In this document: piece by piece, positions 1-64,000 of the stretch
How positions within the stretch are numbered: position 1 is the first letter of the stretch
Layout of the letters: each line of letters begins with the position of its first letter
NCBI RefSeq assembly: GCF_007197775.1
Contig: NZ_CP041638.1
Span: 2,232,001 to 2,296,000 of the forward strand
Reading direction: 5' to 3'
Length of the DNA: 64,000 nt
Source of the DNA: Thalassotalea sp. PS06
Lineage (GTDB): Bacteria; Pseudomonadota; Gammaproteobacteria; Enterobacterales; Alteromonadaceae
Translations under genes and position numbers: made by a program
The notes under the pieces: model-generated
What the model was told of the DNA's origin: nothing
Seen by the model: only the letters and a program-made list of their open reading frames with translations
The model's database searches: none

Positions 1-863
1 TGCAGGTAATCCATGGCCATCTTTTTACGCAGATTATCCAGCAATTGACTGTAGCTGGTACCGGCATCGGAGAGTTTTCGTTGCAGGGTACGCACACTTA
101 AATTCATCAGCTCGGCAATTTCTTCGATATCCGGCACCTCAACCGATAAGCGATTGATCATATATTGACTCATCACTTCAATCGGCACCGCTTCGGTAAA
201 GCTAGCCAGCTGTTGCTCCGCATGCTGACACAACAGCTCATGCAATTGCGGTTCATGCTTAATTAAAGGCACATCCAGCAATTCAGCATCAACCAGAACA
301 CCGTTAACATCCTGAGAAAACAATACCGGACACTGGAAATATTGCTCATAAACCCGCTCATCACCGGTGCAGGCATGGGCAAAGAACACTTTAGTGGGCA
401 TTACTGGCGCCGCAGATAACTTACGCGATAATGCCACCCAGCCAGTGATAATTTCTTCAACCGTATGGTGAGAGCAGGCATATGCTGGCACCCAATTAAT
501 GAGAATTTGTTCGCCCTGCTCTTTTATCATTGGCGAGCCTAAGTTTCCAACCAATGACTGAAACTTATATTGCTGCTCCAATGCGCGCTTTAGCGTTGGT
601 GCCGTGTAAGCAATGTAACCGAGAGTACTCCAGCGATCCGGCTCTATGGTTTGGCCAAAATTAAAACCCAAGTCCTTGATACCCAGCGTCTTTTCCGCGT
701 GCTCATACAAAGACTCTAATACGTCCGTTGATAACAATGAATGTTCATTAAAAAGCGAGGCTTTATCCAAACCAACCAGGTCCAGACTCTGGCGCAGTGG
801 CACACCAAGATGAGATAAATACACCACCAGAGCTCTGATGGAATGGGATGATACTTTAATCAT
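1..863 (-). CDS. AraC-family transcriptional regulator, C-terminus cut by window edge
   Basis: An open frame runs on the minus strand from the ATG at 863 to the window edge (287 codons). The N-terminal ~190 residues resemble the AraC-type ligand-binding domain found in OruR/ArgR-like regulators (Arabinose_bd family). Near residues 255-285 comes the first helix-turn-helix of the AraC DNA-binding domain, with IAELMNLSVRTLQRKLSDAG followed by YSQLLDNLRKKMA. The second helix-turn-helix lies beyond the window. No signal peptide or membrane segment is seen, so it is a cytoplasmic DNA-binding protein. Its effector and target are unknown. It does not form an operon with pbpC, because 506 bp separate them. 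The family call is secure; the ligand is not predictable. Confidence 0.85.
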   Translation of the reverse strand, partial: MIKVSSHSIRALVVYLSHLGVPLRQSLDLVGLDKASLFNEHSLLSTDVLESLYEHAEKTLGIKDLGFNFGQTIEPDRWSTLGYIAYTAPTLKRALEQQYKFQSLVGNLGSPMIKEQGEQILINWVPAYACSHHTVEEIITGWVALSRKLSAAPVMPTKVFFAHACTGDERVYEQYFQCPVLFSQDVNGVLVDAELLDVPLIKHEPQLHELLCQHAEQQLASFTEAVPIEVMSQYMINRLSVEVPDIEEIAELMNLSVRTLQRKLSDAGTSYSQLLDNLRKKMAMDYL

Positions 864-1369
864 AAACAGGGGTATTATAATTCGTTGCTTTTACAACACT
901 AATCGCTATTTTCATGGAACTCACTCGCTAACTATATATGAATCCGACATATAAACTAATCGTTACCACCGATATTATCCGCAAATAGTGTAACCCCTAT
1001 TAATTACAACGAGATAACCTGATTCGCACAACCGATTAATATCGTCTGCACATTGTCACCATTACTTCGGTTACTTCCGTGGAGTCAGAGACAATTACAA
1101 AATACACAATAACGGATTTTTAATAAGTTAATGAACATAAACTAACAACTCTGCCCCTCACAATTGATAATTTAATGGTCTAGTACGATCGAGTAAAAAG
1201 CCAAAGAAAGGCTAACAATGTCGATATCTTTTCATGTGATTAGGTTGCTACAAGACTATCCCTTTAAGCTATCAAAATTGGGGACACAGTCATTAGCCAA
1301 TTCAATATAACGCCCTAATATTATTAGTATTGATAAAGTGGTAATTGACTCTGACCCCGTAGGAATTAA
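864..1369. other. 506-bp intergenic stretch without a gene
   Basis: I found no convincing gene here. It should hold the promoter of the AraC-type regulator. Near its far end is an imperfect inverted repeat: ttggggacacagtca at about 1276-1290 and gactctgacccc at about 1349-1360. Such gggg-a/t-ca-agtc ends resemble worn termini of small palindromic elements seen in marine gammaproteobacteria. No terminator for pbpC could be identified. Confidence 0.4.
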
Positions 1370-3661
1370 TTACATAATAAACACAGAAACGGAATCGCAT
1401 TTCTGATTCAAGCATGCAGTTATCATGTTCTTGCCCTGCGGCAGTTTGTCTTTGCTAATTCTGGAACCCGCAACTGGTTTATCATTCAAATACCAAGTTA
1501 CATCCTGCAAATTCGCCTTCGGTAACAAGGTTTGGCCATTGGCTAAGAACAAATGGGCGTTGTCTTTAGGGAAGATAATTTTTAGAGGCGTAGCCTGGTT
1601 GTCGCTTTGCTCACGTTGCAGGCTCATCCAGTGTTGTAAAACCTCTGGCCATTGGTGCAGGTTCTGTAGATTTTGCTGTTTTTTGATGGTTACCGGCGTC
1701 AAGCCATTGATGGTATAGGCATTGTGTAATGACTTGCAATGCTCATCTGTTACCAAGGATGCAGCCAAGCCGCTTGGCCAACAAATGGATTGCTGCTGAA
1801 CCTTATCTGGCTGTTGCCATTGCTCTTGCTCTTTGCCAAGCTGATCAAAAACATCAAACAACAAAGGGGCAGCCTGATTAGCACCAGTCTGGCCGACAAA
1901 AGGTGAGCCATCAGGCCGCCCTACCCAAACGGCAACCGTATATTCAAAGCTGGTACCTATTGCCCAGGCATCACGAAAGCCGTAACTGGTGCCTGTTTTC
2001 CAGGCAATTTTTCGATTAAATGCGGCGTTAAAACGATCCGGTGGAGGAATTTCAGCTAAAACATTGGCAATGATCCAACTACTTTCCGGTGACAGTAGCC
2101 TCGCCGTACGTTTCTTATCCCCGGGCTGATAGCGAGGAAATATCATTTCCCCGCCACGCCCAAGGGCCGAATACATTGCCAGCAATTGCTCCATGGAAAT
2201 ACCAACGCCACCAAGTGCAATACTTAAATTGGGATTATGGCGATACAATTTAATGTCGGCAGATTCCACGCTTTCGACGAAGGCTTGCGGTGTTACTTTA
2301 TCGAGTACCGCTACCACGGGCACGTTTTTACTGAGCTTTAACGCCATATCCATCGCCACCGCACCATCAAAGCGCTGGTCAAAATTCTCCGGCTTGTAGC
2401 CGGAAAACGACTGCGGAACATCGCTTAACAGACTTTTGGAATGTACCACGCCTTGCTCCAGACCAAGGGCGTAGATAAATGGCTTTAAAGTACTGCCCGG
2501 GGAGCGGATCGCCATAGGCATATCCACGTGCCCCGCCCTTTGTTCATTGAAAAACTCCGCAGAGCCTTTATAGGCCTTTACCTTGCCTGAGGCGTTTTCC
2601 ATCACCATCACTGCCATCGATAACTTGTCGGGTAATACCTCGACATGACGGGCAACAACTGATTCCACATCCGATTGCAGTTGATGGGAGATAAACGTGG
2701 GGATATCCGCAAATGTACTCTCGGACGATTGACTATTTGTTACCTGACTTTTTAGCCGACGACTTAACAACGGCGCCATCTTAGCCGCAGGTTGAAGTTC
2801 ACCAGACAAAGCTTCGTTCAGGTAGAAAGGTAACTCGTTGCTGGCAATCAATTGCTGCTGATGCAATCGATTAAGCACCTTGTTTCTCGCCTGCTGTGCC
2901 ACTACAGGAAACCTGTCCGGGCGATATTGGCTGGGACGTTGCGGCAACACCACTAACAGTGCAGCCTCATTAACGGTTAAGTCTTTTGCACTTTTGCCAA
3001 AGTAGCGCCAACTCGCAGCCTCGACCCCTTCTATATTCCCGCCCATCGGGGCATGACGTAAATAAAGCCCGAGGATTTCATCTTTACTGAACTGTGATTC
3101 AAGCTGCAAAGCTCGGAAGATTTGTTCTAACTTGCCCCAATAACTGCGCTCATAAGGATGGAATAATCGCGCCACTTGCATGGTTAATGTCGAGCCACCG
3201 GAAACGACGCGACCGTAATACAATTGCTGACCAATGGCGCGAACAAGAGATATGGGGTTCACCCCAGGGTGCTGATAAAAATACTTATCTTCATAGGCCA
3301 GTAAGGCTTTTACATAAAAAGGCGAGACGCTTTCGATACCCAGATGGTAGCGATAAAAACCTTGTTCATCGGTGAACTGGCGAAGTGGCGTGCCGTCATC
3401 TGCACGGACAACGACCCCGGTCGGCCTTTCTACAACGTTTAAAGGAAATGCCCAATTTAACCCGTGAAAAAGCAACCAGGATGCGAACACGCTGCTCGCT
3501 GCAAACAACAACCACTTGCGCTTTCGCGTCCAAATAAAACCAGATGTTTTTTCGCGTTCTGTTGTTTTAGCGGTTACAGCAGCCAATATCTCGGCGACAG
3601 ATAGTTTCAATGATGAACTCAAAGTCTTGCCCTTATCACCCATCATTTTTAAACGTTTCAT
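1370..3661 (-). CDS. pbpC: Penicillin-binding protein 1C (peptidoglycan glycosyltransferase/transpeptidase)
   Basis: A 763-residue bifunctional murein synthase acting on the outer face of the inner membrane. A single membrane segment lies at about residues 48-68. The GT51 glycosyltransferase domain follows, with EDKYFYQHPG near residue 124 and GGSTLTMQVARL. The transpeptidase domain has the SxxK serine motif (SPGSTLKP) near residue 388, SKN near 445 and KTGT near 555. The last ~75 residues match the BiPBP_C domain typical of PBP1C. Length is close to E. coli PbpC (770 residues). The cytoplasmic N-terminal stretch of about 45 residues is longer than usual. It lies 23 bp downstream of the alpha-2-macroglobulin gene, the same order as yfhM-pbpC in E. 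coli, so the two are probably cotranscribed. Confidence 0.96.
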   Translation of the reverse strand: MKRLKMMGDKGKTLSSSLKLSVAEILAAVTAKTTEREKTSGFIWTRKRKWLLFAASSVFASWLLFHGLNWAFPLNVVERPTGVVVRADDGTPLRQFTDEQGFYRYHLGIESVSPFYVKALLAYEDKYFYQHPGVNPISLVRAIGQQLYYGRVVSGGSTLTMQVARLFHPYERSYWGKLEQIFRALQLESQFSKDEILGLYLRHAPMGGNIEGVEAASWRYFGKSAKDLTVNEAALLVVLPQRPSQYRPDRFPVVAQQARNKVLNRLHQQQLIASNELPFYLNEALSGELQPAAKMAPLLSRRLKSQVTNSQSSESTFADIPTFISHQLQSDVESVVARHVEVLPDKLSMAVMVMENASGKVKAYKGSAEFFNEQRAGHVDMPMAIRSPGSTLKPFIYALGLEQGVVHSKSLLSDVPQSFSGYKPENFDQRFDGAVAMDMALKLSKNVPVVAVLDKVTPQAFVESVESADIKLYRHNPNLSIALGGVGISMEQLLAMYSALGRGGEMIFPRYQPGDKKRTARLLSPESSWIIANVLAEIPPPDRFNAAFNRKIAWKTGTSYGFRDAWAIGTSFEYTVAVWVGRPDGSPFVGQTGANQAAPLLFDVFDQLGKEQEQWQQPDKVQQQSICWPSGLAASLVTDEHCKSLHNAYTINGLTPVTIKKQQNLQNLHQWPEVLQHWMSLQREQSDNQATPLKIIFPKDNAHLFLANGQTLLPKANLQDVTWYLNDKPVAGSRISKDKLPQGKNMITACLNQKCDSVSVFIM

Positions 3662-3684
3662 TTGAATAACTTTGCTTTCAAAAC

Positions 3685-6600
3685 TTAAGGCTTAATCTCA
3701 AAACCTTTCACCGGCGGCTCTATGAATAATAGCCTTTCCGGTTGGTACATGTCCTCAATCAAAGTTGGTCTGGCTTTGCTTGTTGAAGGTGTTTCCGCAC
3801 GCAGTACATAGGCAAATTTGTAGTTGATGCTGTAACCAATATCAACGGCTGCTACGTACCTGTCGTTGCGAAACTCTTCATGCAACAACGTATTGGCAGC
3901 GATACCGGCATTTCTGAGCACTTCGTTAGCATTGGTGAACATGGGGTTTTCCAGTACAAAACCGGTAGGCAGAAAATCCACCAACAAACCTTGTTCGATT
4001 TTTTCATTGCTCTGTACATCAATAACCACAATGAGCTTTTCACCAACGGATAACGGCTCGCCTTCATAGGAATCGCCATTTTCGCGAAGATATTGTTTGC
4101 CCATGGAACTGTAAGGGATAGTGGATTGGTAATCGCTTTTATCCGATGCTGGCCCGCGCGCCAGGATCTCCACGTACAATGGAAAATCATTGGTATTTTT
4201 CAATACGCTGTCGGCGACCAAAGAAACCCGGCTGATCCCTTGTCGGCTTGCTCCTTGTTCCGGAGTTCCGTGTTCTGGAACGCCTTGCTCATAAGCATCT
4301 TGTCCTTTCGAACTTGCATAATCAAATTGATAAGACGTCTGGTTATCACGATTTAGCATCGACCCCAGCTCAACCAAAGCAATTTGTTCCTGCGTGCTCA
4401 GATAGCGTCGACGATTCAGATCTTTTTTAACCTTCTCAACTAAATCGTTGCGAAGCGATATAAGCTCGTTCGATAACTTGATGTGCTCGCTCAACTGACT
4501 GATGACAACGGCGATTCGAGCGTAATCTCGAAGATAGGAGCCGTAATCATAACCATAGGCATATTGATTGGTGCGCGGTGTCTCGCGACTATCCAGAATC
4601 AATCTCTGACCGGCCTGAACATCGCCTTTTAACATTAACGCCGCCCCCAGATAAGCACTTGCTAGAGGGCCTGGCGCCAAACGTTCCTGCAACTTACGCA
4701 AATTGCCATATTCAATTTGATTGGTTTGCGCTAACAACCAATAAGCATAATATTGCGCCGGCTGTTGTTGGCGGTATCTTAGGGTCTTTATGCGATTGGT
4801 AGCACGATTGAGCATTTGCTTAGGCACAATATTTGGATACTTCTGCTCTGCCTGTAATAAAAAGTCAGTCACATAAACGCTGATCCATGCATCTTCTTTG
4901 CCCTGTTTGTTCCAGAGTGAAAATCCGCCGGTGGATTTTTGCATGCCACTTAAGCGAGCAATGGCGATTTCCAGTAATTCCTTCTCGCTGCTGTGCTGCA
5001 GTTTATTCTGCTTGTGCTGCTCAAGATCCGGGTTATCTATCAACCAAGGCATGGCTTTTGACGTGGTTTGTTCCGCACACCCATAAGGATAAGAAAACAG
5101 GTGTTCGGTGTAAGGCATTGGGTCTAACAAAGCATTTGATGAAATGGCCACCATGCCTGGGTTTGCCCCATTTATATCGATACCTTGCCAGTATTCATCT
5201 TGTAGTGTTATCGAATCACCTGCATCTAAAGTCAGAGTATGTTTTTTCGATAGCAGCGGCATACCGTCTCGAACCGGGACAGTCCAACTGCGACTGAAAC
5301 TTGAGGCATCACTTTCGATATCAATACCAATGCGAGCGAATTCTATGCCAGAGCCGACCTTGAACGACAGCGGCAATGTGGTGCGTTCCCCATCATCAAG
5401 AGTAACACTCTTCGACGTATCGGTTGAGCTTTGCAATTGCTCAGGTAATACAATGGAGAGCGAGATTTGTTGCTGTGTATCAGTTTGGTTAAACACTTCC
5501 AGCATCGCCTGAGATTCATCCCCTGGGGTTAAAAATCTTGGTATCGCCAATTCCGCAACGATTGGTGCTCGAATTGTTACATCCTGGATTTGCTGGCCGT
5601 ATGAATTAGCACTAAATACTGTGGCAACCAGTTGCGCTTCGCCATTGTAATCGGGGATATCGACGCTGATTTCACTGCTGCCATTGCCATCAAGTGGAAT
5701 CGCCTGGGTCATCAGAGTAATGGATTTTGCTTCCACTAATTGATCAGGGCGCTTATTAAAAGCCGCCTGAGCATCGCCACCATATCGATGCTGTATAAAG
5801 GAATCCGGACGCTGTTGGTAAAAGCGGGAATACAAATCAATGACATCGCCGCCATAGCGTTTTTGGTTAAAGAAATAATCAAATGGATTTTCCGCTTCAA
5901 AACCCGATAAGTTAATAATGCCCTTATCAACTAAAGACACCGTAACCCAGGCTGAATCGCCACTAAGTCCCTGTGTATCAATCGTCAGAGAAGCTTTTTT
6001 CAGAGGCAACAATACCTCGTCATGCTTCACCTGAATGTTGAGCTGACGGTCGCCACGTTCTAACAATACCGGTGCAATAGCAAACAATCGACGAGGGGAC
6101 GATGATTCATTATTGTTATGGGCAACCAGTGTCGCCGTTATATACAGATCATGGCGTTTTATATCTTCTGCAAGCGGCACATTTAAGGTTACCTCACCAG
6201 CAGCAACTTGCTGTTGCATGTGCCACTCGACCTGATCCGACTCTAAGGTTAGCAATAATTTCCCTGCCACCGGCGTTTGCAGCTGCAGAGCAATGGTTTC
6301 ACCGGCCTGATAATCGGTTTTATCAAGGCGTAAACCTAATTGATCGGGTTTTGCCGGTTTCTGCTGGCCAGCGCCCTGCCACCGGGCATTAAATGCGTAA
6401 GTGGTTTTAGTACCGCCGGATTGCCAGGTAACCAGTCGATAGTTACCGTATTCAACTGGCAAATAAATGGTTTTACTGGCGCCTTTTTTCACTGAAACTT
6501 TATCCATACTCACTGGGCGCCATTCGTTATCACGATGCATGCGCCAGCCCGATGATTCTTCATAGGTCCAATAATAACCGCCGCGATTTCGCTCTAAACG

Positions 6601-8418
6601 ATACTCGATATCACCCGACAACAGTTTTTGCCCATCTGTGGACAATACCGCGATATCAAAAGCAATCTGTTGATGCGCATTAATTTCCGCGGGCCCTTTA
6701 ATTGCCGTTAGTGCTTCGTTTTTCCAATAAGTGAATTTTTGACGACGGGTGATAGTTGCGCCCCCTTGCTCAAATAGTTCATTAGCAAGGTTTACGGTTA
6801 CCGGAGATTGCAATTTATCGGTGGCCAGTAACGGATAATCAATGCTCGCCTTACCCTCTTCATCGAGTTTAATGTCTTTGAATTTTGGTAGGTCCCGTGA
6901 CGGATATACGGTAAATGGCGTGCCAACATAATAATCCTGATACGGACCTTTTAAATGATGTAATGACTGATAATAAGGCGAGATTTTCAGTTTATTGCCG
7001 CTGGTCGGGGCGCCAAACAGATAACGCCCCTGATAATCAATCTTCACCGCCGGCTGAGCCTTCAGGCTAATATCGCCAGTATCAACGATCAAATCCATCC
7101 GTTCCGGGACGAACTCAGAAACCACGAACGGTAATTGTGCAATGGCATTTTTTGAGCCGGAATTTACCTTGACTCGCGCATGCCATTTACCGAGCGCAGC
7201 GCTTACCGGAATGCCATATTCCATGCGGAAATATCCACCATTAGCAGCGTCTAACCAACGATTGGCGATTACTTTCCCGTCTGGTTGCACAAACTCCACA
7301 TAAAGTTGATGCTGTTCAGCCAGCGTGCCATCCTGGTCCCGAAGTAAAATATTTAAAGGTAAAGATTCCCCCGGTTTAAACAGGTCACGGTTGGAATATA
7401 AAAATGCCTGTAAATCCTGATACTGATTACCGGTAACGTCAAAATCTGATAAATCTAATGGCATTTCTTTCAGTGGCAACCAACCGGTATTGTCAGCCGC
7501 TTCAATAAGCAGTATTTCATTGCCCTGGACTTTATAAGCAAATTGACCAAAGCCATTTTTAAGCGAGCCTAGCCGTGTCTTTCCAGACTTTGGCTGGTAG
7601 ACATAAACCTCGGCATTTTGCGTAAATGATTTTTCAGAATAATGAGTGGCATGAACGGCAAGTTGTTGGTCAAACACCTTCGCCTGCACACCAATATCCG
7701 TTAACAGCACCTGAATAAACTCGGTACTGTCATAGTCGAACTGACCACCACCTTTTACCGCCAGCAAATACCAGCCCGGCGTCAAACTATCTGGCAGTTT
7801 GATATCCAGAGGCTGACTTTTATTGATGGGCAATTTCGGTAATTGATAGTCTAATGTGGTTACCGTTTTAAGGTACTTACTGACACGTTGGATCTGATAC
7901 GAAGAAATATTGCGGCTGTAGAAGATTTTTTGCATAAACGACGCCGGCTCAGTAACTTTCATCACTTCCACCGCCACCGTTTCCAGATTCACCACCGATA
8001 AAGGAATGGTTCTTGGACCGTTAGCCGGAATAACCGGACCACGCCCTAATACGGTAACATCGGCACTGACCTCAGGAATGGTTACAGATTTAGTCTCAAA
8101 TGGCGTAGTTGCGCCAACATCAAACACTTCAACACGATAACGACTACCCACTTTTACCTGAGAGTTAATTACTGAGAGTTTATTTTTTAGTAGCTGATTG
8201 TGCTGGGAAATCTCAGTTTCCTGCTCCTTCCCTTCAATGTGGAAGACTTTAATTTGAAATGGTCGGTCTATGGAAGCGACAGACTCGGAAAACTGAATAA
8301 TTAATGCGGGTTTGTCCTTATGCAAATAGTGGCCAATGTAGTCGACCTGAACGGCGAAAACCTTAGAAGATAAAAGAGTAAGCGTAAGTAAAATCAGAGA
8401 TTGGATAAGAATCCGCAT
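3685..8418 (-). CDS. yfhM: Bacterial alpha-2-macroglobulin (YfhM type, thioester-containing)
   Basis: A 1577-residue periplasmic protease-trapping protein. A Sec signal peptide is visible (hydrophobic core about residues 4-20, likely cleavage after KVFA). The body contains the MG domains, a bait region and the thioester motif GCAEQ near residue 1113, followed by the alpha/alpha-toroid thioester domain and a receptor-binding-like C-terminus. The Cys and Gln of the thioester are intact, so it should be able to bind proteases covalently. Unlike E. coli YfhM it has no lipobox cysteine, so I expect a soluble rather than lipid-anchored form. A short low-complexity insert with GVPEHGTPEQGAS lies near residue 1385. 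It precedes pbpC, the partner thought to repair murein after envelope attack. Confidence 0.95.
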   Translation of the reverse strand: MRILIQSLILLTLTLLSSKVFAVQVDYIGHYLHKDKPALIIQFSESVASIDRPFQIKVFHIEGKEQETEISQHNQLLKNKLSVINSQVKVGSRYRVEVFDVGATTPFETKSVTIPEVSADVTVLGRGPVIPANGPRTIPLSVVNLETVAVEVMKVTEPASFMQKIFYSRNISSYQIQRVSKYLKTVTTLDYQLPKLPINKSQPLDIKLPDSLTPGWYLLAVKGGGQFDYDSTEFIQVLLTDIGVQAKVFDQQLAVHATHYSEKSFTQNAEVYVYQPKSGKTRLGSLKNGFGQFAYKVQGNEILLIEAADNTGWLPLKEMPLDLSDFDVTGNQYQDLQAFLYSNRDLFKPGESLPLNILLRDQDGTLAEQHQLYVEFVQPDGKVIANRWLDAANGGYFRMEYGIPVSAALGKWHARVKVNSGSKNAIAQLPFVVSEFVPERMDLIVDTGDISLKAQPAVKIDYQGRYLFGAPTSGNKLKISPYYQSLHHLKGPYQDYYVGTPFTVYPSRDLPKFKDIKLDEEGKASIDYPLLATDKLQSPVTVNLANELFEQGGATITRRQKFTYWKNEALTAIKGPAEINAHQQIAFDIAVLSTDGQKLLSGDIEYRLERNRGGYYWTYEESSGWRMHRDNEWRPVSMDKVSVKKGASKTIYLPVEYGNYRLVTWQSGGTKTTYAFNARWQGAGQQKPAKPDQLGLRLDKTDYQAGETIALQLQTPVAGKLLLTLESDQVEWHMQQQVAAGEVTLNVPLAEDIKRHDLYITATLVAHNNNESSSPRRLFAIAPVLLERGDRQLNIQVKHDEVLLPLKKASLTIDTQGLSGDSAWVTVSLVDKGIINLSGFEAENPFDYFFNQKRYGGDVIDLYSRFYQQRPDSFIQHRYGGDAQAAFNKRPDQLVEAKSITLMTQAIPLDGNGSSEISVDIPDYNGEAQLVATVFSANSYGQQIQDVTIRAPIVAELAIPRFLTPGDESQAMLEVFNQTDTQQQISLSIVLPEQLQSSTDTSKSVTLDDGERTTLPLSFKVGSGIEFARIGIDIESDASSFSRSWTVPVRDGMPLLSKKHTLTLDAGDSITLQDEYWQGIDINGANPGMVAISSNALLDPMPYTEHLFSYPYGCAEQTTSKAMPWLIDNPDLEQHKQNKLQHSSEKELLEIAIARLSGMQKSTGGFSLWNKQGKEDAWISVYVTDFLLQAEQKYPNIVPKQMLNRATNRIKTLRYRQQQPAQYYAYWLLAQTNQIEYGNLRKLQERLAPGPLASAYLGAALMLKGDVQAGQRLILDSRETPRTNQYAYGYDYGSYLRDYARIAVVISQLSEHIKLSNELISLRNDLVEKVKKDLNRRRYLSTQEQIALVELGSMLNRDNQTSYQFDYASSKGQDAYEQGVPEHGTPEQGASRQGISRVSLVADSVLKNTNDFPLYVEILARGPASDKSDYQSTIPYSSMGKQYLRENGDSYEGEPLSVGEKLIVVIDVQSNEKIEQGLLVDFLPTGFVLENPMFTNANEVLRNAGIAANTLLHEEFRNDRYVAAVDIGYSINYKFAYVLRAETPSTSKARPTLIEDMYQPERLLFIEPPVKGFEIKP

Positions 8419-8599
8419 GCGGTAAACCCTGTATTTAAACGTCGGTACGTAAAGGTAAATAACTGTTTTTCAATAAATAAATCTATCAGGAAACTGCGGA
8501 AAAATCCTGACCTTTTACAGAAAGATTATGATCAATTATGACAACGTTTAATAAGAGCTACAGCCAAAAACTAGTTACCATGCTTTAATCCAGTGCGAG

Positions 8600-9034
8600 C
8601 TATTCTTCACTGACGACGATTTCTGACAAGGTATGCGAGGGTGTAGAAAATAGAAAGACAAAGGCATTTTGTCGGTATTTCTGCGCCAATAAGCAGGCAT
8701 TGCGACGATCGATATTTAACACCAATACACTTGGCTCAATCCAATCTCCAGAAGGACTTTGTCCCTGTCCGCAATGAAATTGATAGCCCGTCTCTTTCAG
8801 CTCGCTTTGTAAGTTATTGTCAGCTTTAAGATTCTCTTCTTCACTCAGCTTTTCACTGTAAGGGTTGTAAGCACTGATAAGGGCTGCTGCGTAAACGCCT
8901 TGTTGTTGCAACCAAAGGTGCAATGCCCCTTCAGACTCGCCAAGCTCTATGGGGAACGTTTCGTTATTTATCGTGACCTGATACAAGGTATCCTGATAAA
9001 TCTTCATAAGCTGTGGCGACAATTGCTTACTCAT
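8600..9034 (-). CDS. DUF3293 family protein
   Basis: A 144-residue protein without signal peptide or membrane segment. The central pattern AALISAYNPYS, then paired Asn residues, GYQFHCGQG, DWIEPSVLVLNI and LAQKYRQNAFVFL matches the DUF3293 family, whose members are small soluble proteins of unknown function. Its length is typical of the family. It sits 33 bp downstream of the DUF3300 gene on the same strand and could be cotranscribed with it; 181 bp separate it from the alpha-2-macroglobulin start further downstream. No function can be assigned. Confidence 0.75.
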   Translation of the reverse strand: MSKQLSPQLMKIYQDTLYQVTINNETFPIELGESEGALHLWLQQQGVYAAALISAYNPYSEKLSEEENLKADNNLQSELKETGYQFHCGQGQSPSGDWIEPSVLVLNIDRRNACLLAQKYRQNAFVFLFSTPSHTLSEIVVSEE

Positions 9035-9067
9035 GCTGATTAACGGATACCTGTACTCAAGTATAAT

Positions 9068-10918
9068 TTAATGATTCTTTTGTCTGGTTGAAGGTGGTGC
9101 TGATCGAGTAGCACTGCGTGTTGGTGCACGCATGGTACTTGATGGTTGAGTGCGGGTAGGCACGGTTCTCACACTTGGTGAGCTGGTAACCGATGGCGTA
9201 GTGCGCACTGAAGGTGTGCTTCTTACCGTCGGTGTTGACCTCACCGTTGGCGTCGATCTTACGGTGGGTGCTGAACTTACGGTTGGAGTAGAACTAACGC
9301 TGCTGCGAGTTCTCATCGTTGGCTGAGTTACACTTCGATTGGAATAAGAACGTGCAGATTCCGAAAATCGTCTGGACGTCGCCGAATCTCTAGAATCGGC
9401 GATATCGCTAGATAGCGAGCGACGATTAGGCTGTTGCACCGGTGTGGTTGCATTGCCTGTAACCCGACGTTGCTGACGAAGTTGATTGTAATCTCCAGAG
9501 GTATTGGACAGCTTTTCCTGGAAGCGCTGATAGCGCTCGTTATTTCGAATTTGCTGGCTTAGCTGATTATCCGAGCGATTAATCTGCTGCGTTGCCGTGC
9601 GGGTCGAAAGAGCCTGGCTATTTTGCTGGCTGCGCGATGTATTCAAATCACGGCGTTGTTGTTCAAAACGCTGCTGATAACTTTGAATCAATTCTTTGTT
9701 TACCGGACGTTTCGCTACGCTTTGATCTCGGGCATCCAGTTTCGTCGAAAGTTGATTGCTCGCGGGAGTAACGACATTGTTGTTTCCGGTGTCACGGATC
9801 TGGGCTTGGGCCTGAACCTCACGCTGCAATTGCTCGTGTTGTTGACGAATCAATTCTTTGCGGCCAACTCCCTGCTCGCCACCAACATACCCCATAGTGC
9901 GCATATCGTTGCTTGGCGTTCTAATGTAGGCTTCGCGGTTTGAATGATACTTTTTCTTGGCATAATCGGTGCGGTATCCCACGCCTTTACGATGTTTCGG
10001 ATCGTGTTTCCATTCCTGACCCAGGTCTTTTTTGATCTTGGTCGCGTAATACGGCTTGTTGTGGTGGTATTTTCGGCCAGGATAATACTTATTGCGATAA
10101 TGATAAGGCTTATAACGGTAATCGTTATAAACACGAACGTGATAGCCCGGCCAGTAAAACGAGTTAAAGTGATAGTTAAAGGAAATACTCACCCCTGGTA
10201 ACCAGGTGTAATAGCCAAAATGGGCAAAATGATTGTGATTATGGTGCCAGCGCCAATCCCAGTAAACCGGAGGGTAGTAACCCCAGCGCCAGTTACCGTA
10301 AACGACACGGGTGTCGTAATATGGTACGTAAATAACTTCAGGTTCAGGTGATTGGATGACAATGACATTGTCTTCTTTGTATACGTCAACTTTGTCGAGA
10401 TTTTCGAGACTACCGGCTTCATCCGCCTGCTTGCGCAATGCCTGAATGCTTGCCAGCAATCGCTGCTCATCATCTAAAAATGCATCGCCGAGATCCTGTA
10501 ACCAGTCGAGATCATCGCTGATACGTTTCAATACTTCAGGGAAGGCAATCAGCGCTTTTACACTCGGATCCCAATCTTCATTTTCCGCCGCCTTCATCGC
10601 TTCATTGGTTGTCAGCTTATCATTTTTCTGACGCCAGCGATTAGCTTGCACTACTTCCAAAGGATAGGTTGAAGCAATGAGGATATGGGTTAACAGACTA
10701 TCAGGATAGAGAGCGATAGGTGCCAGCATTTGCTGTAATTCGGCTTCGCTGAATACTTGTTCAGCTTGTGTCGCTTGAGAAGGTTTTTCTGGCGCTTTGG
10801 CCTGAGCTTCTTCAGGTTTGGTAATTTGCCTGGCAGTATTTGTTGGCTGCTGTGCCAAGGCGGCAGAAGCAGAGCTAGTCAGACAGACGAGCGCAAGTAC
10901 TTGAGTTAAACGATTCAT
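9068..10918 (-). CDS. DUF3300 family secreted protein with S/T/P/R-rich repeat tail
   Basis: 616 residues from the ATG at 10918. I chose this start because the minus strand has AGAGGTGG just upstream and translation begins with a clear signal peptide (MNRLTQVLALVCLTSSASAALAQQ); the open frame extends 55 codons further upstream without a plausible start. Residues about 50-210 match DUF3300 (QQMLAPIALYPDSLLTHILI, TYPLEVVQANRW, DWDPSVKALIAFP, VIYVPYYDTRVVYG). A Trp/Tyr/His-rich segment follows, then Gln/Arg-rich sequence, then a tail of degenerate TPTVRS units. The tail is basic and probably disordered. Function is unknown; the signal peptide indicates an envelope location. Confidence 0.85.
   Translation of the reverse strand: MNRLTQVLALVCLTSSASAALAQQPTNTARQITKPEEAQAKAPEKPSQATQAEQVFSEAELQQMLAPIALYPDSLLTHILIASTYPLEVVQANRWRQKNDKLTTNEAMKAAENEDWDPSVKALIAFPEVLKRISDDLDWLQDLGDAFLDDEQRLLASIQALRKQADEAGSLENLDKVDVYKEDNVIVIQSPEPEVIYVPYYDTRVVYGNWRWGYYPPVYWDWRWHHNHNHFAHFGYYTWLPGVSISFNYHFNSFYWPGYHVRVYNDYRYKPYHYRNKYYPGRKYHHNKPYYATKIKKDLGQEWKHDPKHRKGVGYRTDYAKKKYHSNREAYIRTPSNDMRTMGYVGGEQGVGRKELIRQQHEQLQREVQAQAQIRDTGNNNVVTPASNQLSTKLDARDQSVAKRPVNKELIQSYQQRFEQQRRDLNTSRSQQNSQALSTRTATQQINRSDNQLSQQIRNNERYQRFQEKLSNTSGDYNQLRQQRRVTGNATTPVQQPNRRSLSSDIADSRDSATSRRFSESARSYSNRSVTQPTMRTRSSVSSTPTVSSAPTVRSTPTVRSTPTVRSTPSVRTTPSVTSSPSVRTVPTRTQPSSTMRAPTRSATRSAPPSTRQKNH
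9140..9300 (-). repeat. Degenerate tandem repeat coding for (S/T)-(T/A/S)-P-(T/S)-V-R units
   Basis: Inside the 3' end of the DUF3300 gene, 18-bp units encode successive TPTVRS-like hexapeptides (at least six recognisable units). Codon differences between units show that these are aged duplications, with the central three nearly identical. Length variation between strains would be expected. Confidence 0.7.
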
Positions 10919-11230
10919 AAACCACCTCTTAGCGAAGATCTTGCTGCTGGGTCGGTATCTTTCAGTATAACCCAAACCAATTAAAGGGAATCTTAGCATC
11001 CATTTATTTGGGTTTGACCTCGTGATACAGCAAATAGTTTCATTTAGCACACAATTACTATTGCAAAGGTAATTGCAGAGCACTGAAAACGCAGCAATTT
11101 TTTATAGTTATTTTACTGTTTATACGTGAAAGATCTGACTCTGTCTACGAAAACAATCGTCACATATTTTTAAATCGTGTAGGTTTCTGCTTTGAAATGC
11201 CGTAAAAATCGGGGTTTGTGAGGAGAAACG

Positions 11231-11259
11231 AGATTCCGGAATAAAATCCGGAATGACGG
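11231..11259. repeat. Single REP-like palindrome
   Basis: agattccgg and ccggaat form the arms around an aataaaat loop, and the unit ends in gacgg. The reverse complement begins cgtcattcc, the same head as the hairpins of the 19.4-20 kb array, so it belongs to the general class of REP-like palindromes. It lies in the 233-bp gap between the GNAT remnant and the DUF3300 gene. Confidence 0.55.
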
Positions 11260-11316
11260 ATTAGCTGAACTTTATTGGGACTGATGAATCTTATTTTCAA
11301 CAATCTACTTATTAGG

Positions 11317-12070
11317 CTAGCTATTCAACCATTTATACATGACAAACGCATCGACATAGCCCTGCTCTGGATGGTTAAAGGCTTTCGGTAGTCTACCGGT
11401 AATGTTACAACCTAAGCGTTGCCAGAGGCGAACCGCAACTTGGTTAGAACTGGCAACAAAATTAAATTGCATGGCTTTATAACCCATCTCAACCGCGATG
11501 TTTTGCGAGTGTTCGCACATTTTCGTGGCCAGGCCTTTACCTCGAGCGGCAGTTGCCACCATGTAGCCGCAATTGCAAACATGACTACCTGGGCCTGCCT
11601 ATTATACCAATCACATTAAATTATTGCTCACTCAGTGAGAATTTAAAGGCTTTTAGACAAGGCTTTGATTGCAGAGAATGGTTATTCCATTGTCAAAATT
11701 AGTAACGCAGGATAAACGCCTTTAAAACTCACCCGGAGGGAGTTAGTGAGAGGCCCATTTACTACCCTATATTTCATTAATATAGAATGACTATATCAAT
11801 AAAATCTATGTTGTAACTGAACCTCGGCCCTAACTCTGAGTTGTGCACAAACTTAATGTGATTGGTATTAGTTTTAATATAATAGCTACCAAGAATGATA
11901 TTGTTTTCTATCGCCACAAAGGTTTTCGCAGGTTGTTCCATCCACACCGTATAAGCGCTTTGTTTGTCCATATCCCTTGAGTACGCATAGGTATCGCCGC
12001 GCGCAACAATATCCTGCATAAAGCCCCAGATACTATCAAAATCCTGTACTGTCGCTTCTCTGACAACCAT
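11317..12070 (-). pseudogene. GNAT family N-acetyltransferase, split by a 263-bp mobile element
   Basis: The 5' part (12070 down to about 11871) encodes MVVREATVQDFDSIW through ILGSYYIKTN. The 3' part (11598 down to 11317) encodes AGPGSHVCNCGYMV, then the acetyl-CoA-binding ARGKGLATKM and NQVAVRLWQRLGCNITGRLP. Together they make one ordinary GNAT acetyltransferase of about 160 residues. Between them sits the repeat element at 11605-11867 with TTA on both sides. Removing the element and one TTA leaves the halves one base out of frame: the second half is preceded by TAATAGGCA where an AATCAGGCA-like sequence would be expected, so one further base appears to have been lost. The 5' frame reads into the element and stops there. 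It lies 16 bp downstream of sbcC. Probably inactive. Confidence 0.85.
11605..11867 (+). mobile_element. MITE-like element copy 1 (263 bp), inside the GNAT gene
   Basis: Terminal inverted repeats taccaatcacattaa are perfect at both ends, with TTA duplicated at 11602-11604 and 11868-11870. It has internal palindromes (ctcactcagtgag, aactctgagtt) and no transposase gene. I define orientation by the end carrying ctcactcagtgag at left. It is near-identical to the copies at 27.6, 32.2, 37.1 and 60.1 kb. The 3-bp TWA duplication is of the type made by some IS5-group transposases; which transposase moves it is not visible here. Confidence 0.85.
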
Positions 12071-12086
12071 ACTCAACAACCTTATA

Positions 12087-15000
12087 TTACATATTTGACA
12101 AAGAAATCTTGCTGCCACCACCATCATTGCGTACATCAATACGCTGCGCCATCTGCTCTTTGAGCTCATTTACATGGGAGATAACCCCTATGGTGCGGCC
12201 GGTGGACTGTAAATCGATTAAGGTATTAATCGCCAATTGCAAAGACTCATGATCTAAACTGCCGAACCCTTCATCGATAAACAAGGTATCCAATTCGATA
12301 CCGCCGGAGCGTTGCTGTACAACTTCTGAGAGCGCAAGAGCTAAAGCCAAAGACGCCATGAAAGATTCACCACCGGATAAAGTCGCCACCGGGCGAACTT
12401 TGCCTGTGTGCGCATCATCAACGGCTAAATCTAACCCAGCAGTAACATTACGCTTTTGCTGCGCTTCAGCCTGTCGCACCAATCGGTACTGACCTTTGCT
12501 CATAATATGCAAACGCTGGCTGGCAATTGATAGCACGTTATCAAGAATATCCGCCAGCACAAAACGCTCCAGAGAGACTCTAACTTTGCCTTTACCGCTG
12601 GCCGCATTTGCCAACGTGCCTATCACTTCATAATCCTCTCGATGCTGTTCCTGTCGAGACTGATATTCAGCAATTCGTTTTAGAATATTGGTCGAATTAG
12701 CGACGGCAATTGATGCCTGATTCACTTCCTTTTCGTGGATCTGATATTGGTGATCGGTATTATCCAGGTTTGCCTGCAACGCCGATAAATCGGGAGCCGA
12801 TTTTTCCTTTAATCGCTCGGCCAGCAAGCTTAAGTTATCCGCCAGCGTTTTCGCTCTTTGCTGATATTCACTCACATCTTGCTGTAATCGACGCAGACTA
12901 AACTCATCAATACACGCTGCCAGGAAGGCATTTTGATCGTCAAAATGACTCGCGGTTAACTGTTCCTGCCATTGCGTTTCCAGTTGCTGCAGTTTTTGCT
13001 GCATTTGCTCAGCATGTTGCAGTTGGGTTGTTTTTTTACTGCCGATTGCACTTAAATCCTGAGAGACTTTCTGGAAATTTTGCTGAGCTTCCGCAAGCTG
13101 ACTATCTAATTTCGCTAATGATTGTTGGTTATCATTAACCGCTTTGTCCAATATCGATTTGTCGCGATATTGTTCTGGTAAGCCTTTTTCCGCATCCGCA
13201 AGTTTCATCGCAGCGGTTGCACTGTCGGCAGCAAGCGCTGGCAATGCTTGTTCAAGTTCCTGTAGATTGGCCATTAACCGCTGCAATTCTGTCTGCATCG
13301 CCCGCAACTTTTCGCCAGCCTTGATCAGTTGTTGCTGATCTTGTTTAAGGCCATTGATTATTTGACGATGCTGCGCCAGCGTTTGTTCTAATTCCTCTAG
13401 AGGTAAAATCCCGTTACCCTGCGTCTGCTTTTGTGAATCAATGAGCTGTTGTTGCTGCGCCTGACAAACGTTTAGCTCCTGTTCAATTTTTGCCAAATCT
13501 ACTTGAGCGTTTTGCAGCCCTTGCTGTTTTTCATCACGGCGGGCACGCTGTTCATCGATCATCGATTTATTGACAACCTGACTACCAGACGCGGCATCTA
13601 ATCGCGCCGGTGCCGGATGTTCTTTGGAGCCACAAACCGGGCAGGCATCGCCCGGATTAAGTTGCGCAGCAAGAATCGCCGCCTGCGAGCTGTGCCATTG
13701 AAACTCAATGGTCATCAAGGTTTTATTTTCTGTCTCAAGAAGGACTTGAGATTGTTTTACCAGGGTTTGGCGTTGGCCAAACTCTTGATTCAGGGACTGC
13801 TGCTTGTCGATTAACTGCTGTAACTGTCGACTCGCGGTGATTTGTTGCTCAAGCATTGCCTGGTGTTCTATCGCCGCCGGCATTTTATCGACATTGAGTT
13901 GCAGAGACTGAATTAACGCTTCACCTTTTTTCACTCGGCCTGAGTATTCTTCAATTTTAGCCTTGGCTTGTTCGATGTTCTGTCTGGCGCTTTGCTCTGC
14001 TGCTGATTTTTGCTGACATTCCTGCTTGATGACATCAAAGCCCGCCAGGGTTTCCTGGAAAATCACCAGCTTTTGCTGTTGATCTAACAAGGGCTGGCGT
14101 TGCTGATGCTGTTGCTGGGCGGCTTGTAACTGCTGTTCCGAGCGCTGCAAATTTTCAACCGTTTGCGCTTCTAGCTGCTCAGTCTCGGTAATCTGCGTTT
14201 GCAGTTGTTTGATATCTGCTTGCTGAGCCTGCAAGACCTTAAAGCCTGGTTCAATTCGAGCCGCTTGCTCAGAGAGTTGCAACTTATTGGCCTGCAGCGC
14301 CATCTCCTGCTGTCGCTGCAGATGTTCCGCCTGAGAGTGTTGTAATCGGGTATGCTCAGAAAAATCCTCGGCCAGTTTTTTCCCTTCCTGATATGCGACA
14401 ATGGCTTGTTGGCGCTGTGTTTCCAGTTGCTGTTTGCTTGCAGTTAACTCGGCTAATTTTTGTATCTGCTGTTCTTCTCGACTCTTAAGCTGAGATATTT
14501 CCTGAACCTCGGCTTCCTGCAACGCCTGATTAATCATCTCCTGCAGCTGTTCATAATCCCCTTTGATTAAGGCTGCTTTGTCTTTGAGAATTTGTTCGAT
14601 TTTTTGATAAATCTGAGTTTGGAATAAGGTTGATAGAATCGATTGCCGAGCATCCGATTTGGCCAACAGTAATTCTCGGAATTTGCCCTGTGGCAATACC
14701 ATGACCTGACGAAATTGGTCGACGGTTAAACCGATAATTTCGCGGATCATGTCGTCGGCATCTTTTTTCTTTTTCGCGACCAGCGTGACTTCAGTGCCAT
14801 CATCCAGGAACTGACAAAAATGAGCGCTAGCTTTTTCTTCGGTAAAGCCATCACCACGCTTGGCGGGACGCAATTGCGTTGGTGTACGAGTAATTCGATA
14901 ACGCTTATCACGAATGGTGAAGGTCAGTTCCACCTGAGTAAGTATGTCATCATTAGCGTTATCCGAGCGTACCGCAAAGTCCTTACGCGCTTCATCCGTG

Positions 15001-15167
15001 GTTTCACCGTACAATGCAAAACAAATAGCGTGCAAGATTGAGGACTTACCTGCCCCGGTTGGACCATCAATTAAAAACAGTGGCGCGTCACCAAGCTTTT
15101 GAAAATCAATCACCTGTTTATCGGCAAATGGACCAAATGCCTGCACCGAAAGGGTTAAAAACTTCAT
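12087..15167 (-). CDS. sbcC: Exonuclease subunit SbcC (SMC/Rad50-like ATPase)
   Basis: A 1026-residue ATPase partner of SbcD; the complex cleaves DNA hairpins and cruciforms and resects protein-blocked ends. Walker A is GPTGAGKSS near residue 36. Long Gln-rich coiled coils flank the zinc-hook CPVCGSKEHP near residue 509. The ABC signature LSGGES is near residue 928 and Walker B with LFIDEGFGSLD near 962. Length matches E. coli SbcC (1048). Its ATG overlaps the sbcD stop by 4 bp (ATGA), implying translational coupling. All motifs needed for activity are present. Confidence 0.97.
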   Translation of the reverse strand: MKFLTLSVQAFGPFADKQVIDFQKLGDAPLFLIDGPTGAGKSSILHAICFALYGETTDEARKDFAVRSDNANDDILTQVELTFTIRDKRYRITRTPTQLRPAKRGDGFTEEKASAHFCQFLDDGTEVTLVAKKKKDADDMIREIIGLTVDQFRQVMVLPQGKFRELLLAKSDARQSILSTLFQTQIYQKIEQILKDKAALIKGDYEQLQEMINQALQEAEVQEISQLKSREEQQIQKLAELTASKQQLETQRQQAIVAYQEGKKLAEDFSEHTRLQHSQAEHLQRQQEMALQANKLQLSEQAARIEPGFKVLQAQQADIKQLQTQITETEQLEAQTVENLQRSEQQLQAAQQQHQQRQPLLDQQQKLVIFQETLAGFDVIKQECQQKSAAEQSARQNIEQAKAKIEEYSGRVKKGEALIQSLQLNVDKMPAAIEHQAMLEQQITASRQLQQLIDKQQSLNQEFGQRQTLVKQSQVLLETENKTLMTIEFQWHSSQAAILAAQLNPGDACPVCGSKEHPAPARLDAASGSQVVNKSMIDEQRARRDEKQQGLQNAQVDLAKIEQELNVCQAQQQQLIDSQKQTQGNGILPLEELEQTLAQHRQIINGLKQDQQQLIKAGEKLRAMQTELQRLMANLQELEQALPALAADSATAAMKLADAEKGLPEQYRDKSILDKAVNDNQQSLAKLDSQLAEAQQNFQKVSQDLSAIGSKKTTQLQHAEQMQQKLQQLETQWQEQLTASHFDDQNAFLAACIDEFSLRRLQQDVSEYQQRAKTLADNLSLLAERLKEKSAPDLSALQANLDNTDHQYQIHEKEVNQASIAVANSTNILKRIAEYQSRQEQHREDYEVIGTLANAASGKGKVRVSLERFVLADILDNVLSIASQRLHIMSKGQYRLVRQAEAQQKRNVTAGLDLAVDDAHTGKVRPVATLSGGESFMASLALALALSEVVQQRSGGIELDTLFIDEGFGSLDHESLQLAINTLIDLQSTGRTIGVISHVNELKEQMAQRIDVRNDGGGSKISLSNM

Positions 15168-16366
15168 TCGCGCCCCTCCGTGATGGCTTTGGCCTGTTCA
15201 ACGGCATCTTTTAATATTTGCTGTTGACTATCCGTTAGCTCGTTGTCAGTAACCTGAGAGAAAAACTCGGTAAACACCTGAAGCTCGTCTTTTTTCAGAT
15301 CCCCGTGTGCGCCTGGCTCATCATCCTTATTGTTTGCTTGATAAAATTCAGAAAACTGCCTTCGCTCCATCTGTAAAACGTTGGGGTATACTTTGCGGAG
15401 CCTTGCCAATGGTTCCAATAAACTCTTTTTGTCGGTTAATCGAACTAGCAGATAATCATCAAAATCTGGATCATTCTTGCCGCTGGTCAATAAGTCTTGC
15501 AACTCCCCTTCCAAGACTCTGAGGTTGTGCCTTGCCTGCAATGGCAACAAGGTGATTTGAGCGGGTTTTCCCTGAGTAAGTTCGACCAAAGTTACGGATT
15601 TATTTTGTTTGTGTTCTGAAAACGAATATTTTAACGGTGAACCCGAATAACGGATATGTTCCGCGCCTTTATACTGCGGCCCATGCAAATGACCAAGAGC
15701 AACATAATCGAAATCTTTTAAAGGTTGCCAGGAGACTCTATCCGCACCACCAATGGCCAACGGACGCTCGGAATCTGATTCACTGGCGCCATCAATAAAA
15801 CAATGACTAATCAACACCGATGGCATGCTTGAGTGATGCTGTTGATGGTTCTTGAGGATTTGTTCTGCCATGAACGTATGCGCGTCATCATAACTTCTAA
15901 GAATCTTGTCCTCGCCATATTGCTCAGTAATTTGCTTAGCAAATGCTTCTCGAACCTCGACGGGATCATGGTATGGCAATCCGTAAAAAGCGACGCTGTC
16001 GCCACTTTGCCCTTCAATAATGACAGGCTCAGAAGCCTGTTGTAAATCCGCAAGAATATGCAGGTTTGCCAGGCGCATTTGACGAGCGCCAAACCGTAAT
16101 CGTTTTGCACTATCGTGATTGCCGCTGATCATAATCACCGGAATATTATGTTGTTGCAGATCCACCAGAAATCTGTCGAGAACATCAACGGCCTGAGCAG
16201 GAGGTACCGAGCGGTCAAAGATGTCACCAGCGACGATAATGGCATCAACCTTGTGGGATATCGCAAGTTCTTTTATCTGGGAAAGTACAAATTGCTGATC
16301 TTCAAGAAGAGAAATATTTTGGAAAAGTCGACCTATGTGCCAGTCTGATGTATGCAAAAATCGCAT
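15164..16366 (-). CDS. sbcD: Exonuclease subunit SbcD (Mre11-like nuclease)
   Basis: A 400-residue metallophosphoesterase nuclease of the SbcCD complex. The metal-binding motifs appear in order: HTSDWHIGR at the N-terminus, GDIFDR near residue 48, GNHDS near residue 82, SHCFIDG near 185 and GHLHGPQ near 225. The C-terminal capping region follows. Length equals E. coli SbcD (400). It is first in the sbcD-sbcC operon, with a 4-bp overlap. About 110 bp upstream are non-coding and should hold the promoter. Confidence 0.97.
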   Translation of the reverse strand: MRFLHTSDWHIGRLFQNISLLEDQQFVLSQIKELAISHKVDAIIVAGDIFDRSVPPAQAVDVLDRFLVDLQQHNIPVIMISGNHDSAKRLRFGARQMRLANLHILADLQQASEPVIIEGQSGDSVAFYGLPYHDPVEVREAFAKQITEQYGEDKILRSYDDAHTFMAEQILKNHQQHHSSMPSVLISHCFIDGASESDSERPLAIGGADRVSWQPLKDFDYVALGHLHGPQYKGAEHIRYSGSPLKYSFSEHKQNKSVTLVELTQGKPAQITLLPLQARHNLRVLEGELQDLLTSGKNDPDFDDYLLVRLTDKKSLLEPLARLRKVYPNVLQMERRQFSEFYQANNKDDEPGAHGDLKKDELQVFTEFFSQVTDNELTDSQQQILKDAVEQAKAITEGRE

Positions 16367-16477
16367 GCCAATCCCTTGTTGCTAACCTTGTGGCGTTTCG
16401 TATTTTGTCAGTCTATCACAATGTTTGAAATGACCTATAACCTTCCTTGGTGTTTAGGCAATAAATGTTTATTTATC

Positions 16478-17167
16478 TTAGTTCATGCGACTTTTGTTCA
16501 AACGTCTAGCGCTGATTAAGCCAGTGGTAAATAACAGCAAAAGTGTTAAAGATTTGGGTTCAGAAACATCTGAGGAAGAAGATGAAACTGAGGGTAGCCC
16601 CATCGCAACGATTTTTCCGACAAAAAATGAGTACCCGCCAGACTCTAAGTTATCGAAATCCAGTGCAAAATAGCTAGTTCGTATCTGACTTAAATTGTAA
16701 AAAAATTCTTCACTGAACAGTGGTATATCCAACTCACCCGCTTCACCTCGATAATAAGTAAAGTCCAACATCATAAAGTTAAATTCGTAACCTAAAAACT
16801 CGCCTGTAAATTCAGTCTCTGGGTTTCCTCCGGACCAAGCTTCGCCAATAAGTCTTTTTCTGTATTCCCCCCTAACTTCAATCATACTCGGCCTGTAATA
16901 AAATGGTGCAACGGTAAACGTATAACCATTAACCAAGAATTCAAAGTAGATCCCTTCCAATGATACTCTTTCTGGGTGCTCTTCCACATCAGTAGCCTCC
17001 GTATCGATTATCATATAACCACTGAAAGAGTCACCCTCACTGAAAACCAGATTTGCTTCATATTCTACCTGGTCGATATAGCCGATAAATTCGACTCTTA
17101 TGATTTCTGCATAACTATTAAATGAAAAACTACACACTAGAAAGGTAATAACCGCAAGAAAACGCAT
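16478..17167 (-). CDS. Secreted protein with PEP-CTERM-like sorting tail, function unknown
   Basis: 229 residues. An N-terminal signal peptide (MRFLAVITFLVCSFSFNSYA) is followed by a beta-rich, aromatic and acidic body with no domain I recognise. The C-terminus has the layout of an exosortase sorting signal: SEPKSLTLLLLF, then a short hydrophobic stretch, then ARRLNKSR. The usual VPEP is degenerate (SEP), so the assignment is moderate. If correct, it is processed by an exosortase encoded elsewhere and belongs to the exopolysaccharide-associated surface proteins. A serine run (SVSSSSSDVS) sits just before the motif. It stands alone, on the same strand as sbcD and 111 bp downstream of nothing coding. 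Confidence 0.6.
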   Translation of the reverse strand: MRFLAVITFLVCSFSFNSYAEIIRVEFIGYIDQVEYEANLVFSEGDSFSGYMIIDTEATDVEEHPERVSLEGIYFEFLVNGYTFTVAPFYYRPSMIEVRGEYRKRLIGEAWSGGNPETEFTGEFLGYEFNFMMLDFTYYRGEAGELDIPLFSEEFFYNLSQIRTSYFALDFDNLESGGYSFFVGKIVAMGLPSVSSSSSDVSEPKSLTLLLLFTTGLISARRLNKSRMN

Positions 17168-17408
17168 AATTAGTTCTACTGTATTTGTTTAAACCGATAC
17201 GGAAAAAGCAAACAGCGAACCAATTTTAAAAATGATCACCTATTCAGTAGCTTATAGTTACCACAAAGCAACTTACGTAATGCTTCGTAAAGTATTTTGC
17301 GACCTATCAGGCAGTTACGGGTCACTTTTGGATGTAAAACTTGCGAGACGGGCTGTTCTTTTCAAATGGTTGCTTTAAAATCCGTAAAAAAGATTTGTCG
17401 GTTTAGTC

Positions 17409-18167
17409 ATGTTATCGAACCTATTTAAAACTTCCCCACTTATTGATAAACACAGCAAAGCCTGGATAGACGAGACCTATGTCTGGTTGGAAAAGCACTT
17501 TGTTAGTGTGGATCCGGAGTTAAAAGCCCGCTGTATCCTGCCTACCAACGAGTATTATCCGGGTAGGGTTGGTAGCGTAGATGAAATGGCTCAGGCAATA
17601 TTTGTAAAAACTTCTGAATATGCGGGTATGTCGAACTGGCCTGTTGTCCTGAAACCAGCAAGCCTTAACCCTGCTCCTGCAATCAATGCGCTGCCCAAAC
17701 TTAGCTTTCCCGATGGTTTTCGCGGCTCCAATATCAATGTGGTTAACAGCGACTTTTCCATGCAAGGTGCTCAGCCCATGATTTGGCCGTATCAGGAACA
17801 GCAAATCAATCATCCACAGGCAATGATTGCTAATTTTGCCCAGGGGTTTGCGGCCTTATTGCTCAGTCAAACCAATGATATTCCGCCTGGTGGTAATGAA
17901 TTTAGAAATCAGGCCATTGATTTACTCGCCTGTTACCTCGGCTTTGGGGTAATGATGGCAAATACGGCTTATCAGTTTAGAGGGGGATGTGGCAGTTGCT
18001 ATAGTCCTTCGGCTAATCGTCAGAACATGTTGACGGAACAACAGACCGTATACGCATTGGCACTGCATTGTGCACGCAACAATTTGGACACCAAGCCAGT
18101 GCGTAAACAGCTGAAACCTCATCTTCAGAAAGATTTTAAGCGGGCCTTGAAACAGGTAAGCGGTTAA
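17409..18167 (+). CDS. Hypothetical protein of 252 residues
   Basis: I do not recognise this gene. The product is soluble, with no signal peptide or membrane segment. Notable features are FRGGCGSCYSPSANRQNML near residue 197, which puts two cysteines close together, and a basic C-terminus (KPHLQKDFKRALKQ). A Pro/Asn-rich middle includes KPASLNPAPAINALPKL. No strong ribosome-binding site precedes the ATG at 17409, and the next in-frame Met is far downstream, so the start is likely but unproven. It is flanked by unrelated genes. The consistent codon use and full length argue that it is a real gene. Confidence 0.6.
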   Translation: MLSNLFKTSPLIDKHSKAWIDETYVWLEKHFVSVDPELKARCILPTNEYYPGRVGSVDEMAQAIFVKTSEYAGMSNWPVVLKPASLNPAPAINALPKLSFPDGFRGSNINVVNSDFSMQGAQPMIWPYQEQQINHPQAMIANFAQGFAALLLSQTNDIPPGGNEFRNQAIDLLACYLGFGVMMANTAYQFRGGCGSCYSPSANRQNMLTEQQTVYALALHCARNNLDTKPVRKQLKPHLQKDFKRALKQVSG

Positions 18168-18276
18168 TTAGAAAGTTTCAGGTAATGATTGAGGATAGAC
18201 CTCAGGGTTATTGTACCTCGAGAAGAGATTGCGCCACCAAATCGAGCAACCGGAAGCCAGCCCCAAAGATAACGAG

Positions 18277-18483
18277 TCACATGAAATTGTCGCCGGTTTT
18301 CTGACCGTGAAATACCGTATCTTTCTTAAACTTTTCCGCGGTGGGCCAATATAAGGTGTCCTCAGAAAATTCATGGCTCAAATCAATCCACTTACCCGCC
18401 GCTTTGGACTCATCAGCTAAGGTGTTATTCATGAGGAGAAAGAGCAAACTCAGCGACATCAGCAAAACGCTTATGCCCTTCAC
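18277..18483 (-). pseudogene. N-terminal remnant of a cyclase-family (putative metal-dependent hydrolase) gene
   Basis: 68 residues: a signal peptide (SVLLMSLSLLFLLMNNTLAD), then KWIDLSHEFSEDTLYWPTAE and TVFHG, which matches the start of the cyclase/kynurenine-formamidase-like family (IDLSH-F motif). Family members run to about 250 residues and continue with an HxGTHxD metal site. Here the frame ends seven residues after FHG, and no later part of the family is visible in the following 100 bases in any frame. I read it as a truncated remnant left by a deletion. The GTG at 18483 is an uncertain start. Confidence 0.6.
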
Positions 18484-18730
18484 TTAGGATTTTAGAAGCG
18501 GATTTTGAATATCTGACATTTAGCTTTCCGATATAAATGTTTACACCAAAATGAACATGTATTGGCGCATTTCATGGTGACTCGCTAGCTATTCACGTAC
18601 AATTTAATCCTTTAATTTCACATTGCGGTTTCAATTAACATTTGCATTATTGGCGATTTTTAAGTTTTTACCCGCGTGTGTGTAGCGATTTACCGATAAT
18701 GAACAAATAACGATTAATTTAAGGTTCACC
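18484..18730. other. 247-bp divergent intergenic region
   Basis: AT-rich sequence between the cyclase remnant (minus) and the secreted protein gene (plus). No recognisable operator or RNA was found. The run aattaaggttcacc just before 18731 may contain a weak ribosome-binding site for the plus-strand gene. Confidence 0.3.
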
Positions 18731-19429
18731 ATGTTCAATACCCAATATGCCTTGTCCGGATTAATGGCAATTCTTCTAACCAGCGCTTCAATGCTCCAAC
18801 CTGCCTCTGCAAATGCAGACGCTCACCAACAGCATAACCTGATGGGTATTCACGGCATGGTGTTACTTATCGATAGTGAACAGAACCTTTACGCCAATCA
18901 TCTGCCTTTGTACCGTGCACCTCACAACCACCAAATTGTCTATTCAATCGGCTTACCCGAAGAAATTAAACAGAATGTGACTTCGATGTTGGCTACTAAA
19001 CAGATGGTAACTGTTGTACCCGAGCCTTTTGATTTAACGCGAATGATTGATGGTGAAGCATTTGCGGTTAAAGCCGATATTTATCAGGGGCACTTTGAGC
19101 GCGATGGTAAAAAGTTGCTATCGACAACCTTAACGTTAGACAAGCAGGTGTTAAATCACCCCGTGGGTGCCAATCGTTCGGAATCTGGCATGACTGTTAA
19201 TATAACCCCGATTAATAGTAAAGAGAGTTTGTACGTTCATAAAATTGACCGACAACCTGGTTTTGATGCTTTGGGCGTGTTGGTGAATAAGAATTTAACC
19301 AATAGTTCCGGTGCAAGCTCGCTTGAGTGCACAGCGCCCAAAGATCTTGAACATCAAACCATTGAATTAGCCCTGAAAGATTGTGGTCTCAGCGCACCCG
19401 TTTATCTGGAAACGAAAGACTTTCAGTAG
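18731..19429 (+). CDS. Hypothetical secreted protein of 232 residues
   Basis: The first ~28 residues form a signal peptide (hydrophobic ALSGLMAILLTSASML, then Ala-rich ASANA). The mature part has HGMVLLIDSEQNLYANHLPLYRAPHNHQIVYSI, a His-rich opening, followed by beta-rich sequence and two cysteines near the C-terminus (LECTAP and LKDCGLS) that could form a disulphide. I do not recognise a domain with a known function. The last codons and the TAG stop resemble the degenerate edge of the downstream 97-bp repeat array, so the present C-terminus may have been shaped by repeat insertion. Confidence 0.65.
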   Translation: MFNTQYALSGLMAILLTSASMLQPASANADAHQQHNLMGIHGMVLLIDSEQNLYANHLPLYRAPHNHQIVYSIGLPEEIKQNVTSMLATKQMVTVVPEPFDLTRMIDGEAFAVKADIYQGHFERDGKKLLSTTLTLDKQVLNHPVGANRSESGMTVNITPINSKESLYVHKIDRQPGFDALGVLVNKNLTNSSGASSLECTAPKDLEHQTIELALKDCGLSAPVYLETKDFQ

Positions 19430-19448
19430 GGAAATGAACCGCATCTTT

Positions 19449-19959
19449 GATTTCCTGTCGAAGCAGGAAATGACGTTAGTTGGCTGATGACTATTCAATA
19501 GCTCGTCATCTCCATGTAAATGGAGATCTAAAAGCACATTGCTGTGATTTCCTGTCGTAGCAGGAAATGACGTTGGATAGGTTTTCACGTTTCAATAACC
19601 CGTCATCTCCATGAAAATGGAGATCTAAGAACGCATGGCTGTGATTTCCTGTCGTAGCAGGAAATGACGTTAGTTGATTGATGACTATTCAATTGCTCGT
19701 CATCTCCGTGTAAATGGAGATCTAAGAGCACATTGCTGTGATTTCCTGTCGAAGCAGGAAATGACGTTAGTTGGCTGATGACTATTCAATAGCTCGTCAT
19801 CTCCATGTAAATGGAGATCTAAAAGCACATTGCTGTGATTTCCTGTCGTAGCAGGAAATGACGTTGGATAGGTTTTCACGTTTCAATAACCCGTCATCTC
19901 CATGAAAATGGAGATCTAAGAACGCACGGCTTTGATTTCCTGTCGGAGCAGGAAATGAC
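19449..19959. repeat. 97-bp tandem array of paired REP-like hairpins (BIME-like)
   Basis: Hairpin A (atttcctg-tcgwag-caggaaat) starts at 19449, 19546, 19643, 19740, 19837 and 19934, a constant spacing of 97 bp. Between successive A copies sits hairpin B (ctccat-gtaa-atggag). The reverse complement of A begins cgtcatttcctg, and B begins cgtcatctcc, so each unit is a pair of inverted REP-like palindromes with a shared cgtcat head. Units 1 and 4 are identical and units 2 and 5 nearly so, giving a 291-bp super-period. It lies between the convergent ends of the secreted protein gene and the S9 peptidase gene. Confidence 0.9.
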
Positions 19960-20011
19960 TGCAAGGATATCTGGTGCTCGGCTTTTTCTTCCACCTTCCA
20001 CCTTCCACCAT

Positions 20012-20040
20012 AAAAAAGGGGAACACTGAGCTCCCCTTTA
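20012..20040 (-). terminator. Rho-independent terminator of the S9 peptidase gene
   Basis: Read on the minus strand, aaagggga and tcccctttt form the stem around gctcagtgt, followed by a T run. It starts 5 bp after the peptidase stop codon. Confidence 0.85.
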
Positions 20041-20044
20041 ATCA

Positions 20045-22138
20045 TTACTCCGCGTTTTGCCCTTTCAAGTACTTTTCCATCCAGGCAAACACTTCACGAT
20101 ACCATTCCTTCAGGTTATCTGGTTTGCGGATATGGTGATCTTCGTCCGGGAACATCACCAGACGCGAGTCGATACCTTTGCGCTGTAACGTGGTAAACGC
20201 ACCAAGGCTTTGTGCATAAGGCACACGGTAATCCAGCTCGCCCTGAATCACCAGCATTGGCATTTTCCAGTTATCAACAAATCGGGACGGGTCAAACTTA
20301 TCGTAGTTCTCTGCGAACTCGTAGTAAGGGCCCGAAAAATCATGCTCTGGGAACCACAGCTCTTCGGTTGAATAATAAAAACTCTTCATATCGAAAAGAC
20401 CAGCGTGGTTAACAATACAGTTAAAACCATCTGACCATTTGCCCATAAACCAGTTCATCATGTAACCACCGTAAGAGGCACCCAGGGCACAGGCATTGTC
20501 GCCGTCCAGCCAGGTTTCCTTCTCGGTGATATAAGCAAAACCTTTTTGCAAGTCTTCTAACGGTTTACCACCCCAGTCGCCGCTGATGGAATCGGTAAAT
20601 TTCTGTCCGTAGCCAGTTGAACCGTGGAAGTCGATCATTACCACACCGTAGCCTTGCGCCGCCCAAAGTTGCGCATTCCAGCGGTAATGGAACATGTTAC
20701 CAAAGCTACCTTGTGGGCCGCCGTGTACTAAAAATGCGATTGGGTATTTCTTACCTTCTTCAAAGTTAGCCGGCTTTAACCAGTAGCCATACACTTTTTC
20801 GTCATTCCAGCCAGGAAAACTAAACTGTTTGAACTCGCCCATTTGCAACTTAGCCATGGTGTCTTTGTTGATATCCGTTAGCTGTTTAAAGCCATAACCG
20901 TCTTTATTGATGGTGTAGATATCCGCAGGCGTGTCTAAGGTATGGCGAGTAAAGTAAATGGCTTTACCAGCGCTGGTTACATCTCCAGCATAACCATTTT
21001 GATAAACCGGAGTGACTTCGCCAAATTGCAGGCTGATAGAGAAAATGCTTTTTTGGCCAACATCCTGAGCCAATGCGATAACCGAGCGGTTATCGTCACT
21101 GAAATGGAAATCGCTGATTGAACGATCCCATAATGGCGCCACGTCCTGGACTTTGCTGGAGCGCAAGTCTTTCACTTTCAGACTAAATTTATCCGACTCA
21201 TAAACTTCGGTTTTCATCGCCTTCCAGGCTAAGTAACGACCATCGCTGGAATAATGCGGCAATGCATCCCAGGCCTTATTATCTTCGGTGATATTGGTCA
21301 TGGCGTTAGTCGCCAAATCTACTTCAAAGATATCCCAGTTAGTCGTCCAGGCATGATCACGATCTGGAGATTTCGCAGAAAAAGCCAGCTTAGTGCCATC
21401 CGGATGAAAACTCACCTGGGACATGCCAGCGATATCGGCATTCCACTCAGGCATCAAATCCGTCGCGTCAGTTAACTTTCCTGTTTCCGGTAACGTCGCT
21501 ACAAAAAGATGGGTATTAAAGGTATCAAGCCAGTGATCCCAATGACGAACCATTAACTGATCATAGGCTCGGGTATTGTGCTTTTGCGCCGCTAATTGTT
21601 GCTTTGCCTCAACGGAACATTGCAGGGTTTCACATCCGGGTTTTACATCAAATGCCAGTGCCATGGTTTTGCCATCGGCGGCCATTTTGTAGCCACCAAC
21701 ATCCATTGGAAAATCCGTTAATTGCTTCGCTTCTCCGCCACCTAAAGACAGAAACCATACCTGGGATGAACCAGAGCGGGAGGAAAGGAAATAGATACCT
21801 TTGCTGTCGCTGGCCCATTGCACTGTATGTTCAGAAGCTTTATTCGAGGTTAGCTGACTTACCTTCTCAGTAGATAAATCTCGCAGATATAAATGATTGG
21901 CGCCTTTTTCCTGGCCATTTTTTATGCCGTATACCAAAGCGCCGCCATCTGGAGATACTTTCACATCATATAGCTGGCGAAAGTTATTCAGGTGCTCAAC
22001 CGTTAGCGTTTCCGATTGCGAGGCAACATTGCCCGTATTTGCATCAGAATTCGCTTGTGCCTGTTCAGCAAGTGCCGGTACCGTAGCAAATGCAACGCTG
22101 GCAATGGTACCTAAAGTTATTTTTGAAAATGAATTCAT
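20045..22138 (-). CDS. S9 family prolyl oligopeptidase/acylaminoacyl-type peptidase, exported
   Basis: 697 residues. A signal peptide (hydrophobic TIASVAFATVPALA) directs export. Residues about 50-400 form a PD40/WD40-like beta-propeller (repeats such as WASDSKGIYFLSSRSG and FHPDGTKLAFSAKSPD). The C-terminal alpha/beta hydrolase domain carries the catalytic serine in GASYGGYMMN near residue 553, the aspartate in QGELDYRVPY near 634 and the histidine in DEDHHI near 667. It should cleave short peptides in the periplasm, feeding peptide use. The gene stands alone with its own terminator. DPP5-like and acylaminoacyl-peptidase-like activities cannot be separated from sequence alone. Confidence 0.92.
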   Translation of the reverse strand: MNSFSKITLGTIASVAFATVPALAEQAQANSDANTGNVASQSETLTVEHLNNFRQLYDVKVSPDGGALVYGIKNGQEKGANHLYLRDLSTEKVSQLTSNKASEHTVQWASDSKGIYFLSSRSGSSQVWFLSLGGGEAKQLTDFPMDVGGYKMAADGKTMALAFDVKPGCETLQCSVEAKQQLAAQKHNTRAYDQLMVRHWDHWLDTFNTHLFVATLPETGKLTDATDLMPEWNADIAGMSQVSFHPDGTKLAFSAKSPDRDHAWTTNWDIFEVDLATNAMTNITEDNKAWDALPHYSSDGRYLAWKAMKTEVYESDKFSLKVKDLRSSKVQDVAPLWDRSISDFHFSDDNRSVIALAQDVGQKSIFSISLQFGEVTPVYQNGYAGDVTSAGKAIYFTRHTLDTPADIYTINKDGYGFKQLTDINKDTMAKLQMGEFKQFSFPGWNDEKVYGYWLKPANFEEGKKYPIAFLVHGGPQGSFGNMFHYRWNAQLWAAQGYGVVMIDFHGSTGYGQKFTDSISGDWGGKPLEDLQKGFAYITEKETWLDGDNACALGASYGGYMMNWFMGKWSDGFNCIVNHAGLFDMKSFYYSTEELWFPEHDFSGPYYEFAENYDKFDPSRFVDNWKMPMLVIQGELDYRVPYAQSLGAFTTLQRKGIDSRLVMFPDEDHHIRKPDNLKEWYREVFAWMEKYLKGQNAE

Positions 22139-22215
22139 TTATTGATTCCTGCTTTTTCACAGTTTGTTATAACCGGAGTATTCAACCATAAAACCGCGTA
22201 AAAATAAAAGCGCTT

Positions 22216-22254
22216 AAAAATAAAACGCTCCGAGATTTAACATCAAGGAGCGCT
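22216..22254 (-). terminator. Rho-independent terminator of the fumarase gene
   Basis: On the minus strand, cgctcc (complement of 22247-22252) pairs with ggagcg (complement of 22226-22231), followed by ttttattttt. It lies about 40 bp after the fumarase stop. Confidence 0.7.
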
Positions 22255-22294
22255 TAAAAAACACAGTAATTGAAAGCTTATAATAGCAGCGAAA

Positions 22295-23824
22295 TTAAGC
22301 TTTGAGCTTTTCGTCCAACTCTTCAATTTTCGCCTGCCAGATTGCAGGACCGGTCACGTGAGCAGATTCACCAGAGCTATCTACCGCTACGGTTACTGGC
22401 ATATCTTCCACTTCAAATTCGTAAATGGCTTCCATACCCAGCTCTTCAAAGGCTACTACGCGAGATTTCTTGATTGCTTTCGATACCAAGTAAGCTGCAC
22501 CACCAACTGCCATCAGGTAAACCGACTTGTGGTTTTTGATGCTCTCTACGGTTGCAGGACCGCGCTCGGCTTTACCGATAGTCCCTAGCAAACCAGTATC
22601 AGCTAGCATCATCTCAGTAAATTTATCCATACGGGTTGCTGTAGTCGGGCCCGCAGGACCTACTACTTCATCACCTACCGCATCTACAGGACCCACGTAG
22701 TAGATAAACTTATTGGTAAAATCAACGCCTTCAGGAAGACCTTCGCCAGATTCCAACAGCTGCTGAATGCGTTTGTGAGCAGCGTCACGACCGGTAAGGA
22801 TTTTACCGGATAACAATACGGTTTCACCGGTTTTCCACTCGGCAATATCGGTTTTAGTCAGGTTATCCACATTTACACGACGAACGTTATCACCAACTTC
22901 CCAGGTAACTTGCGGCCATTCTTCAAGCTTAGGAGGCGTAAGTACGGCAGGACCAGAACCATCCAAATGGAAATGTACGTGACGAGTCGCCGCACAGTTA
23001 GGGATCATAACCACAGGCTTAGATGCAGCATGGGTTGGTACCGATTTGATTTTTACGTCAACCACAGTAGTTAAGCCGCCCAGACCCTGAGCACCAATAC
23101 CTAGTTTATTGGCACGCTCATAAATCTCTAAACGTAATTCTTCTTCGGCATTTTGTGGACCGCGATCAATCAATTCCTGAATATCTACCGGATCCATTAA
23201 ACTTTCTTTCGCAAGAACACCGGCTTTTTCGGCGGTACCACCAATACCTATACCTAGCATGCCCGGTGGACACCAGCCCGCGCCCATAGTTGGCAAGGTT
23301 TTCACAACCCAGTCAGCGATTGAATCACTTGGATTTAACATCACCATTTTGGTTTTGTTTTCACTGCCGCCGCCTTTTGCGGCAATCATAACTTCAACCT
23401 GGGAGCCCGCTACCAAATCAATATGAACAACCGCTGGGGTGTTGTCTTTGGTGTTTTTACGAGCACCAGCAGGGTCAGCGACAATCGATGCACGTAATGG
23501 GTTATCCGGGTTATTATAGGCACGACGAGTACCCTCATCTACCATTTGCTGAACCGTAAGGTTGGTATTATCCCACTTTACATCCATACCCACTTTTACA
23601 AAGCAGGTAACAATACCGGTATCCTGACAGATTGGACGATGGCCTTCTGCTGACATACGGGAATTGATAAGAATTTGCGCGATGGCGTCTTTCGCCGCCT
23701 GGCTTTGTTCTTTGTGATAGGCAGTTTCAAGTGCCTGGATGAAATCTAACGGGTGGTAGAAAGAGATATATTGTAAAGCATCTTCAATGCTATCAATAAA
23801 ATCCTGTTGCTTAATGATAGTCAT
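22295..23824 (-). CDS. fumA: Class I (iron-sulfur) fumarate hydratase
   Basis: 509 residues from the ATG at 23824, chosen because AGAAG lies just upstream and MTIIKQQDF aligns with the family start; an upstream in-frame ATG at 23866 would add 14 residues. It interconverts fumarate and malate in the TCA cycle with an oxygen-sensitive [4Fe-4S] cluster. Cluster-type cysteines are seen in ICQDTG (near residue 66), GWCPPG (near 190) and PNCAATRH (near 280). The N-terminal alpha domain and C-terminal beta domain (VGPAGPTTATRM) are fused, as in E. coli FumA/FumB. It is transcribed away from pabB. Whether it is orthologous to FumA or FumB cannot be told. Confidence 0.94.
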   Translation of the reverse strand: MTIIKQQDFIDSIEDALQYISFYHPLDFIQALETAYHKEQSQAAKDAIAQILINSRMSAEGHRPICQDTGIVTCFVKVGMDVKWDNTNLTVQQMVDEGTRRAYNNPDNPLRASIVADPAGARKNTKDNTPAVVHIDLVAGSQVEVMIAAKGGGSENKTKMVMLNPSDSIADWVVKTLPTMGAGWCPPGMLGIGIGGTAEKAGVLAKESLMDPVDIQELIDRGPQNAEEELRLEIYERANKLGIGAQGLGGLTTVVDVKIKSVPTHAASKPVVMIPNCAATRHVHFHLDGSGPAVLTPPKLEEWPQVTWEVGDNVRRVNVDNLTKTDIAEWKTGETVLLSGKILTGRDAAHKRIQQLLESGEGLPEGVDFTNKFIYYVGPVDAVGDEVVGPAGPTTATRMDKFTEMMLADTGLLGTIGKAERGPATVESIKNHKSVYLMAVGGAAYLVSKAIKKSRVVAFEELGMEAIYEFEVEDMPVTVAVDSSGESAHVTGPAIWQAKIEELDEKLKA

Positions 23825-24135
23825 AATCTTCTCGTCGTTTCTCACTTTCATTGAACTAAGGTTCAATCAACTCCACTGAAAAACCAGTGCATTTGATATT
23901 AAGATTAGCCAATGATTTCTCTGAGTTATATTGAATTTTTTAAGATTGCCCGTATGATACATCGCCAAATCATTATGAGCCAGACAAACTACAGAAAATT
24001 ACCTAGTACCTTCGACTCACTTTCAAGCGGCGACACAAATTCTGAACAGAATTACTCGTTAGCCGTTGGAGTTTGATAGACTTAGTAAAAATTTGTCCTC
24101 GTTAGCACCATATTTCACGATCTGACTGAGCCCGG
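23825..24135. other. 311-bp divergent regulatory region between fumarase and pabB genes
   Basis: No gene and no RNA recognised. Both flanking genes are transcribed outward, so promoters for both must lie here. I could not identify an operator with confidence. Confidence 0.4.
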
Positions 24136-25509
24136 ATGTCGATATTTACCAAAACATTAACTGACAAAAGCCAGCTGGCAATCGAAACGTTATTTGCCAG
24201 ATTGCAACACCTGCCCTATGCAATTTGGCTGGATTCTAATTCAACAAACCATGTCGACAGTCGCTTCGATATTGTTGCCATCGAACCGGTGATCACTTTA
24301 GAGACGTCACAAGGTAAAACCAAAGTTCACGACAAAATCACAGAACACGTTCAATATTCGGTTGCCGATCCACTAACACTCGTTGACCACTATTTGAAAA
24401 GCCATTGTGAGAGCGTTGTAAACGAGTCAGAACTTCCATTCTCTGGCGGTGTGCTTGGCTATTTCAGTTACGATTTAGGACGCTACTTTGAGCGTCTGCC
24501 AGCGACAAGTAAACGTGACATCGATTTACCGGATATGGCAGTTGGCATTTATCGCCATGCGCTTATCTTTGATCGGGCGTTGAAAACTTACACTCTGGTC
24601 AGTCAGGACGATAATCTTGCGGAACTAGAATCGCAATACTTCCCAGATTTGCCAGCAGTCGAACAACAAGACGGGTTTAAGCTAACCTCGAGCTGGCAGG
24701 CGAATATGAATGCACAGCAGTATCGGGATAAGTTTGCCAGGGTGCAGGAATACTTGCTAAGCGGCGATTGTTACCAGATAAATCTGACCCAGCGATTCGA
24801 GGCAGAATACAAAGGCAGCGAATATCAAGCCTACCTCGCCCTTCGCGAAAGCAACCTTGCGCCTTTTTCGGCGTTCATCCGATTGCCGCAAGGCTGCATA
24901 CTCAGTGTTTCGCCGGAGCGTTTTTTGCAACTTCAAGATAGCAAGGTGCAAACTAAGCCGATAAAAGGCACCAGGCCACGAGGCAAAACCACTGAAAGTG
25001 ATGAGAAACTCGCGAGTGAGTTAAAACACGCCAGTAAAGATCAGGCGGAAAACCTGATGATAGTCGATTTGCTTCGCAATGATATCAGTAAAAACTGCGT
25101 GCCCGGTTCGGTAAAAGTACCGAAGCTATTCGCCATTGAAAGCTTCCCAGCGGTGCATCATTTAGTGAGTACGGTAGTCGGTGAACTGGCTGAAGATAAC
25201 AGTGCTATGGATCTGCTACGTGGCTGTTTTCCCGGTGGTTCAATTACCGGTGCACCGAAAATTCGCGCCATGGAAATCATTGAAGAGCTTGAACCTAATC
25301 GGCGCAGTGTTTATTGTGGTTCTATCGGCTACGTTTCGGCGTGCGGAAAAATGGACACCAGCATTACCATTCGCACTCTGATAGCCAACGAACAAACTCT
25401 CTATTGCTGGGCAGGTGGCGGTGTCGTCGCAGATTCTCAAGTCGACAGTGAATATCAGGAAACGTTCGACAAAGTGAATAAAATACTGCCAGTGTTGGAG
25501 AAATTGTAA
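24136..25509 (+). CDS. pabB: Aminodeoxychorismate synthase component I
   Basis: 457 residues. It aminates chorismate to 4-amino-4-deoxychorismate for folate synthesis, using ammonia from PabA. The chorismate-binding domain has the PIKGTRPRG motif near residue 275, whose lysine is the PabB-specific nucleophile (anthranilate synthases differ here). It also has VDLLRNDISKNCVPGSV, FPAVHHLVSTVVGEL and CFPGGSITGAPKIRAMEIIEELE. Length fits E. coli PabB (453). The Nudix gene starts only a few bases after its stop, so they are probably cotranscribed. Confidence 0.95.
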   Translation: MSIFTKTLTDKSQLAIETLFARLQHLPYAIWLDSNSTNHVDSRFDIVAIEPVITLETSQGKTKVHDKITEHVQYSVADPLTLVDHYLKSHCESVVNESELPFSGGVLGYFSYDLGRYFERLPATSKRDIDLPDMAVGIYRHALIFDRALKTYTLVSQDDNLAELESQYFPDLPAVEQQDGFKLTSSWQANMNAQQYRDKFARVQEYLLSGDCYQINLTQRFEAEYKGSEYQAYLALRESNLAPFSAFIRLPQGCILSVSPERFLQLQDSKVQTKPIKGTRPRGKTTESDEKLASELKHASKDQAENLMIVDLLRNDISKNCVPGSVKVPKLFAIESFPAVHHLVSTVVGELAEDNSAMDLLRGCFPGGSITGAPKIRAMEIIEELEPNRRSVYCGSIGYVSACGKMDTSITIRTLIANEQTLYCWAGGGVVADSQVDSEYQETFDKVNKILPVLEKL

Positions 25510-25514
25510 AAGGA

Positions 25515-26099
25515 TTGGAAATCATTGACGTGAAGAAATCGGAATTTATTCAACGCTTTTCATTAGCTTCACTTGATTCCAGTTGTCAGGAGTTTCGATA
25601 CCCTGGCACATTGAAAAATGCCAGTGTCCTGATCCCGCTACAGGAAACTGAAGCCGGTCTTGAGGTAATTCTTACACGCCGTGCCGACCACCTATATCAC
25701 CATCCGGGCCAGGTAAGCTTTCCCGGGGGAAAGTGCGAAGAAAGCGATATCAGTGTTGTCGACACCGCTTTAAGAGAATCTCATGAAGAAATTGGCATTA
25801 TTCAGGACGATGTCGAGATCCTTGGCCAGTTGCGCCAGTATCACACCATTACCGGTTACCTGATTACCCCGATTATTGGTTTTATTCCACCCCATTACCC
25901 TTTCATCATTGATGACAATGAAGTTGCAGAAGTATTTTCAGTGCCTTTGTCTCACTTTCTTGACGAAAGTAATCACCTTCGAGTCAAAGTATCCCGCCGC
26001 GGGATGACCCACAAAATCTATTTTATGCCCTACATGACATATAATATCTGGGGAGCGACGGCTGCGATCATCAAAGATTTGGTAAAACACCTCAAATAA
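25515..26099 (+). CDS. nudL: Nudix hydrolase, CoA pyrophosphatase type (NudL/YeaB)
   Basis: Up to 194 residues. The Nudix box is complete: GGKCEESDISVVDTALRESHEEIG (G-x5-E-x7-REUXEEXG), preceded by HHPGQVSFPGG, the extended signature of CoA pyrophosphatases of the NudL/NUDT7 group, which split CoA and acyl-CoA to 4-phosphopantetheine and 3',5'-ADP. The start is unsure: the longest frame begins with TTG at 25515, directly abutting the aaaagga sequence, whereas GTG at 25530 gives 189 residues at a more workable distance. It follows pabB by 5 bp, as pabB-nudL do in E. coli. Confidence 0.9.
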   Translation: MEIIDVKKSEFIQRFSLASLDSSCQEFRYPGTLKNASVLIPLQETEAGLEVILTRRADHLYHHPGQVSFPGGKCEESDISVVDTALRESHEEIGIIQDDVEILGQLRQYHTITGYLITPIIGFIPPHYPFIIDDNEVAEVFSVPLSHFLDESNHLRVKVSRRGMTHKIYFMPYMTYNIWGATAAIIKDLVKHLK

Positions 26100-26209
26100 T
26101 TTTGTTCTGCCGAGCTCTAAAGTAGCTGGGTTTCTATCTATTTTTACGCTAGAATCCGAACATAATTCAAATAACATCCCTTACAACAAACAATAATTCA
26201 GGTTTATCT

Positions 26210-27586
26210 ATGATTAGTGTATTTGATATGTTTTCAATCGGTATTGGTCCTTCCAGTTCTCATACGGTCGGCCCAATGCGTGCAGCAAACCGATTTATCG
26301 ATGCCCTGCTTGAACAGGATCTATTTACTAAAGTTGAACGCGTCAAGGTTGAACTGTTTGGTTCTCTAGGCCAGACAGGTATTGGTCACGGCACCGGCAA
26401 AGCCGTGATCCTTGGCCTTCACGGGGAAGCGCCGGAAACGATTAATGTCAGCGTTATTGACCAGATTCTGGAAACTACGGTCAATACCGAAAAAGTGCAC
26501 CTTAACAACGAGCACTTTATCGATTTCCCAAAAAATGAATCCATTATTTATCATCGCAAGAAAACCCTGCCGGCTCATGCCAATGCGATGACCATTTATG
26601 CCTATGCTAATGACAAGGTGATCCTGGAAAAAACCTACTATTCCATCGGCGGTGGTTTTATCGTTGAAGATTGCGATTTTGAAAAGGAGAAAAATAAAGC
26701 CTTATCTCTACACCTGAACGTAGAGCGTCCTTATCGTTTTACCAGTGCCGATGAACTTCTTACACTGTGCCAGGAAACAGGCCTTAGTATCAGCTCGATT
26801 ATGATGGCGAATGAAAAATGCCTGAATGACGAGCGTTTTATCCGTGATGAACTACTGAAAATCTGGCAGGCAATGGCCGATTGTGTAGAGCGCGGAATGA
26901 GCACCGAGGGCATATTGCCCGGTGGTCTCAAGGTCGTGCGTCGCGCCCCGAGCCTGTTTCGCTCGTTATCGGTAGAAAAGAATGCCGATCCGCTGCAGGC
27001 AATGGACTGGGTAAACTTATTTGCCCTTGCGGTTAACGAAGAAAACGCCGCTGGCTCTCAGGTAGTCACCGCTCCTACCAATGGCGCTGCTGGTATCCTG
27101 CCGGCAGTGCTTTGCTATTACGATAAATTTGTAAAACCGTTATCCGAAGACGATTGTATTCGCTACTTACTTACCGCTGCAGCAATTGGAATTTTATATA
27201 AAACCAATGCCTCGATTTCCGGTGCGGAAGTTGGTTGTCAGGGTGAAGTTGGCGTTGCCTGCTCAATGGCGGCCGGTGCTTTGACAGAAATAATTGGCGG
27301 TAATCCGAGACAGGTAGAGAATGCCGCAGAAATCGGCATGGAGCACAATCTTGGCCTAACCTGTGATCCTGTTGGTGGCCTGGTTCAGGTGCCGTGTATC
27401 GAACGCAATGCCATGGGCGCGGTGAAAGCAATTAATGCTTCTCGTCTGGCAATGCGAGGCACTGGCAATCAAAAGGTTTCTCTGGACAAGGTAATCAAAA
27501 CCATGTGGGAAACGGGTAATGATATGAAGACCAAGTACAAAGAGACGTCTCGGGGTGGCTTAGCGGTTAACATAATCGAGTGTTAA
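26210..27586 (+). CDS. sdaA: L-serine ammonia-lyase (L-serine deaminase, iron-sulfur type)
   Basis: 458 residues. It converts L-serine to pyruvate and ammonia with an oxygen-labile [4Fe-4S] cluster. The N-terminal beta domain contains [12 protein letters not shown] and [10 protein letters not shown]. The alpha domain contains [13 protein letters not shown] and cluster cysteines in [14 protein letters not shown] (near residues 343-351) and LTCDPVGG (near 384). Length matches E. coli SdaA (454). The preceding 110 bp are non-coding. A copy of the MITE-like element begins 8 bp after its stop codon. Confidence 0.96.
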
Positions 27587-27593
27587 TCTAATA

Positions 27594-27866
27594 TACCAAT
27601 CACATTAAATTACTGCTCACTCAGTGAGAATTTAAAGGCTTTCAGGCAAGGCTTTGATTGCAGAGATTGATCGCTCTATTGTAAAAATAAGCCAAAATCA
27701 GGAATGCAGGATAAACGCCTTTAAAACTCACCCGTGGGGAGTTTATCAGAGGCCCATTTACGGCCCAATATTTCAGTAATATAGAATGACTATATCAATG
27801 AAATCTTTGTTGTAACTGAACCTTTGCCCTAACTCTGAGTTGTGCACAAACTCAGTGTGATTGGTA
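27594..27866 (+). mobile_element. MITE-like element copy 2 (273 bp), directly downstream of sdaA
   Basis: Same ends as the other copies (taccaatcacattaa at left, gtgtgattggta at right), about 10 bp longer in the middle and somewhat diverged. TAA occurs at right (27867-27869) and at left two bases away from the end (27589-27591), so the target duplication is imperfect. No coding capacity. Orientation as copy 1. Confidence 0.8.
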
Positions 27867-27975
27867 TAATCACTCGATTTTAAGGTGGGAAGTGGAAGGT
27901 GGAAGTAAGGGCGTTTTTAGCTAACCCAATTTCTGCCTTCTGCCGTCTGTAATCTGAATTCTGTGCACTCCAGTG

Positions 27976-28977
<1,002 letters not shown>

Positions 28978-29121
28978 TTATAACGAAAAGCATATATGAA
29001 TAGTGGTGCATATTCAACCCGGAAATCGAGCAAATAGGGTCCGACCATTGTTTATGGAAAACTAATCCTATGTTTTTGCAAAGTTTAATGCAGGTATAGA
29101 TACTGTGGCTAAATAAAGATG

Positions 29122-29150
29122 AAAAAAAACCGCCTGTCAGGCGGTTTTTT
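29122..29150 (-). terminator. Rho-independent terminator of topA
   Basis: aaccgcctg-tc-aggcggtt with A and T runs on both sides. It directly follows the topA stop and is symmetric, so it could act in both directions. Confidence 0.9.
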
Positions 29151-29155
29151 GTGAG

Positions 29156-31816
29156 TTATTTTTTCGCAGCTTTCTTAGCCGGTTTTTTCGCGGTTTTTTT
29201 CTTGGTTTGCTCTTCGACCCATTGGCCATCAACAAACTTAGCGATCCAGCCGGTAGCCTTGCCATCCAGTTCTGTCATCACGTATTGCTCTTTGGTTTTA
29301 CGTGAGAAACGAACGACTGATGGGTTACCGTCTGGGTCTTGCTGTGGTGCGTCAGCCAGATAATAGAATTTCGGAGAAATTCTGTCTCTGAAACGCGCCA
29401 GCTCAGCCACTAACGGTGCTCGCGTTTCCCGTGATTTCGGGAAAGTACTTGCTGCTAAGAATATCCCAGCCGCACCATCACGAAGCTTGAAGAAGGCATC
29501 GGATTTCTCACAACGAAGCTCAGGTAAATCTACCGGATCTTCTTTTGGTGGCGCCACTTCACCATTCTTCAGCAATTTACGGGTGTTTTTACAATCGCTG
29601 TTAGTACAATCAAAGTACTTACCAAAACGACCATTTTTCAGTTCCATATCAGAACCACAACGGTCACATTCGATCAGCGGACCATCATAACCTTTAATCT
29701 TGAACTCGCCCTTCTCAACCTCAAAGCCATCACAAGTCGGGTTGTTACCACAAACATGAAGTTTGCGTTTTTCGTCAATCAGGTAGCTATCCATGGCAGT
29801 GCCGCATTTCTTACAGCGACGCATTGCCATTAACGCTTCGGTTTCACGATCTTCACCAATGACGTTTTCAGCTTCTTCACCTGGAGTCAGGTTCATAGTC
29901 TGGGTACAACGCTCTTTTGGTGGCAGGTTATAGCCACTACAACCTAAGAACACACCTGTTGATGCCGTGCGAATTGCCATTTTACGGCCGCAATTTGGAC
30001 AATCAATATCGGTCAGTACTGGCTCATTAGGTTGCATACCGCCGTCTTCGACAGTTTTATCTGCTTTTCCTAACTGTTCAGTAAAGTTCTCATAGAACTG
30101 GCTCAGAACCTGTTTCCAGTAGGCTTTATCGTGAGCGATATCATCAAGTCTATCTTCCATTTTCGCAGTGAAGTCATAACTCATCAGATCTTCAAAGCTT
30201 CCGGATAAACTATCAGTAACGATTTCACCCATTTTCTCAGCATGGAATCGCTTACCTTCAAGACGCACATATCCGCGATCCTGAATGGTAGAAATGATTG
30301 ACGCATAGGTCGATGGACGACCAATGCTGCGCTTTTCCAGCTCTTTAACTAATGAAGCTTCACCGAAACGTGCCGGAGGTTTGGTAAAATGCTGGCTTGG
30401 TTCAAGATGCTTTAAGGTAATCGGTTCGCCAACCTGTAAATCAGGCAAATGCGTATCTTTGTCACTTTTCGATAAATGCGCGTGAACTTTGGTCCAACCG
30501 TCAAAACGCATAACACGTCCTTTGGCTTTTAAATCAAAGTTTGCAGCTGAAACCGTGATTGTCGATACATCATAACGAGCCGCTGTCATTTGACAGGCAA
30601 CAAACTGACGCCAGATTAAGTCATAAAGTCTACGGGCATCCGCTTCCATATCATTCAGGAATGCAGACTCAACCTTAACATTTGAAGGGCGAATCGCTTC
30701 GTGCGCTTCTTGGGCATTAGCTTTGGCACCGTAGGCTTTCGGTTTTTCCGGTAGGTAATTAGCACCGAAATTATCGGTGATGTACTGACGACAACTATCA
30801 ACCGCATCTTTTGATAGGTTGGTTGAGTCGGTACGCATATAAGTAATGTGACCCGCTTCATATAAGCGTTGTGCAAGACCCATTGTACGTTTTACGCCAA
30901 AACCAAGGCGTGTGCTTGCCGCCTGTTGCAACGTTGAAGTAATAAATGGTGCAGAAGGTGAGCTCTTCGAAGGTTTGTCTTCACGCTTACTCACCTGGTA
31001 GCTGGCGTTTTGTAGAACGCTCAATGCGGCATTCGTCTGAGCTTCATTAACTGGCTTAAACGCTTTACCGTCCTGGTGAGTTACCTGCAGCTGCAGCGCT
31101 TGCTGCGCCTCAGTTAAGGTATCCGCATGCACTTCCCAGAACTCTTCTGGAACGAACGCCTTGATCTCCCGCTCGCGCTCAACGACTAGTTTAACGGCCA
31201 CCGACTGTACACGCCCTGCTGATAACCCGCGGGCGATTTTTTTCCAGAGCAAGGGGCTGACCATAAAGCCTACAACACGGTCGAGAAAACGCCGCGCCTG
31301 TTGCGCATTTACGCCATTCATATTCAGCTCGCCAGGTTGCTTAAACGCTTCCTGAATGGCCGATTGTGTAATCTCGTTAAAAACAACGCGGCGGAACTTA
31401 TCGTCATCGCCACCAATGATCTCTTTTAAATGCCAGGCGATCGCTTCTCCCTCGCGATCCAAATCCGTTGCGAGATAGACCATATCGGCTTTATCGGCCA
31501 AAGTTTTTAATTCGTTTACGACTTTTTCTTTGCCAGGCAATACTTCATATTTCGCCGCCCAATCTTTTTCTGGGTTAATCCCCATTCGATTAAACAGTGC
31601 GACTTTATCGCGTTTCGCTTTATATATGGCTTTTTGCTCCGGCGTCATTTTGCGTACTTCTGCCGGTGATTTGGTTGGTGCTTTTTTGCCGCTTCCACTG
31701 GTGGGCAAGTCGCGCACGTGGCCGACACTGGATTTAACGATGAAATCCTTACCTAGATATTTATTGATTGTCTTTGCTTTCGCTGGTGACTCGACTATGA
31801 CCAGAGACTTTGCCAT
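29156..31816 (-). CDS. topA: DNA topoisomerase I
   Basis: 886 residues. It relaxes negative supercoils by a type IA mechanism. The TOPRIM domain begins at the N-terminus ([19 protein letters not shown]) and includes [12 protein letters not shown]. The active-site tyrosine lies in ITYMRTDS near residue 326. Three Cys4-type zinc ribbons follow ([32 protein letters not shown]). The C-terminus ends in a Lys/Ala-rich tail ([15 protein letters not shown]) that should aid DNA or RNA polymerase contact. Length is close to E. coli TopA (865). Confidence 0.97.
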
Positions 31817-32172
31817 AAATTCTTACTTTCCTGTGGACAGGCCCATTGCGCAGTTTTTTTGACTGCCTGCTATATGTAACGAATAACGCCTATATAAGAT
31901 CACCCAACGAGCTTTTAAAGGGGTGACGGCCTAATATATTGTTTCAACGTTAAATTATTTTTTCAAATTGCGAATTGCTATTAGGTATATATGTAATTTT
32001 TGCCACTGACAAGCAAATATTTCGTTCTTATATCAAAGGAGGTCAGCACAAAAATAGCAATTTCACCATCTGGATGGCTATTGATCAGCCATCATAATCA
32101 AAGATAGCGGTAAGGGAAAAGAAGTTTTTTAACTTATTCTTTCGATTGGTGTTTTTTTGAGCCAAAGGGTAA
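31817..32172. other. 356-bp upstream region of topA without a gene
   Basis: AT-rich sequence holding the topA promoter region; on the minus strand tatata near 31895 is a possible -10 element. No coding sequence or structured RNA recognised. It ends at a copy of the MITE-like element. Confidence 0.35.
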
Positions 32173-32435
32173 TACCAATCACATTAAGTTTGTGCACAAC
32201 TCAGAGTTAGGGCAGAGGTTCATTTACAACATAGATTTTATTGATATAGTCATTCTATATTAATGCAATATAGGGCCGTAAATGAGCCTCTGGTAAACTC
32301 CCTACGGGTGAGTTTTAAAGGCGTTTATCCTGCGTTACTGATTTTGACAATGGAGTAACCATTCTCTGCAATCAAAGCCTTGTCTAAAAGCCTTTAAATT
32401 CTCACTGAGTGAGCAATAATTTAATGCGATTGGTA
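32173..32435 (-). mobile_element. MITE-like element copy 3 (263 bp), inverted orientation
   Basis: Terminal repeats taccaatcacattaa (left) and ttaatgcgattggta (right), flanked by TAA on both sides (32170-32172 and 32436-32438). It lies in the opposite orientation to the other four copies, between topA and the Big-domain lipoprotein gene. No coding capacity. Confidence 0.85.
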
Positions 32436-32450
32436 TAATTCCGCAAACAA

Positions 32451-32482
32451 AGAAACCAATCAAATAAAAAGCGATTGGTTTC
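32451..32482 (-). terminator. Hairpin terminator downstream of the Big-domain lipoprotein gene
   Basis: agaaaccaatc and gattggtttct form a perfect 11-bp stem around aaataaaaagc, about 24 bp after the lipoprotein stop. The T run on the minus strand is weak (tttgttt), so termination may be inefficient. Confidence 0.55.
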
Positions 32483-32505
32483 TATTTTATCAACGATAAT
32501 TTGGG

Positions 32506-34875
32506 TTATTCAGACAGTATGGTAATCGGAATATCGTACGTTGATAGTTTTTGTTTCGGGGTTGTAACGGTAATAGTTATGATGCCATTAACGTCTTCTG
32601 CAACATCATCCCCCTGAATTTCGACCGAAAATTCACGCAGTTCAGTACTGTTGCTGTTCGGCCAGGTGAACTCATCTTCAGTCAGAATCGACCCCTCGGT
32701 TACCGCAAATTTGACTTTGGTACCGACAGGTAATTGTTGCTGGTTTTCGTCAAAAATCTGGACAGTCAAATTTCCAACTTCTTTACCCGTTAACGTTATC
32801 TTTGGATCATCGATGCCACTTGCAACGAACTGATCTTTTACCCTAATAGTTCTGAATTCAACTGCCGAACTTGACATAACCAGAACTAAACTTCCCCTGA
32901 CGTTAAGAGAGCGGGCATGAGAACAAGTAAGGTTGTCCTGTGGAAAGTCGCATAAGCTTCCTGTGTAAGTGCCATCACCCGGGGTATAATCGCCACTAAG
33001 GTCGAAGTCGATAAACACATCATTCGCTGAACTGTTGTAAACACCATTCTCATCAAAATCAAGGAACGCTTCACCGATATCTCGTCGACCCAGTTCTTCA
33101 TTAAACTTTACAACTTCCGCTGCCGTTTCCGAATCATTGTCGTATCGTCCGTTACCATTCAGGTCAACAAACGATTCTTCACCAATCGCAGTCGCTAATA
33201 CACTAATACGTCCATCATCTGGACGCGGATTCTGCGACGTAAAGGTAACTGAACACGCCCCTTTAGCCGTTGTACATGACGGTTCGATACTTCCACCTTC
33301 AGCGGTGAACGATACTGCCGTACCATCTGGAACAGGATTGTTAAATGCGTCAGCAAGTCTCACAGTGATTGCTGTTTCCTCGCCGTCATGGTTCCATCCT
33401 TCAAGGTTAAATTTCTCCGAAGATATCGAGACACTGTCCTGATCAGGAATACCTGTCGAAATAACCAACAAATTAGATTGGGTGCTAATGTTTGCATCTA
33501 CTACAGATGCAGTCACCCGAACTGTTGTTGCTATGTTACCCGCATTAACGATGGTTTGTACGAATCCTTGAGCATCAGTTTTCGCTTCAAGAGGATCTAG
33601 ATTTATTCCTCCAACATCAGTATTCAGTGCGAAATTTACCGTTTCACCTTGTACTGGATTACCGTTAATATCGAGAACTTTAAATTTAACAATAGAGAAT
33701 TCAGTTCCGCCAACCCCCTTGAGAGATACATTTTCAGGATTTGCCGAAATGAACTCTATGCTATGAGTTGTCGCTGGTTTGACATTGACAACAGCCGTCG
33801 CAGAAAGGCTTACGCCGCCTACATCAGCGGAAACGATAATCGTATCAGGTCCAATACAACCATCAGCCCTATAAGTGCTGGTAGCAACGCCATGAATAGT
33901 TGTTACTGGCGTGCTAAGCAGCGCCACACCTGAAGAGCTGCAATCCGAAGAGAAGTTAACTTCCAATGGCTGGCTATATACCACATTGTTTTCATCGACA
34001 ATTTTCACCGATACACTCATCGTTGCACCAGCGTCGAGGTCAGCAGGATCAATACTCAATTGTGCTTGACCAACTCCGACCATAGGGTCGACGCTCACAT
34101 CAATATTTTCGGACCCCATATATAGATTGGTAGCGCCAACGACAATAAGTTGCTGACCTTGCTCGCCAGTGTTAAGAGAGGCCGTGATAGTCCCCGCTCC
34201 CAGCTTATCTCCGGCATAAATATCGACAATCGCCTGATTGTTTTCGTCAGTAATTGCGGTCGTTACCGGAATGACTCCGATATCGGTTTTGAAAGATACG
34301 ATGACAGGTTCAGAAACGCCGATTACATTGGCAACTATCTGGCCGGGGGAATTGGTATTTATAACATTAATTTCATTGGTGGAATTAGGTTCAACAACAG
34401 AAAGATCTAATACTATTTTTGAAACCTGATCACCCGCCGTTTCAAAACCAATTGAATCGTCATAACTGCTGCCGTCAAACTCAAAGCTCGCCTGAACGGT
34501 TGAAGCACCGGCAACAGAACCTGCAGTCAAACCTATGGTGGCAATACCATCACTGTTAGTAAGTGCGGTTCCGGATTCGACATCAAACTCACCGAGGTCC
34601 GAGCTAAAAGTTACAACAATCCCGGATAATGCATCTCCATTTTGTAAAACGGTAGCAGTTACAACGGCAGGATTAGCTGCAGAAATAGAGGTGTTATCGA
34701 TTGATAGAGAAAAGGTTAGATCACTCTCTTCGGGGCCACCGGATGATCCGCCCCCCGTACTGGTGCCACTACCCGAAGACGAATTAGAGGACTCCCCTTC
34801 ACCCAACGGATCGCCACCACAGGCGGTTAATAGCGTAAAAGATAAGAGGAAAAAAATTTGCTGAAACAGCTTCAT
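32506..34875 (-). CDS. Large lipoprotein with bacterial Ig-like (Big_1/invasin-type) domains
   Basis: 789 residues. The lipobox LTAC near residue 19 is followed by a Gly/Ser linker (SSNSSSGSGTSTGGGSSGG). At least four Big-type beta-sandwich domains can be seen, each with a V-x-A-T-V or GDTVNF-like start and a D-x-x-G-x-A(T/V) turn: near residues 55-150, 260-360, 375-480 and 490-570. Near residues 590-655 is an insertion dense in aspartate turns (DLNGNGRYDND, DFDENGVYNS, DFDLSGDYTPGDG) that resembles calcium-binding loops. It is likely an outer-membrane-anchored surface or adhesion protein. Its exact partner is unknown. It is monocistronic. Confidence 0.8.
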   Translation of the reverse strand: MKLFQQIFFLLSFTLLTACGGDPLGEGESSNSSSGSGTSTGGGSSGGPEESDLTFSLSIDNTSISAANPAVVTATVLQNGDALSGIVVTFSSDLGEFDVESGTALTNSDGIATIGLTAGSVAGASTVQASFEFDGSSYDDSIGFETAGDQVSKIVLDLSVVEPNSTNEINVINTNSPGQIVANVIGVSEPVIVSFKTDIGVIPVTTAITDENNQAIVDIYAGDKLGAGTITASLNTGEQGQQLIVVGATNLYMGSENIDVSVDPMVGVGQAQLSIDPADLDAGATMSVSVKIVDENNVVYSQPLEVNFSSDCSSSGVALLSTPVTTIHGVATSTYRADGCIGPDTIIVSADVGGVSLSATAVVNVKPATTHSIEFISANPENVSLKGVGGTEFSIVKFKVLDINGNPVQGETVNFALNTDVGGINLDPLEAKTDAQGFVQTIVNAGNIATTVRVTASVVDANISTQSNLLVISTGIPDQDSVSISSEKFNLEGWNHDGEETAITVRLADAFNNPVPDGTAVSFTAEGGSIEPSCTTAKGACSVTFTSQNPRPDDGRISVLATAIGEESFVDLNGNGRYDNDSETAAEVVKFNEELGRRDIGEAFLDFDENGVYNSSANDVFIDFDLSGDYTPGDGTYTGSLCDFPQDNLTCSHARSLNVRGSLVLVMSSSAVEFRTIRVKDQFVASGIDDPKITLTGKEVGNLTVQIFDENQQQLPVGTKVKFAVTEGSILTEDEFTWPNSNSTELREFSVEIQGDDVAEDVNGIITITVTTPKQKLSTYDIPITILSE

Positions 34876-35027
34876 ATAAAGCGTTCTCCCTGAACATGTT
34901 TTTATTAGCGGCGCACATATTAACCGATTATTTACAAAAGCGTTACACTTGATTACATTTCATGGCATAAAAATTTCAGTGGCAGTGTTTTGCCAAATGG
35001 TTAACAATAGCGATCACTAACTAAAAA

Positions 35028-35040
35028 AGGCGTCCCGCCT
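35028..35040 (+). promoter_or_regulatory. Small perfect hairpin in the leader of the symporter gene
   Basis: aggcg-tcc-cgcct lies 18 bp before the symporter ATG. It could affect translation; no known riboswitch is recognised. Confidence 0.3.
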
Positions 35041-35057
35041 CAAAAACAGACAATTTT

Positions 35058-36407
35058 ATGGATAAACAATTTGCACAAAGCCTGACCACTCGCATTGTGA
35101 TTGGTATGATTTCAGGTATCGCTCTGGGATTTGTATTCAAATACTTATTGAGCCTTGGTGAAGATGGCGATCTTCTCATTCCCTTTGGTTTCTTCGACTT
35201 TTCCATTCGCGGTTTTTTCGTTGATGGTATCTTCCACGTTGGTGGTCAGATATTTATCACCAGTTTAAAAATGCTGGTTGTGCCGCTGGTATTTGTATCA
35301 TTAGTTTGTGGCGTAACTTCATTAAACGATACCAGTAAACTCGGAAGAATTGGTGGCCGCGCTATTGGCTTGTACTTGATGACCACCGCCATTGCAATTT
35401 CATTAGCTATTATGGCTGCGCTTATTGTCCAGCCAGGTGCTGATTTCAACATGACTGCGGAAACCACTTACGCTGCCAAAGAGGCTCCTTCGTTAGCTCA
35501 GGTCATCATTAATATGTTCCCAAGTAACCCGTTTAATGCGTTTGCCGAAGGAAACATGTTACAAGTCATCGTGTTTGCGGTGTTGTTCGGTATTGCGGTA
35601 GCACTTGCTGGTGATGCGGGTCAGCGTATCGCCAACCTTTTTCAGGACATGAATGAAGTCGTCATGCGACTAGTCATTATTTTGATGAATCTTGCGCCTT
35701 ATGGTGTATTCTGCCTGATGGTGAAACTGTTTAGTGACCTGGATATCTCAGCAATCTGGGGCTTAGCCAAATATTTTGGCTTGGTGTTAGTTGTGCTGGC
35801 TATCCATGGATTAGTAACTTACCCGGTGATATTGAAATTGCTGACCGGGTTGAATCCAGTCACTTTTATCAAGAAAATGGAAACCACTGCCCTATTTGCA
35901 TTCAGTACTTCAAGCTCGAATGCAACCATTCCTTCAACGTTAAATACTACGACGAAAAAAATGGGTGTGGATAACTCAATTGCATCATTCACGGTACCTC
36001 TAGGGGCCACATTAAATATGGACGGCACCGCCATTATGCAAGGTGTTGCAACCGTATTTATTGCTCAGGTGTTTAATATCGACTTGTCTATCACGGATTT
36101 CCTGATGGTAATCCTGACGGCAACTCTGGCTTCTATCGGCACCGCCGGTGTACCAGGTGTTGGTATGATCATGCTCGCTATGGTACTTGCCCAGGTTGGC
36201 TTGCCTGTTGAAGGTATCGCCCTGATTATTGGTATCGATCGTTTATTGGATATGGCCCGCACTGCGGTTAACGTCACCGGTGATTCAATGGTTACCGTAA
36301 TTGTCGGTAAATCTGAAGGCCAGTTTGATGAGAAAGTCTTTTATGCGGATACCCAAGTGCAAGAGAGTGAAGATGAAGTCGATTTTCATCATCTCAAAGA
36401 TAAGTAG
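35058..36407 (+). CDS. Dicarboxylate/amino acid:cation symporter (DAACS family, GltP-like)
   Basis: 449 residues, polytopic inner-membrane protein with about eight membrane helices and two re-entrant loops. The serine-rich loop motif (FSTSSSNATIPSTL) is near residue 278, the NMDGTA cation-binding motif near 317 and GIDRLLDMARTAVNVTGD near 390-410 in the last helix. These are the substrate-site motifs of sodium- or proton-coupled glutamate/aspartate/C4-dicarboxylate carriers. The arginine in the MARTAVN segment is the kind of residue that binds the side-chain carboxylate in acidic amino-acid carriers. Substrate cannot be fixed further. It ends in a strong terminator. Confidence 0.93.
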   Translation: MDKQFAQSLTTRIVIGMISGIALGFVFKYLLSLGEDGDLLIPFGFFDFSIRGFFVDGIFHVGGQIFITSLKMLVVPLVFVSLVCGVTSLNDTSKLGRIGGRAIGLYLMTTAIAISLAIMAALIVQPGADFNMTAETTYAAKEAPSLAQVIINMFPSNPFNAFAEGNMLQVIVFAVLFGIAVALAGDAGQRIANLFQDMNEVVMRLVIILMNLAPYGVFCLMVKLFSDLDISAIWGLAKYFGLVLVVLAIHGLVTYPVILKLLTGLNPVTFIKKMETTALFAFSTSSSNATIPSTLNTTTKKMGVDNSIASFTVPLGATLNMDGTAIMQGVATVFIAQVFNIDLSITDFLMVILTATLASIGTAGVPGVGMIMLAMVLAQVGLPVEGIALIIGIDRLLDMARTAVNVTGDSMVTVIVGKSEGQFDEKVFYADTQVQESEDEVDFHHLKDK

Positions 36408-36414
36408 TTAAGTG

Positions 36415-36449
36415 AAAGCCCGCCGTTATATTGACCGCGGGCTTTTTTT
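36415..36449 (+). terminator. Rho-independent terminator of the symporter gene
   Basis: aaagcccgc and gcgggcttt pair around gttatattgacc, followed by a T run; it starts 8 bp after the symporter stop. Confidence 0.9.
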
Positions 36450-36450
36450 A

Positions 36451-36675
36451 GCAAGCACGTTGCACTCCTAGCACATTGCATTCCTAGCACATTGCATTCC
36501 TAGCACATTGCATTCCTAGCGGCTAAAGGCTAGAGGCTAGAGGCTAGGCGCAATCTTTGATTGCATGCTAGGAACGATTTTCAATCGTGTGCTAGAAACT
36601 AAATCTTTGATTTCGTGTGCTAGAAACTAAATCTTTGATTTCGTGTGCTAGAAACTAAATCTCCAATTTAGGGTG
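36451..36675. repeat. Array of GCTAG-anchored repeats with small variable hairpins
   Basis: First come three copies of a 16-bp unit (gcacattgcattccta), then three ggctaga-like 7-mers, then five units in which a constant gctaga/gctagg block alternates with a short hairpin. Hairpins: gcaatc-ttt-gattgc (36550-36564), acgatt-ttc-aatcgt (36574-36588), aaatc-ttt-gattt (36601-36613 and 36629-36641) and ctaaat-ctcca-atttag (36655-36671). The first half resembles the second half inverted. The array abuts the tpm stop codon. Confidence 0.85.
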
Positions 36676-37595
36676 CTACGCAGTTATCAAATAAGCCGTT
36701 TCAACCAAACTACTGACACTAAGTGAACGTCTGGCGAATTTATTCCCGATTAAATCTCGTTGTTTGCGCTGGTTAATTTGAAAATCGACAAACAATTCTT
36801 CGATCTCACTCTTGCTCACACTAAAAGGAGGCCCTTGTAGCTCTTGTTGTGGATATTCCAGAGTAAATAACAATACTCTGGTACCGTTAGCCATAAACCT
36901 TTTTAAATGCTCAACATAGCGTTTACGCATTGCTTCGGGTAATGCGATAAGGGCGGCTCGGTCATAAATGAAATCAATCGAACCGGTGAATTCAGGCTCA
37001 ACGGCGAAAAAATCCCCCTGATAGATACTCACAGGTGGATTGGGTGAAATATACAAACTCCCCTGCTCTGTTTTCACTTTCGATACCTCAAGGTTATTTT
37101 CCTGATAAAACTGTTCACAGGCTAATTCGCTTAGCTCGACACCAGTAATACCAATCCCATTAAATTATTGCTCACTCAGTGAGAATTTAAAGGCTTTTAG
37201 ACAAGGCTTTGATTGCAGAGAATGGTTATTCCATTGTCAAAATCAATAACGCAGAATAAATGCCTTTAAAACTCACCCGTAGGGAGTTAGTGTGAGGCCC
37301 ATTTACTGCCCTATATTTCATTAATATAGAATGACTATATCAATAAAATCTATATTGTAACTGAACCTCTGCCCTAACTCTGAGTTGTGCACAAACTTAG
37401 TGGGATTGGTATAACCCTGCCAAATTGCGCCAGGTAAAGCATATCCATGCTCTTCCCGCACAGAGGAACAAGCATATGGCAATTCTCGGCTTGACTGATT
37501 GATGGTAGTAAGTCTGCTAACCACGGATGAATGTCGTCTTGATGCCAGCCGATATGATCATTTTCCCAGCATTGCTGCCAGAACTCTTTCTCCAT
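36676..37595 (-). pseudogene. tpm: Thiopurine S-methyltransferase, split by a 263-bp mobile element
   Basis: The 5' part (37595 to about 37415) encodes MEKEFWQQCWENDHIGWHQ and VPLCGKSMDMLYLAQFGR. The 3' part (37148 to 36676) encodes TGVELSELACEQFYQENN, the YQGDFFAVEP segment and YDRAALIALPEAMRKRYVEHL. These match bacterial TPMT (Tpm), a SAM-dependent methyltransferase implicated in selenium/tellurium methylation. The MITE-like element at 37149-37411 separates them. Removing the element plus one TAA rejoins the frame as FGR-VTGVELSEL and gives 217 residues, the normal family length. As it stands the 5' frame ends inside the element, so the gene is probably inactive; a GTG at 37077 could at most yield a C-terminal fragment. 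Confidence 0.9.
37149..37411 (+). mobile_element. MITE-like element copy 4 (263 bp), inside tpm
   Basis: Flanked by TAA duplications (37146-37148 and 37412-37414). Its two terminal repeats carry the same substitution, taccaatcccat instead of taccaatcacat, at both ends. Otherwise near-identical to copies 1 and 5. No coding capacity. Confidence 0.88.
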
Positions 37596-37628
37596 GGTGT
37601 TAACTCCAAAATATTATGTTTTAGATAC

Positions 37629-37658
37629 AAAAATACCGACGTATCGTCGGTATTTTTA
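37629..37658 (-). terminator. Rho-independent terminator of sohB
   Basis: aaaaataccgacg-tat-cgtcggtattttt, a symmetric 13-bp stem lying between the sohB stop and the tpm start, both on the minus strand. Confidence 0.9.
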
Positions 37659-37677
37659 AGCTTTAAGCGATTTTAGT

Positions 37678-38715
37678 TTAGCTTGGAAAAATACGATTAT
37701 TTTGCCAAAGCTTGATAAAAACATTTTCAATAGATATTGACGCCGCTTTGCCTAACTTCTCAGCCAAGCCCTTCTTCACGGAATATTTAACCGCCAACAC
37801 CGACTTGTCTTTTGCCGATGCCATCAAATAGTCATCACTGGTTTTGATATCATCAACCAAGCCTAACTCTTTCGCCTTTAAGCCAAACCAGTGCTCACCA
37901 GTCGCAACTTTATCGATATCCAGAGAAGGACGGTGCTCTGATACAAACTGCTTAAATAAATCGTGAGTCTCTTCCAGCTCTTCAACAAACTTAGCGCGAC
38001 CTTTATCGGTATTCTCACCGAACATGGTTAATGTGCGCTTGTATTCGCCAGCAGTCAGTTGTTCAAACTCAATATCGTTCTTTTTCAATAGTTTATTGAA
38101 GTTGGGAACCTGAGCTAGAACACCAATTGAACCTAAAATTGCAAACGGCGCAGAGATAATTTTATCAGCCACACATGCCATCATATAACCACCACTGGCA
38201 GCTACCTTATCAACGGCAACGGTTAACGGAATCTGATTTTGACGAATACGATCCAATTGTGAAGATGCCAGGCCGTAACCGTGAACCATACCACCGCCAC
38301 TTTCAAGGCGAACTAAAACTTCGTCTTGTTCAGTGGCAACCGATAACACGGCAGTAACTTCTTCACGCAAGCCTTCAACTTCACGGGCATCAATGCTGCC
38401 TTTAAAATCAAGTACGAATAAACGTGATTTGCTCTCAGGCTCGGACTTGTCGTCTTTCTTGGCCTTTTGCTCGGCCTTTTCCTGTTTCTTCTGCTCTTTG
38501 TGACGAGCCTTCAGCTCATCTTTATCTAGCAAATGGTTGGTAAGTTCTTCTTCAACGTCTTTGAACTGTTGGGTCAAATCGGTTAATTCTAATTCGCCTT
38601 TACGTCCTTTTTGTTTTTGTGCGACACCTGCTGCGGTGGCGATAATCGCGATAATTGCAATGACAAACGTCATAACCTTGGCGAAGAACAAGCCATATTC
38701 ATAAAGAAATTCCAA
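37678..38715 (-). CDS. sohB: Membrane-anchored S49 peptidase SohB
   Basis: 345 residues. An N-terminal membrane helix (about residues 12-32) is followed by a charged Lys/Glu-rich linker (residues ~70-95) and the signal-peptide-peptidase-like S49 domain. The catalytic serine is in VAASGGYMMA near residue 173 and the likely catalytic lysine in EYKRTLT near residue 224, the Ser/Lys dyad of this family. It acts on the periplasmic side of the inner membrane. Length is close to E. coli SohB (349). It has terminators on both sides and so is its own unit. Confidence 0.95.
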   Translation of the reverse strand: MEFLYEYGLFFAKVMTFVIAIIAIIATAAGVAQKQKGRKGELELTDLTQQFKDVEEELTNHLLDKDELKARHKEQKKQEKAEQKAKKDDKSEPESKSRLFVLDFKGSIDAREVEGLREEVTAVLSVATEQDEVLVRLESGGGMVHGYGLASSQLDRIRQNQIPLTVAVDKVAASGGYMMACVADKIISAPFAILGSIGVLAQVPNFNKLLKKNDIEFEQLTAGEYKRTLTMFGENTDKGRAKFVEELEETHDLFKQFVSEHRPSLDIDKVATGEHWFGLKAKELGLVDDIKTSDDYLMASAKDKSVLAVKYSVKKGLAEKLGKAASISIENVFIKLWQNNRIFPS

Positions 38716-38795
38716 TTTCTTTCTCCTGGGAATTGCTAGATAGACATCAATATAATTATTTCGATGTTATCTCATTATGGGGAAACATTAAAATT

Positions 38796-38821
38796 AAAAA
38801 AGGAGGCTAAGCCTCCTTTTT
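38796..38821 (-). terminator. Rho-independent terminator of the lipase gene
   Basis: aaaaaggaggc-taa-gcctccttttt lies about 24 bp after the lipase stop on the minus strand. Its symmetry allows action in both directions. Confidence 0.88.
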
Positions 38822-38844
38822 ACAAAATTTAATGTAAGTAACGA

Positions 38845-41217
38845 TTACTGTAGGACCACTTCGGTATCCGTTACAGGAATAACAGTTGCACCGGTCAGGA
38901 AGTAAGTCACTGCCTGATTCTGCATTTCCTGGGTTGCACGAGCACTGAATTCAGCGCTTGGAGAACCTTCTGTCGGAGATGGAGAAAGTAGTGAACCGTG
39001 ATGCCCGTATACAAATTTAACCGCGCCTGAGATAGGCATACCATCTACAGAAACTGAAGTCTGGCTAACCACTGGCAAACCAATCGTGTCAATCAGCGGC
39101 GATGAACCTGCTAAAGGATGCACAGAAACCGTGTTAGGGATAACCTGATCCGGAAGGTTGTCCATGCCGTTACCAACAACTTCAATTAGGTGAATTGGCG
39201 ACATGTTTGCACTTGCCATTTTCGCATAGTTAAGCGGGTCACCAGCATCAAGGATAGATTGAGCAGCGAACGCGAACATTGAGAAAGTAGAATTCAATGC
39301 GCCCTGCTGCGCTGGCGTTAGCGCGTCAACAAACGGCTGCCAAATAGAGGCTAGCTGAACTGGGTCAGCAGCTGCGTCACCTAAGGTAGCGTCTGCAAAT
39401 GCCTTAAATTCAGGCGATGCACTGTATGCCAGATTAGCCTTGATAATATCTTCAAATGCTGCTGATTCAAGCAAGAAGTTAGGAATACCGCCGCCTGGCG
39501 TAGAAAGCGTACTTGCTTTAACCGCAAACATAGAATTTAGGACCGCATCCTGCTCAGCACTACCGGTATTAAATGACGTATTGGTTGTTGCCATAAAGTT
39601 CAAACCAACGATACCACCTAAAGATGCTCCGATGAAATGCGTCTGTGAAGCATCGATGTTCGCACCTTGTGCAAAGTTAAGGCCTAAGCGAAGCGCCATA
39701 AGATCCGTTGTACTTTGACGTAAGTTATCACGAGCATTCAACAGGTTTGCAATGTTCATGTAGGCAAACGGGTTAGTTGATGCATCAATCTCATTGTTGC
39801 CATCGCCAGTTAAATCAACACCACGGCTAGCATGTAGAGGGTGATCGATTGCAACCGTTGCATAGCCTGCAGCTGATAAGATACCAGAGATTGCCAGCAT
39901 CTGGCCTTTATTACCTGTGATACCGTGTTGCAGGATAACTACCGGCCAACCATTTTCTGGCTCAGCAATGGTGCCTTCAAAACCAAGTAAAGGACGAACC
40001 GCATTAGCAACAGCTGGATCAGGAATGGTCATTTGAACTTCTACATTTTGCAGCTCCATAACCTTTGGAATTGGATTGAACTTAGTGATGTTACGCTCTG
40101 GGTCTAAGCCAAATTCTGGTAAATCACGAAGACCAAACTGCATACATGCACCGTCGGTTGCCGATACGGGTTCCATCGGAAGGATAGATGGGTCAATTGC
40201 CGCAAGAACGGCACCTGAATCACACATTGCAGTCCATGGCTTAGTGGTCGACTCTAAACCAGTACCTAAGTAATAAGGTAGAGTTACCTGGCCCATATAT
40301 AACTTAGCGGTTGAGAACAACGGCCCTAATTGTGGATCAGCTGCCAGACCTAACGCCTGAGCTGCAGTTAAACCCGTATTTTGTACCGCAACGGCTGGCG
40401 TTGGGAATAACTGAGTAGCCGGGTTTAATGAGGCAGCGAGTAACTCTTTGGTTACCATTACCGAATCTTCGATAGATTGGGTAGTGAAAGCTGCTGTGTA
40501 AGTAATGCTATCGCGCTGGATACCATAACCTTCAACGATGTCTTCAAAGCTGTTGATTTGTGCCTGAAGAGCCAACTGCGAAGGATCAGCTAGTGGTGTA
40601 GAAATATCAACACGTAATAACTCGTAAGTCGAGGAAGGCTGAATTGACATACCTTCGGTATCAAGCAGGCGATCCGTGAGAGCCAGAACATAAGTTGTCT
40701 TGGCTTTAAAAGGCTTAAGAGGCACGATTGCTAGATCATTACCAGCAGGTTGAACAATAAAATCTTCGCCCATTACTAATTTGGCGCGCGGTGCACAAGC
40801 AAGGCCACGGGTAAAGTCTGGACACTCGGCATCGCCGCCGGCCGCAACTTCATAGAGGCTTACCGCATCGCTGGCAAAAATAGCAACCGGGTCAAGGCCT
40901 ACGCCTTCGGCAAAATTAAATGACTGAATGAAAGGTTGGTTAGTAGACCAACCGTCAAGGGCGTTTGCTGCAACTAAAGGATCAGATAAGTTAGTTGGGT
41001 CTTCAACGGGAAGGTTCAAGGTACCATCCATTGTGCCAGCAAACAGGATATTGTTGGGGAAAGAAAGTACCCCGTTAGAAGGATCAAAGGCTACCGTTGA
41101 AGACGGAGTAAGTGCCTGGTCCGGATTATCATTGATAACGTCGTCAATGGATTCAGAATCACATCCACTTAGGCCCAAGGCGCTGGTAACCGCCAGACAT
41201 AGTAAGAGCTTTTTCAT
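38845..41217 (-). CDS. Lipoprotein lipase of the VolA/Pla-1/cef type
   Basis: 790 residues from the ATG at 41217, chosen because GGGGAGAA precedes it and it opens a typical lipoprotein signal (MKKLLLCLAVTSALGLSGC); the open frame extends 28 codons further upstream. The N-terminal domain (TVAFDPSNGVLSFPNNILF, NALDGWSTNQPF) matches the bacterial virulence-factor lipase N-terminal family. The alpha/beta hydrolase core has LQHGITGNKGQM and the nucleophile elbow FIGASLGGIVG (serine near residue 531). VYGHHGSLLSP near the C-terminus probably carries the catalytic histidine. It is expected to be an outer-membrane lipase or lysophospholipase that acts on exogenous phospholipid, as shown for Vibrio VolA. 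Confidence 0.9.
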   Translation of the reverse strand: MKKLLLCLAVTSALGLSGCDSESIDDVINDNPDQALTPSSTVAFDPSNGVLSFPNNILFAGTMDGTLNLPVEDPTNLSDPLVAANALDGWSTNQPFIQSFNFAEGVGLDPVAIFASDAVSLYEVAAGGDAECPDFTRGLACAPRAKLVMGEDFIVQPAGNDLAIVPLKPFKAKTTYVLALTDRLLDTEGMSIQPSSTYELLRVDISTPLADPSQLALQAQINSFEDIVEGYGIQRDSITYTAAFTTQSIEDSVMVTKELLAASLNPATQLFPTPAVAVQNTGLTAAQALGLAADPQLGPLFSTAKLYMGQVTLPYYLGTGLESTTKPWTAMCDSGAVLAAIDPSILPMEPVSATDGACMQFGLRDLPEFGLDPERNITKFNPIPKVMELQNVEVQMTIPDPAVANAVRPLLGFEGTIAEPENGWPVVILQHGITGNKGQMLAISGILSAAGYATVAIDHPLHASRGVDLTGDGNNEIDASTNPFAYMNIANLLNARDNLRQSTTDLMALRLGLNFAQGANIDASQTHFIGASLGGIVGLNFMATTNTSFNTGSAEQDAVLNSMFAVKASTLSTPGGGIPNFLLESAAFEDIIKANLAYSASPEFKAFADATLGDAAADPVQLASIWQPFVDALTPAQQGALNSTFSMFAFAAQSILDAGDPLNYAKMASANMSPIHLIEVVGNGMDNLPDQVIPNTVSVHPLAGSSPLIDTIGLPVVSQTSVSVDGMPISGAVKFVYGHHGSLLSPSPTEGSPSAEFSARATQEMQNQAVTYFLTGATVIPVTDTEVVLQ

Positions 41218-41504
41218 GTATTCTCCCCAAAAGCCAGTAAAGTCTTTATTTCTTTTGTTCTGCTTTACATCATTGTTGTTGTATAAGTGTCCGTTCATCA
41301 TTTCTGTTATTAAAAACGAACGAACATAACTAGTTAGACCAGTTAGTTTTTTCTAACTTAGCTCAAGATGGCTATCTAATCTAGCGTTTTTTTGCAGAAA
41401 ATAAAGCAAAACCGGCTTTTCTTTTATAAATTATTAATAAATTCTCGAAAGCCAAAGTTAGCCTAGGTAGAATACCCCTATCAGTTTTCTATATCTATAT
41501 TCTT

Positions 41505-42248
41505 ATGTTTGATTATCAACCGAGTGAGCAATGTTTAGCCAATAAGACCATTTTAGTTACCGGAGCGGGTGATGGTATCGGCAAACAAGCATCCATTCAC
41601 TACGCAAAATACGGAGCCACTGTCATTCTACTTGGCCGCACCGTGGCCAAACTTGAACAAGTGTATGACGAGATTGTTGCTGCGGGTCACCCGGAACCAG
41701 CGATTGTGCCGCTAGATATGAAGGGTGCGACACAGCAAAACTATCAGGATATGGCAAACACGATAATCGACCAGTTCGGCAAATTAGATGGTGCTCTGTT
41801 AAACGCTTCAATTCTTGGCGAGTTAACACCATTTGCAAATATCGCTAAGCAAATCTGGGATGATGTGATGCAGGTTAACCTTAATGCGCAGTTTTATCTG
41901 GCACAAGCGCTGATCCCTGCCCTGCAAAAATCAGCGTCAAGCTCGCTGTTATTCACTACCTCAGGCGTAGGTAATAAAGGCCGGGCATATTGGGGGCCTT
42001 ATAGCATTTCTAAGTTTGCTACCGAAGGTATGATGCAGGTAATCGCCGATGAGTATGACGATAGCAGCATTCGCTGTAATGCCATTAACCCAGGTGCTAC
42101 CGATACCAAGATGCGTCAGACGGCATTTCCAGCCGAAGATAAAACCAAAATTGCGACGGTAGAAGACATTATGCCAGCTTATGTTTATCTGATGAGCGAT
42201 GATAGTAAAGACGTGAATGGCCAGCGTATCGACGCACAGCCCAAGTAA
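41505..42248 (+). CDS. yciK: Short-chain dehydrogenase YciK
   Basis: 247 residues, soluble SDR oxidoreductase. The NAD(P)-binding TGAGDGIGKQAS motif is near residue 19, LNASILG near 98 (in place of NAG) and the catalytic YSISK near 168, with a serine in TTSGVGNKG. Like other YciK proteins it starts with a Y/F-P-rich segment (MFDYQPSEQCLANKTILVTG). The physiological substrate is unknown. Divergent from the lipase by about 290 bp. Confidence 0.9.
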   Translation: MFDYQPSEQCLANKTILVTGAGDGIGKQASIHYAKYGATVILLGRTVAKLEQVYDEIVAAGHPEPAIVPLDMKGATQQNYQDMANTIIDQFGKLDGALLNASILGELTPFANIAKQIWDDVMQVNLNAQFYLAQALIPALQKSASSSLLFTTSGVGNKGRAYWGPYSISKFATEGMMQVIADEYDDSSIRCNAINPGATDTKMRQTAFPAEDKTKIATVEDIMPAYVYLMSDDSKDVNGQRIDAQPK

Positions 42249-42263
42249 CTTTTTGAACTAAAG

Positions 42264-42297
42264 AAAAAGGCGCTGTTTTGATATCAGCGCCTTTTTT
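42264..42297. terminator. Terminator shared by yciK and the hemA-prfA-prmC unit
   Basis: aaaaaggcgctg and cagcgcctttttt pair around ttttgatat. It lies between convergent genes with A and T runs on both sides. Confidence 0.88.
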
Positions 42298-42327
42298 GTA
42301 TCCGTCATTTTGTGTTTATAACGTCTG

Positions 42328-43221
42328 CTAGCCGTGGTATCTGCCTTTGGTCATTCTTGGCTGACCACCGTAATCCCGTACTGTTTCAACATCAGAGTAA
42401 CCAAACTCTTTATATATCGCCTGGATCTGCGCTTGCTGATCAAACCCGTGTTCTATATACAAAGAACCACCAGGTGCCAGATAATCACGACTGGTGGAAA
42501 TAATATGTCGAATATCTTTAAACCCTTGTTCATCGGCAACTAAAGCCGAGTCTGGCTCAAAGCGAATATCACCTTCGCTTAAATGCGGATCGCCCGGTGC
42601 AATATAAGGCGGGTTAGAAACAATTAGCTCAAATCCCTGGCCTTTTTCAACGTTAGAGAACCAATCGCTTTGGCCAATATTAACGTGAGACAAATTCAAC
42701 GATTCGGCATTAGATTTCGCCAGTTCGACCGCAGCTTGATTAAAATCGACCGCCTCAATAGTCCACTTAGGCTTTTCATGGGCAATGGCAAGTGCAATAG
42801 CGCCGGTTCCGGTACCCAAATCCAGCATGCGTACACCTGCCGCATTCTCAAAGTCCGATAGCACGGTTTCTACCAACACTTCGGTATCCGGCCTTGGAAT
42901 TAATGTGCAGGGGGATACTTTAAAAGGTAGTGACCAGAATTCCTGAACGCCGAGGATAAAGGCGACTGGCTCACCTTGAGCACGGCGTTCAATCAAGGCA
43001 CTAAATTGATTTAACTGTGAATCGCTGATCAGCTTTTCCGGCCAGGTAACCAGATAACCTGGTTTTACTTCTAATGCATGCGCAAGCAATAACTGGCAAT
43101 CCAGTTTTGCACTATCGCTTACCTGCTGGGAAATGAGATATTGCTGCGAGAAGTTAAGAAGTTGAGCAATAGACGCTGACGCAGGATAGGCGTCAGCGAA
43201 TTGTTTTAGAAATGCGCTCAC
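42328..43221 (-). CDS. prmC: Release factor glutamine methyltransferase
   Basis: 297 residues. It methylates the glutamine of the GGQ motif of release factors RF1 and RF2. The SAM-binding segment MLDLGTGTGAIALAIA is near residue 131 and the catalytic NPPY motif near 205, preceded by the PrmC N-terminal helical domain. Length is slightly above E. coli PrmC (277). It is last in hemA-prfA-prmC, 17 bp after prfA. Confidence 0.96.
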   Translation of the reverse strand: MSAFLKQFADAYPASASIAQLLNFSQQYLISQQVSDSAKLDCQLLLAHALEVKPGYLVTWPEKLISDSQLNQFSALIERRAQGEPVAFILGVQEFWSLPFKVSPCTLIPRPDTEVLVETVLSDFENAAGVRMLDLGTGTGAIALAIAHEKPKWTIEAVDFNQAAVELAKSNAESLNLSHVNIGQSDWFSNVEKGQGFELIVSNPPYIAPGDPHLSEGDIRFEPDSALVADEQGFKDIRHIISTSRDYLAPGGSLYIEHGFDQQAQIQAIYKEFGYSDVETVRDYGGQPRMTKGRYHG

Positions 43222-43238
43222 AAGGTTGCTAAAGCCGT

Positions 43239-44327
43239 TTAGTTTTGTTCAGCAAGTGCGGCTAACTGATCCGCCTGGTTTTCCTGCATGATAGGCTCTA
43301 ATACCAGTTGCAGGTTACCTTCAATCACTTCATTTAAGCGATACAAGGTAAGGTTGATACGGTGATCCGTCATTCGGCCCTGCGGATAGTTATAGGTACG
43401 AATACGCTCTGAACGGTCGCCACTAGCTACTAAGTTACGACGGGAAGATTCCTCTTCACTGCGACGTTTTTCATCTTCAGCCTGTTGCAAACGCGCCTGA
43501 AGCACTGACATTGCCTGAGCGCGGTTCTTATGCTGTGAACGTTGGTCCTGACACTCGACAACGATACCCGTTGGAATGTGAGTAATACGAATGGCAGAGT
43601 CGGTTTTGTTAACGTGCTGACCACCGGCACCAGAGGCGCGGAAGGTATCCACCTTCAAGTCGGCTTTATTAATCTCAATCGCTTCGGCTTCCGGAATCTC
43701 CGGCATTACCACCACAGTACAGGCTGAGGTATGCACACGCCCCTGAGATTCGGTTTCAGGAACCCGTTGCACCCGGTGACCACCGCTTTCAAATTTCATT
43801 TGCCCATAAACGCTGTCGCCGTTGAACTTCACGATCACTTCTTTATAGCCGCCGTGCTCACCTTCATTCATATTCAAAATTTCCGTCGACCAGCCCTGCT
43901 TTTCTGCATAACGGGTGTACATACGGTACAAGTCTCCGGCAAAAATCGCGGCCTCATCACCACCGGCACCAGCGCGGATTTCAACGAAACAGTTGTTATC
44001 ATCATTTGGATCTTTTGGCAGTAACAGGATTTGTAATTGCTCGGTCAGGTTTTCAATGGCTTCTTTAGCTTCTTTGAATTCTTCCTGGGCCATTTCACGC
44101 ATATCCGGATCGTCGTCCTTTAGCATCTCCTGAGCCATTTCGAAATTATCCTGAGCCTGTTTGAAATCGTTAAAGACTTTGGTTACTTCCTCTAACTGCG
44201 AGAACTCTTTAGATAAAGCACGGAATTTTTCCTGATCCGAGATAACGTCCGGATCAGACAACAAGGCCTGAACTTCTTCAAAGCGTTCAACCAGAACTTC
44301 CAGTTTTTGATAGACAGATTGTTTCAT
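43239..44327 (-). CDS. prfA: Peptide chain release factor 1
   Basis: 362 residues from the ATG at 44327 ([16 protein letters not shown]), which fits E. coli RF1 (360); a GTG at 44342 would add five residues. It recognises UAA and UAG stop codons and triggers peptide release. The GGQ motif is in [15 protein letters not shown] near residue 230. The stop-codon-reading PxT motif appears as PET ([14 protein letters not shown]), versus PAT in E. coli; x is variable. 26 bp separate it from hemA upstream. Confidence 0.97.
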
Positions 44328-44353
44328 GTAGTTTGGATTCACAAATTTGTTAT

Positions 44354-45625
44354 TTAAGAGTCTTTTTTATCTAAATCAAAGACATCGTGAAGATAGATTA
44401 TTTTATCCAGCTCGCCACCCTGGGCAGCATTCTGAATTGCCCGCGTCGGCGCGTGCATTAAATTATTAGTCAGTTTGGTAGCAAGTTCCTGCATTACCTG
44501 TTCTGGGTCTTTATTGTTTGCCAGCTGCAGCTTTGCTTTTTCCAGCAACGCATCACGGCGCTCCATGCATTGTTGACGATAGGCGATTACCGCATCCTGA
44601 GTATTCAACCCTCTTAACCAAGCCATAAAATCATCACTTTGACTACCAACAATGGTTTCCGCCTGCTCTGCCGCTTTGCGACGGTTTTCCAGATTCTGAG
44701 CGACGATGCCTTGTAAATCATCCACCGTATATAAGAACACATCCTCAAGCTCGGCAACCTGCTCTTCGATATCCCTGGGAACGGCGATATCCACCATAAA
44801 GATTGGGCGACGGCGACGGCGCTCAAGGGCTTTTTCAATCATACCTTTACCAATAATCGGCAAGGTTGAACCCGTTGATGAGATAACAATATCGGCATCG
44901 CCAATGTGTTCCGGAATTTGCGCCAAAGTTATAACATCGGCGCCAACGCTTTTCGCCATCTGCTCAGCGCGGGCCACGGTACGGTTAGCAACCGTGATTT
45001 TACCAACCTGGTTATCGTACAAATGACGGGCAACCAGCTCGATGGTTTCCCCTGCACCGATTAATAGCACTTTGGTCTTTTGCAACTGACCAAAGATATG
45101 TTTGGCAAGATTTACTGCAGCGAATGCTACGGATACGGCACTAGCGCCGATTTCCGTTTCAGTACGGACCTGCTTAGCAACACCGAAGGTGCGTTGAAAC
45201 AAACGATCCATGATGATTTTCATCGAACCCGCAGCTTTTGCCTGCGAGTAAGCTTGTTTCATTTGTCCAAGAATTTGCGGCTCACCCAGGATTAACGAAT
45301 CCAGGCCACAGGCCACACGCATCATATGATTTACCGCTTGTTGGTCGTGATGCCAATATAACGTTGGAGAAATAATGCTCGCTGGTACCTGGTGGTATTG
45401 TTCTAGCCAGTGGGTAACCTGCTGTTTCACCTCATTGACGTTTTGGTCCTGAACAAAGTAAAGCTCGGTTCGGTTACAGGTAGATAGGATAGCGGCTTCT
45501 TTGCAGGACAATTCGCCAATCATCTCCTGCAGCGCCTGGGCAAGATTATCCGGACTGAATGCTATTTTTTCACGCACAGACACAGGGGCTGTTTTGTGAT
45601 TTATTCCAACGGCAAAAATGGGCAT
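44354..45625 (-). CDS. hemA: Glutamyl-tRNA reductase
   Basis: 423 residues. It makes glutamate-1-semialdehyde from Glu-tRNA, the first step of haem synthesis by the C5 route. The catalytic cysteine is in [10 protein letters not shown] near residue 50. [14 protein letters not shown], the NADP-binding [17 protein letters not shown] and the C-terminal dimerisation helix are present. Length fits E. coli HemA (418). First gene of hemA-prfA-prmC, divergent from lolB; the ~220 bp between their starts must carry promoters for both. Confidence 0.97.
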
Positions 45626-45844
45626 ATATTGGTAGCTTCAGTCTAGTTAACGAGAATAGGTTTACCGTGTCGCGTTCGCTGACATCATTCAATATCAGGC
45701 TCTGGTTGGATTTCAACCAATTACCGCAACAACATTCAATGTTGCTAATTTTACGAAATTAAACGGATGATTGAAAGTACCCTGACAAATGTGGTGCAAT
45801 ATAGGCCACTATTGATACACACTTTTACAGAAATCGACTATTTT

Positions 45845-46546
45845 ATGACTCGCCCACTGGCACCGTCCTCATTATGTTCCTCTTTACGCTACTCTTTGCG
45901 CTCTTCTTTGCTAAGCGCAAAGCAAGGACGTCTTATTGCGCAAGCCGCGCTGTTATCTTTCACCTTAAGCGCCTGTGCCCTGTTCAGTGGCCCACCAGAA
46001 CCGCAAAGCGTTGCTGCGCAAAAACTGCGTCAGGAACAAATGCAGGATATCGATAAATGGCTGGTAAAAGGCAAAATGGCGTTTATGCAAGGCTCAGAGC
46101 GTAAAAGTGCCAATATATACTGGCGCCACGAACCTGACACAGTGAAATTGAATCTCACCACCTTTTTGGGCGTCAACATTCTTAACCTGAATTCCATTGA
46201 CGATGGTTACGAATTAAAAATCGATGGTAAACGCTACACGGGGCCAAATTTACAAGCACTACTGGCGGGTATTTCGGGTATCGAGCTGCCGGTTGAAGAT
46301 TTAACTTTTTGGATCAAAGGTATTAAAGCCCAGCCTCAAGACGCGTTATTCTTCAATTCCGAAAACGGCCTTCCGGCTCGTATCCAAGCCCGAAGAGGCA
46401 ATGAGCTTTGGCAAATCGACTATCAGGCTTTTGAGAAAGTGGATGAGCACTATATGCCAAGCAAGCTCACCCTAAAACATGGTCAGTTGACCATCAAACT
46501 GGCAATTTCCGACTGGACGTTAGAGCGCTCCAGCTTCTTTCAGTAA
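45845..46546 (+). CDS. lolB: Outer membrane lipoprotein receptor LolB
   Basis: 233 residues from the ATG at 45845; the upstream ATG at 45767 would place 26 non-signal residues before it. The lipobox LSAC follows a hydrophobic stretch (IAQAALLSFTLSAC) after an unusually long Ser/Arg-rich n-region of about 28 residues. The body has KWLVKGKMAFMQG, ANIYWRHEPDTVKLNLTTFLG and DGKRYTGPNLQALLAG, typical of LolB, which takes lipoproteins from LolA and inserts them in the outer membrane. It precedes ispE by 19 bp, the common gammaproteobacterial order. Confidence 0.93.
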   Translation: MTRPLAPSSLCSSLRYSLRSSLLSAKQGRLIAQAALLSFTLSACALFSGPPEPQSVAAQKLRQEQMQDIDKWLVKGKMAFMQGSERKSANIYWRHEPDTVKLNLTTFLGVNILNLNSIDDGYELKIDGKRYTGPNLQALLAGISGIELPVEDLTFWIKGIKAQPQDALFFNSENGLPARIQARRGNELWQIDYQAFEKVDEHYMPSKLTLKHGQLTIKLAISDWTLERSSFFQ

Positions 46547-46565
46547 AAGCTGATTAACGTTAACG

Positions 46566-47456
46566 ATGACAATGAACTCAAAAATAAAGACTTATTCATT
46601 TTCTTCCCCGGCAAAAATAAATCGTTTTTTGCATATCACCAACCGTCGTTCTGACGGCTATCATGAGCTGGAATCGGTATTTCAGTTCATAGATTACGGA
46701 GATACTCTTAGCTTTTCAAAAAGAGACGATAACAGCATTACGCTGACCCCTGACATTCCAGGCGTGCCACTCACATCAAATCTGATTTACAAAGCCGCGA
46801 TTGCCCTAAGAGGTTTTGCCGAAAAGCAATTAATCGACATACCGTCTTTAGGTGTGGACATTACCTTAGATAAGCAGCTGCCGATGGGCGGCGGCCTCGG
46901 CGGTGGTTCGTCCAATGCAGCAACAACGTTATTGGCATTAAACAAAATCTGGAAACTTAATCTCGATACCCAAACCCTTGCCGATATAGGCCTTGCCTTA
47001 GGTGCCGATGTACCAATATTTATCCATGGACATACTGCGTTTGCCGAAGGTGTAGGAGAAATTATTACTCCGGTGGATATCGATTGCCCGGTGTTTTTAA
47101 TCACTGTACCTTCTTGTCATATTTCTACGGCAACGATTTTTCAGCATCCGGATTTACCGAGAAATACCGCAAAGCTGAGTGAACAACATAGAGTCAATCT
47201 GGATTTACAGGCCTGTCACAACGATTGCGAAAATTTAGTTTCGAACCTGTATCCTGAGGTTGCCAACTTAATCACGAGATTGTTAGAATACGCCCCGTCT
47301 CGACTGACCGGTACAGGTGGTTGTATTTTTTCCAATTTTACCTCTTTGGAAGATGCACAACAGGTACAGTCGAAACTGCCCGAAAATGTGCAGTCTTTTA
47401 TTGCCAAAGGGTTAAATCGTTCACCGGTTCTGGCTGAATTGGAACGGGTAACGTAG
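46566..47456 (+). CDS. ispE: 4-diphosphocytidyl-2-C-methyl-D-erythritol kinase
   Basis: 296 residues, GHMP-family kinase of the MEP isoprenoid pathway. SPAKINRFLHITNRRSDGYH near the N-terminus holds the substrate site. The ATP-binding glycine-rich loop is LPMGGGLGGGSSNAA near residue 100. The C-terminal GHMP motif is LTGTGGCIF near residue 248. Length fits E. coli IspE (283). Follows lolB and is followed by tRNA-Gln after 8 bp. Confidence 0.96.
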   Translation: MTMNSKIKTYSFSSPAKINRFLHITNRRSDGYHELESVFQFIDYGDTLSFSKRDDNSITLTPDIPGVPLTSNLIYKAAIALRGFAEKQLIDIPSLGVDITLDKQLPMGGGLGGGSSNAATTLLALNKIWKLNLDTQTLADIGLALGADVPIFIHGHTAFAEGVGEIITPVDIDCPVFLITVPSCHISTATIFQHPDLPRNTAKLSEQHRVNLDLQACHNDCENLVSNLYPEVANLITRLLEYAPSRLTGTGGCIFSNFTSLEDAQQVQSKLPENVQSFIAKGLNRSPVLAELERVT

Positions 47457-47464
47457 AGAATTTT

Positions 47465-47539
47465 TGGGGTATAGCCAAGCGGTAAGGCAGCGGGTTTTGA
47501 TCCCGTCATTCCGAGGTTCAAATCCTCGTACCCCAGCCA
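47465..47539 (+). tRNA. tRNA-Gln (anticodon TTG)
   Basis: 75 nt including encoded CCA. Acceptor strands tggggta and taccccag pair, the D arm is agccaagcggtaaggc, the anticodon loop ttTTGat is closed by cggg/cccg and the T arm is gagg-ttcaaat-cctc. The anticodon TTG reads CAA glutamine codons. The ispE-tRNA-Gln-prs order is typical of gammaproteobacteria. Confidence 0.96.
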
Positions 47540-47580
47540 AATTTACCAGACATAGCGTCTGGATAAATAACCGCATCGGG

Positions 47581-47638
47581 TAATTTTGTTTTCAAAATTA
47601 CTTGGGTGTGATACCACATTAAAACTTGATTTTAATGT
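47581..47638 (+). promoter_or_regulatory. Two perfect hairpins in the leader between tRNA-Gln and prs
   Basis: taattttg-tttt-caaaatta at 47581-47600 and acattaaaa-cttga-ttttaatgt at 47616-47638 are both perfect stems (8 and 9 bp). They end 40 bp before the prs start. They may act in prs regulation or tRNA 3' processing; neither matches the PurR box known upstream of E. coli prs. Confidence 0.4.
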
Positions 47639-47677
47639 ACTAACATTAATGATGTCTAAGTTTCTGAGGAACAGACA

Positions 47678-48625
47678 GTGCCTGACATGAAGATCTTTGC
47701 GGGTAATGCCACCCCTGAACTGGCTAAGAAAATTGCAGATCGCCTTTATATCGGATTGGGTGATGCAAAAGTTGGCAGTTTCAGTGATGGCGAAATCAGC
47801 GTTGAAATTACCGAGAACGTTCGTGGCGCGGACGTGTTTATTATCCAATCTACTTGTGCCCCTACCAACAACAACTTGATGGAACTTATCGTAATGGTTG
47901 ACGCCTTACGTCGAGCTTCCGCTGGCCGTATCACCGCTGTAATGCCTTACTTCGGTTATGCTCGTCAGGATCGTCGTGTTCGTAGTGCCCGTGTTCCTAT
48001 TACCGCTAAAGTGGTTGCCGATTTCCTTTCCAGCGTTGGTGTAGACCGTGTTCTTACCGTTGATTTACACGCGGAACAGATTCAGGGCTTCTTCGATGTA
48101 CCAGTAGATAACGTATTTGGTTCACCGATCCTGCTTGAAGATATGCTGAATAAAGATTTGGAAAACCCAGTTGTGGTTTCTCCGGATATCGGTGGTGTCG
48201 TTCGTGCCCGCGCCGTTGCTAAGCTTCTTGATGACACAGACTTAGCCATCATTGATAAACGTCGTCCAAAAGCCAACGTGTCTCAGGTCATGCACATTAT
48301 TGGTGACGTTGAAGGTCGTGACTGTATCATCGTTGATGACATGATTGATACCGGTGGTACCTTATGTAAAGCCGCTGCAGCCCTTAAAGAGCATGGCGCT
48401 CGTCGCGTATTTGCTTATGCTACTCACCCAATCCTATCGGGTAATGCGGCTGACAATATCGCTAATTCAGAAATTGATGAAATGATCGTTACCGACTCTA
48501 TTCCATTAAAACCTGAGATTCAAAAACTGGATAAAGTTCGCCAGTTAAGCCTTGCCGGCATGCTTTCGGAAGCCATTCGCCGCGTAAGTAACGAAGAGTC
48601 AATCTCGGCGATGTTTAAAGCCTAA
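47678..48625 (+). CDS. prs: Ribose-phosphate pyrophosphokinase
   Basis: 315 residues. It makes PRPP from ribose 5-phosphate and ATP. The GTG start (GTG-CCT-GAC-ATG) is preceded by gaggaa at good distance, and the same GTG start is known in E. coli prs. Motifs: [33 protein letters not shown], the metal/ATP segment [11 protein letters not shown] and the PRPP-binding [11 protein letters not shown] near residue 220. Very high similarity to E. coli Prs in length (315) and sequence. Confidence 0.97.
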
Positions 48626-48672
48626 ACAAAGTAAGTAATCGTTAATTTCGACGGCTTGCTTAGTATTGCCAG

Positions 48673-48700
48673 AAAAAAGTGCACAATCGTGCACTTTTTA
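48673..48700 (+). terminator. Rho-independent terminator of prs
   Basis: aaaaagtgcac-aatc-gtgcacttttt with a following T-rich stretch, about 48 bp after the prs stop. Confidence 0.9.
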
Positions 48701-48712
48701 ATTTTTAAGGGT

Positions 48713-48740
48713 GTGAAAATACTTAACAAAGTGTTATTAT
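48713..48740 (+). promoter_or_regulatory. Probable sigma-70 promoter of rplY with GC-rich discriminator
   Basis: A -35-like gtgaaa (4 of 6) and a -10 tattat stand 16 bp apart. gccgcgcc directly after the -10 is a GC-rich discriminator of the kind found at stringently controlled ribosomal promoters. The start site would be about 110 bp before rplY. Confidence 0.45.
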
Positions 48741-48861
48741 GCCGCGCCTTTTTAGCAATGGGTTGTTCTCAGCGTTAAAAAGATCCCTCTTCGAAGGGTT
48801 TAGAGATTATTTTTTGGTCGCGAAAAATAATTAAGTTTTACTTTAAATTGAGTACATTACT

Positions 48862-49494
48862 ATGGATTTATTCACATTAGATGCTGAAGTACGTACTGAC
48901 CTGGGGAAAGGTGCGAGCCGCCGCCTACGTCATGCGAACAAAGTTCCAGCTATCGTTTACGGTGCAGGCCAAGAGCCAGTATCTATCACTCTTGCGCACA
49001 ACAAAGTTTTCCGTGCACAGGAAGAAGAAGCGTTTTACTCTCACGTTCTTACTTTAAACATTGGTAAAGAAGCTGTTGAAGTTGTAATCAAAGACATGCA
49101 ACGTCACCCGTTCAAGCCACAAATCATGCACATGGATTTCCTACGTGTTGATGCCAAGAAAGAACTTCAGACTCTAGTTCCAATTCACTTCCTAAACGAA
49201 GAAATTGCTGCTAAGACTGGCGCGGTAATCGCTCACTCTGCAAACGAAATCGAAGTATCTTGTTTACCAGCTGACCTTCCTGAGTTCATCGAAGTAGACA
49301 TCAAAGATCTTGAGATCGGTCAAACTATCCACTTATCAGACATCGCTCTTCCTAAAGGCGTGACTTCTGTTGAGTTGGCTAAAGGTGAAGACCACGATCA
49401 GGCTGTTGTTACTGCTAGCGCTCCTAAAGGCGGCAGCGATGACAATGGTGCTGCTGATGAAGAAGCAGACAGCGAAGAAACCACTGAAGAATAA
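48862..49494 (+). CDS. rplY: Ribosomal protein bL25, long (CTC-type) form
   Basis: 210 residues. The N-terminal ~95 residues are the 5S-rRNA-binding bL25 domain ([32 protein letters not shown]). A TL5/CTC-type C-terminal beta domain follows ([17 protein letters not shown]), ending in an acidic disordered tail ([18 protein letters not shown]). E. coli bL25 has only the first domain (94 residues). It is followed by pth 16 bp later, probably in one operon. Confidence 0.95.
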
Positions 49495-49510
49495 TCGCTG
49501 AGGAATCTCC

Positions 49511-50104
49511 TTGACGACTAATATTCAATTGGTTGTGGGCCTGGGTAATCCAGGCCCCGAATACGCAAAGACTCGCCATAATGCTGGTGTCTGGTTCGTC
49601 GAAGAACTCGCCCGCATGCACAACATCACCCTGTCCCCGAACACTAAATACTTTGGCCTTTACGGCAAAGGTATGATCGCCAATCAATTGGTGCACCTGT
49701 TAATCCCAACCACATTTATGAATCGTAGCGGTCAATCCGTCGCGTCTCTGGCTAATTTTTTCAAAATTCCCGTGGAAGAGATATTGGTTGCGCACGATGA
49801 ACTGGACTTAGATCCTGGCGTGGTAAAAATTAAGAAAGGTGGCGGACACGGCGGCCATAATGGCTTGCGCGATATTATTGCGCGTATGGCGAACAATAAA
49901 GATTTTTATCGGTTACGGATTGGCATTGGTCATCCGGGCCACAGAGACCGGGTTACCGGTTTTGTTTTGGGCAAAGCTCCACAAAGCGAACAAGGTCTGT
50001 TAGACCAGGCTGTGGACGAAGCCAGCCGTTGTTTTTCTATCTGGCAAGAGCTGGATTTGAAAAAAGCGCAGAACCGACTTCATACGTTCAAAGCAACAAA
50101 CTGA
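49511..50104 (+). CDS. pth: Peptidyl-tRNA hydrolase
   Basis: 197 residues. It recycles tRNA from peptidyl-tRNA dropped by the ribosome. The start is TTG at 49511, preceded by gaggaa at 6 bp, and gives the conserved start [20 protein letters not shown] with catalytic His near residue 23. [12 protein letters not shown] and the catalytic-site Asp in [11 protein letters not shown] near 96 are present. Length fits E. coli Pth (194). Between rplY and ychF, the usual order. Confidence 0.96.
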
Positions 50105-50123
50105 TTATCTACAGGAACTTATC

Positions 50124-51215
50124 ATGGGATTTAAATGCGGTATTGTCGGATTACCAAACGTCGGTAAATCTACCCTGTTTAACGCACTAACCAAAGCGGG
50201 CATCGAAGCTGCGAACTTTCCGTTTTGTACTATTGAACCAAACACAGGTGTGGTTCCGGTTCCAGATCCTCGTCTGGACAAACTTGCAGAAATCGTGAGT
50301 CCAGAGCGTGTTATTGCCACCACCATGGAGTTCGTGGACATCGCCGGTTTAGTTGCCGGTGCATCGAAAGGTGAAGGTCTGGGTAACAAGTTCCTGGCTA
50401 ACATTCGTGAAACCGATGCAATTGGACACGTAGTTCGTTGTTTTGAAAACGACAACATCGTGCACGTAGCGGGTAAAGTAAACCCTGCTGAAGATATTGA
50501 TGTTATCAATACCGAACTAGCCCTTGCCGACATGGAAACCGCTGAGCGTGCGATTCAACGCCAGGCAAAGCGTGCGAAAGGCGGTGATAAAGACGCTAAG
50601 TTTGAAATCCCGGTACTGGAAAAAATTCTTGCTCACGTTGAACAGGGTGAAATGATCCGTTCATTAGAATTGAGCAAAGAAGAAAAAGCGGCCGTTCAAT
50701 ACCTTAACTTCTTAACTGCAAAACCAACCATGTACATTGCCAACGTTAATGACGATGGTTTTGAGAACAATCCTTATCTTGATCAGGTTCGCGAAATCGC
50801 CGAGAAAGAAGATGCGGTTGTGGTTCCGGTTTGTGCGGAAATCGAAGGCGAATTGGCTGAGATGGACGAAGAAGACCGCGTTGAATTCATGGCAGAAATG
50901 GGCTTAACCGAGCCAGGTCTTAACCGAGTAATTAACTCGGGTTATAGCTTACTTCATCTTCAGACCTACTTCACCGCAGGTGTTAAAGAAGTGCGTGCCT
51001 GGACGGTAAAAGTTGACGCTACAGCGCCACAAGCTGCCGGTGTTATTCACACTGACTTTGAAAAAGGCTTTATCCGCGCTGAGGTTGTTGGTTACGACGA
51101 CTACGTTGAATGTAATGGCGAAGCCGGCGCAAAAGAAGCGGGTAAATGGCGCCTGGAAGGTAAAGACTATCGCGTTAAAGATGGCGATGTCGTTCACTTC
51201 CGCTTTAACGTATAA
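50124..51215 (+). CDS. ychF: Redox-regulated ribosome-binding ATPase YchF
   Basis: 363 residues. Obg-family P-loop protein with [15 protein letters not shown] near residue 7, the switch region [16 protein letters not shown] near 70 and NVND in the nucleotide-specificity position, consistent with ATP rather than GTP preference. A coiled-coil insertion and the C-terminal TGS domain (residues ~278-361) follow. Length equals E. coli YchF. Downstream of pth by 19 bp. Confidence 0.97.
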
Positions 51216-51231
51216 AGCATATTACTGTTAG

Positions 51232-51258
51232 AAAAAGCGCCGACAAGGCGCTTTTTTG
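51232..51258 (+). terminator. Rho-independent terminator of the rplY-pth-ychF unit
   Basis: aaaaagcgcc-gacaa-ggcgctttttt, about 16 bp after the ychF stop. Confidence 0.9.
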
Positions 51259-51387
51259 TATCTCAACGTTAATCTGTAAATTAAACCAAGCGGTTAAATT
51301 CGCTGCACCACCAACCTTTCCCTATTCGATCCAATCTCGAAACTCCCTGAACATTTTCCTTCCTGAAAGAATGGTAAATTTTAAATC

Positions 51388-51449
51388 TGTGCTATCGTTT
51401 TAGCTAAGCACATAAATACATTAGCTTTTTATCTAATTCTCCTAGCACA
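51388..51449. promoter_or_regulatory. Possible operator: TGTGCT/AGCACA sites before the TonB receptor gene
   Basis: tgtgct at 51388-51393 and agcaca at 51407-51412 are inverted with a 13-bp spacer, and agcaca occurs again at 51444-51449, about 20 bp before the start codon. They could bind a dimeric regulator. No known Fur or Zur consensus was recognised. Confidence 0.3.
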
Positions 51450-51469
51450 TATTGATGATCAAGGACGAT

Positions 51470-53596
51470 ATGTTTCGAATACTTACCTGCCTATTGTTAC
51501 CCATCTACGCCAATCAGGTCTTGGCCCAGGAAGATGTAGGCGAAGCTAATGCGGTTGAATCCGCTACTATCGAAACCGCTGCTCTCGAAAACAGCGCTCT
51601 TGAAAGCAAGGCTCTGGAAACAATCGTTGTTGAGGGTAATCAGGTGAATTTGATTGGTGGTGCCCTTTCCGCATCAGAGGGCGTTATCGGACAGTCAGAA
51701 ATTAGCATCAGACCGATTTCCAGAACTGGCGAGATATTGGAATTCATTCCCGGTATGGTCGTTACTCAACACAGTGGCAGTGGTAAGGCGAATCAATATT
51801 TTCTTCGCGGCTTTAACCTTGATCATGGTACCGATTTTGCCACCTATGTTGATGGCATGCCCGTTAATATGCGCAGCCATGGGCATGGACAGGGTTATAC
51901 CGACCTCAGCTTTCTGATCCCCGAAGCCGTCGGTAAAATGCGTTATCGAAAAGGTTCCTACTATGCTGATATCGGTGATTTTAGTGGTGCTGGAGGCGTC
52001 GCTATCGAAACCTCTGAGCGTCTTGAAAATGATCTGCTCAGTATCGGTCTTGGTGAAAACGGCTTTCAACGGGCCTTATTGATGATGGATGCACAATTTG
52101 TTGGTGGCAGTACCCTTTTCGCTGCAGAGCGTCAACACTACGATGGACCCTGGGATGATATAAACGAAGATGTGGGAAAAACCAACCTGCTACTAAAACA
52201 TACTCGACCTGTTGAACAAGGTCAGTTCAGTGTTGCCGTTATGGGCTATGACAATGCCTGGAACAGTGCCGACCAAATTCCATCACGAGCGGTTGCGCAA
52301 GGTTTGCTCAGTGAATTTGGTTCCATTGATAAGTATGTTGGTGGCGAATCGAGTCGCTACAGCATCAATGCAACTTTTAACAGTGACTCATGGCAAGCCT
52401 CAGCCTATGTCATCGATTATCAGTTAAATCTTTGGTCCAATTTCACCTATTTTCTCGATGATGAGCAAAACGGCGATCAATTTGAACAGGTGGATAATCG
52501 CAATATCTACGGTGGCCATTTGCAATATTCACTGGCCTCTTCCTTCGCTAAGATGGCAATGAATAATCGCTTAGGATTCGAGTTTCGGGTCGATGACATT
52601 CAGGAAGTAAGTCTTTATCAAACCCGGCAACGCCAGCGCCTTGGTGTCACCCGCAGCGATGAAGTAACTCAGCATAGTATTAGCGCATATTGGGAAAATC
52701 GCATCGAATGGAGCGACCGCATCAGCACGGTTATTGGCGCTCGTTACGACAGCCTGGATTTTGATGTAGATAATCTGGCAGGTATCAATCGCTTTGGTAT
52801 AGATCTCAACGACAACTCTGGAAAAGCTGATGATGATTTACTGTCACTGAAAGGTAATCTGGTTTATTGGATTAATGATTCCTGGGAGGCTTATGTGTCA
52901 GCCGGGCAAGGGTTTCATTCGAACGATGCCAGGGGAACGACGATTACCATAGACCCATTAACTGGGGAGGACGCCGACCGGGTTGATCCATTGGTTCGCT
53001 CGACCGGTTATGAATTTGGCATTCGAGGATTCAGCGCTAATACATGGAATGTGTCAGCGGCACTGTGGTCTTTAAAGCTTGATAGTGAATTATTGTTTGT
53101 TGGTGATGCCGGTAATACCGAAGCCTCCCGCCCTTCTGAACGCATAGGTATTGAGTTAGCCGCATACTATCAATTTAACGAGATAGTTAGTGTCGACATT
53201 GAATATGCCAATACGGACGCCAAATTTCAGGGTGATGAACCTGAAGGCAATCGTATCCCGGGCACTGTACGTGATGTAGTGCAAGCAGGTCTGAACCTCG
53301 ATTTTAACGATACCTGGTTTGCAAGCCTTCGGTATCGATATTTCGGTAAACGCCCGCTGATAGAAGATGACTCCGTTACATCGGACGCAACCAGCATTGT
53401 TAATCTTCGTCTCGGCTATCAACGATCTGATTGGCGAGCAACACTCGATATATTGAATCTGGCAGACAGCAATTACCATGATATAGACTACTTCTACGAA
53501 TCAAGATTAGCGTCGGAAACCGATGGCGTTGAAGATATCCATTTTCACCCTATCGAGCCAAGAGCGCTGCGACTAACACTTGAATTAAGATGGTAG
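51470..53596 (+). CDS. TonB-dependent outer membrane receptor, substrate unknown
   Basis: 708 residues from the ATG at 51470, chosen because aagga sits just upstream and the product begins with a clean signal peptide (MFRILTCLLLPIYANQVLA); ATG 51455 and TTG 51452 are alternatives. A TonB-box-like ETIVVEG lies near residue 50 after an Ala/Glu/Ser repeat stretch. The plug domain follows (EILEFIPGMVVTQHSGSGKANQYF, FLRGFNLDHGTDF), with an unusual His/Gly segment SHGHGQGYTDLSFLIPE near 140. The rest is a beta-barrel ending in an aromatic residue (LRLTLELRW). It is first in a same-strand run with DUF3604, parvulin and HupE genes, suggesting uptake of a metal or a metal-linked compound. The ligand is not known. 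Confidence 0.88.
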   Translation: MFRILTCLLLPIYANQVLAQEDVGEANAVESATIETAALENSALESKALETIVVEGNQVNLIGGALSASEGVIGQSEISIRPISRTGEILEFIPGMVVTQHSGSGKANQYFLRGFNLDHGTDFATYVDGMPVNMRSHGHGQGYTDLSFLIPEAVGKMRYRKGSYYADIGDFSGAGGVAIETSERLENDLLSIGLGENGFQRALLMMDAQFVGGSTLFAAERQHYDGPWDDINEDVGKTNLLLKHTRPVEQGQFSVAVMGYDNAWNSADQIPSRAVAQGLLSEFGSIDKYVGGESSRYSINATFNSDSWQASAYVIDYQLNLWSNFTYFLDDEQNGDQFEQVDNRNIYGGHLQYSLASSFAKMAMNNRLGFEFRVDDIQEVSLYQTRQRQRLGVTRSDEVTQHSISAYWENRIEWSDRISTVIGARYDSLDFDVDNLAGINRFGIDLNDNSGKADDDLLSLKGNLVYWINDSWEAYVSAGQGFHSNDARGTTITIDPLTGEDADRVDPLVRSTGYEFGIRGFSANTWNVSAALWSLKLDSELLFVGDAGNTEASRPSERIGIELAAYYQFNEIVSVDIEYANTDAKFQGDEPEGNRIPGTVRDVVQAGLNLDFNDTWFASLRYRYFGKRPLIEDDSVTSDATSIVNLRLGYQRSDWRATLDILNLADSNYHDIDYFYESRLASETDGVEDIHFHPIEPRALRLTLELRW

Positions 53597-53899
53597 AAAC
53601 GTTGCGTTTGGCTATTGAACTCCAATACATGTCATCTTAAAGATTCTGCAAAAGGGTGAATTATTAAAAATCAGATCAAATTTATAGTTTATAAATCAAT
53701 CCCAGCCCCTCCAGAATCGTAATACTTAATTAAGCCGAAAACTGGAAAAATCAGCCAGTTGCATTACTTTTTAATAAACGGTGAATTTCACCATTACTGA
53801 CAAAATTTGCGGTAAATCTATGATTCCCAAAGTCCGGATGATGGGGATAAACGTTGCTCTTAGGATTACGCGACTTAACCACTGAATATCTGGTGCGTT
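53597..53899. other. 303-bp gap between receptor and DUF3604 genes
   Basis: No gene found. A perfect short palindrome, ggtgaa-t-ttcacc (53780-53792), lies about 110 bp before the DUF3604 start and may be an operator or chance. No convincing terminator was seen, so read-through from the receptor gene is possible. Confidence 0.35.
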
Positions 53900-55729
53900 A
53901 TGAAAAAACTGACTTCCACCCTCGCCCTGCTCGCATTGTCCACATCGATGCATACCTTAGCCGATGAAACTCAAGATGGGCCCACCGTATTGCTCTGGGG
54001 CGACACCCATTTACATACCAACTTATCCCCTGATGCGTATGTGAATAAAAACACCAACGTAGATCCGGATACCGCCTATCGCTTTGCCAAGGGCATGCCC
54101 GTAATGTCAGACGATACCCGGGCAAAAGTTCGCTTGCATACGCCATTAGATTTTCTCGCCGTTACCGATCATGCCGAATATGCCGGAGTACCTAAGATGC
54201 TCTGGGATGGCGATGAGGAGCTGGCCAATACCAAAACCGGTGCGCGCTACATTGAAATGATCAAAAACGGTAAAGGCACGGATGTTTTCTTCGAGCTCAT
54301 TGGTGATGTAAATGCATCGAAACCAAATAAAGAGCTGCACAGCCAGCGAGTTAGGGATACGGTCTGGAAGCAGATATACGAAGCTGCGGAAAAACATAAT
54401 GAACCGGGAAAATTCACTACGTTAATCGGCTGGGAATGGAGTTCATTGCCAAACGGTGCCAACCTCCACCGTGTGGTGTTTATGCCTGAAGGCGGCGATG
54501 TCGCAGGACAATTTACCCCATACAGCGCCTTTGAAAGTGATCGCCCCGAAGATTTATGGAATTGGCTGGAAAAAACCGCTGAGGAAACCGGCGCTAATTT
54601 CGTTGCCATTCCCCATGGCTCGAATATCTCCAACGGTCTGATGTTCCAGAACGTCGACAGTGACGGCAATGCCATTACGGCCGAATATGCGAAAACCCGG
54701 ATGCGCTGGGAGCCTGTTATTGAAATTACCCAAATCAAAGGCGATTCAGAAACCAAAGGCACGTTATCTCCTGGCGATGAATTTGCCGATTTTGAAACCT
54801 ATGAGCATTTGATTAAAACCGGTGATGGCGAAGAAGAAGATCATGGCGAAATGGATGAAGCCGCCAATTATGTGAGAACCGCTTTAATGCGAGGAATGGA
54901 AATCGAGCAGAAAGTTGGTGTTAACCCATACAAAGCCGGAGTGGTAGGTTCAACCGATGCCCATACCGGCCTTGCCAGTGCCGAAGAAGATAACTTCTGG
55001 GGTAAATTTTCCTTAGATTCAAAGCCTGAAGGTAAGGATTTAGAAGGTGCCCCCGGTGTTACCGGTTGGGATATGTCAGCGTCTGGCTTGGCTGCAGTCT
55101 GGGCCAAAGAAAATACCCGTGAAGCCATTGTTGATGCGTTTAAACGTAAAGAAGTTTATGGCACCTCAGGGCCGCGCATAAAACTTCGCGTTTTTGCAGG
55201 GTATGAGTTTAAAGACAAAGATGCAGAATCCGCCGACCTTGCCAATATCGGCTATGACAAAGGCGTACCCATGGGCAGTGATTTACCGCCAGCAGGTAAG
55301 CGCGACAAACCGCAATTATTGATTCAAGCGGTAAAAGATCCAGTCGATGCCAACCTTGATCGGGTACAGGTGGTAAAAGGCTGGGTTGATGACTCCGGTA
55401 AAGCCCAGGAAAAGGTGTATAACATTGTCTGGTCAGGTGACCGGAAAATGGCTAGTGATGGCAGCATCGATGCGGTGGGTAACACGGTCGATATGGAAAC
55501 TGGCTTGTATACCAATGATATTGGCACCGAACAACTAACGGCGGTTTGGGAAGATAAAGACTTCGACCCTAAAGAGCGGGCTTTTTACTATGTCCGGGTT
55601 CTACAAATCCCAACACCGCGCCATACCTTGTATGACTCTATCGCGCTGGGCAAAGAACACCCGGAGGAATACGATGCGGTTATTCAGGAACGGGCTTACA
55701 GTTCGCCTATATGGTACACCCCGGAATAA
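53900..55729 (+). CDS. DUF3604 family secreted PHP-type metal-dependent hydrolase
   Basis: 609 residues. A signal peptide (LTSTLALLALSTSMHTLA) is followed by a PHP-like metal site: LWGDTHLHTNLSPDAY near residue 34, AVTDHAEY near 90, GWEWSS near 178, IPHGSNIS near 237 and GSTDAHTG near 352. These histidines and acidic residues are arranged as in PHP-fold phosphoesterases and polymerase-associated domains. The family is annotated only as DUF3604; its substrate is unknown. It should act in the periplasm or outside. Downstream genes follow after 119 bp. Confidence 0.85.
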   Translation: MKKLTSTLALLALSTSMHTLADETQDGPTVLLWGDTHLHTNLSPDAYVNKNTNVDPDTAYRFAKGMPVMSDDTRAKVRLHTPLDFLAVTDHAEYAGVPKMLWDGDEELANTKTGARYIEMIKNGKGTDVFFELIGDVNASKPNKELHSQRVRDTVWKQIYEAAEKHNEPGKFTTLIGWEWSSLPNGANLHRVVFMPEGGDVAGQFTPYSAFESDRPEDLWNWLEKTAEETGANFVAIPHGSNISNGLMFQNVDSDGNAITAEYAKTRMRWEPVIEITQIKGDSETKGTLSPGDEFADFETYEHLIKTGDGEEEDHGEMDEAANYVRTALMRGMEIEQKVGVNPYKAGVVGSTDAHTGLASAEEDNFWGKFSLDSKPEGKDLEGAPGVTGWDMSASGLAAVWAKENTREAIVDAFKRKEVYGTSGPRIKLRVFAGYEFKDKDAESADLANIGYDKGVPMGSDLPPAGKRDKPQLLIQAVKDPVDANLDRVQVVKGWVDDSGKAQEKVYNIVWSGDRKMASDGSIDAVGNTVDMETGLYTNDIGTEQLTAVWEDKDFDPKERAFYYVRVLQIPTPRHTLYDSIALGKEHPEEYDAVIQERAYSSPIWYTPE

Positions 55730-55848
55730 CCGCTAAATTTAAATTAACGTAATCGCTATTTAAGCTGTAAGCACGACACACACACTTGCTGGACACATAG
55801 ACAAAACCATGGTCCGGCCTGGAATTCATCGAGACAATAATAAGGCAG

Positions 55849-56712
55849 ATGATAGTGAGACTACTTCGTGAACCCCTATTCCATTTTCTGTTACTGGGAG
55901 GCCTCATTTACTGGGCCTACTCAGCGTTTAGCGAAGATGACTCCGAAACCATTGTTATCGACAAAGGTAACCTGCTTACTTTTATGCAGTATCGCTACCA
56001 GGCCTTCAATGCCAATCAGGCTGAACAAAACCTGGCCAACCTTCCAGATGACCAATTGCAACGCTTAATTGATGAGTATGTGCGTGAAGAAGCTTTGTAT
56101 CGCCAGGCATTAGCACTGAACCTGGACAAAAATGATTACATCATCAAAAAACGCCTGATTCAAAAAGTAGAATATATTTCCGAAAACTTTGAAGCACCAG
56201 CATTACCCGAGGATGAACAGGTACTCATCAACTATTTCAATGGCAATCAGAAAAACTACCTGCAACCGGATTACATCACCTTTTCCCATCAATTTTTCTC
56301 CCACCAAAACACCGATGTTTCATTACCGGCGCAGCAACGGGCGCTGCAAGCTCTGGATCATTTAAACAATGGTGATGCCGGTTTAACCGCTGTCAAACAA
56401 GACTTATTTCTCTATAACCGTCATTACGCCGAGCGCCCTCAATCTTTGATTAGTAGTCACTTCGGGGATGCATTTGCAGAGCAATTGTTTACCCAAACCA
56501 CAATCAATGAAGCTGTATGGCAAGGCCCGTTCGAATCACCTTATGGCTGGCACGTGGTAAAGGTATATAACCGCCAGCCAGCGAAGTATCCGGAATTTAC
56601 CGAAGTGAAAGATAAGGTTGCAGAAGACTATTTACGCGACATTCAGCAACAACAAAAACAACAATCTCTAAATGATGTTGTGGCGCAATACGAGGTTAAA
56701 CTCGACCTGTGA
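55849..56712 (+). CDS. Membrane-anchored parvulin-type peptidyl-prolyl isomerase
   Basis: 287 residues. One N-terminal membrane segment (PLFHFLLLGGLIYWAYSAF) is followed by a periplasmic helical region (PDDQLQRLIDEYVREEALYRQA, as in SurA/PpiD chaperone arms) and a rotamase-2-like domain near residues 130-255 with GDAFAEQLF and GPFESPYGWHVVKVYNR. Gene end overlaps the HupE gene by 4 bp (GTGA). It may fold the receptor or the HupE partner, a role inferred from context only. Confidence 0.85.
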   Translation: MIVRLLREPLFHFLLLGGLIYWAYSAFSEDDSETIVIDKGNLLTFMQYRYQAFNANQAEQNLANLPDDQLQRLIDEYVREEALYRQALALNLDKNDYIIKKRLIQKVEYISENFEAPALPEDEQVLINYFNGNQKNYLQPDYITFSHQFFSHQNTDVSLPAQQRALQALDHLNNGDAGLTAVKQDLFLYNRHYAERPQSLISSHFGDAFAEQLFTQTTINEAVWQGPFESPYGWHVVKVYNRQPAKYPEFTEVKDKVAEDYLRDIQQQQKQQSLNDVVAQYEVKLDL

Positions 56713-57767
56713 AAATCTTTACAAACATTGCGCAGCTGATGTTATATTTCAAACAATTTTGCTCGCTTTTGCTGGTGATCTCGATACTTTGGTTTAGCAC
56801 AGGTAACCCGGCTTTTGCCCATGAATCGCGCCCGCTGTATATAAAGATTATTCAGGAAGAGGCAAATACCTATACCCTTACCTGGCGAACCCCATTAAGC
56901 ATTACCTGGGATAATCAACCGAAAATACAAATACCAGATGTCTGTACACCAAACGTTGCAAAATCATCCTCCATTCAGGTTGGGATAAAGCAGGTATCAA
57001 TTCGTTGCCAAGGGCTCACTGCTGATCACCAGTTTTCCGTTATCTATCCTATCGCCAACCCATCGGTAAGCACGCTAATCGACGTGCAGTTGCTCGATAA
57101 GGAAAAACGAACCATTCTTCTTGGACCGGAACAACAATCCTTTGGGTTATTTAACGACAATGTTTCCGATAAGACCTGGCTGGCCTATGGAACCTTGGGC
57201 GTTAAACATATCTGGCTCGGTATCGATCACCTGCTATTTATCGGCTGTCTGGTTTTCTTTGCCAGAGGCTGGAAAAAGCTGTTTTGGACAATCACAGGTT
57301 TTACCCTGGCCCATTCCGTCACCTTAGGGCTGGCAAGCCTTGATGTTATTCGCGTAAACATCCTTCCCATTGAGGCTATCATTGCCCTGTCTATCATGTT
57401 TTTGGCCGTCGAGTTAACAAGAGAAAAAAATACCACCCTCACCTGGCGCTACCCGGCCATTGTTGCCATTAGTTTCGGCTTGCTGCATGGCTTTGGATTT
57501 GCATCAGTACTGGCTGACATTGGGTTACCTGAGAATGACAGGTTGATAAGCTTACTGTTCTTTAATCTCGGCATCGAAGTGGGACAATTATTGTTTATCG
57601 CAGCACTGTTCGCACTTGTCTGGATAGGTAAGAAAATTGCCACAAACAAACCAGCTGGCTCTACTGTGGAGGAAGTTTTAGCGGTTAGAAATTACTATCT
57701 TATCGCCGCTTATCTTATTGGGCCATTGGCTGCTTTTTGGTTCTGGCAGCGTCTGGCCCAATTTTAA
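56709..57767 (+). CDS. HupE/UreJ-type membrane protein
   Basis: 352 residues from a GTG overlapping the parvulin stop. A signal-like N-terminus (LLLVISILWFSTGNPAFAH) is followed by a periplasmic beta-rich domain of about 130 residues, then six to seven membrane helices forming the HupE/UreJ domain. Conserved His/Asp positions are GIDHLLFIG, FTLAHSVTLGL, GLLHGFGFASVL and NLGIEVGQLL. HupE and UreJ are linked to nickel transport for hydrogenase and urease, but no hydrogenase or urease gene lies here. This extended form is common near DUF3604 genes and its cargo is unproven. Confidence 0.87.
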   Translation: MKIFTNIAQLMLYFKQFCSLLLVISILWFSTGNPAFAHESRPLYIKIIQEEANTYTLTWRTPLSITWDNQPKIQIPDVCTPNVAKSSSIQVGIKQVSIRCQGLTADHQFSVIYPIANPSVSTLIDVQLLDKEKRTILLGPEQQSFGLFNDNVSDKTWLAYGTLGVKHIWLGIDHLLFIGCLVFFARGWKKLFWTITGFTLAHSVTLGLASLDVIRVNILPIEAIIALSIMFLAVELTREKNTTLTWRYPAIVAISFGLLHGFGFASVLADIGLPENDRLISLLFFNLGIEVGQLLFIAALFALVWIGKKIATNKPAGSTVEEVLAVRNYYLIAAYLIGPLAAFWFWQRLAQF

Positions 57768-57780
57768 GCAAGGCTTTTCT

Positions 57781-59436
57781 TTATTCGAAAATGATTTTTT
57801 GTTGAGGTGTTTCTGGTAGCTTTTCCAGATAATACTGCTCAATTTCGTTGCGCTTTAATTTTAGCGTCGGCGTTAACAACTCATTCTCAGGTTTCCAGGA
57901 ATGCTGACAAACCAGCAGATAATCCAGGCGCTGATGGCTTTCCAACTGACCATTAACTTCCGACAACAATTGCTCTAGCAAAGCAGTTTGCTCGGCTTGT
58001 GCCTGCGGCGCATTTTCACTGAGAACCACTAAACCAATCGGTTGCTTCATGCCTGAACCGATGACACAGGCCTGCTCAAGCGCGCTATTGCTAAGCAATA
58101 AACGTTCAATCGGTACTGGCACCACATATTTGCCTTTGGCGGTTTTAAACTGCTCTTTAATTCGGCCGATAATTTTAAAATCACCGTCCGCTGTCAATTC
58201 ACCCTTATCGCCAGTATGGAACCAACCATCAGTAAAGGCCTGCTCTGTATTTTCCGGATCAAGATAGTAGTCCTCGAAAACCGCATCTCCGCGGATCATG
58301 ATTTCCTGGGCTTCAGAAAGCTTCATTTCAACGCATGGTAACGCTTTGCCAATGGTACCGATGCGATTTTCATCAAAGGGTAAATTACCGCAGGACAAGC
58401 CTGAGGTTTCGGTCATCCCCCACCCTTCGCCGATATTCATACCTAATTTTTGATACCAACGTAACAACTCTTCTGAGACCGGCGCTGAACCGCAGCCAAA
58501 TACCTGAACCTGATCCAATCCCAGCTTGGTACGAATTTTCTTGGCGACAATATTGCCCAGTATTGGCAGGGACAATAACAGGCTAAGCTTTTTCTGCGGC
58601 ATGGCTTTGAGGATTTGCGCCTGGAATTTCACCCACAGTCTTGGCACAGACAAGAAGAAGGTTGGACGAGCGTGTTGCACGTCATCAATAAAGGTATCTA
58701 GGTTGTCGATAAAGAATACTTCCAAGGGTAACTCGTAGGCGATACCTTCAATCAGACCGCGCTCAGTAATATGCGCCAACGGCAAGTACGATACCACACG
58801 TTGTGGTCCGGCATTGCCAATGCCAATAATATCAACGGCACCTTGAGCGGCGGACGCAATATTCTTAAAGGTAATGACCACACCTTTAGGGTTACCGGTT
58901 GTTCCTGAGGTGTAACAAATGGTCATGGTGTCGGTAAGCTCAGGCGATGCGATATCTTGCAGAGGTTCATTGGCACGAATCAGCTCATCCCATACCTGAT
59001 TATTAGGGCCAGAAAAACCACTGACATCGGGATAAGGCATAGAAATAGTCACAAGTTCAGCACTTAGAACATTTTCAAGTGGCTGATAATCATCAAGCCG
59101 ACCAACAAACAAGGCTTTCATGTCACTGTGGTCAATCACATAGCCTATGGTTTTCTCACCTGCTGTCGCATAGATAGGTACCGAAACCATGCCAGCCATC
59201 ATAATGGCCAAATCAGCGATAAACCAATGGGCGCAGTTTTTCGAAATAATGCCAACCCGGTCTCCCGCAGCCAGACCCTGACTTTGCATCGCTGCAGCCA
59301 TTTTACGAGCCTGCTGTTCAACATCGTTAAAACTGTATTGTTGCCAATTGCCCGCGACCGGTTGATTTAAAAACGTTTTATTCGGTTGCTGCTGCGCATG
59401 CTGTAAAAACCGATGCAGGGAGGATTGATAAGCCAT
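57781..59436 (-). CDS. Long-chain acyl-CoA synthetase (AMP-forming)
   Basis: 551 residues from the second ATG (59436), because aaagga is 6 bp before it and directly abuts the first ATG (59442). It activates fatty acids to acyl-CoA through an acyl-adenylate. Motifs: TICYTSGTTGNPKGVV (P-loop) near residue 170, GWGMTETSG near 325, DGWFHTGDKGEL near 405 and IIGRIKEQFKTAKGKYV near 425, whose final lysine region supports catalysis. Related to the FadD15/long-chain group by its eukaryote-like gating region. Convergent with the HupE gene, 13 bp apart. Confidence 0.93.
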   Translation of the reverse strand: MAYQSSLHRFLQHAQQQPNKTFLNQPVAGNWQQYSFNDVEQQARKMAAAMQSQGLAAGDRVGIISKNCAHWFIADLAIMMAGMVSVPIYATAGEKTIGYVIDHSDMKALFVGRLDDYQPLENVLSAELVTISMPYPDVSGFSGPNNQVWDELIRANEPLQDIASPELTDTMTICYTSGTTGNPKGVVITFKNIASAAQGAVDIIGIGNAGPQRVVSYLPLAHITERGLIEGIAYELPLEVFFIDNLDTFIDDVQHARPTFFLSVPRLWVKFQAQILKAMPQKKLSLLLSLPILGNIVAKKIRTKLGLDQVQVFGCGSAPVSEELLRWYQKLGMNIGEGWGMTETSGLSCGNLPFDENRIGTIGKALPCVEMKLSEAQEIMIRGDAVFEDYYLDPENTEQAFTDGWFHTGDKGELTADGDFKIIGRIKEQFKTAKGKYVVPVPIERLLLSNSALEQACVIGSGMKQPIGLVVLSENAPQAQAEQTALLEQLLSEVNGQLESHQRLDYLLVCQHSWKPENELLTPTLKLKRNEIEQYYLEKLPETPQQKIIFE

Positions 59437-59699
59437 TGGCATTCCTTTAAGTGAAATTTTTTTAATTATATAAACACATTACCGTTAAATCATGGTCTTA
59501 GACAAGAGAAGATGAGGATGATTGCGTCTGGCGCACCTCATCGTTGGAAAACTGGGAGTACATGCCCATGCAAGGCAACAGGAAAAGGTTATTGTTAAGA
59601 CGCGGTAGAATCGGTATTTATGGTGGTGATGGCTTTATTAATTGCATCTTGCTGCTAAGTTTGAGAGAGTCGCACTCTTTTTAATGTATCTCGTATTTC

Positions 59700-60110
59700 A
59701 TGACCCTGGCCGACCTTTGCACCCGCAGCACCCAAATCCTATGTGTTATCTTGTTGATAAGCTTTACCTATCGAGACCCTAACTTCCTCGATGCTGCTTA
59801 TTCAGCAGTGCTTACTATCATTCCTTTAGCGGCAAGTAATTACCTGGCGCTACTTTATAAAAAACCGGGCAAAAACAAAGAATTTATCTGGCAATCCGGT
59901 TTCATAGGATGTTTTCTCGCCAATGTGTTTCTGATTATTTACGTGATCTACACTCAATTTTTGTTTATTCAAGGTGCCGAAAGCGTGACCATCGCCGGAT
60001 TTTACTGGGTAATGTTTGTTTACGGCGCGACCCTACTCTACTCTCCTGTAGGTTTCTTAACAGGTGCAGCATTGTCCGGTTTATATCTTGCCGTTCGAAA
60101 TCGGGCTTGA
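59700..60110 (+). CDS. Hypothetical membrane protein, 136 residues
   Basis: Four likely membrane segments: about residues 10-24, 32-52, 68-90 and 100-130. The sequence is basic in the inner loops (KKPGKNKEF, RNRA). I do not recognise a family. No strong ribosome-binding site precedes the ATG. A weak hairpin (agagt-cgc-actct) lies at 59666-59678. A copy of the MITE-like element begins 29 bp after the stop. Confidence 0.6.
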   Translation: MTLADLCTRSTQILCVILLISFTYRDPNFLDAAYSAVLTIIPLAASNYLALLYKKPGKNKEFIWQSGFIGCFLANVFLIIYVIYTQFLFIQGAESVTIAGFYWVMFVYGATLLYSPVGFLTGAALSGLYLAVRNRA

Positions 60111-60139
60111 TATCTGGATTGCTAAACTCATTCAAATAA

Positions 60140-60400
60140 TACCAATCACATTAAATTATTGCTCACTCAGTGAGAATTTAAAGGCTTTTAGACAAGGCTT
60201 TGATTGCAGAGAATGGTAGTTCCATTGTCAAAATCAGTAACGCAGGATAAAGGCCTTTAAAACTCACCCGGAGGGAGTTAGTGAGAGGCCCATTTACTGC
60301 TCTATATTTCATATATAGAATGACTATATCAATAAAATCTATGTTGTGACTGCACCTCTGCCCTAACTCTGAGTTGTGCACAAACTTAGTGTGATTGGTA
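60140..60400 (+). mobile_element. MITE-like element copy 5 (261 bp)
   Basis: Terminal repeats taccaatcacattaa and ttagtgtgattggta are flanked by TAA at 60137-60139 and 60401-60403. Two bases shorter than the 263-bp form. Same orientation as copies 1, 2 and 4. No coding capacity. Confidence 0.87.
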
Positions 60401-60403
60401 TAA

Positions 60404-60581
60404 AGGCGCGAGACGCTCAAGTTTTGGCGCCTGGGGTTGAAAACTCGGTGAAAACAGCATCTGAATCGAGGTGATGCAGGTTCAATCCTGCGTTACAAAT
60501 ATATAGATAGAGAAAACCGCATAAAGCTATTTATAGAATGGACTGTGTTGACGCTTGGCTCGGATATTTTCTGCAGGCAAC
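60404..60581. other. Intergenic stretch downstream of the cold-shock gene
   Basis: No gene. A tRNA T-arm-like hairpin (gcagg-ttcaat-cctgc, 60476-60491) with a 6-nt loop is present, but no cloverleaf around it; it may be an old tRNA remnant. Confidence 0.3.
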
Positions 60582-60611
60582 AAAAAAGGCAGCCTGAGCT
60601 GCCTTTTTTAC
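60582..60611 (-). terminator. Rho-independent terminator of the cold-shock gene
   Basis: aaaaaaggcagc-ctga-gctgccttttt, on the minus strand about 18 bp after the stop of the cold-shock gene. Confidence 0.9.
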
Positions 60612-60629
60612 GAATCTGTTAGTTAAAAC

Positions 60630-60839
60630 TTAAAGTGCTTTAACGTTTTCAGCTTGAGGACCTTTTTGACCTTGAACAACTTCAAACTCAACCTGTTGGC
60701 CTTCAACTAAAGTCTTACGACCAGTACCCTGGATAGCACGGAAGTGAACGAAAACATCCGGACCTTCAGCTTGTTGGATAAAGCCAAAACCTTTATCGTC
60801 GTTAAACCATTTCACTGAACCTGTGCGAACATCAGACAT
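60630..60839 (-). CDS. Cold-shock family protein (CspA-like)
   Basis: 69 residues forming one OB-fold cold-shock domain that binds single-stranded RNA and DNA. RNP1 is KGFGFI and RNP2 is VFVHF. Length and acidity fit the CspA/CspC/CspE set; which paralogue cannot be told. A long upstream AT-rich region (60840-61080) suggests a substantial 5' leader, as cold-induced csp genes have. Confidence 0.95.
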
Positions 60840-61322
60840 AGTATATTTCCTAAACTTTTAAAAATTAATGTTACTGGCTCCATCTTAGGAGCTTCCTAGC
60901 TTTTGCGATGTATCTGTTAATATGTCGAGATGTTTGTACTACTTAGAACGGTAAATCGAGATAAAACGTATAGCATTTTCAAGCTTGCCCGAACAGTATA
61001 CAGCTTTTGATCAGGTACACAAGGCATGCAAACATGAATCTTTTGTGAAATTATTGATTTTATTCAGCTCTCGTAGTTATTTCATATAACTATGGCTTAT
61101 ATAAAAAGTGTTACAGATTGTTTTTTCAAACAAATTCATGCTTTCCTGATTAGCAGGGTTGAATGTAGGCCGAATTGGTCCAAAAAGTTCGCAACTCTAG
61201 GAAAACACTGCCCTCACCTACCATTAAGCCTGCTTTTCGCGATTTACACTACACTTGGATCAAGCAATGCCTGAGACTGGTTTTTGGCGTTGCCTATCCA
61301 CTTACAATCAGGAGACAGGAAT
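60840..61322. other. 483-bp divergent intergenic region with probable csp leader
   Basis: AT-rich sequence between divergent genes. It must hold promoters for both. No canonical cold-box was identified with confidence. The open frame at 61092-61274 has no ribosome-binding site and low-complexity composition, and I do not accept it as a gene. Confidence 0.35.
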
Positions 61323-61709
61323 ATGGATATTCAAAAACCGCTGCAAACCCTGGCCAGCCTTGCCCGGGGCGTAGACCCGATATCAAAGCAGGCGTTTGCC
61401 AAAGATTCACCTTACAATCATCCGGAAATTATTCGCGACCTTTTTAGCTGCGTTGATTTTATCAATGACCAAACAAAACGTGTTCGCTTGACTCCGGAGC
61501 AAATCAAACAGAAAAATATTGATAAGGGGTTGCCAATGAATTGCGGCATGCCCTGGACACCAGCATTAAAACAAAATCTGGCGGAGCAGTTTCGACAGGG
61601 TTTGTCGGTGAAAGACCTAGCCAGTAAGTTCGAGCGCACCAATGCATCGATTACCGCCGAGCTGAAGCGCCAGGGGCTTATTAACGAAGGTGGATTACCC
61701 CCCTTCTGA
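61323..61709 (+). CDS. Hypothetical small protein with C-terminal HTH-like segment
   Basis: 128 residues from the ATG at 61323, preceded by ggagacaggaat; the open frame continues 13 codons upstream. The N-terminal part (LASLARGVDPISKQAFAKDSPYNHPEIIRDLFSCVDFI) and the middle (LTPEQIKQKNIDKGLPMNCGMPWT) are not a family I can name with certainty. The C-terminal LSVKDLASKFERTNASITAEL resembles a helix-turn-helix found in small nucleic-acid-binding proteins. Convergent with truC, 5 bp apart. Confidence 0.7.
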   Translation: MDIQKPLQTLASLARGVDPISKQAFAKDSPYNHPEIIRDLFSCVDFINDQTKRVRLTPEQIKQKNIDKGLPMNCGMPWTPALKQNLAEQFRQGLSVKDLASKFERTNASITAELKRQGLINEGGLPPF

Positions 61710-61714
61710 TGCTG

Positions 61715-62524
61715 TTAAACGTTTGAATCCGGGTTTTGCCATTGCAGGGATTGCATTACCTGTTGCCACTGGGAATCCAATGGTGCCCGGATATTTACTT
61801 TCTTATCAGTTATCGGATGTTGAAAATCCAGTTGCCAGGCGTGCAGCATCAAACGTCGAAAGCCAAAATGCTCGCCAAAAAAAGGATTTTGTTTGTTGTC
61901 ACCATAATTGATATCACCAAGCATAGGATGACGTAAATGCGCCATATGACGACGTAACTGATGGCGTCTGCCGGTTTTTGGTTTGAGCTTTACCAAGGAA
62001 TAACGAACCGTAGGGAACTTGCCAACAGGGATTGGCAAACTTGCCTGAGCTAATGTCTGAAAATGGCTGACCGCTTCCTGAGCGGGTTTATCTTCACTAA
62101 CATATTTATCTCCGAGCTTATCCAGTTTTTCCTTTAATGGATAATCAATTTCACCGCTATCCGGGGTAAAGCCTCGACACATCGACAGATAGGTTTTCTG
62201 AATGCGATTTTCCGTAAATTGCTCGCCCATTAACCGCGCTACATCCTGAGTTAATGCAAATAACAAAACTCCGGAAGTTGGCCTGTCGAGGCGATGCAAA
62301 GGATAAACATACTGGCCTACCTGATCGCGAACCAGTTGCAAGGCAAAATACTTTTCATGACGATCAAGATATGAACGATGGACAAACAATCCAGATGGTT
62401 TGTTTACCGCCACCAGATACTCATCTTGATAAAGGATATCCAATACCGGTGCCGGCTCTTCAACCTCAACTTCGCCCTTTAAGTCACCCTGAACATCATT
62501 CACATCGGCGGAATTAGCACTCAT
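61715..62524 (-). CDS. truC: tRNA pseudouridine(65) synthase
   Basis: 269 residues, RluA-family pseudouridine synthase. The catalytic aspartate is in HRLDRPTSGV near residue 78. VAVNKPSGLFVH, KPKTGRRHQLRRHMAHL and GDINYGDNKQN fit TruC, which modifies U65 of tRNA-Ile and tRNA-Asp in E. coli. The start overlaps the yqcC stop by 3 bp (ATGA). An acidic N-terminal extension of about 26 residues is not found in E. coli TruC. Confidence 0.94.
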   Translation of the reverse strand: MSANSADVNDVQGDLKGEVEVEEPAPVLDILYQDEYLVAVNKPSGLFVHRSYLDRHEKYFALQLVRDQVGQYVYPLHRLDRPTSGVLLFALTQDVARLMGEQFTENRIQKTYLSMCRGFTPDSGEIDYPLKEKLDKLGDKYVSEDKPAQEAVSHFQTLAQASLPIPVGKFPTVRYSLVKLKPKTGRRHQLRRHMAHLRHPMLGDINYGDNKQNPFFGEHFGFRRLMLHAWQLDFQHPITDKKVNIRAPLDSQWQQVMQSLQWQNPDSNV

Positions 62525-62886
62525 AATCTAAATTCCTGAGGCTGTACGAACAAGGTTTGATGACGCTGCCCAGATAAAAGCTCGTCGATATCAGCAATGG
62601 TATTAATCAGCTTTGCTGCTTTCTCACCGTGACTTTTGAAGGATTCTTCGGCCATCGGGCACAGACTGATCTGGCTGGGTAATGGCTGTTTCGCATCCAT
62701 CATCGCTGAAATTCTTGGAATAAAAATAAACTGTAGCCATTGCTCAAATCTGAGCGTATCGACACAAAACGGTTGCGTAGATGCCAGTTGTGCGGCTGAA
62801 GGTAACTCAGTTTGCCACAGAGCAAGGACTTCCAGCTCGCTTTGCAGAGCCACTAATAGGTCTTTCAGTTGTTGTGATTTATTCAT
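62521..62886 (-). CDS. yqcC: YqcC family protein
   Basis: 121 residues from the ATG at 62886 (MNKSQQLKDLLVALQSEL), preferred over the longer frame whose first 38 codons lack homology. The helical pattern LEVLALWQ, FEQWLQFIFIPRISAMM and SLCPMAEESF matches YqcC, a small soluble protein of unknown function that precedes truC in many gammaproteobacteria. The 4-bp ATGA overlap with truC implies coupling. Confidence 0.9.
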   Translation of the reverse strand: MNKSQQLKDLLVALQSELEVLALWQTELPSAAQLASTQPFCVDTLRFEQWLQFIFIPRISAMMDAKQPLPSQISLCPMAEESFKSHGEKAAKLINTIADIDELLSGQRHQTLFVQPQEFRL

Positions 62887-63008
62887 GAGAATCTCATTTT
62901 TGAAAAGCGTCGCAATTATACCTGCCTGCAACACCGATTTACAGGTGTACTGAACAATCGGAATTGCTATAATCGCTGCCAATTCATTGGTAAGTAACAC
63001 CCTCTTTT

Positions 63009-64000
63009 ATGTCGCAAATTGATACCCTGTCCGAATTACTGCAATTATCAAATAGCAGCTACCGCGTTTTTGATCTTGGTCGTAAAGTCGAAAAGATTTC
63101 TAAAACCAATTTTGAACGCATTGAACAGGCGATGATGCCTTACCCTTCGCCGCTGCAAGGGCACGCGCATTTGGCGGTAGTGTTCTGGCAAAAACGTCCG
63201 GAAACGCCTTATATCTGGTTTATCAAATTACCGTTAGACGAGCGTGGGCTGTTGAATCAGGCAGCGCGAAATCATTTTATTGCGATCATTATCGAAGCAC
63301 TTGGTAACGACCTGACTGTCGATCCCACGGAAAAACAGGAAGAATTGTTAAAAGCCAACCCATACAATTTCACCCCATCTCAATATAAGTTAGCGGCATT
63401 AAATTCGACTCTTAAATTCGAATTCAAACAGCCGGCTTCGCAATATTTCGAGCATTGTCATTTGTATTTCACAGGTGAGCTTGGCTGGGATAATTGGCAA
63501 GGAATTGGCGTCCAGGGCTTGTGTGATTTTGCCGCAAGAATTAACGAAGGTACTAATAAAGGTGCCAATGCCGACATTCTGGCCAATGCCCTTCCTCATC
63601 TGCCTGAGCAGGTATTTACGCCGCTGAGTGTAGCGTTGGAAAACCAGCAATTGCCGGTGGTCCTAAATGAGGTATTAGCGCAAATGGCAAAATCTGAGTT
63701 AGAAAAAGATTCGCCGGATAGCAATTATCTTAGCGCTATTGTCAGAGCTATGAGTGGTAATGCGTTAAACCCATTATTTCTGGAATTGGCAGATACATTA
63801 ATTAGTGACAACCGTTGTCAGAAATTAGAAATATTTGTCGCAATTTCAGGTCGAGGATGGATGGCGTTGGCCGATTATTCTCGTATGCAGAAATTCCTTG
63901 AGGCCGTGGTCGAGTTTATTGATCAGCAAACGTTTTTCGCCCTATTTCAGGATTTGGTCGCCTTACCAATGATTCGCCCGGTATTGCTGCAAGTCATTCG
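63009..64000 (+). CDS. DUF3549 family protein, C-terminus cut by window edge
   Basis: From the ATG at 63009 the frame is open to the window end (330 codons). It begins MSQIDTLSELLQLSNSSYRV and has VEKISKTNFERIEQAMMPYP, AHLAVVFWQ, IWFIKLPLDERGLLNQAARNHF and HLYFTGELGWDNWQGIGVQGLCDF. These match the DUF3549 family common in Alteromonadales and Vibrionales, of unknown function. No signal peptide or membrane segment. It diverges from yqcC by 122 bp. Confidence 0.88.
   Translation, partial: MSQIDTLSELLQLSNSSYRVFDLGRKVEKISKTNFERIEQAMMPYPSPLQGHAHLAVVFWQKRPETPYIWFIKLPLDERGLLNQAARNHFIAIIIEALGNDLTVDPTEKQEELLKANPYNFTPSQYKLAALNSTLKFEFKQPASQYFEHCHLYFTGELGWDNWQGIGVQGLCDFAARINEGTNKGANADILANALPHLPEQVFTPLSVALENQQLPVVLNEVLAQMAKSELEKDSPDSNYLSAIVRAMSGNALNPLFLELADTLISDNRCQKLEIFVAISGRGWMALADYSRMQKFLEAVVEFIDQQTFFALFQDLVALPMIRPVLLQVI

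What the first reader, a model, noticed from the sequence alone, without database searches (positions are those of the whole stretch)
11602..60403. Five copies of a 261-273 bp MITE-like element with 3-bp TTA/TAA target duplications
Copies at 11605, 27594, 32173, 37149 and 60140 share taccaatcacattaa terminal repeats and palindromic interiors. Four have perfect 3-bp duplications (TTA or TAA). No transposase lies in the window. Five near-identical copies in 64 kb suggest a high and recent copy number genome-wide.
Basis: partly seen in the sequence, partly recalled or inferred. Interest (0 to 1): 0.75.

Follow-up and report, generated by a model that had tools for sequence, protein, structure and literature searches.

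The report
Order-wide double-hairpin mobile repeat (MITE)
The five repeats are real, mobile, gene-less DNA elements of a kind found in many related bacterial families, in which most bases of a two-armed hairpin have been kept paired even as the sequence changed, although no enzyme that moves them is known.

Summary
Five copies (263, 273, 263, 263, 261 bp) have TACCAATC ends, and four have exact 3-bp TTA/TAA duplications. They are mobile. Copy 4 splits a methyltransferase gene. At another copy's site, 10 of the 11 matching relatives were examined and all 10 lack the element.

New here: the family is old and wide. A model of one arm hits 154 of 394 genomes and 43 of 115 genera of the order. Copies fold along nearly their whole length into a stem with two inverted hairpin arms. 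Compensatory change is strong: covariation 0.251 against 0.052-0.085 for slid controls, almost all Watson-Crick. Two branches differ: TACCA ends go with TNA duplications (33/60), TACCC ends with TA (18/22). No autonomous partner was found in the own genome by its ends, nor a PF01609 or PF13358 gene.

Best reading: an ERIC-like MITE superfamily whose hairpin DNA is selected in active copies; the mobilising enzyme is unknown.

The parts
11605..11867 (-). Copy 1 (263 bp), flanked by TTA/TTA; arm B model hit 11629-11745, arm A hit 11727-11842
27594..27866 (-). Copy 2 (273-bp subfamily with 10 extra bases in arm B), flanks ATA/TAA; arm B hit 27618-27744, arm A hit 27726-27841
32173..32435 (+). Copy 3 (263 bp), reference orientation (R), flanked by TAA/TAA
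32172..32203 (+). Copy 3: 5' strand of the outer stem (terminal inverted repeat)
   Evidence: alignment A1 and structure
32204..32300 (+). Copy 3: hairpin arm A, related to the reverse complement of arm B
   Evidence: reverse-strand hit of model R1 at 32198-32313, E 1.8e-9
32301..32307 (+). Copy 3: linker between the arms, centre of dyad symmetry (CC-N3-GG)
32308..32405 (+). Copy 3: hairpin arm B, the arm found most widely across the order
   Evidence: model R1 hit at 32295-32411, 119.9 bits
32406..32436 (+). Copy 3: 3' strand of the outer stem
37149..37411 (-). Copy 4 (263 bp), flanked by TAA/TAA, inserted inside a thiopurine S-methyltransferase-like gene
36676..37077 (-). 3' piece of the split TPMT-like gene (Pfam PF05724 positions 97-216 of 218)
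37413..37595 (-). 5' piece of the split TPMT-like gene (Pfam PF05724 positions 1-59 of 218)
60140..60400 (-). Copy 5 (261 bp), flanked by TAA/TAA; arm B hit 60164-60280, arm A hit 60262-60375

Best explanation
These are copies of a non-autonomous, MITE-type DNA transposon. Each copy is two inverted ends of about 130 bp joined back to back, and each end is one strand of the outer terminal repeat plus a hairpin arm of about 98 nt. Shown: they insert at TNA (mostly TTA or TAA) and duplicate those 3 bp; they have no room for a transposase; they have moved; and most base pairs of the two-armed fold have been kept by compensatory, nearly pure Watson-Crick change over many genera. Inferred: the fold is selected in the active source copies because it is needed, as hairpin or cruciform DNA, for mobilisation by a trans-acting enzyme encoded elsewhere, while inserted copies decay and lose internal pieces between short direct repeats. 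The enzyme is unidentified. The two end types (TACCA with a 3-bp duplication, TACCC with TA) imply two cutting geometries on one conserved body.
For: Mobility: exact 3-bp duplication in 46 of 63 full copies; TPMT-like gene split by copy 4; one site (735575) with an element in the own genome and none in 10 of 10 relatives examined, of 11 with a match; three further presence/absence differences against T. mangrovi and T. litorea contigs. Structure: score 0.251 against 0.052-0.085 slid and 0 of 500 shuffles, 313 cells with both-side changes against 97 in shuffles (MAFFT alignment not fitted to the structure); arm B alone, host family plus Pseudoalteromonas, Vibrio and Photobacterium, 0.314 against 0.047-0.079. 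Dyad: model R1 hits arm A on the opposite strand in 5 of 5 window copies and in 9 of 9 chromid or plasmid copies (33.7-66.3 bits; arm B read against itself on that strand gives 17.9 bits at most). DNA rather than RNA: in arm cells 63 G-T and 162 A-C against 3698 Watson-Crick and 298 other. Selection rather than fast arm conversion: in 63 copies 219 single-sided departures from the paired consensus (108 of them rare, 58 of these breaking the pair) and only 12 two-sided ones, 6 restoring a pair. Of 19 short internal-deletion forms read, 14 keep an exact 3-bp duplication (by eye), as local deletions would.
Against: No transposase with these ends was found, so mobilisation in trans is inferred. 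In T. mangrovi a 507-bp form with about 244 bp of other sequence inside arm A occurs at two sites, 458 of 507 positions alike and each with TAA on both sides: an element with a disrupted arm tip seems to have been copied. A 53-bp deletion form occurs at two sites differing by one base, with a variant at a third, so a deletion form may also have moved, or the deletion recurred. At E up to 1e-4 only 43 of the 75 elements with an arm B match also gave an arm A match. The number of pairs with both-side changes is less striking than the score: 52 observed, 38 in shuffles. The structure was derived by folding the same sequences, which favours it over slid versions. A role of the fold in RNA is not excluded, and mismatches lean to one strand about 2.6 to 1. 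Related sequences are not independent.
Confidence: 0.55

Rival explanations
1. The conserved fold works in RNA: copies inserted in untranslated regions are transcribed, and the highly paired RNA is processed or changes the stability of host transcripts. Selection by the host keeps the structure.
For: By a naive ORF of 63 copies were classed as between genes and 0 inside an intact ORF, 10 of them exactly at a gene end. ERIC effects on mRNA in Yersinia and RNase III processing of Neisseria elements are described in PMC10969869 and PMC2229807 (passages seen). Mismatch types lean to one strand.
Against: G-U pairs are rare on both strands (63 of 4221 arm cells on one, 162 on the other), unlike what I recall of structured RNAs. 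The fold is kept across lineages while individual copies lose pairs. No Rfam family reaches its threshold. The naive ORF call cannot see split genes, and copy 4 is in one.
Confidence: 0.2
2. No selection: palindromes are kept paired by templated mutation (hairpin-directed correction of one arm from the other during replication), so covariation is a mutational by-product.
For: Changes are mostly Watson-Crick to Watson-Crick with few G-T intermediates, as templated repair would give.
Against: To hold mismatches near 10-15% over long times, conversion would have to outpace point mutation several-fold (my estimate), yet in 63 copies of one genome there are 219 single-sided departures and only 12 two-sided ones. 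The two ends of the own-genome consensus differ at fixed positions, so conversion is not a routine step of each transposition.
Confidence: 0.12
3. An ordinary MITE family: deletion derivatives of a now-lost insertion sequence, whose arms are merely the subterminal ends of that sequence.
For: Short, gene-less, inverted ends, duplications, many copies. The dyad layout fits two long transposon ends fused with no cargo. A form with cargo inside one arm was copied.
Against: A MITE made by deletion in one lineage should not keep the same size and fold over 43 genera, nor keep compensating along its interior. No source element was found in the closed genome as far as searched. Other genomes were not searched for one, so this stays possible.
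Confidence: 0.25

Closest known systems
ERIC / IRU (RU-1) of enterobacteria
   Same: Small gene-less repeats, mainly intergenic, with inverted ends, highly paired, many copies, movement by a transposase proposed but unproven (PMC2229807 passages). The TACCC branch shares the TA duplication reported for ERIC (PMC2759123 passage), and its end consensus resembles the ends of one E. coli ERIC copy (13 and 11 of 20 positions beyond the first five, permutation p 0.00012 and 0.004).
   Different: 127 bp with a single long stem-loop (PMC2267715 passage) against about 263 bp with two inverted arms. The window copies have TACCA ends and TNA 3-bp duplications; their ends match ERIC at chance level (5 of 20), and the arm model finds nothing in that ERIC copy.
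ERIC forms reported in Vibrionaceae (V. cholerae, 103-nt model, PMC2267715; 'reductive divergence' of ERIC, Zo 2011, seen only as a reference)
   Same: May include the TACCC-type copies of about 260 bp seen here in Vibrio and Photobacterium.
   Different: Zo 2011 is not held, so whether the double-arm form or the branch of the window is in print could not be checked.
Tourist / PIF-Harbinger MITEs and IS5-family IS1031/IS427 relatives (recalled)
   Same: 3-bp TNA or TWA duplication.
   Different: No DDE_Tnp_1 (PF01609) match in the closed genome; ends do not resemble what I recall of those families.
RUP / Correia (NEMIS) elements
   Same: Small paired intergenic repeats with TA at the ends (PMC2229807 passages).
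   Different: About 106-158 bp (PMC2229807, PMC2267715 passages). RUP has a proposed IS630 partner, and no DDE_3 (PF13358) match is present here.

Membership tests
MITE (generic) | Short, without a transposase gene | tested here: met
   261-273 bp, no room for one; none in the 40 window ORFs scanned of 58 listed
MITE (generic) | Terminal inverted repeats | tested here: met
MITE (generic) | Target duplication and empty sites | tested here: met
   46 of 63 exact 3-bp duplications; a site empty in 10 of 10 examined relatives; split TPMT-like gene
MITE (generic) | An autonomous element with the same ends | tested here: inconclusive
   None in the own genome by end patterns (two ends unread), no PF01609 or PF13358 match; other transposase families and other genomes not tested
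ERIC | 127-bp single stem-loop | tested here: not met
   about 263 bp, two arms
ERIC | TATACCC ends and TA duplication | tested here: not met
   window copies have TACCA ends; in the TACCA class 0 of 60 have TA on both sides and 33 of 60 have TNA; the related TACCC class does have TA (18 of 22)
ERIC | Sequence or structure homology to ERIC | tested here: not met
   model R1 gives no match in one E. coli ERIC copy with filters off, E up to 10; end similarity only for the TACCC class
IS5-family (IS1031/IS427) derived | Cognate DDE_Tnp_1 transposase in the genome | tested here: not met
   PF01609: 0 matches in G000
Described structured RNA gene family | Match to an Rfam model | tested here: not met
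Described structured RNA gene family | Transcribed as a discrete RNA | not testable with these tools
   no expression data

The most novel reading that the evidence does not exclude
A structure-guided mobile DNA system. Two hairpin-bearing ends are recognised as folded DNA (cruciform or single strand) by an as yet unknown, possibly host-resident, enzyme. The same body has been kept over a whole bacterial order while the cut changed between a 3-bp TNA and a TA duplication, and ERIC is a reduced one-armed relative of it.
Probability: 0.2. Interest if true: 0.85.

Novelty: new variant of a known kind. Interest (0 to 1): 0.6.

Why it matters
How ERIC-like repeats move is an old open question; [quoted passage not shown] This family gives a longer, widely sampled and strongly covarying relative-in-kind, two branches with different target duplications, and a closed genome with 222 end-like sites but no recognisable partner. 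That makes the search for the enzyme concrete: which gene is shared by positive genomes and differs between TACCA and TACCC genomes? It may also be a case where compensatory evolution points to selected DNA, rather than RNA, secondary structure.

Tried and rejected
Autonomous insertion sequence in the own genome. TIR pairs 350-4000 bp apart in 1.18 Mb of fetched DNA gave 10 rows. Two were read in full and are neighbouring or deleted MITEs; two 507-bp rows in T. mangrovi are a MITE with other sequence inside arm A and no room for a transposase gene. Of the rest, two rows are one place seen twice; in the own-genome rows at least one end belongs to a catalogued copy, and in the T. mangrovi row L119 one end belongs to a full copy by the model; these were not read further. 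Ends with a non-MITE interior: the 22 places, examined, gave no partner that could bound a long gene among the ends found within 1.5 kb; one search gave 4 places, three deletion forms and one full 274-bp copy (3309037). Of the 96 ends with up to 1 mismatch listed, a strict check finds a partner for 86 (33 in full copies, 51 by a second end within 330 bp, 2 by GGTA plus the duplication); 5 have none and 5 lay outside fetched DNA. Of those last 5, two are 263 bp apart by coordinates, one lies in L222 and two were not read. My first version of this check used too lenient a rule and is replaced.

Rfam: nothing at its thresholds. Phage carriage: no match. Plasmid records: 6 with a match, all typed non-mobilizable. 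Empty sites against T. mangrovi and T. litorea were blurred by low flank identity. The first joined-flank query gave no relative spanning the junction; the second did. Interrupted genes: 8 candidates against 6 in a mismatched-flank control, so not informative beyond copy 4. '0 of 63 inside an ORF' cannot see split genes.

Literature, held open-access library only: Thalassotalea + miniature inverted-repeat, 0 papers; Colwellia/MITE, palindromic-repeat and Alteromonas/Pseudoalteromonas/MITE searches gave no title on this element among those listed; end sequences as text gave unrelated papers among the 30 of 266 listed; three-way junction + MITE terms, 4 unrelated papers.

In one search one place (2536102) printed flank, because its coordinates came from the wrongly oriented map; later calls use the map corrected.
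Full report
What was checked. The window is bases 2,232,001-2,296,000 of a 3,795,229-bp genome in one contig. Named contigs with a 24-base piece of the repeat are all Thalassotalea mangrovi or T. litorea (65 stretches; records very near the window's genome may be left out there), so I take the host to be a Thalassotalea-like bacterium (Colwelliaceae in NCBI). Four carry exact TTA or TAA duplications; copy 2 does not.

Copy number. The end motif at up to 2 mismatches occurs 222 times in the genome against 14 for the reversed motif. A similarity search scored 40 of 144 candidates, all 40 at 93-100% identity. In the part of the genome that I fetched, biased to places with ends, 63 full-length copies were found; 46 have an exact 3-bp duplication (23 TTA, 21 TAA, 1 TCA, 1 TGA) and 12 more differ by one base. 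Shorter forms of 25-199 bp look like internal deletions between short direct repeats; 14 of the 19 read keep an exact duplication (by eye).

Mobility. Copy 4 lies inside a thiopurine S-methyltransferase-like gene. The piece on one side matches Pfam PF05724 positions 1-59 and the piece on the other side positions 97-216, and the frame is continuous across the joined flanks when one TAA is kept. At genome position 735575, between two tandem genes (by eye FAD monooxygenases of ubiquinone synthesis, not tested), the genome carries an element, with flanks TAA/TAT. Of 11 relatives of the genus with a match there I examined 10. None has an element by the covariance model, while the own locus scores 93.6 bits. 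In 9 of the 10 the two aligned genes are 29-90 bases apart; in one (L287) 265 unaligned bases lie between that are not the element. Against T. mangrovi and T. litorea contigs I saw three presence/absence differences and one shared insertion.

How wide the family is. In the genus 12 of 15 genomes match, own included. In the family (unnamed label f1) 79 of 196 genomes and 26 of 52 genera match one copy by blastn. A covariance model of arm B from 19 sequences, 13 from that family and 6 from Pseudoalteromonas, Vibrio and Photobacterium, matches 154 of 394 genomes and 43 of 115 genera of the order, under 17 family labels counted by eye (stricter filters, so some weak matches are lost). Of 82 distinct copies extracted from loci of many genomes, 78 are 259-264 bp long; my filter admitted about 250-290 bp.

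Anatomy. Copies fold into an outer stem made by the ends and two hairpin arms joined by a CC-N3-GG linker. The arm B model also hits arm A, but on the opposite strand, in 5 of 5 window copies (E 1.8e-9 to 9.5e-7) and in 9 of 9 chromid or plasmid copies (E 1.1e-14 to 1.6e-6; the self-palindromy of arm B gives at most 17.9 bits on that strand). The element is thus coarsely dyad-symmetric: two inverted ends, each a terminal repeat plus a hairpin arm. In a set of 73 loci with a cut-off of 1e-4, 118 matches split by position into 75 taken as arm B and 43 as arm A, so arm A is not recognised in every copy.

Covariation. On a MAFFT alignment of 35 copies not fitted to the structure the covariation score is 0.251 against 0.052-0.085 for slid partners, cells with both-side changes number 313 against 97 in shuffles, and pairs with such a change 52 of 110 against 38 in shuffles; no shuffle of 500 reaches any observed value. 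For arm B in the 19 sequences it is 24 of 38 pairs, 0.314 against 0.047-0.079. On the model-fitted alignment of 118 arms it is 36 of 38, 0.633 against 0.060-0.147; that one leans to the structure by construction. The structure came from folding 42 representatives, largely the same copies, which favours it over slid versions.

DNA or RNA, selection or conversion. In arm cells there are 3698 Watson-Crick, 63 G-T, 162 A-C and 298 other combinations in the model orientation (one search has the same direction on 42 copies). On neither strand is G-U common, which I read as constraint on DNA hairpins rather than on RNA; the 2.6 to 1 lean to one strand is unexplained. Among 63 copies of the own genome, single-sided departures from the paired consensus number 219 and two-sided ones 12. 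Fast arm-to-arm conversion therefore does not explain the long-term pairing, and selection in the source lineages does. This is an inference. Against a need for both whole arms: in T. mangrovi a 507-bp form with about 244 bp of other sequence inside arm A occurs at two sites, 458 of 507 positions alike and TAA on both sides of each.

Two branches. Copies with TACCA ends have TNA 3-bp duplications in 33 of 60 and TA on both sides in 0 of 60. Copies with TACCC ends have TA on both sides in 18 of 22 and a TNA duplication in 1 of 22. Sequences are not independent. Beyond the first five bases the two end consensuses are not alike without gaps (4 of 20); the kinship of the branches rests on the arms and the layout. 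One body thus goes with two cutting geometries.

The missing enzyme. No element 350-4000 bp long that could carry a transposase gene was recognised among the candidate pairs (not all read). Ends with a non-MITE interior are few. Of the 96 best ends 86 have a near partner, 5 have none and 5 were not fetched. The genome has no PF01609 and no PF13358 match; other transposase families were not searched. [quoted passage not shown]

Relation to ERIC. Passages of PMC10969869, PMC2759123 and PMC2267715 describe ERIC as about 127 bp, a single stem-loop in E. coli, with TA duplication, in Enterobacteriaceae and Vibrionaceae. My recalled ERIC consensus matched 5376 of 5426 E. coli genomes. The TACCC branch resembles the ends of one E. 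coli ERIC copy beyond the first five bases (13 and 11 of 20, p 0.00012 and 0.004), the TACCA branch does not (5 of 20), and the arm model finds nothing in that ERIC copy. I therefore call the window element ERIC-like, not ERIC. Zo 2011, which may treat long Vibrionaceae forms, is not held.

Placement. By a naive ORF of 63 copies lie between tandem genes, 14 between convergent, 12 between divergent, and 1 was not classed. This method cannot see split genes, as copy 4 shows. Ten copies abut a gene end exactly, the duplicated triplet then being the stop codon by coordinates.

Verdict. The finding is real and its interpretation right as far as it goes. The unexpected part is the order-wide, compensating double hairpin with two duplication types and no visible enzyme.

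Noticed in passing
L075 6723-7229 and L084 4570-5076 (T. mangrovi): A 507-bp form: a copy with about 244 bp of unrelated sequence inside arm A, at two sites, 458 of 507 positions alike, TAA on both sides of each. A MITE that carries cargo and seems to have moved with it.
   Followed up: partly
window 19448-19959: Tandem array of about 5.3 copies of a 97-bp unit that by eye holds two small hairpins.
   Followed up: no
window 12087-16366 and 29156-31816: Copy 1 lies just downstream of sbcC- and sbcD-like genes (hairpin nuclease) and copy 3 upstream of a topoisomerase I gene (Pfam). With n of 2 this is probably coincidence, but both enzymes act on cruciforms or supercoils.
   Followed up: no
window 36676-37595: TPMT-like methyltransferase gene interrupted by copy 4.
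   Followed up: yes
window 60579-61005 (- strand): Rfam cspA thermoregulator match just beyond copy 5.
   Followed up: no
alignments of arms A and B: Mismatches lean to G-T on the strand on which an arm is the 5' arm (R strand: arm A 131 G-T to 39 A-C, arm B 7 to 44), i.e. the same strand of the arm unit in both arms. Unexplained.
   Followed up: partly
   Followed up: no
G000 1873937-1874209 and 1874213: Two copies side by side sharing one TTA, the second truncated.
   Followed up: no
G000, 63 full copies: Ten copies sit exactly at a gene end, with the duplicated triplet serving as stop codon; enrichment over chance not tested.
   Followed up: no
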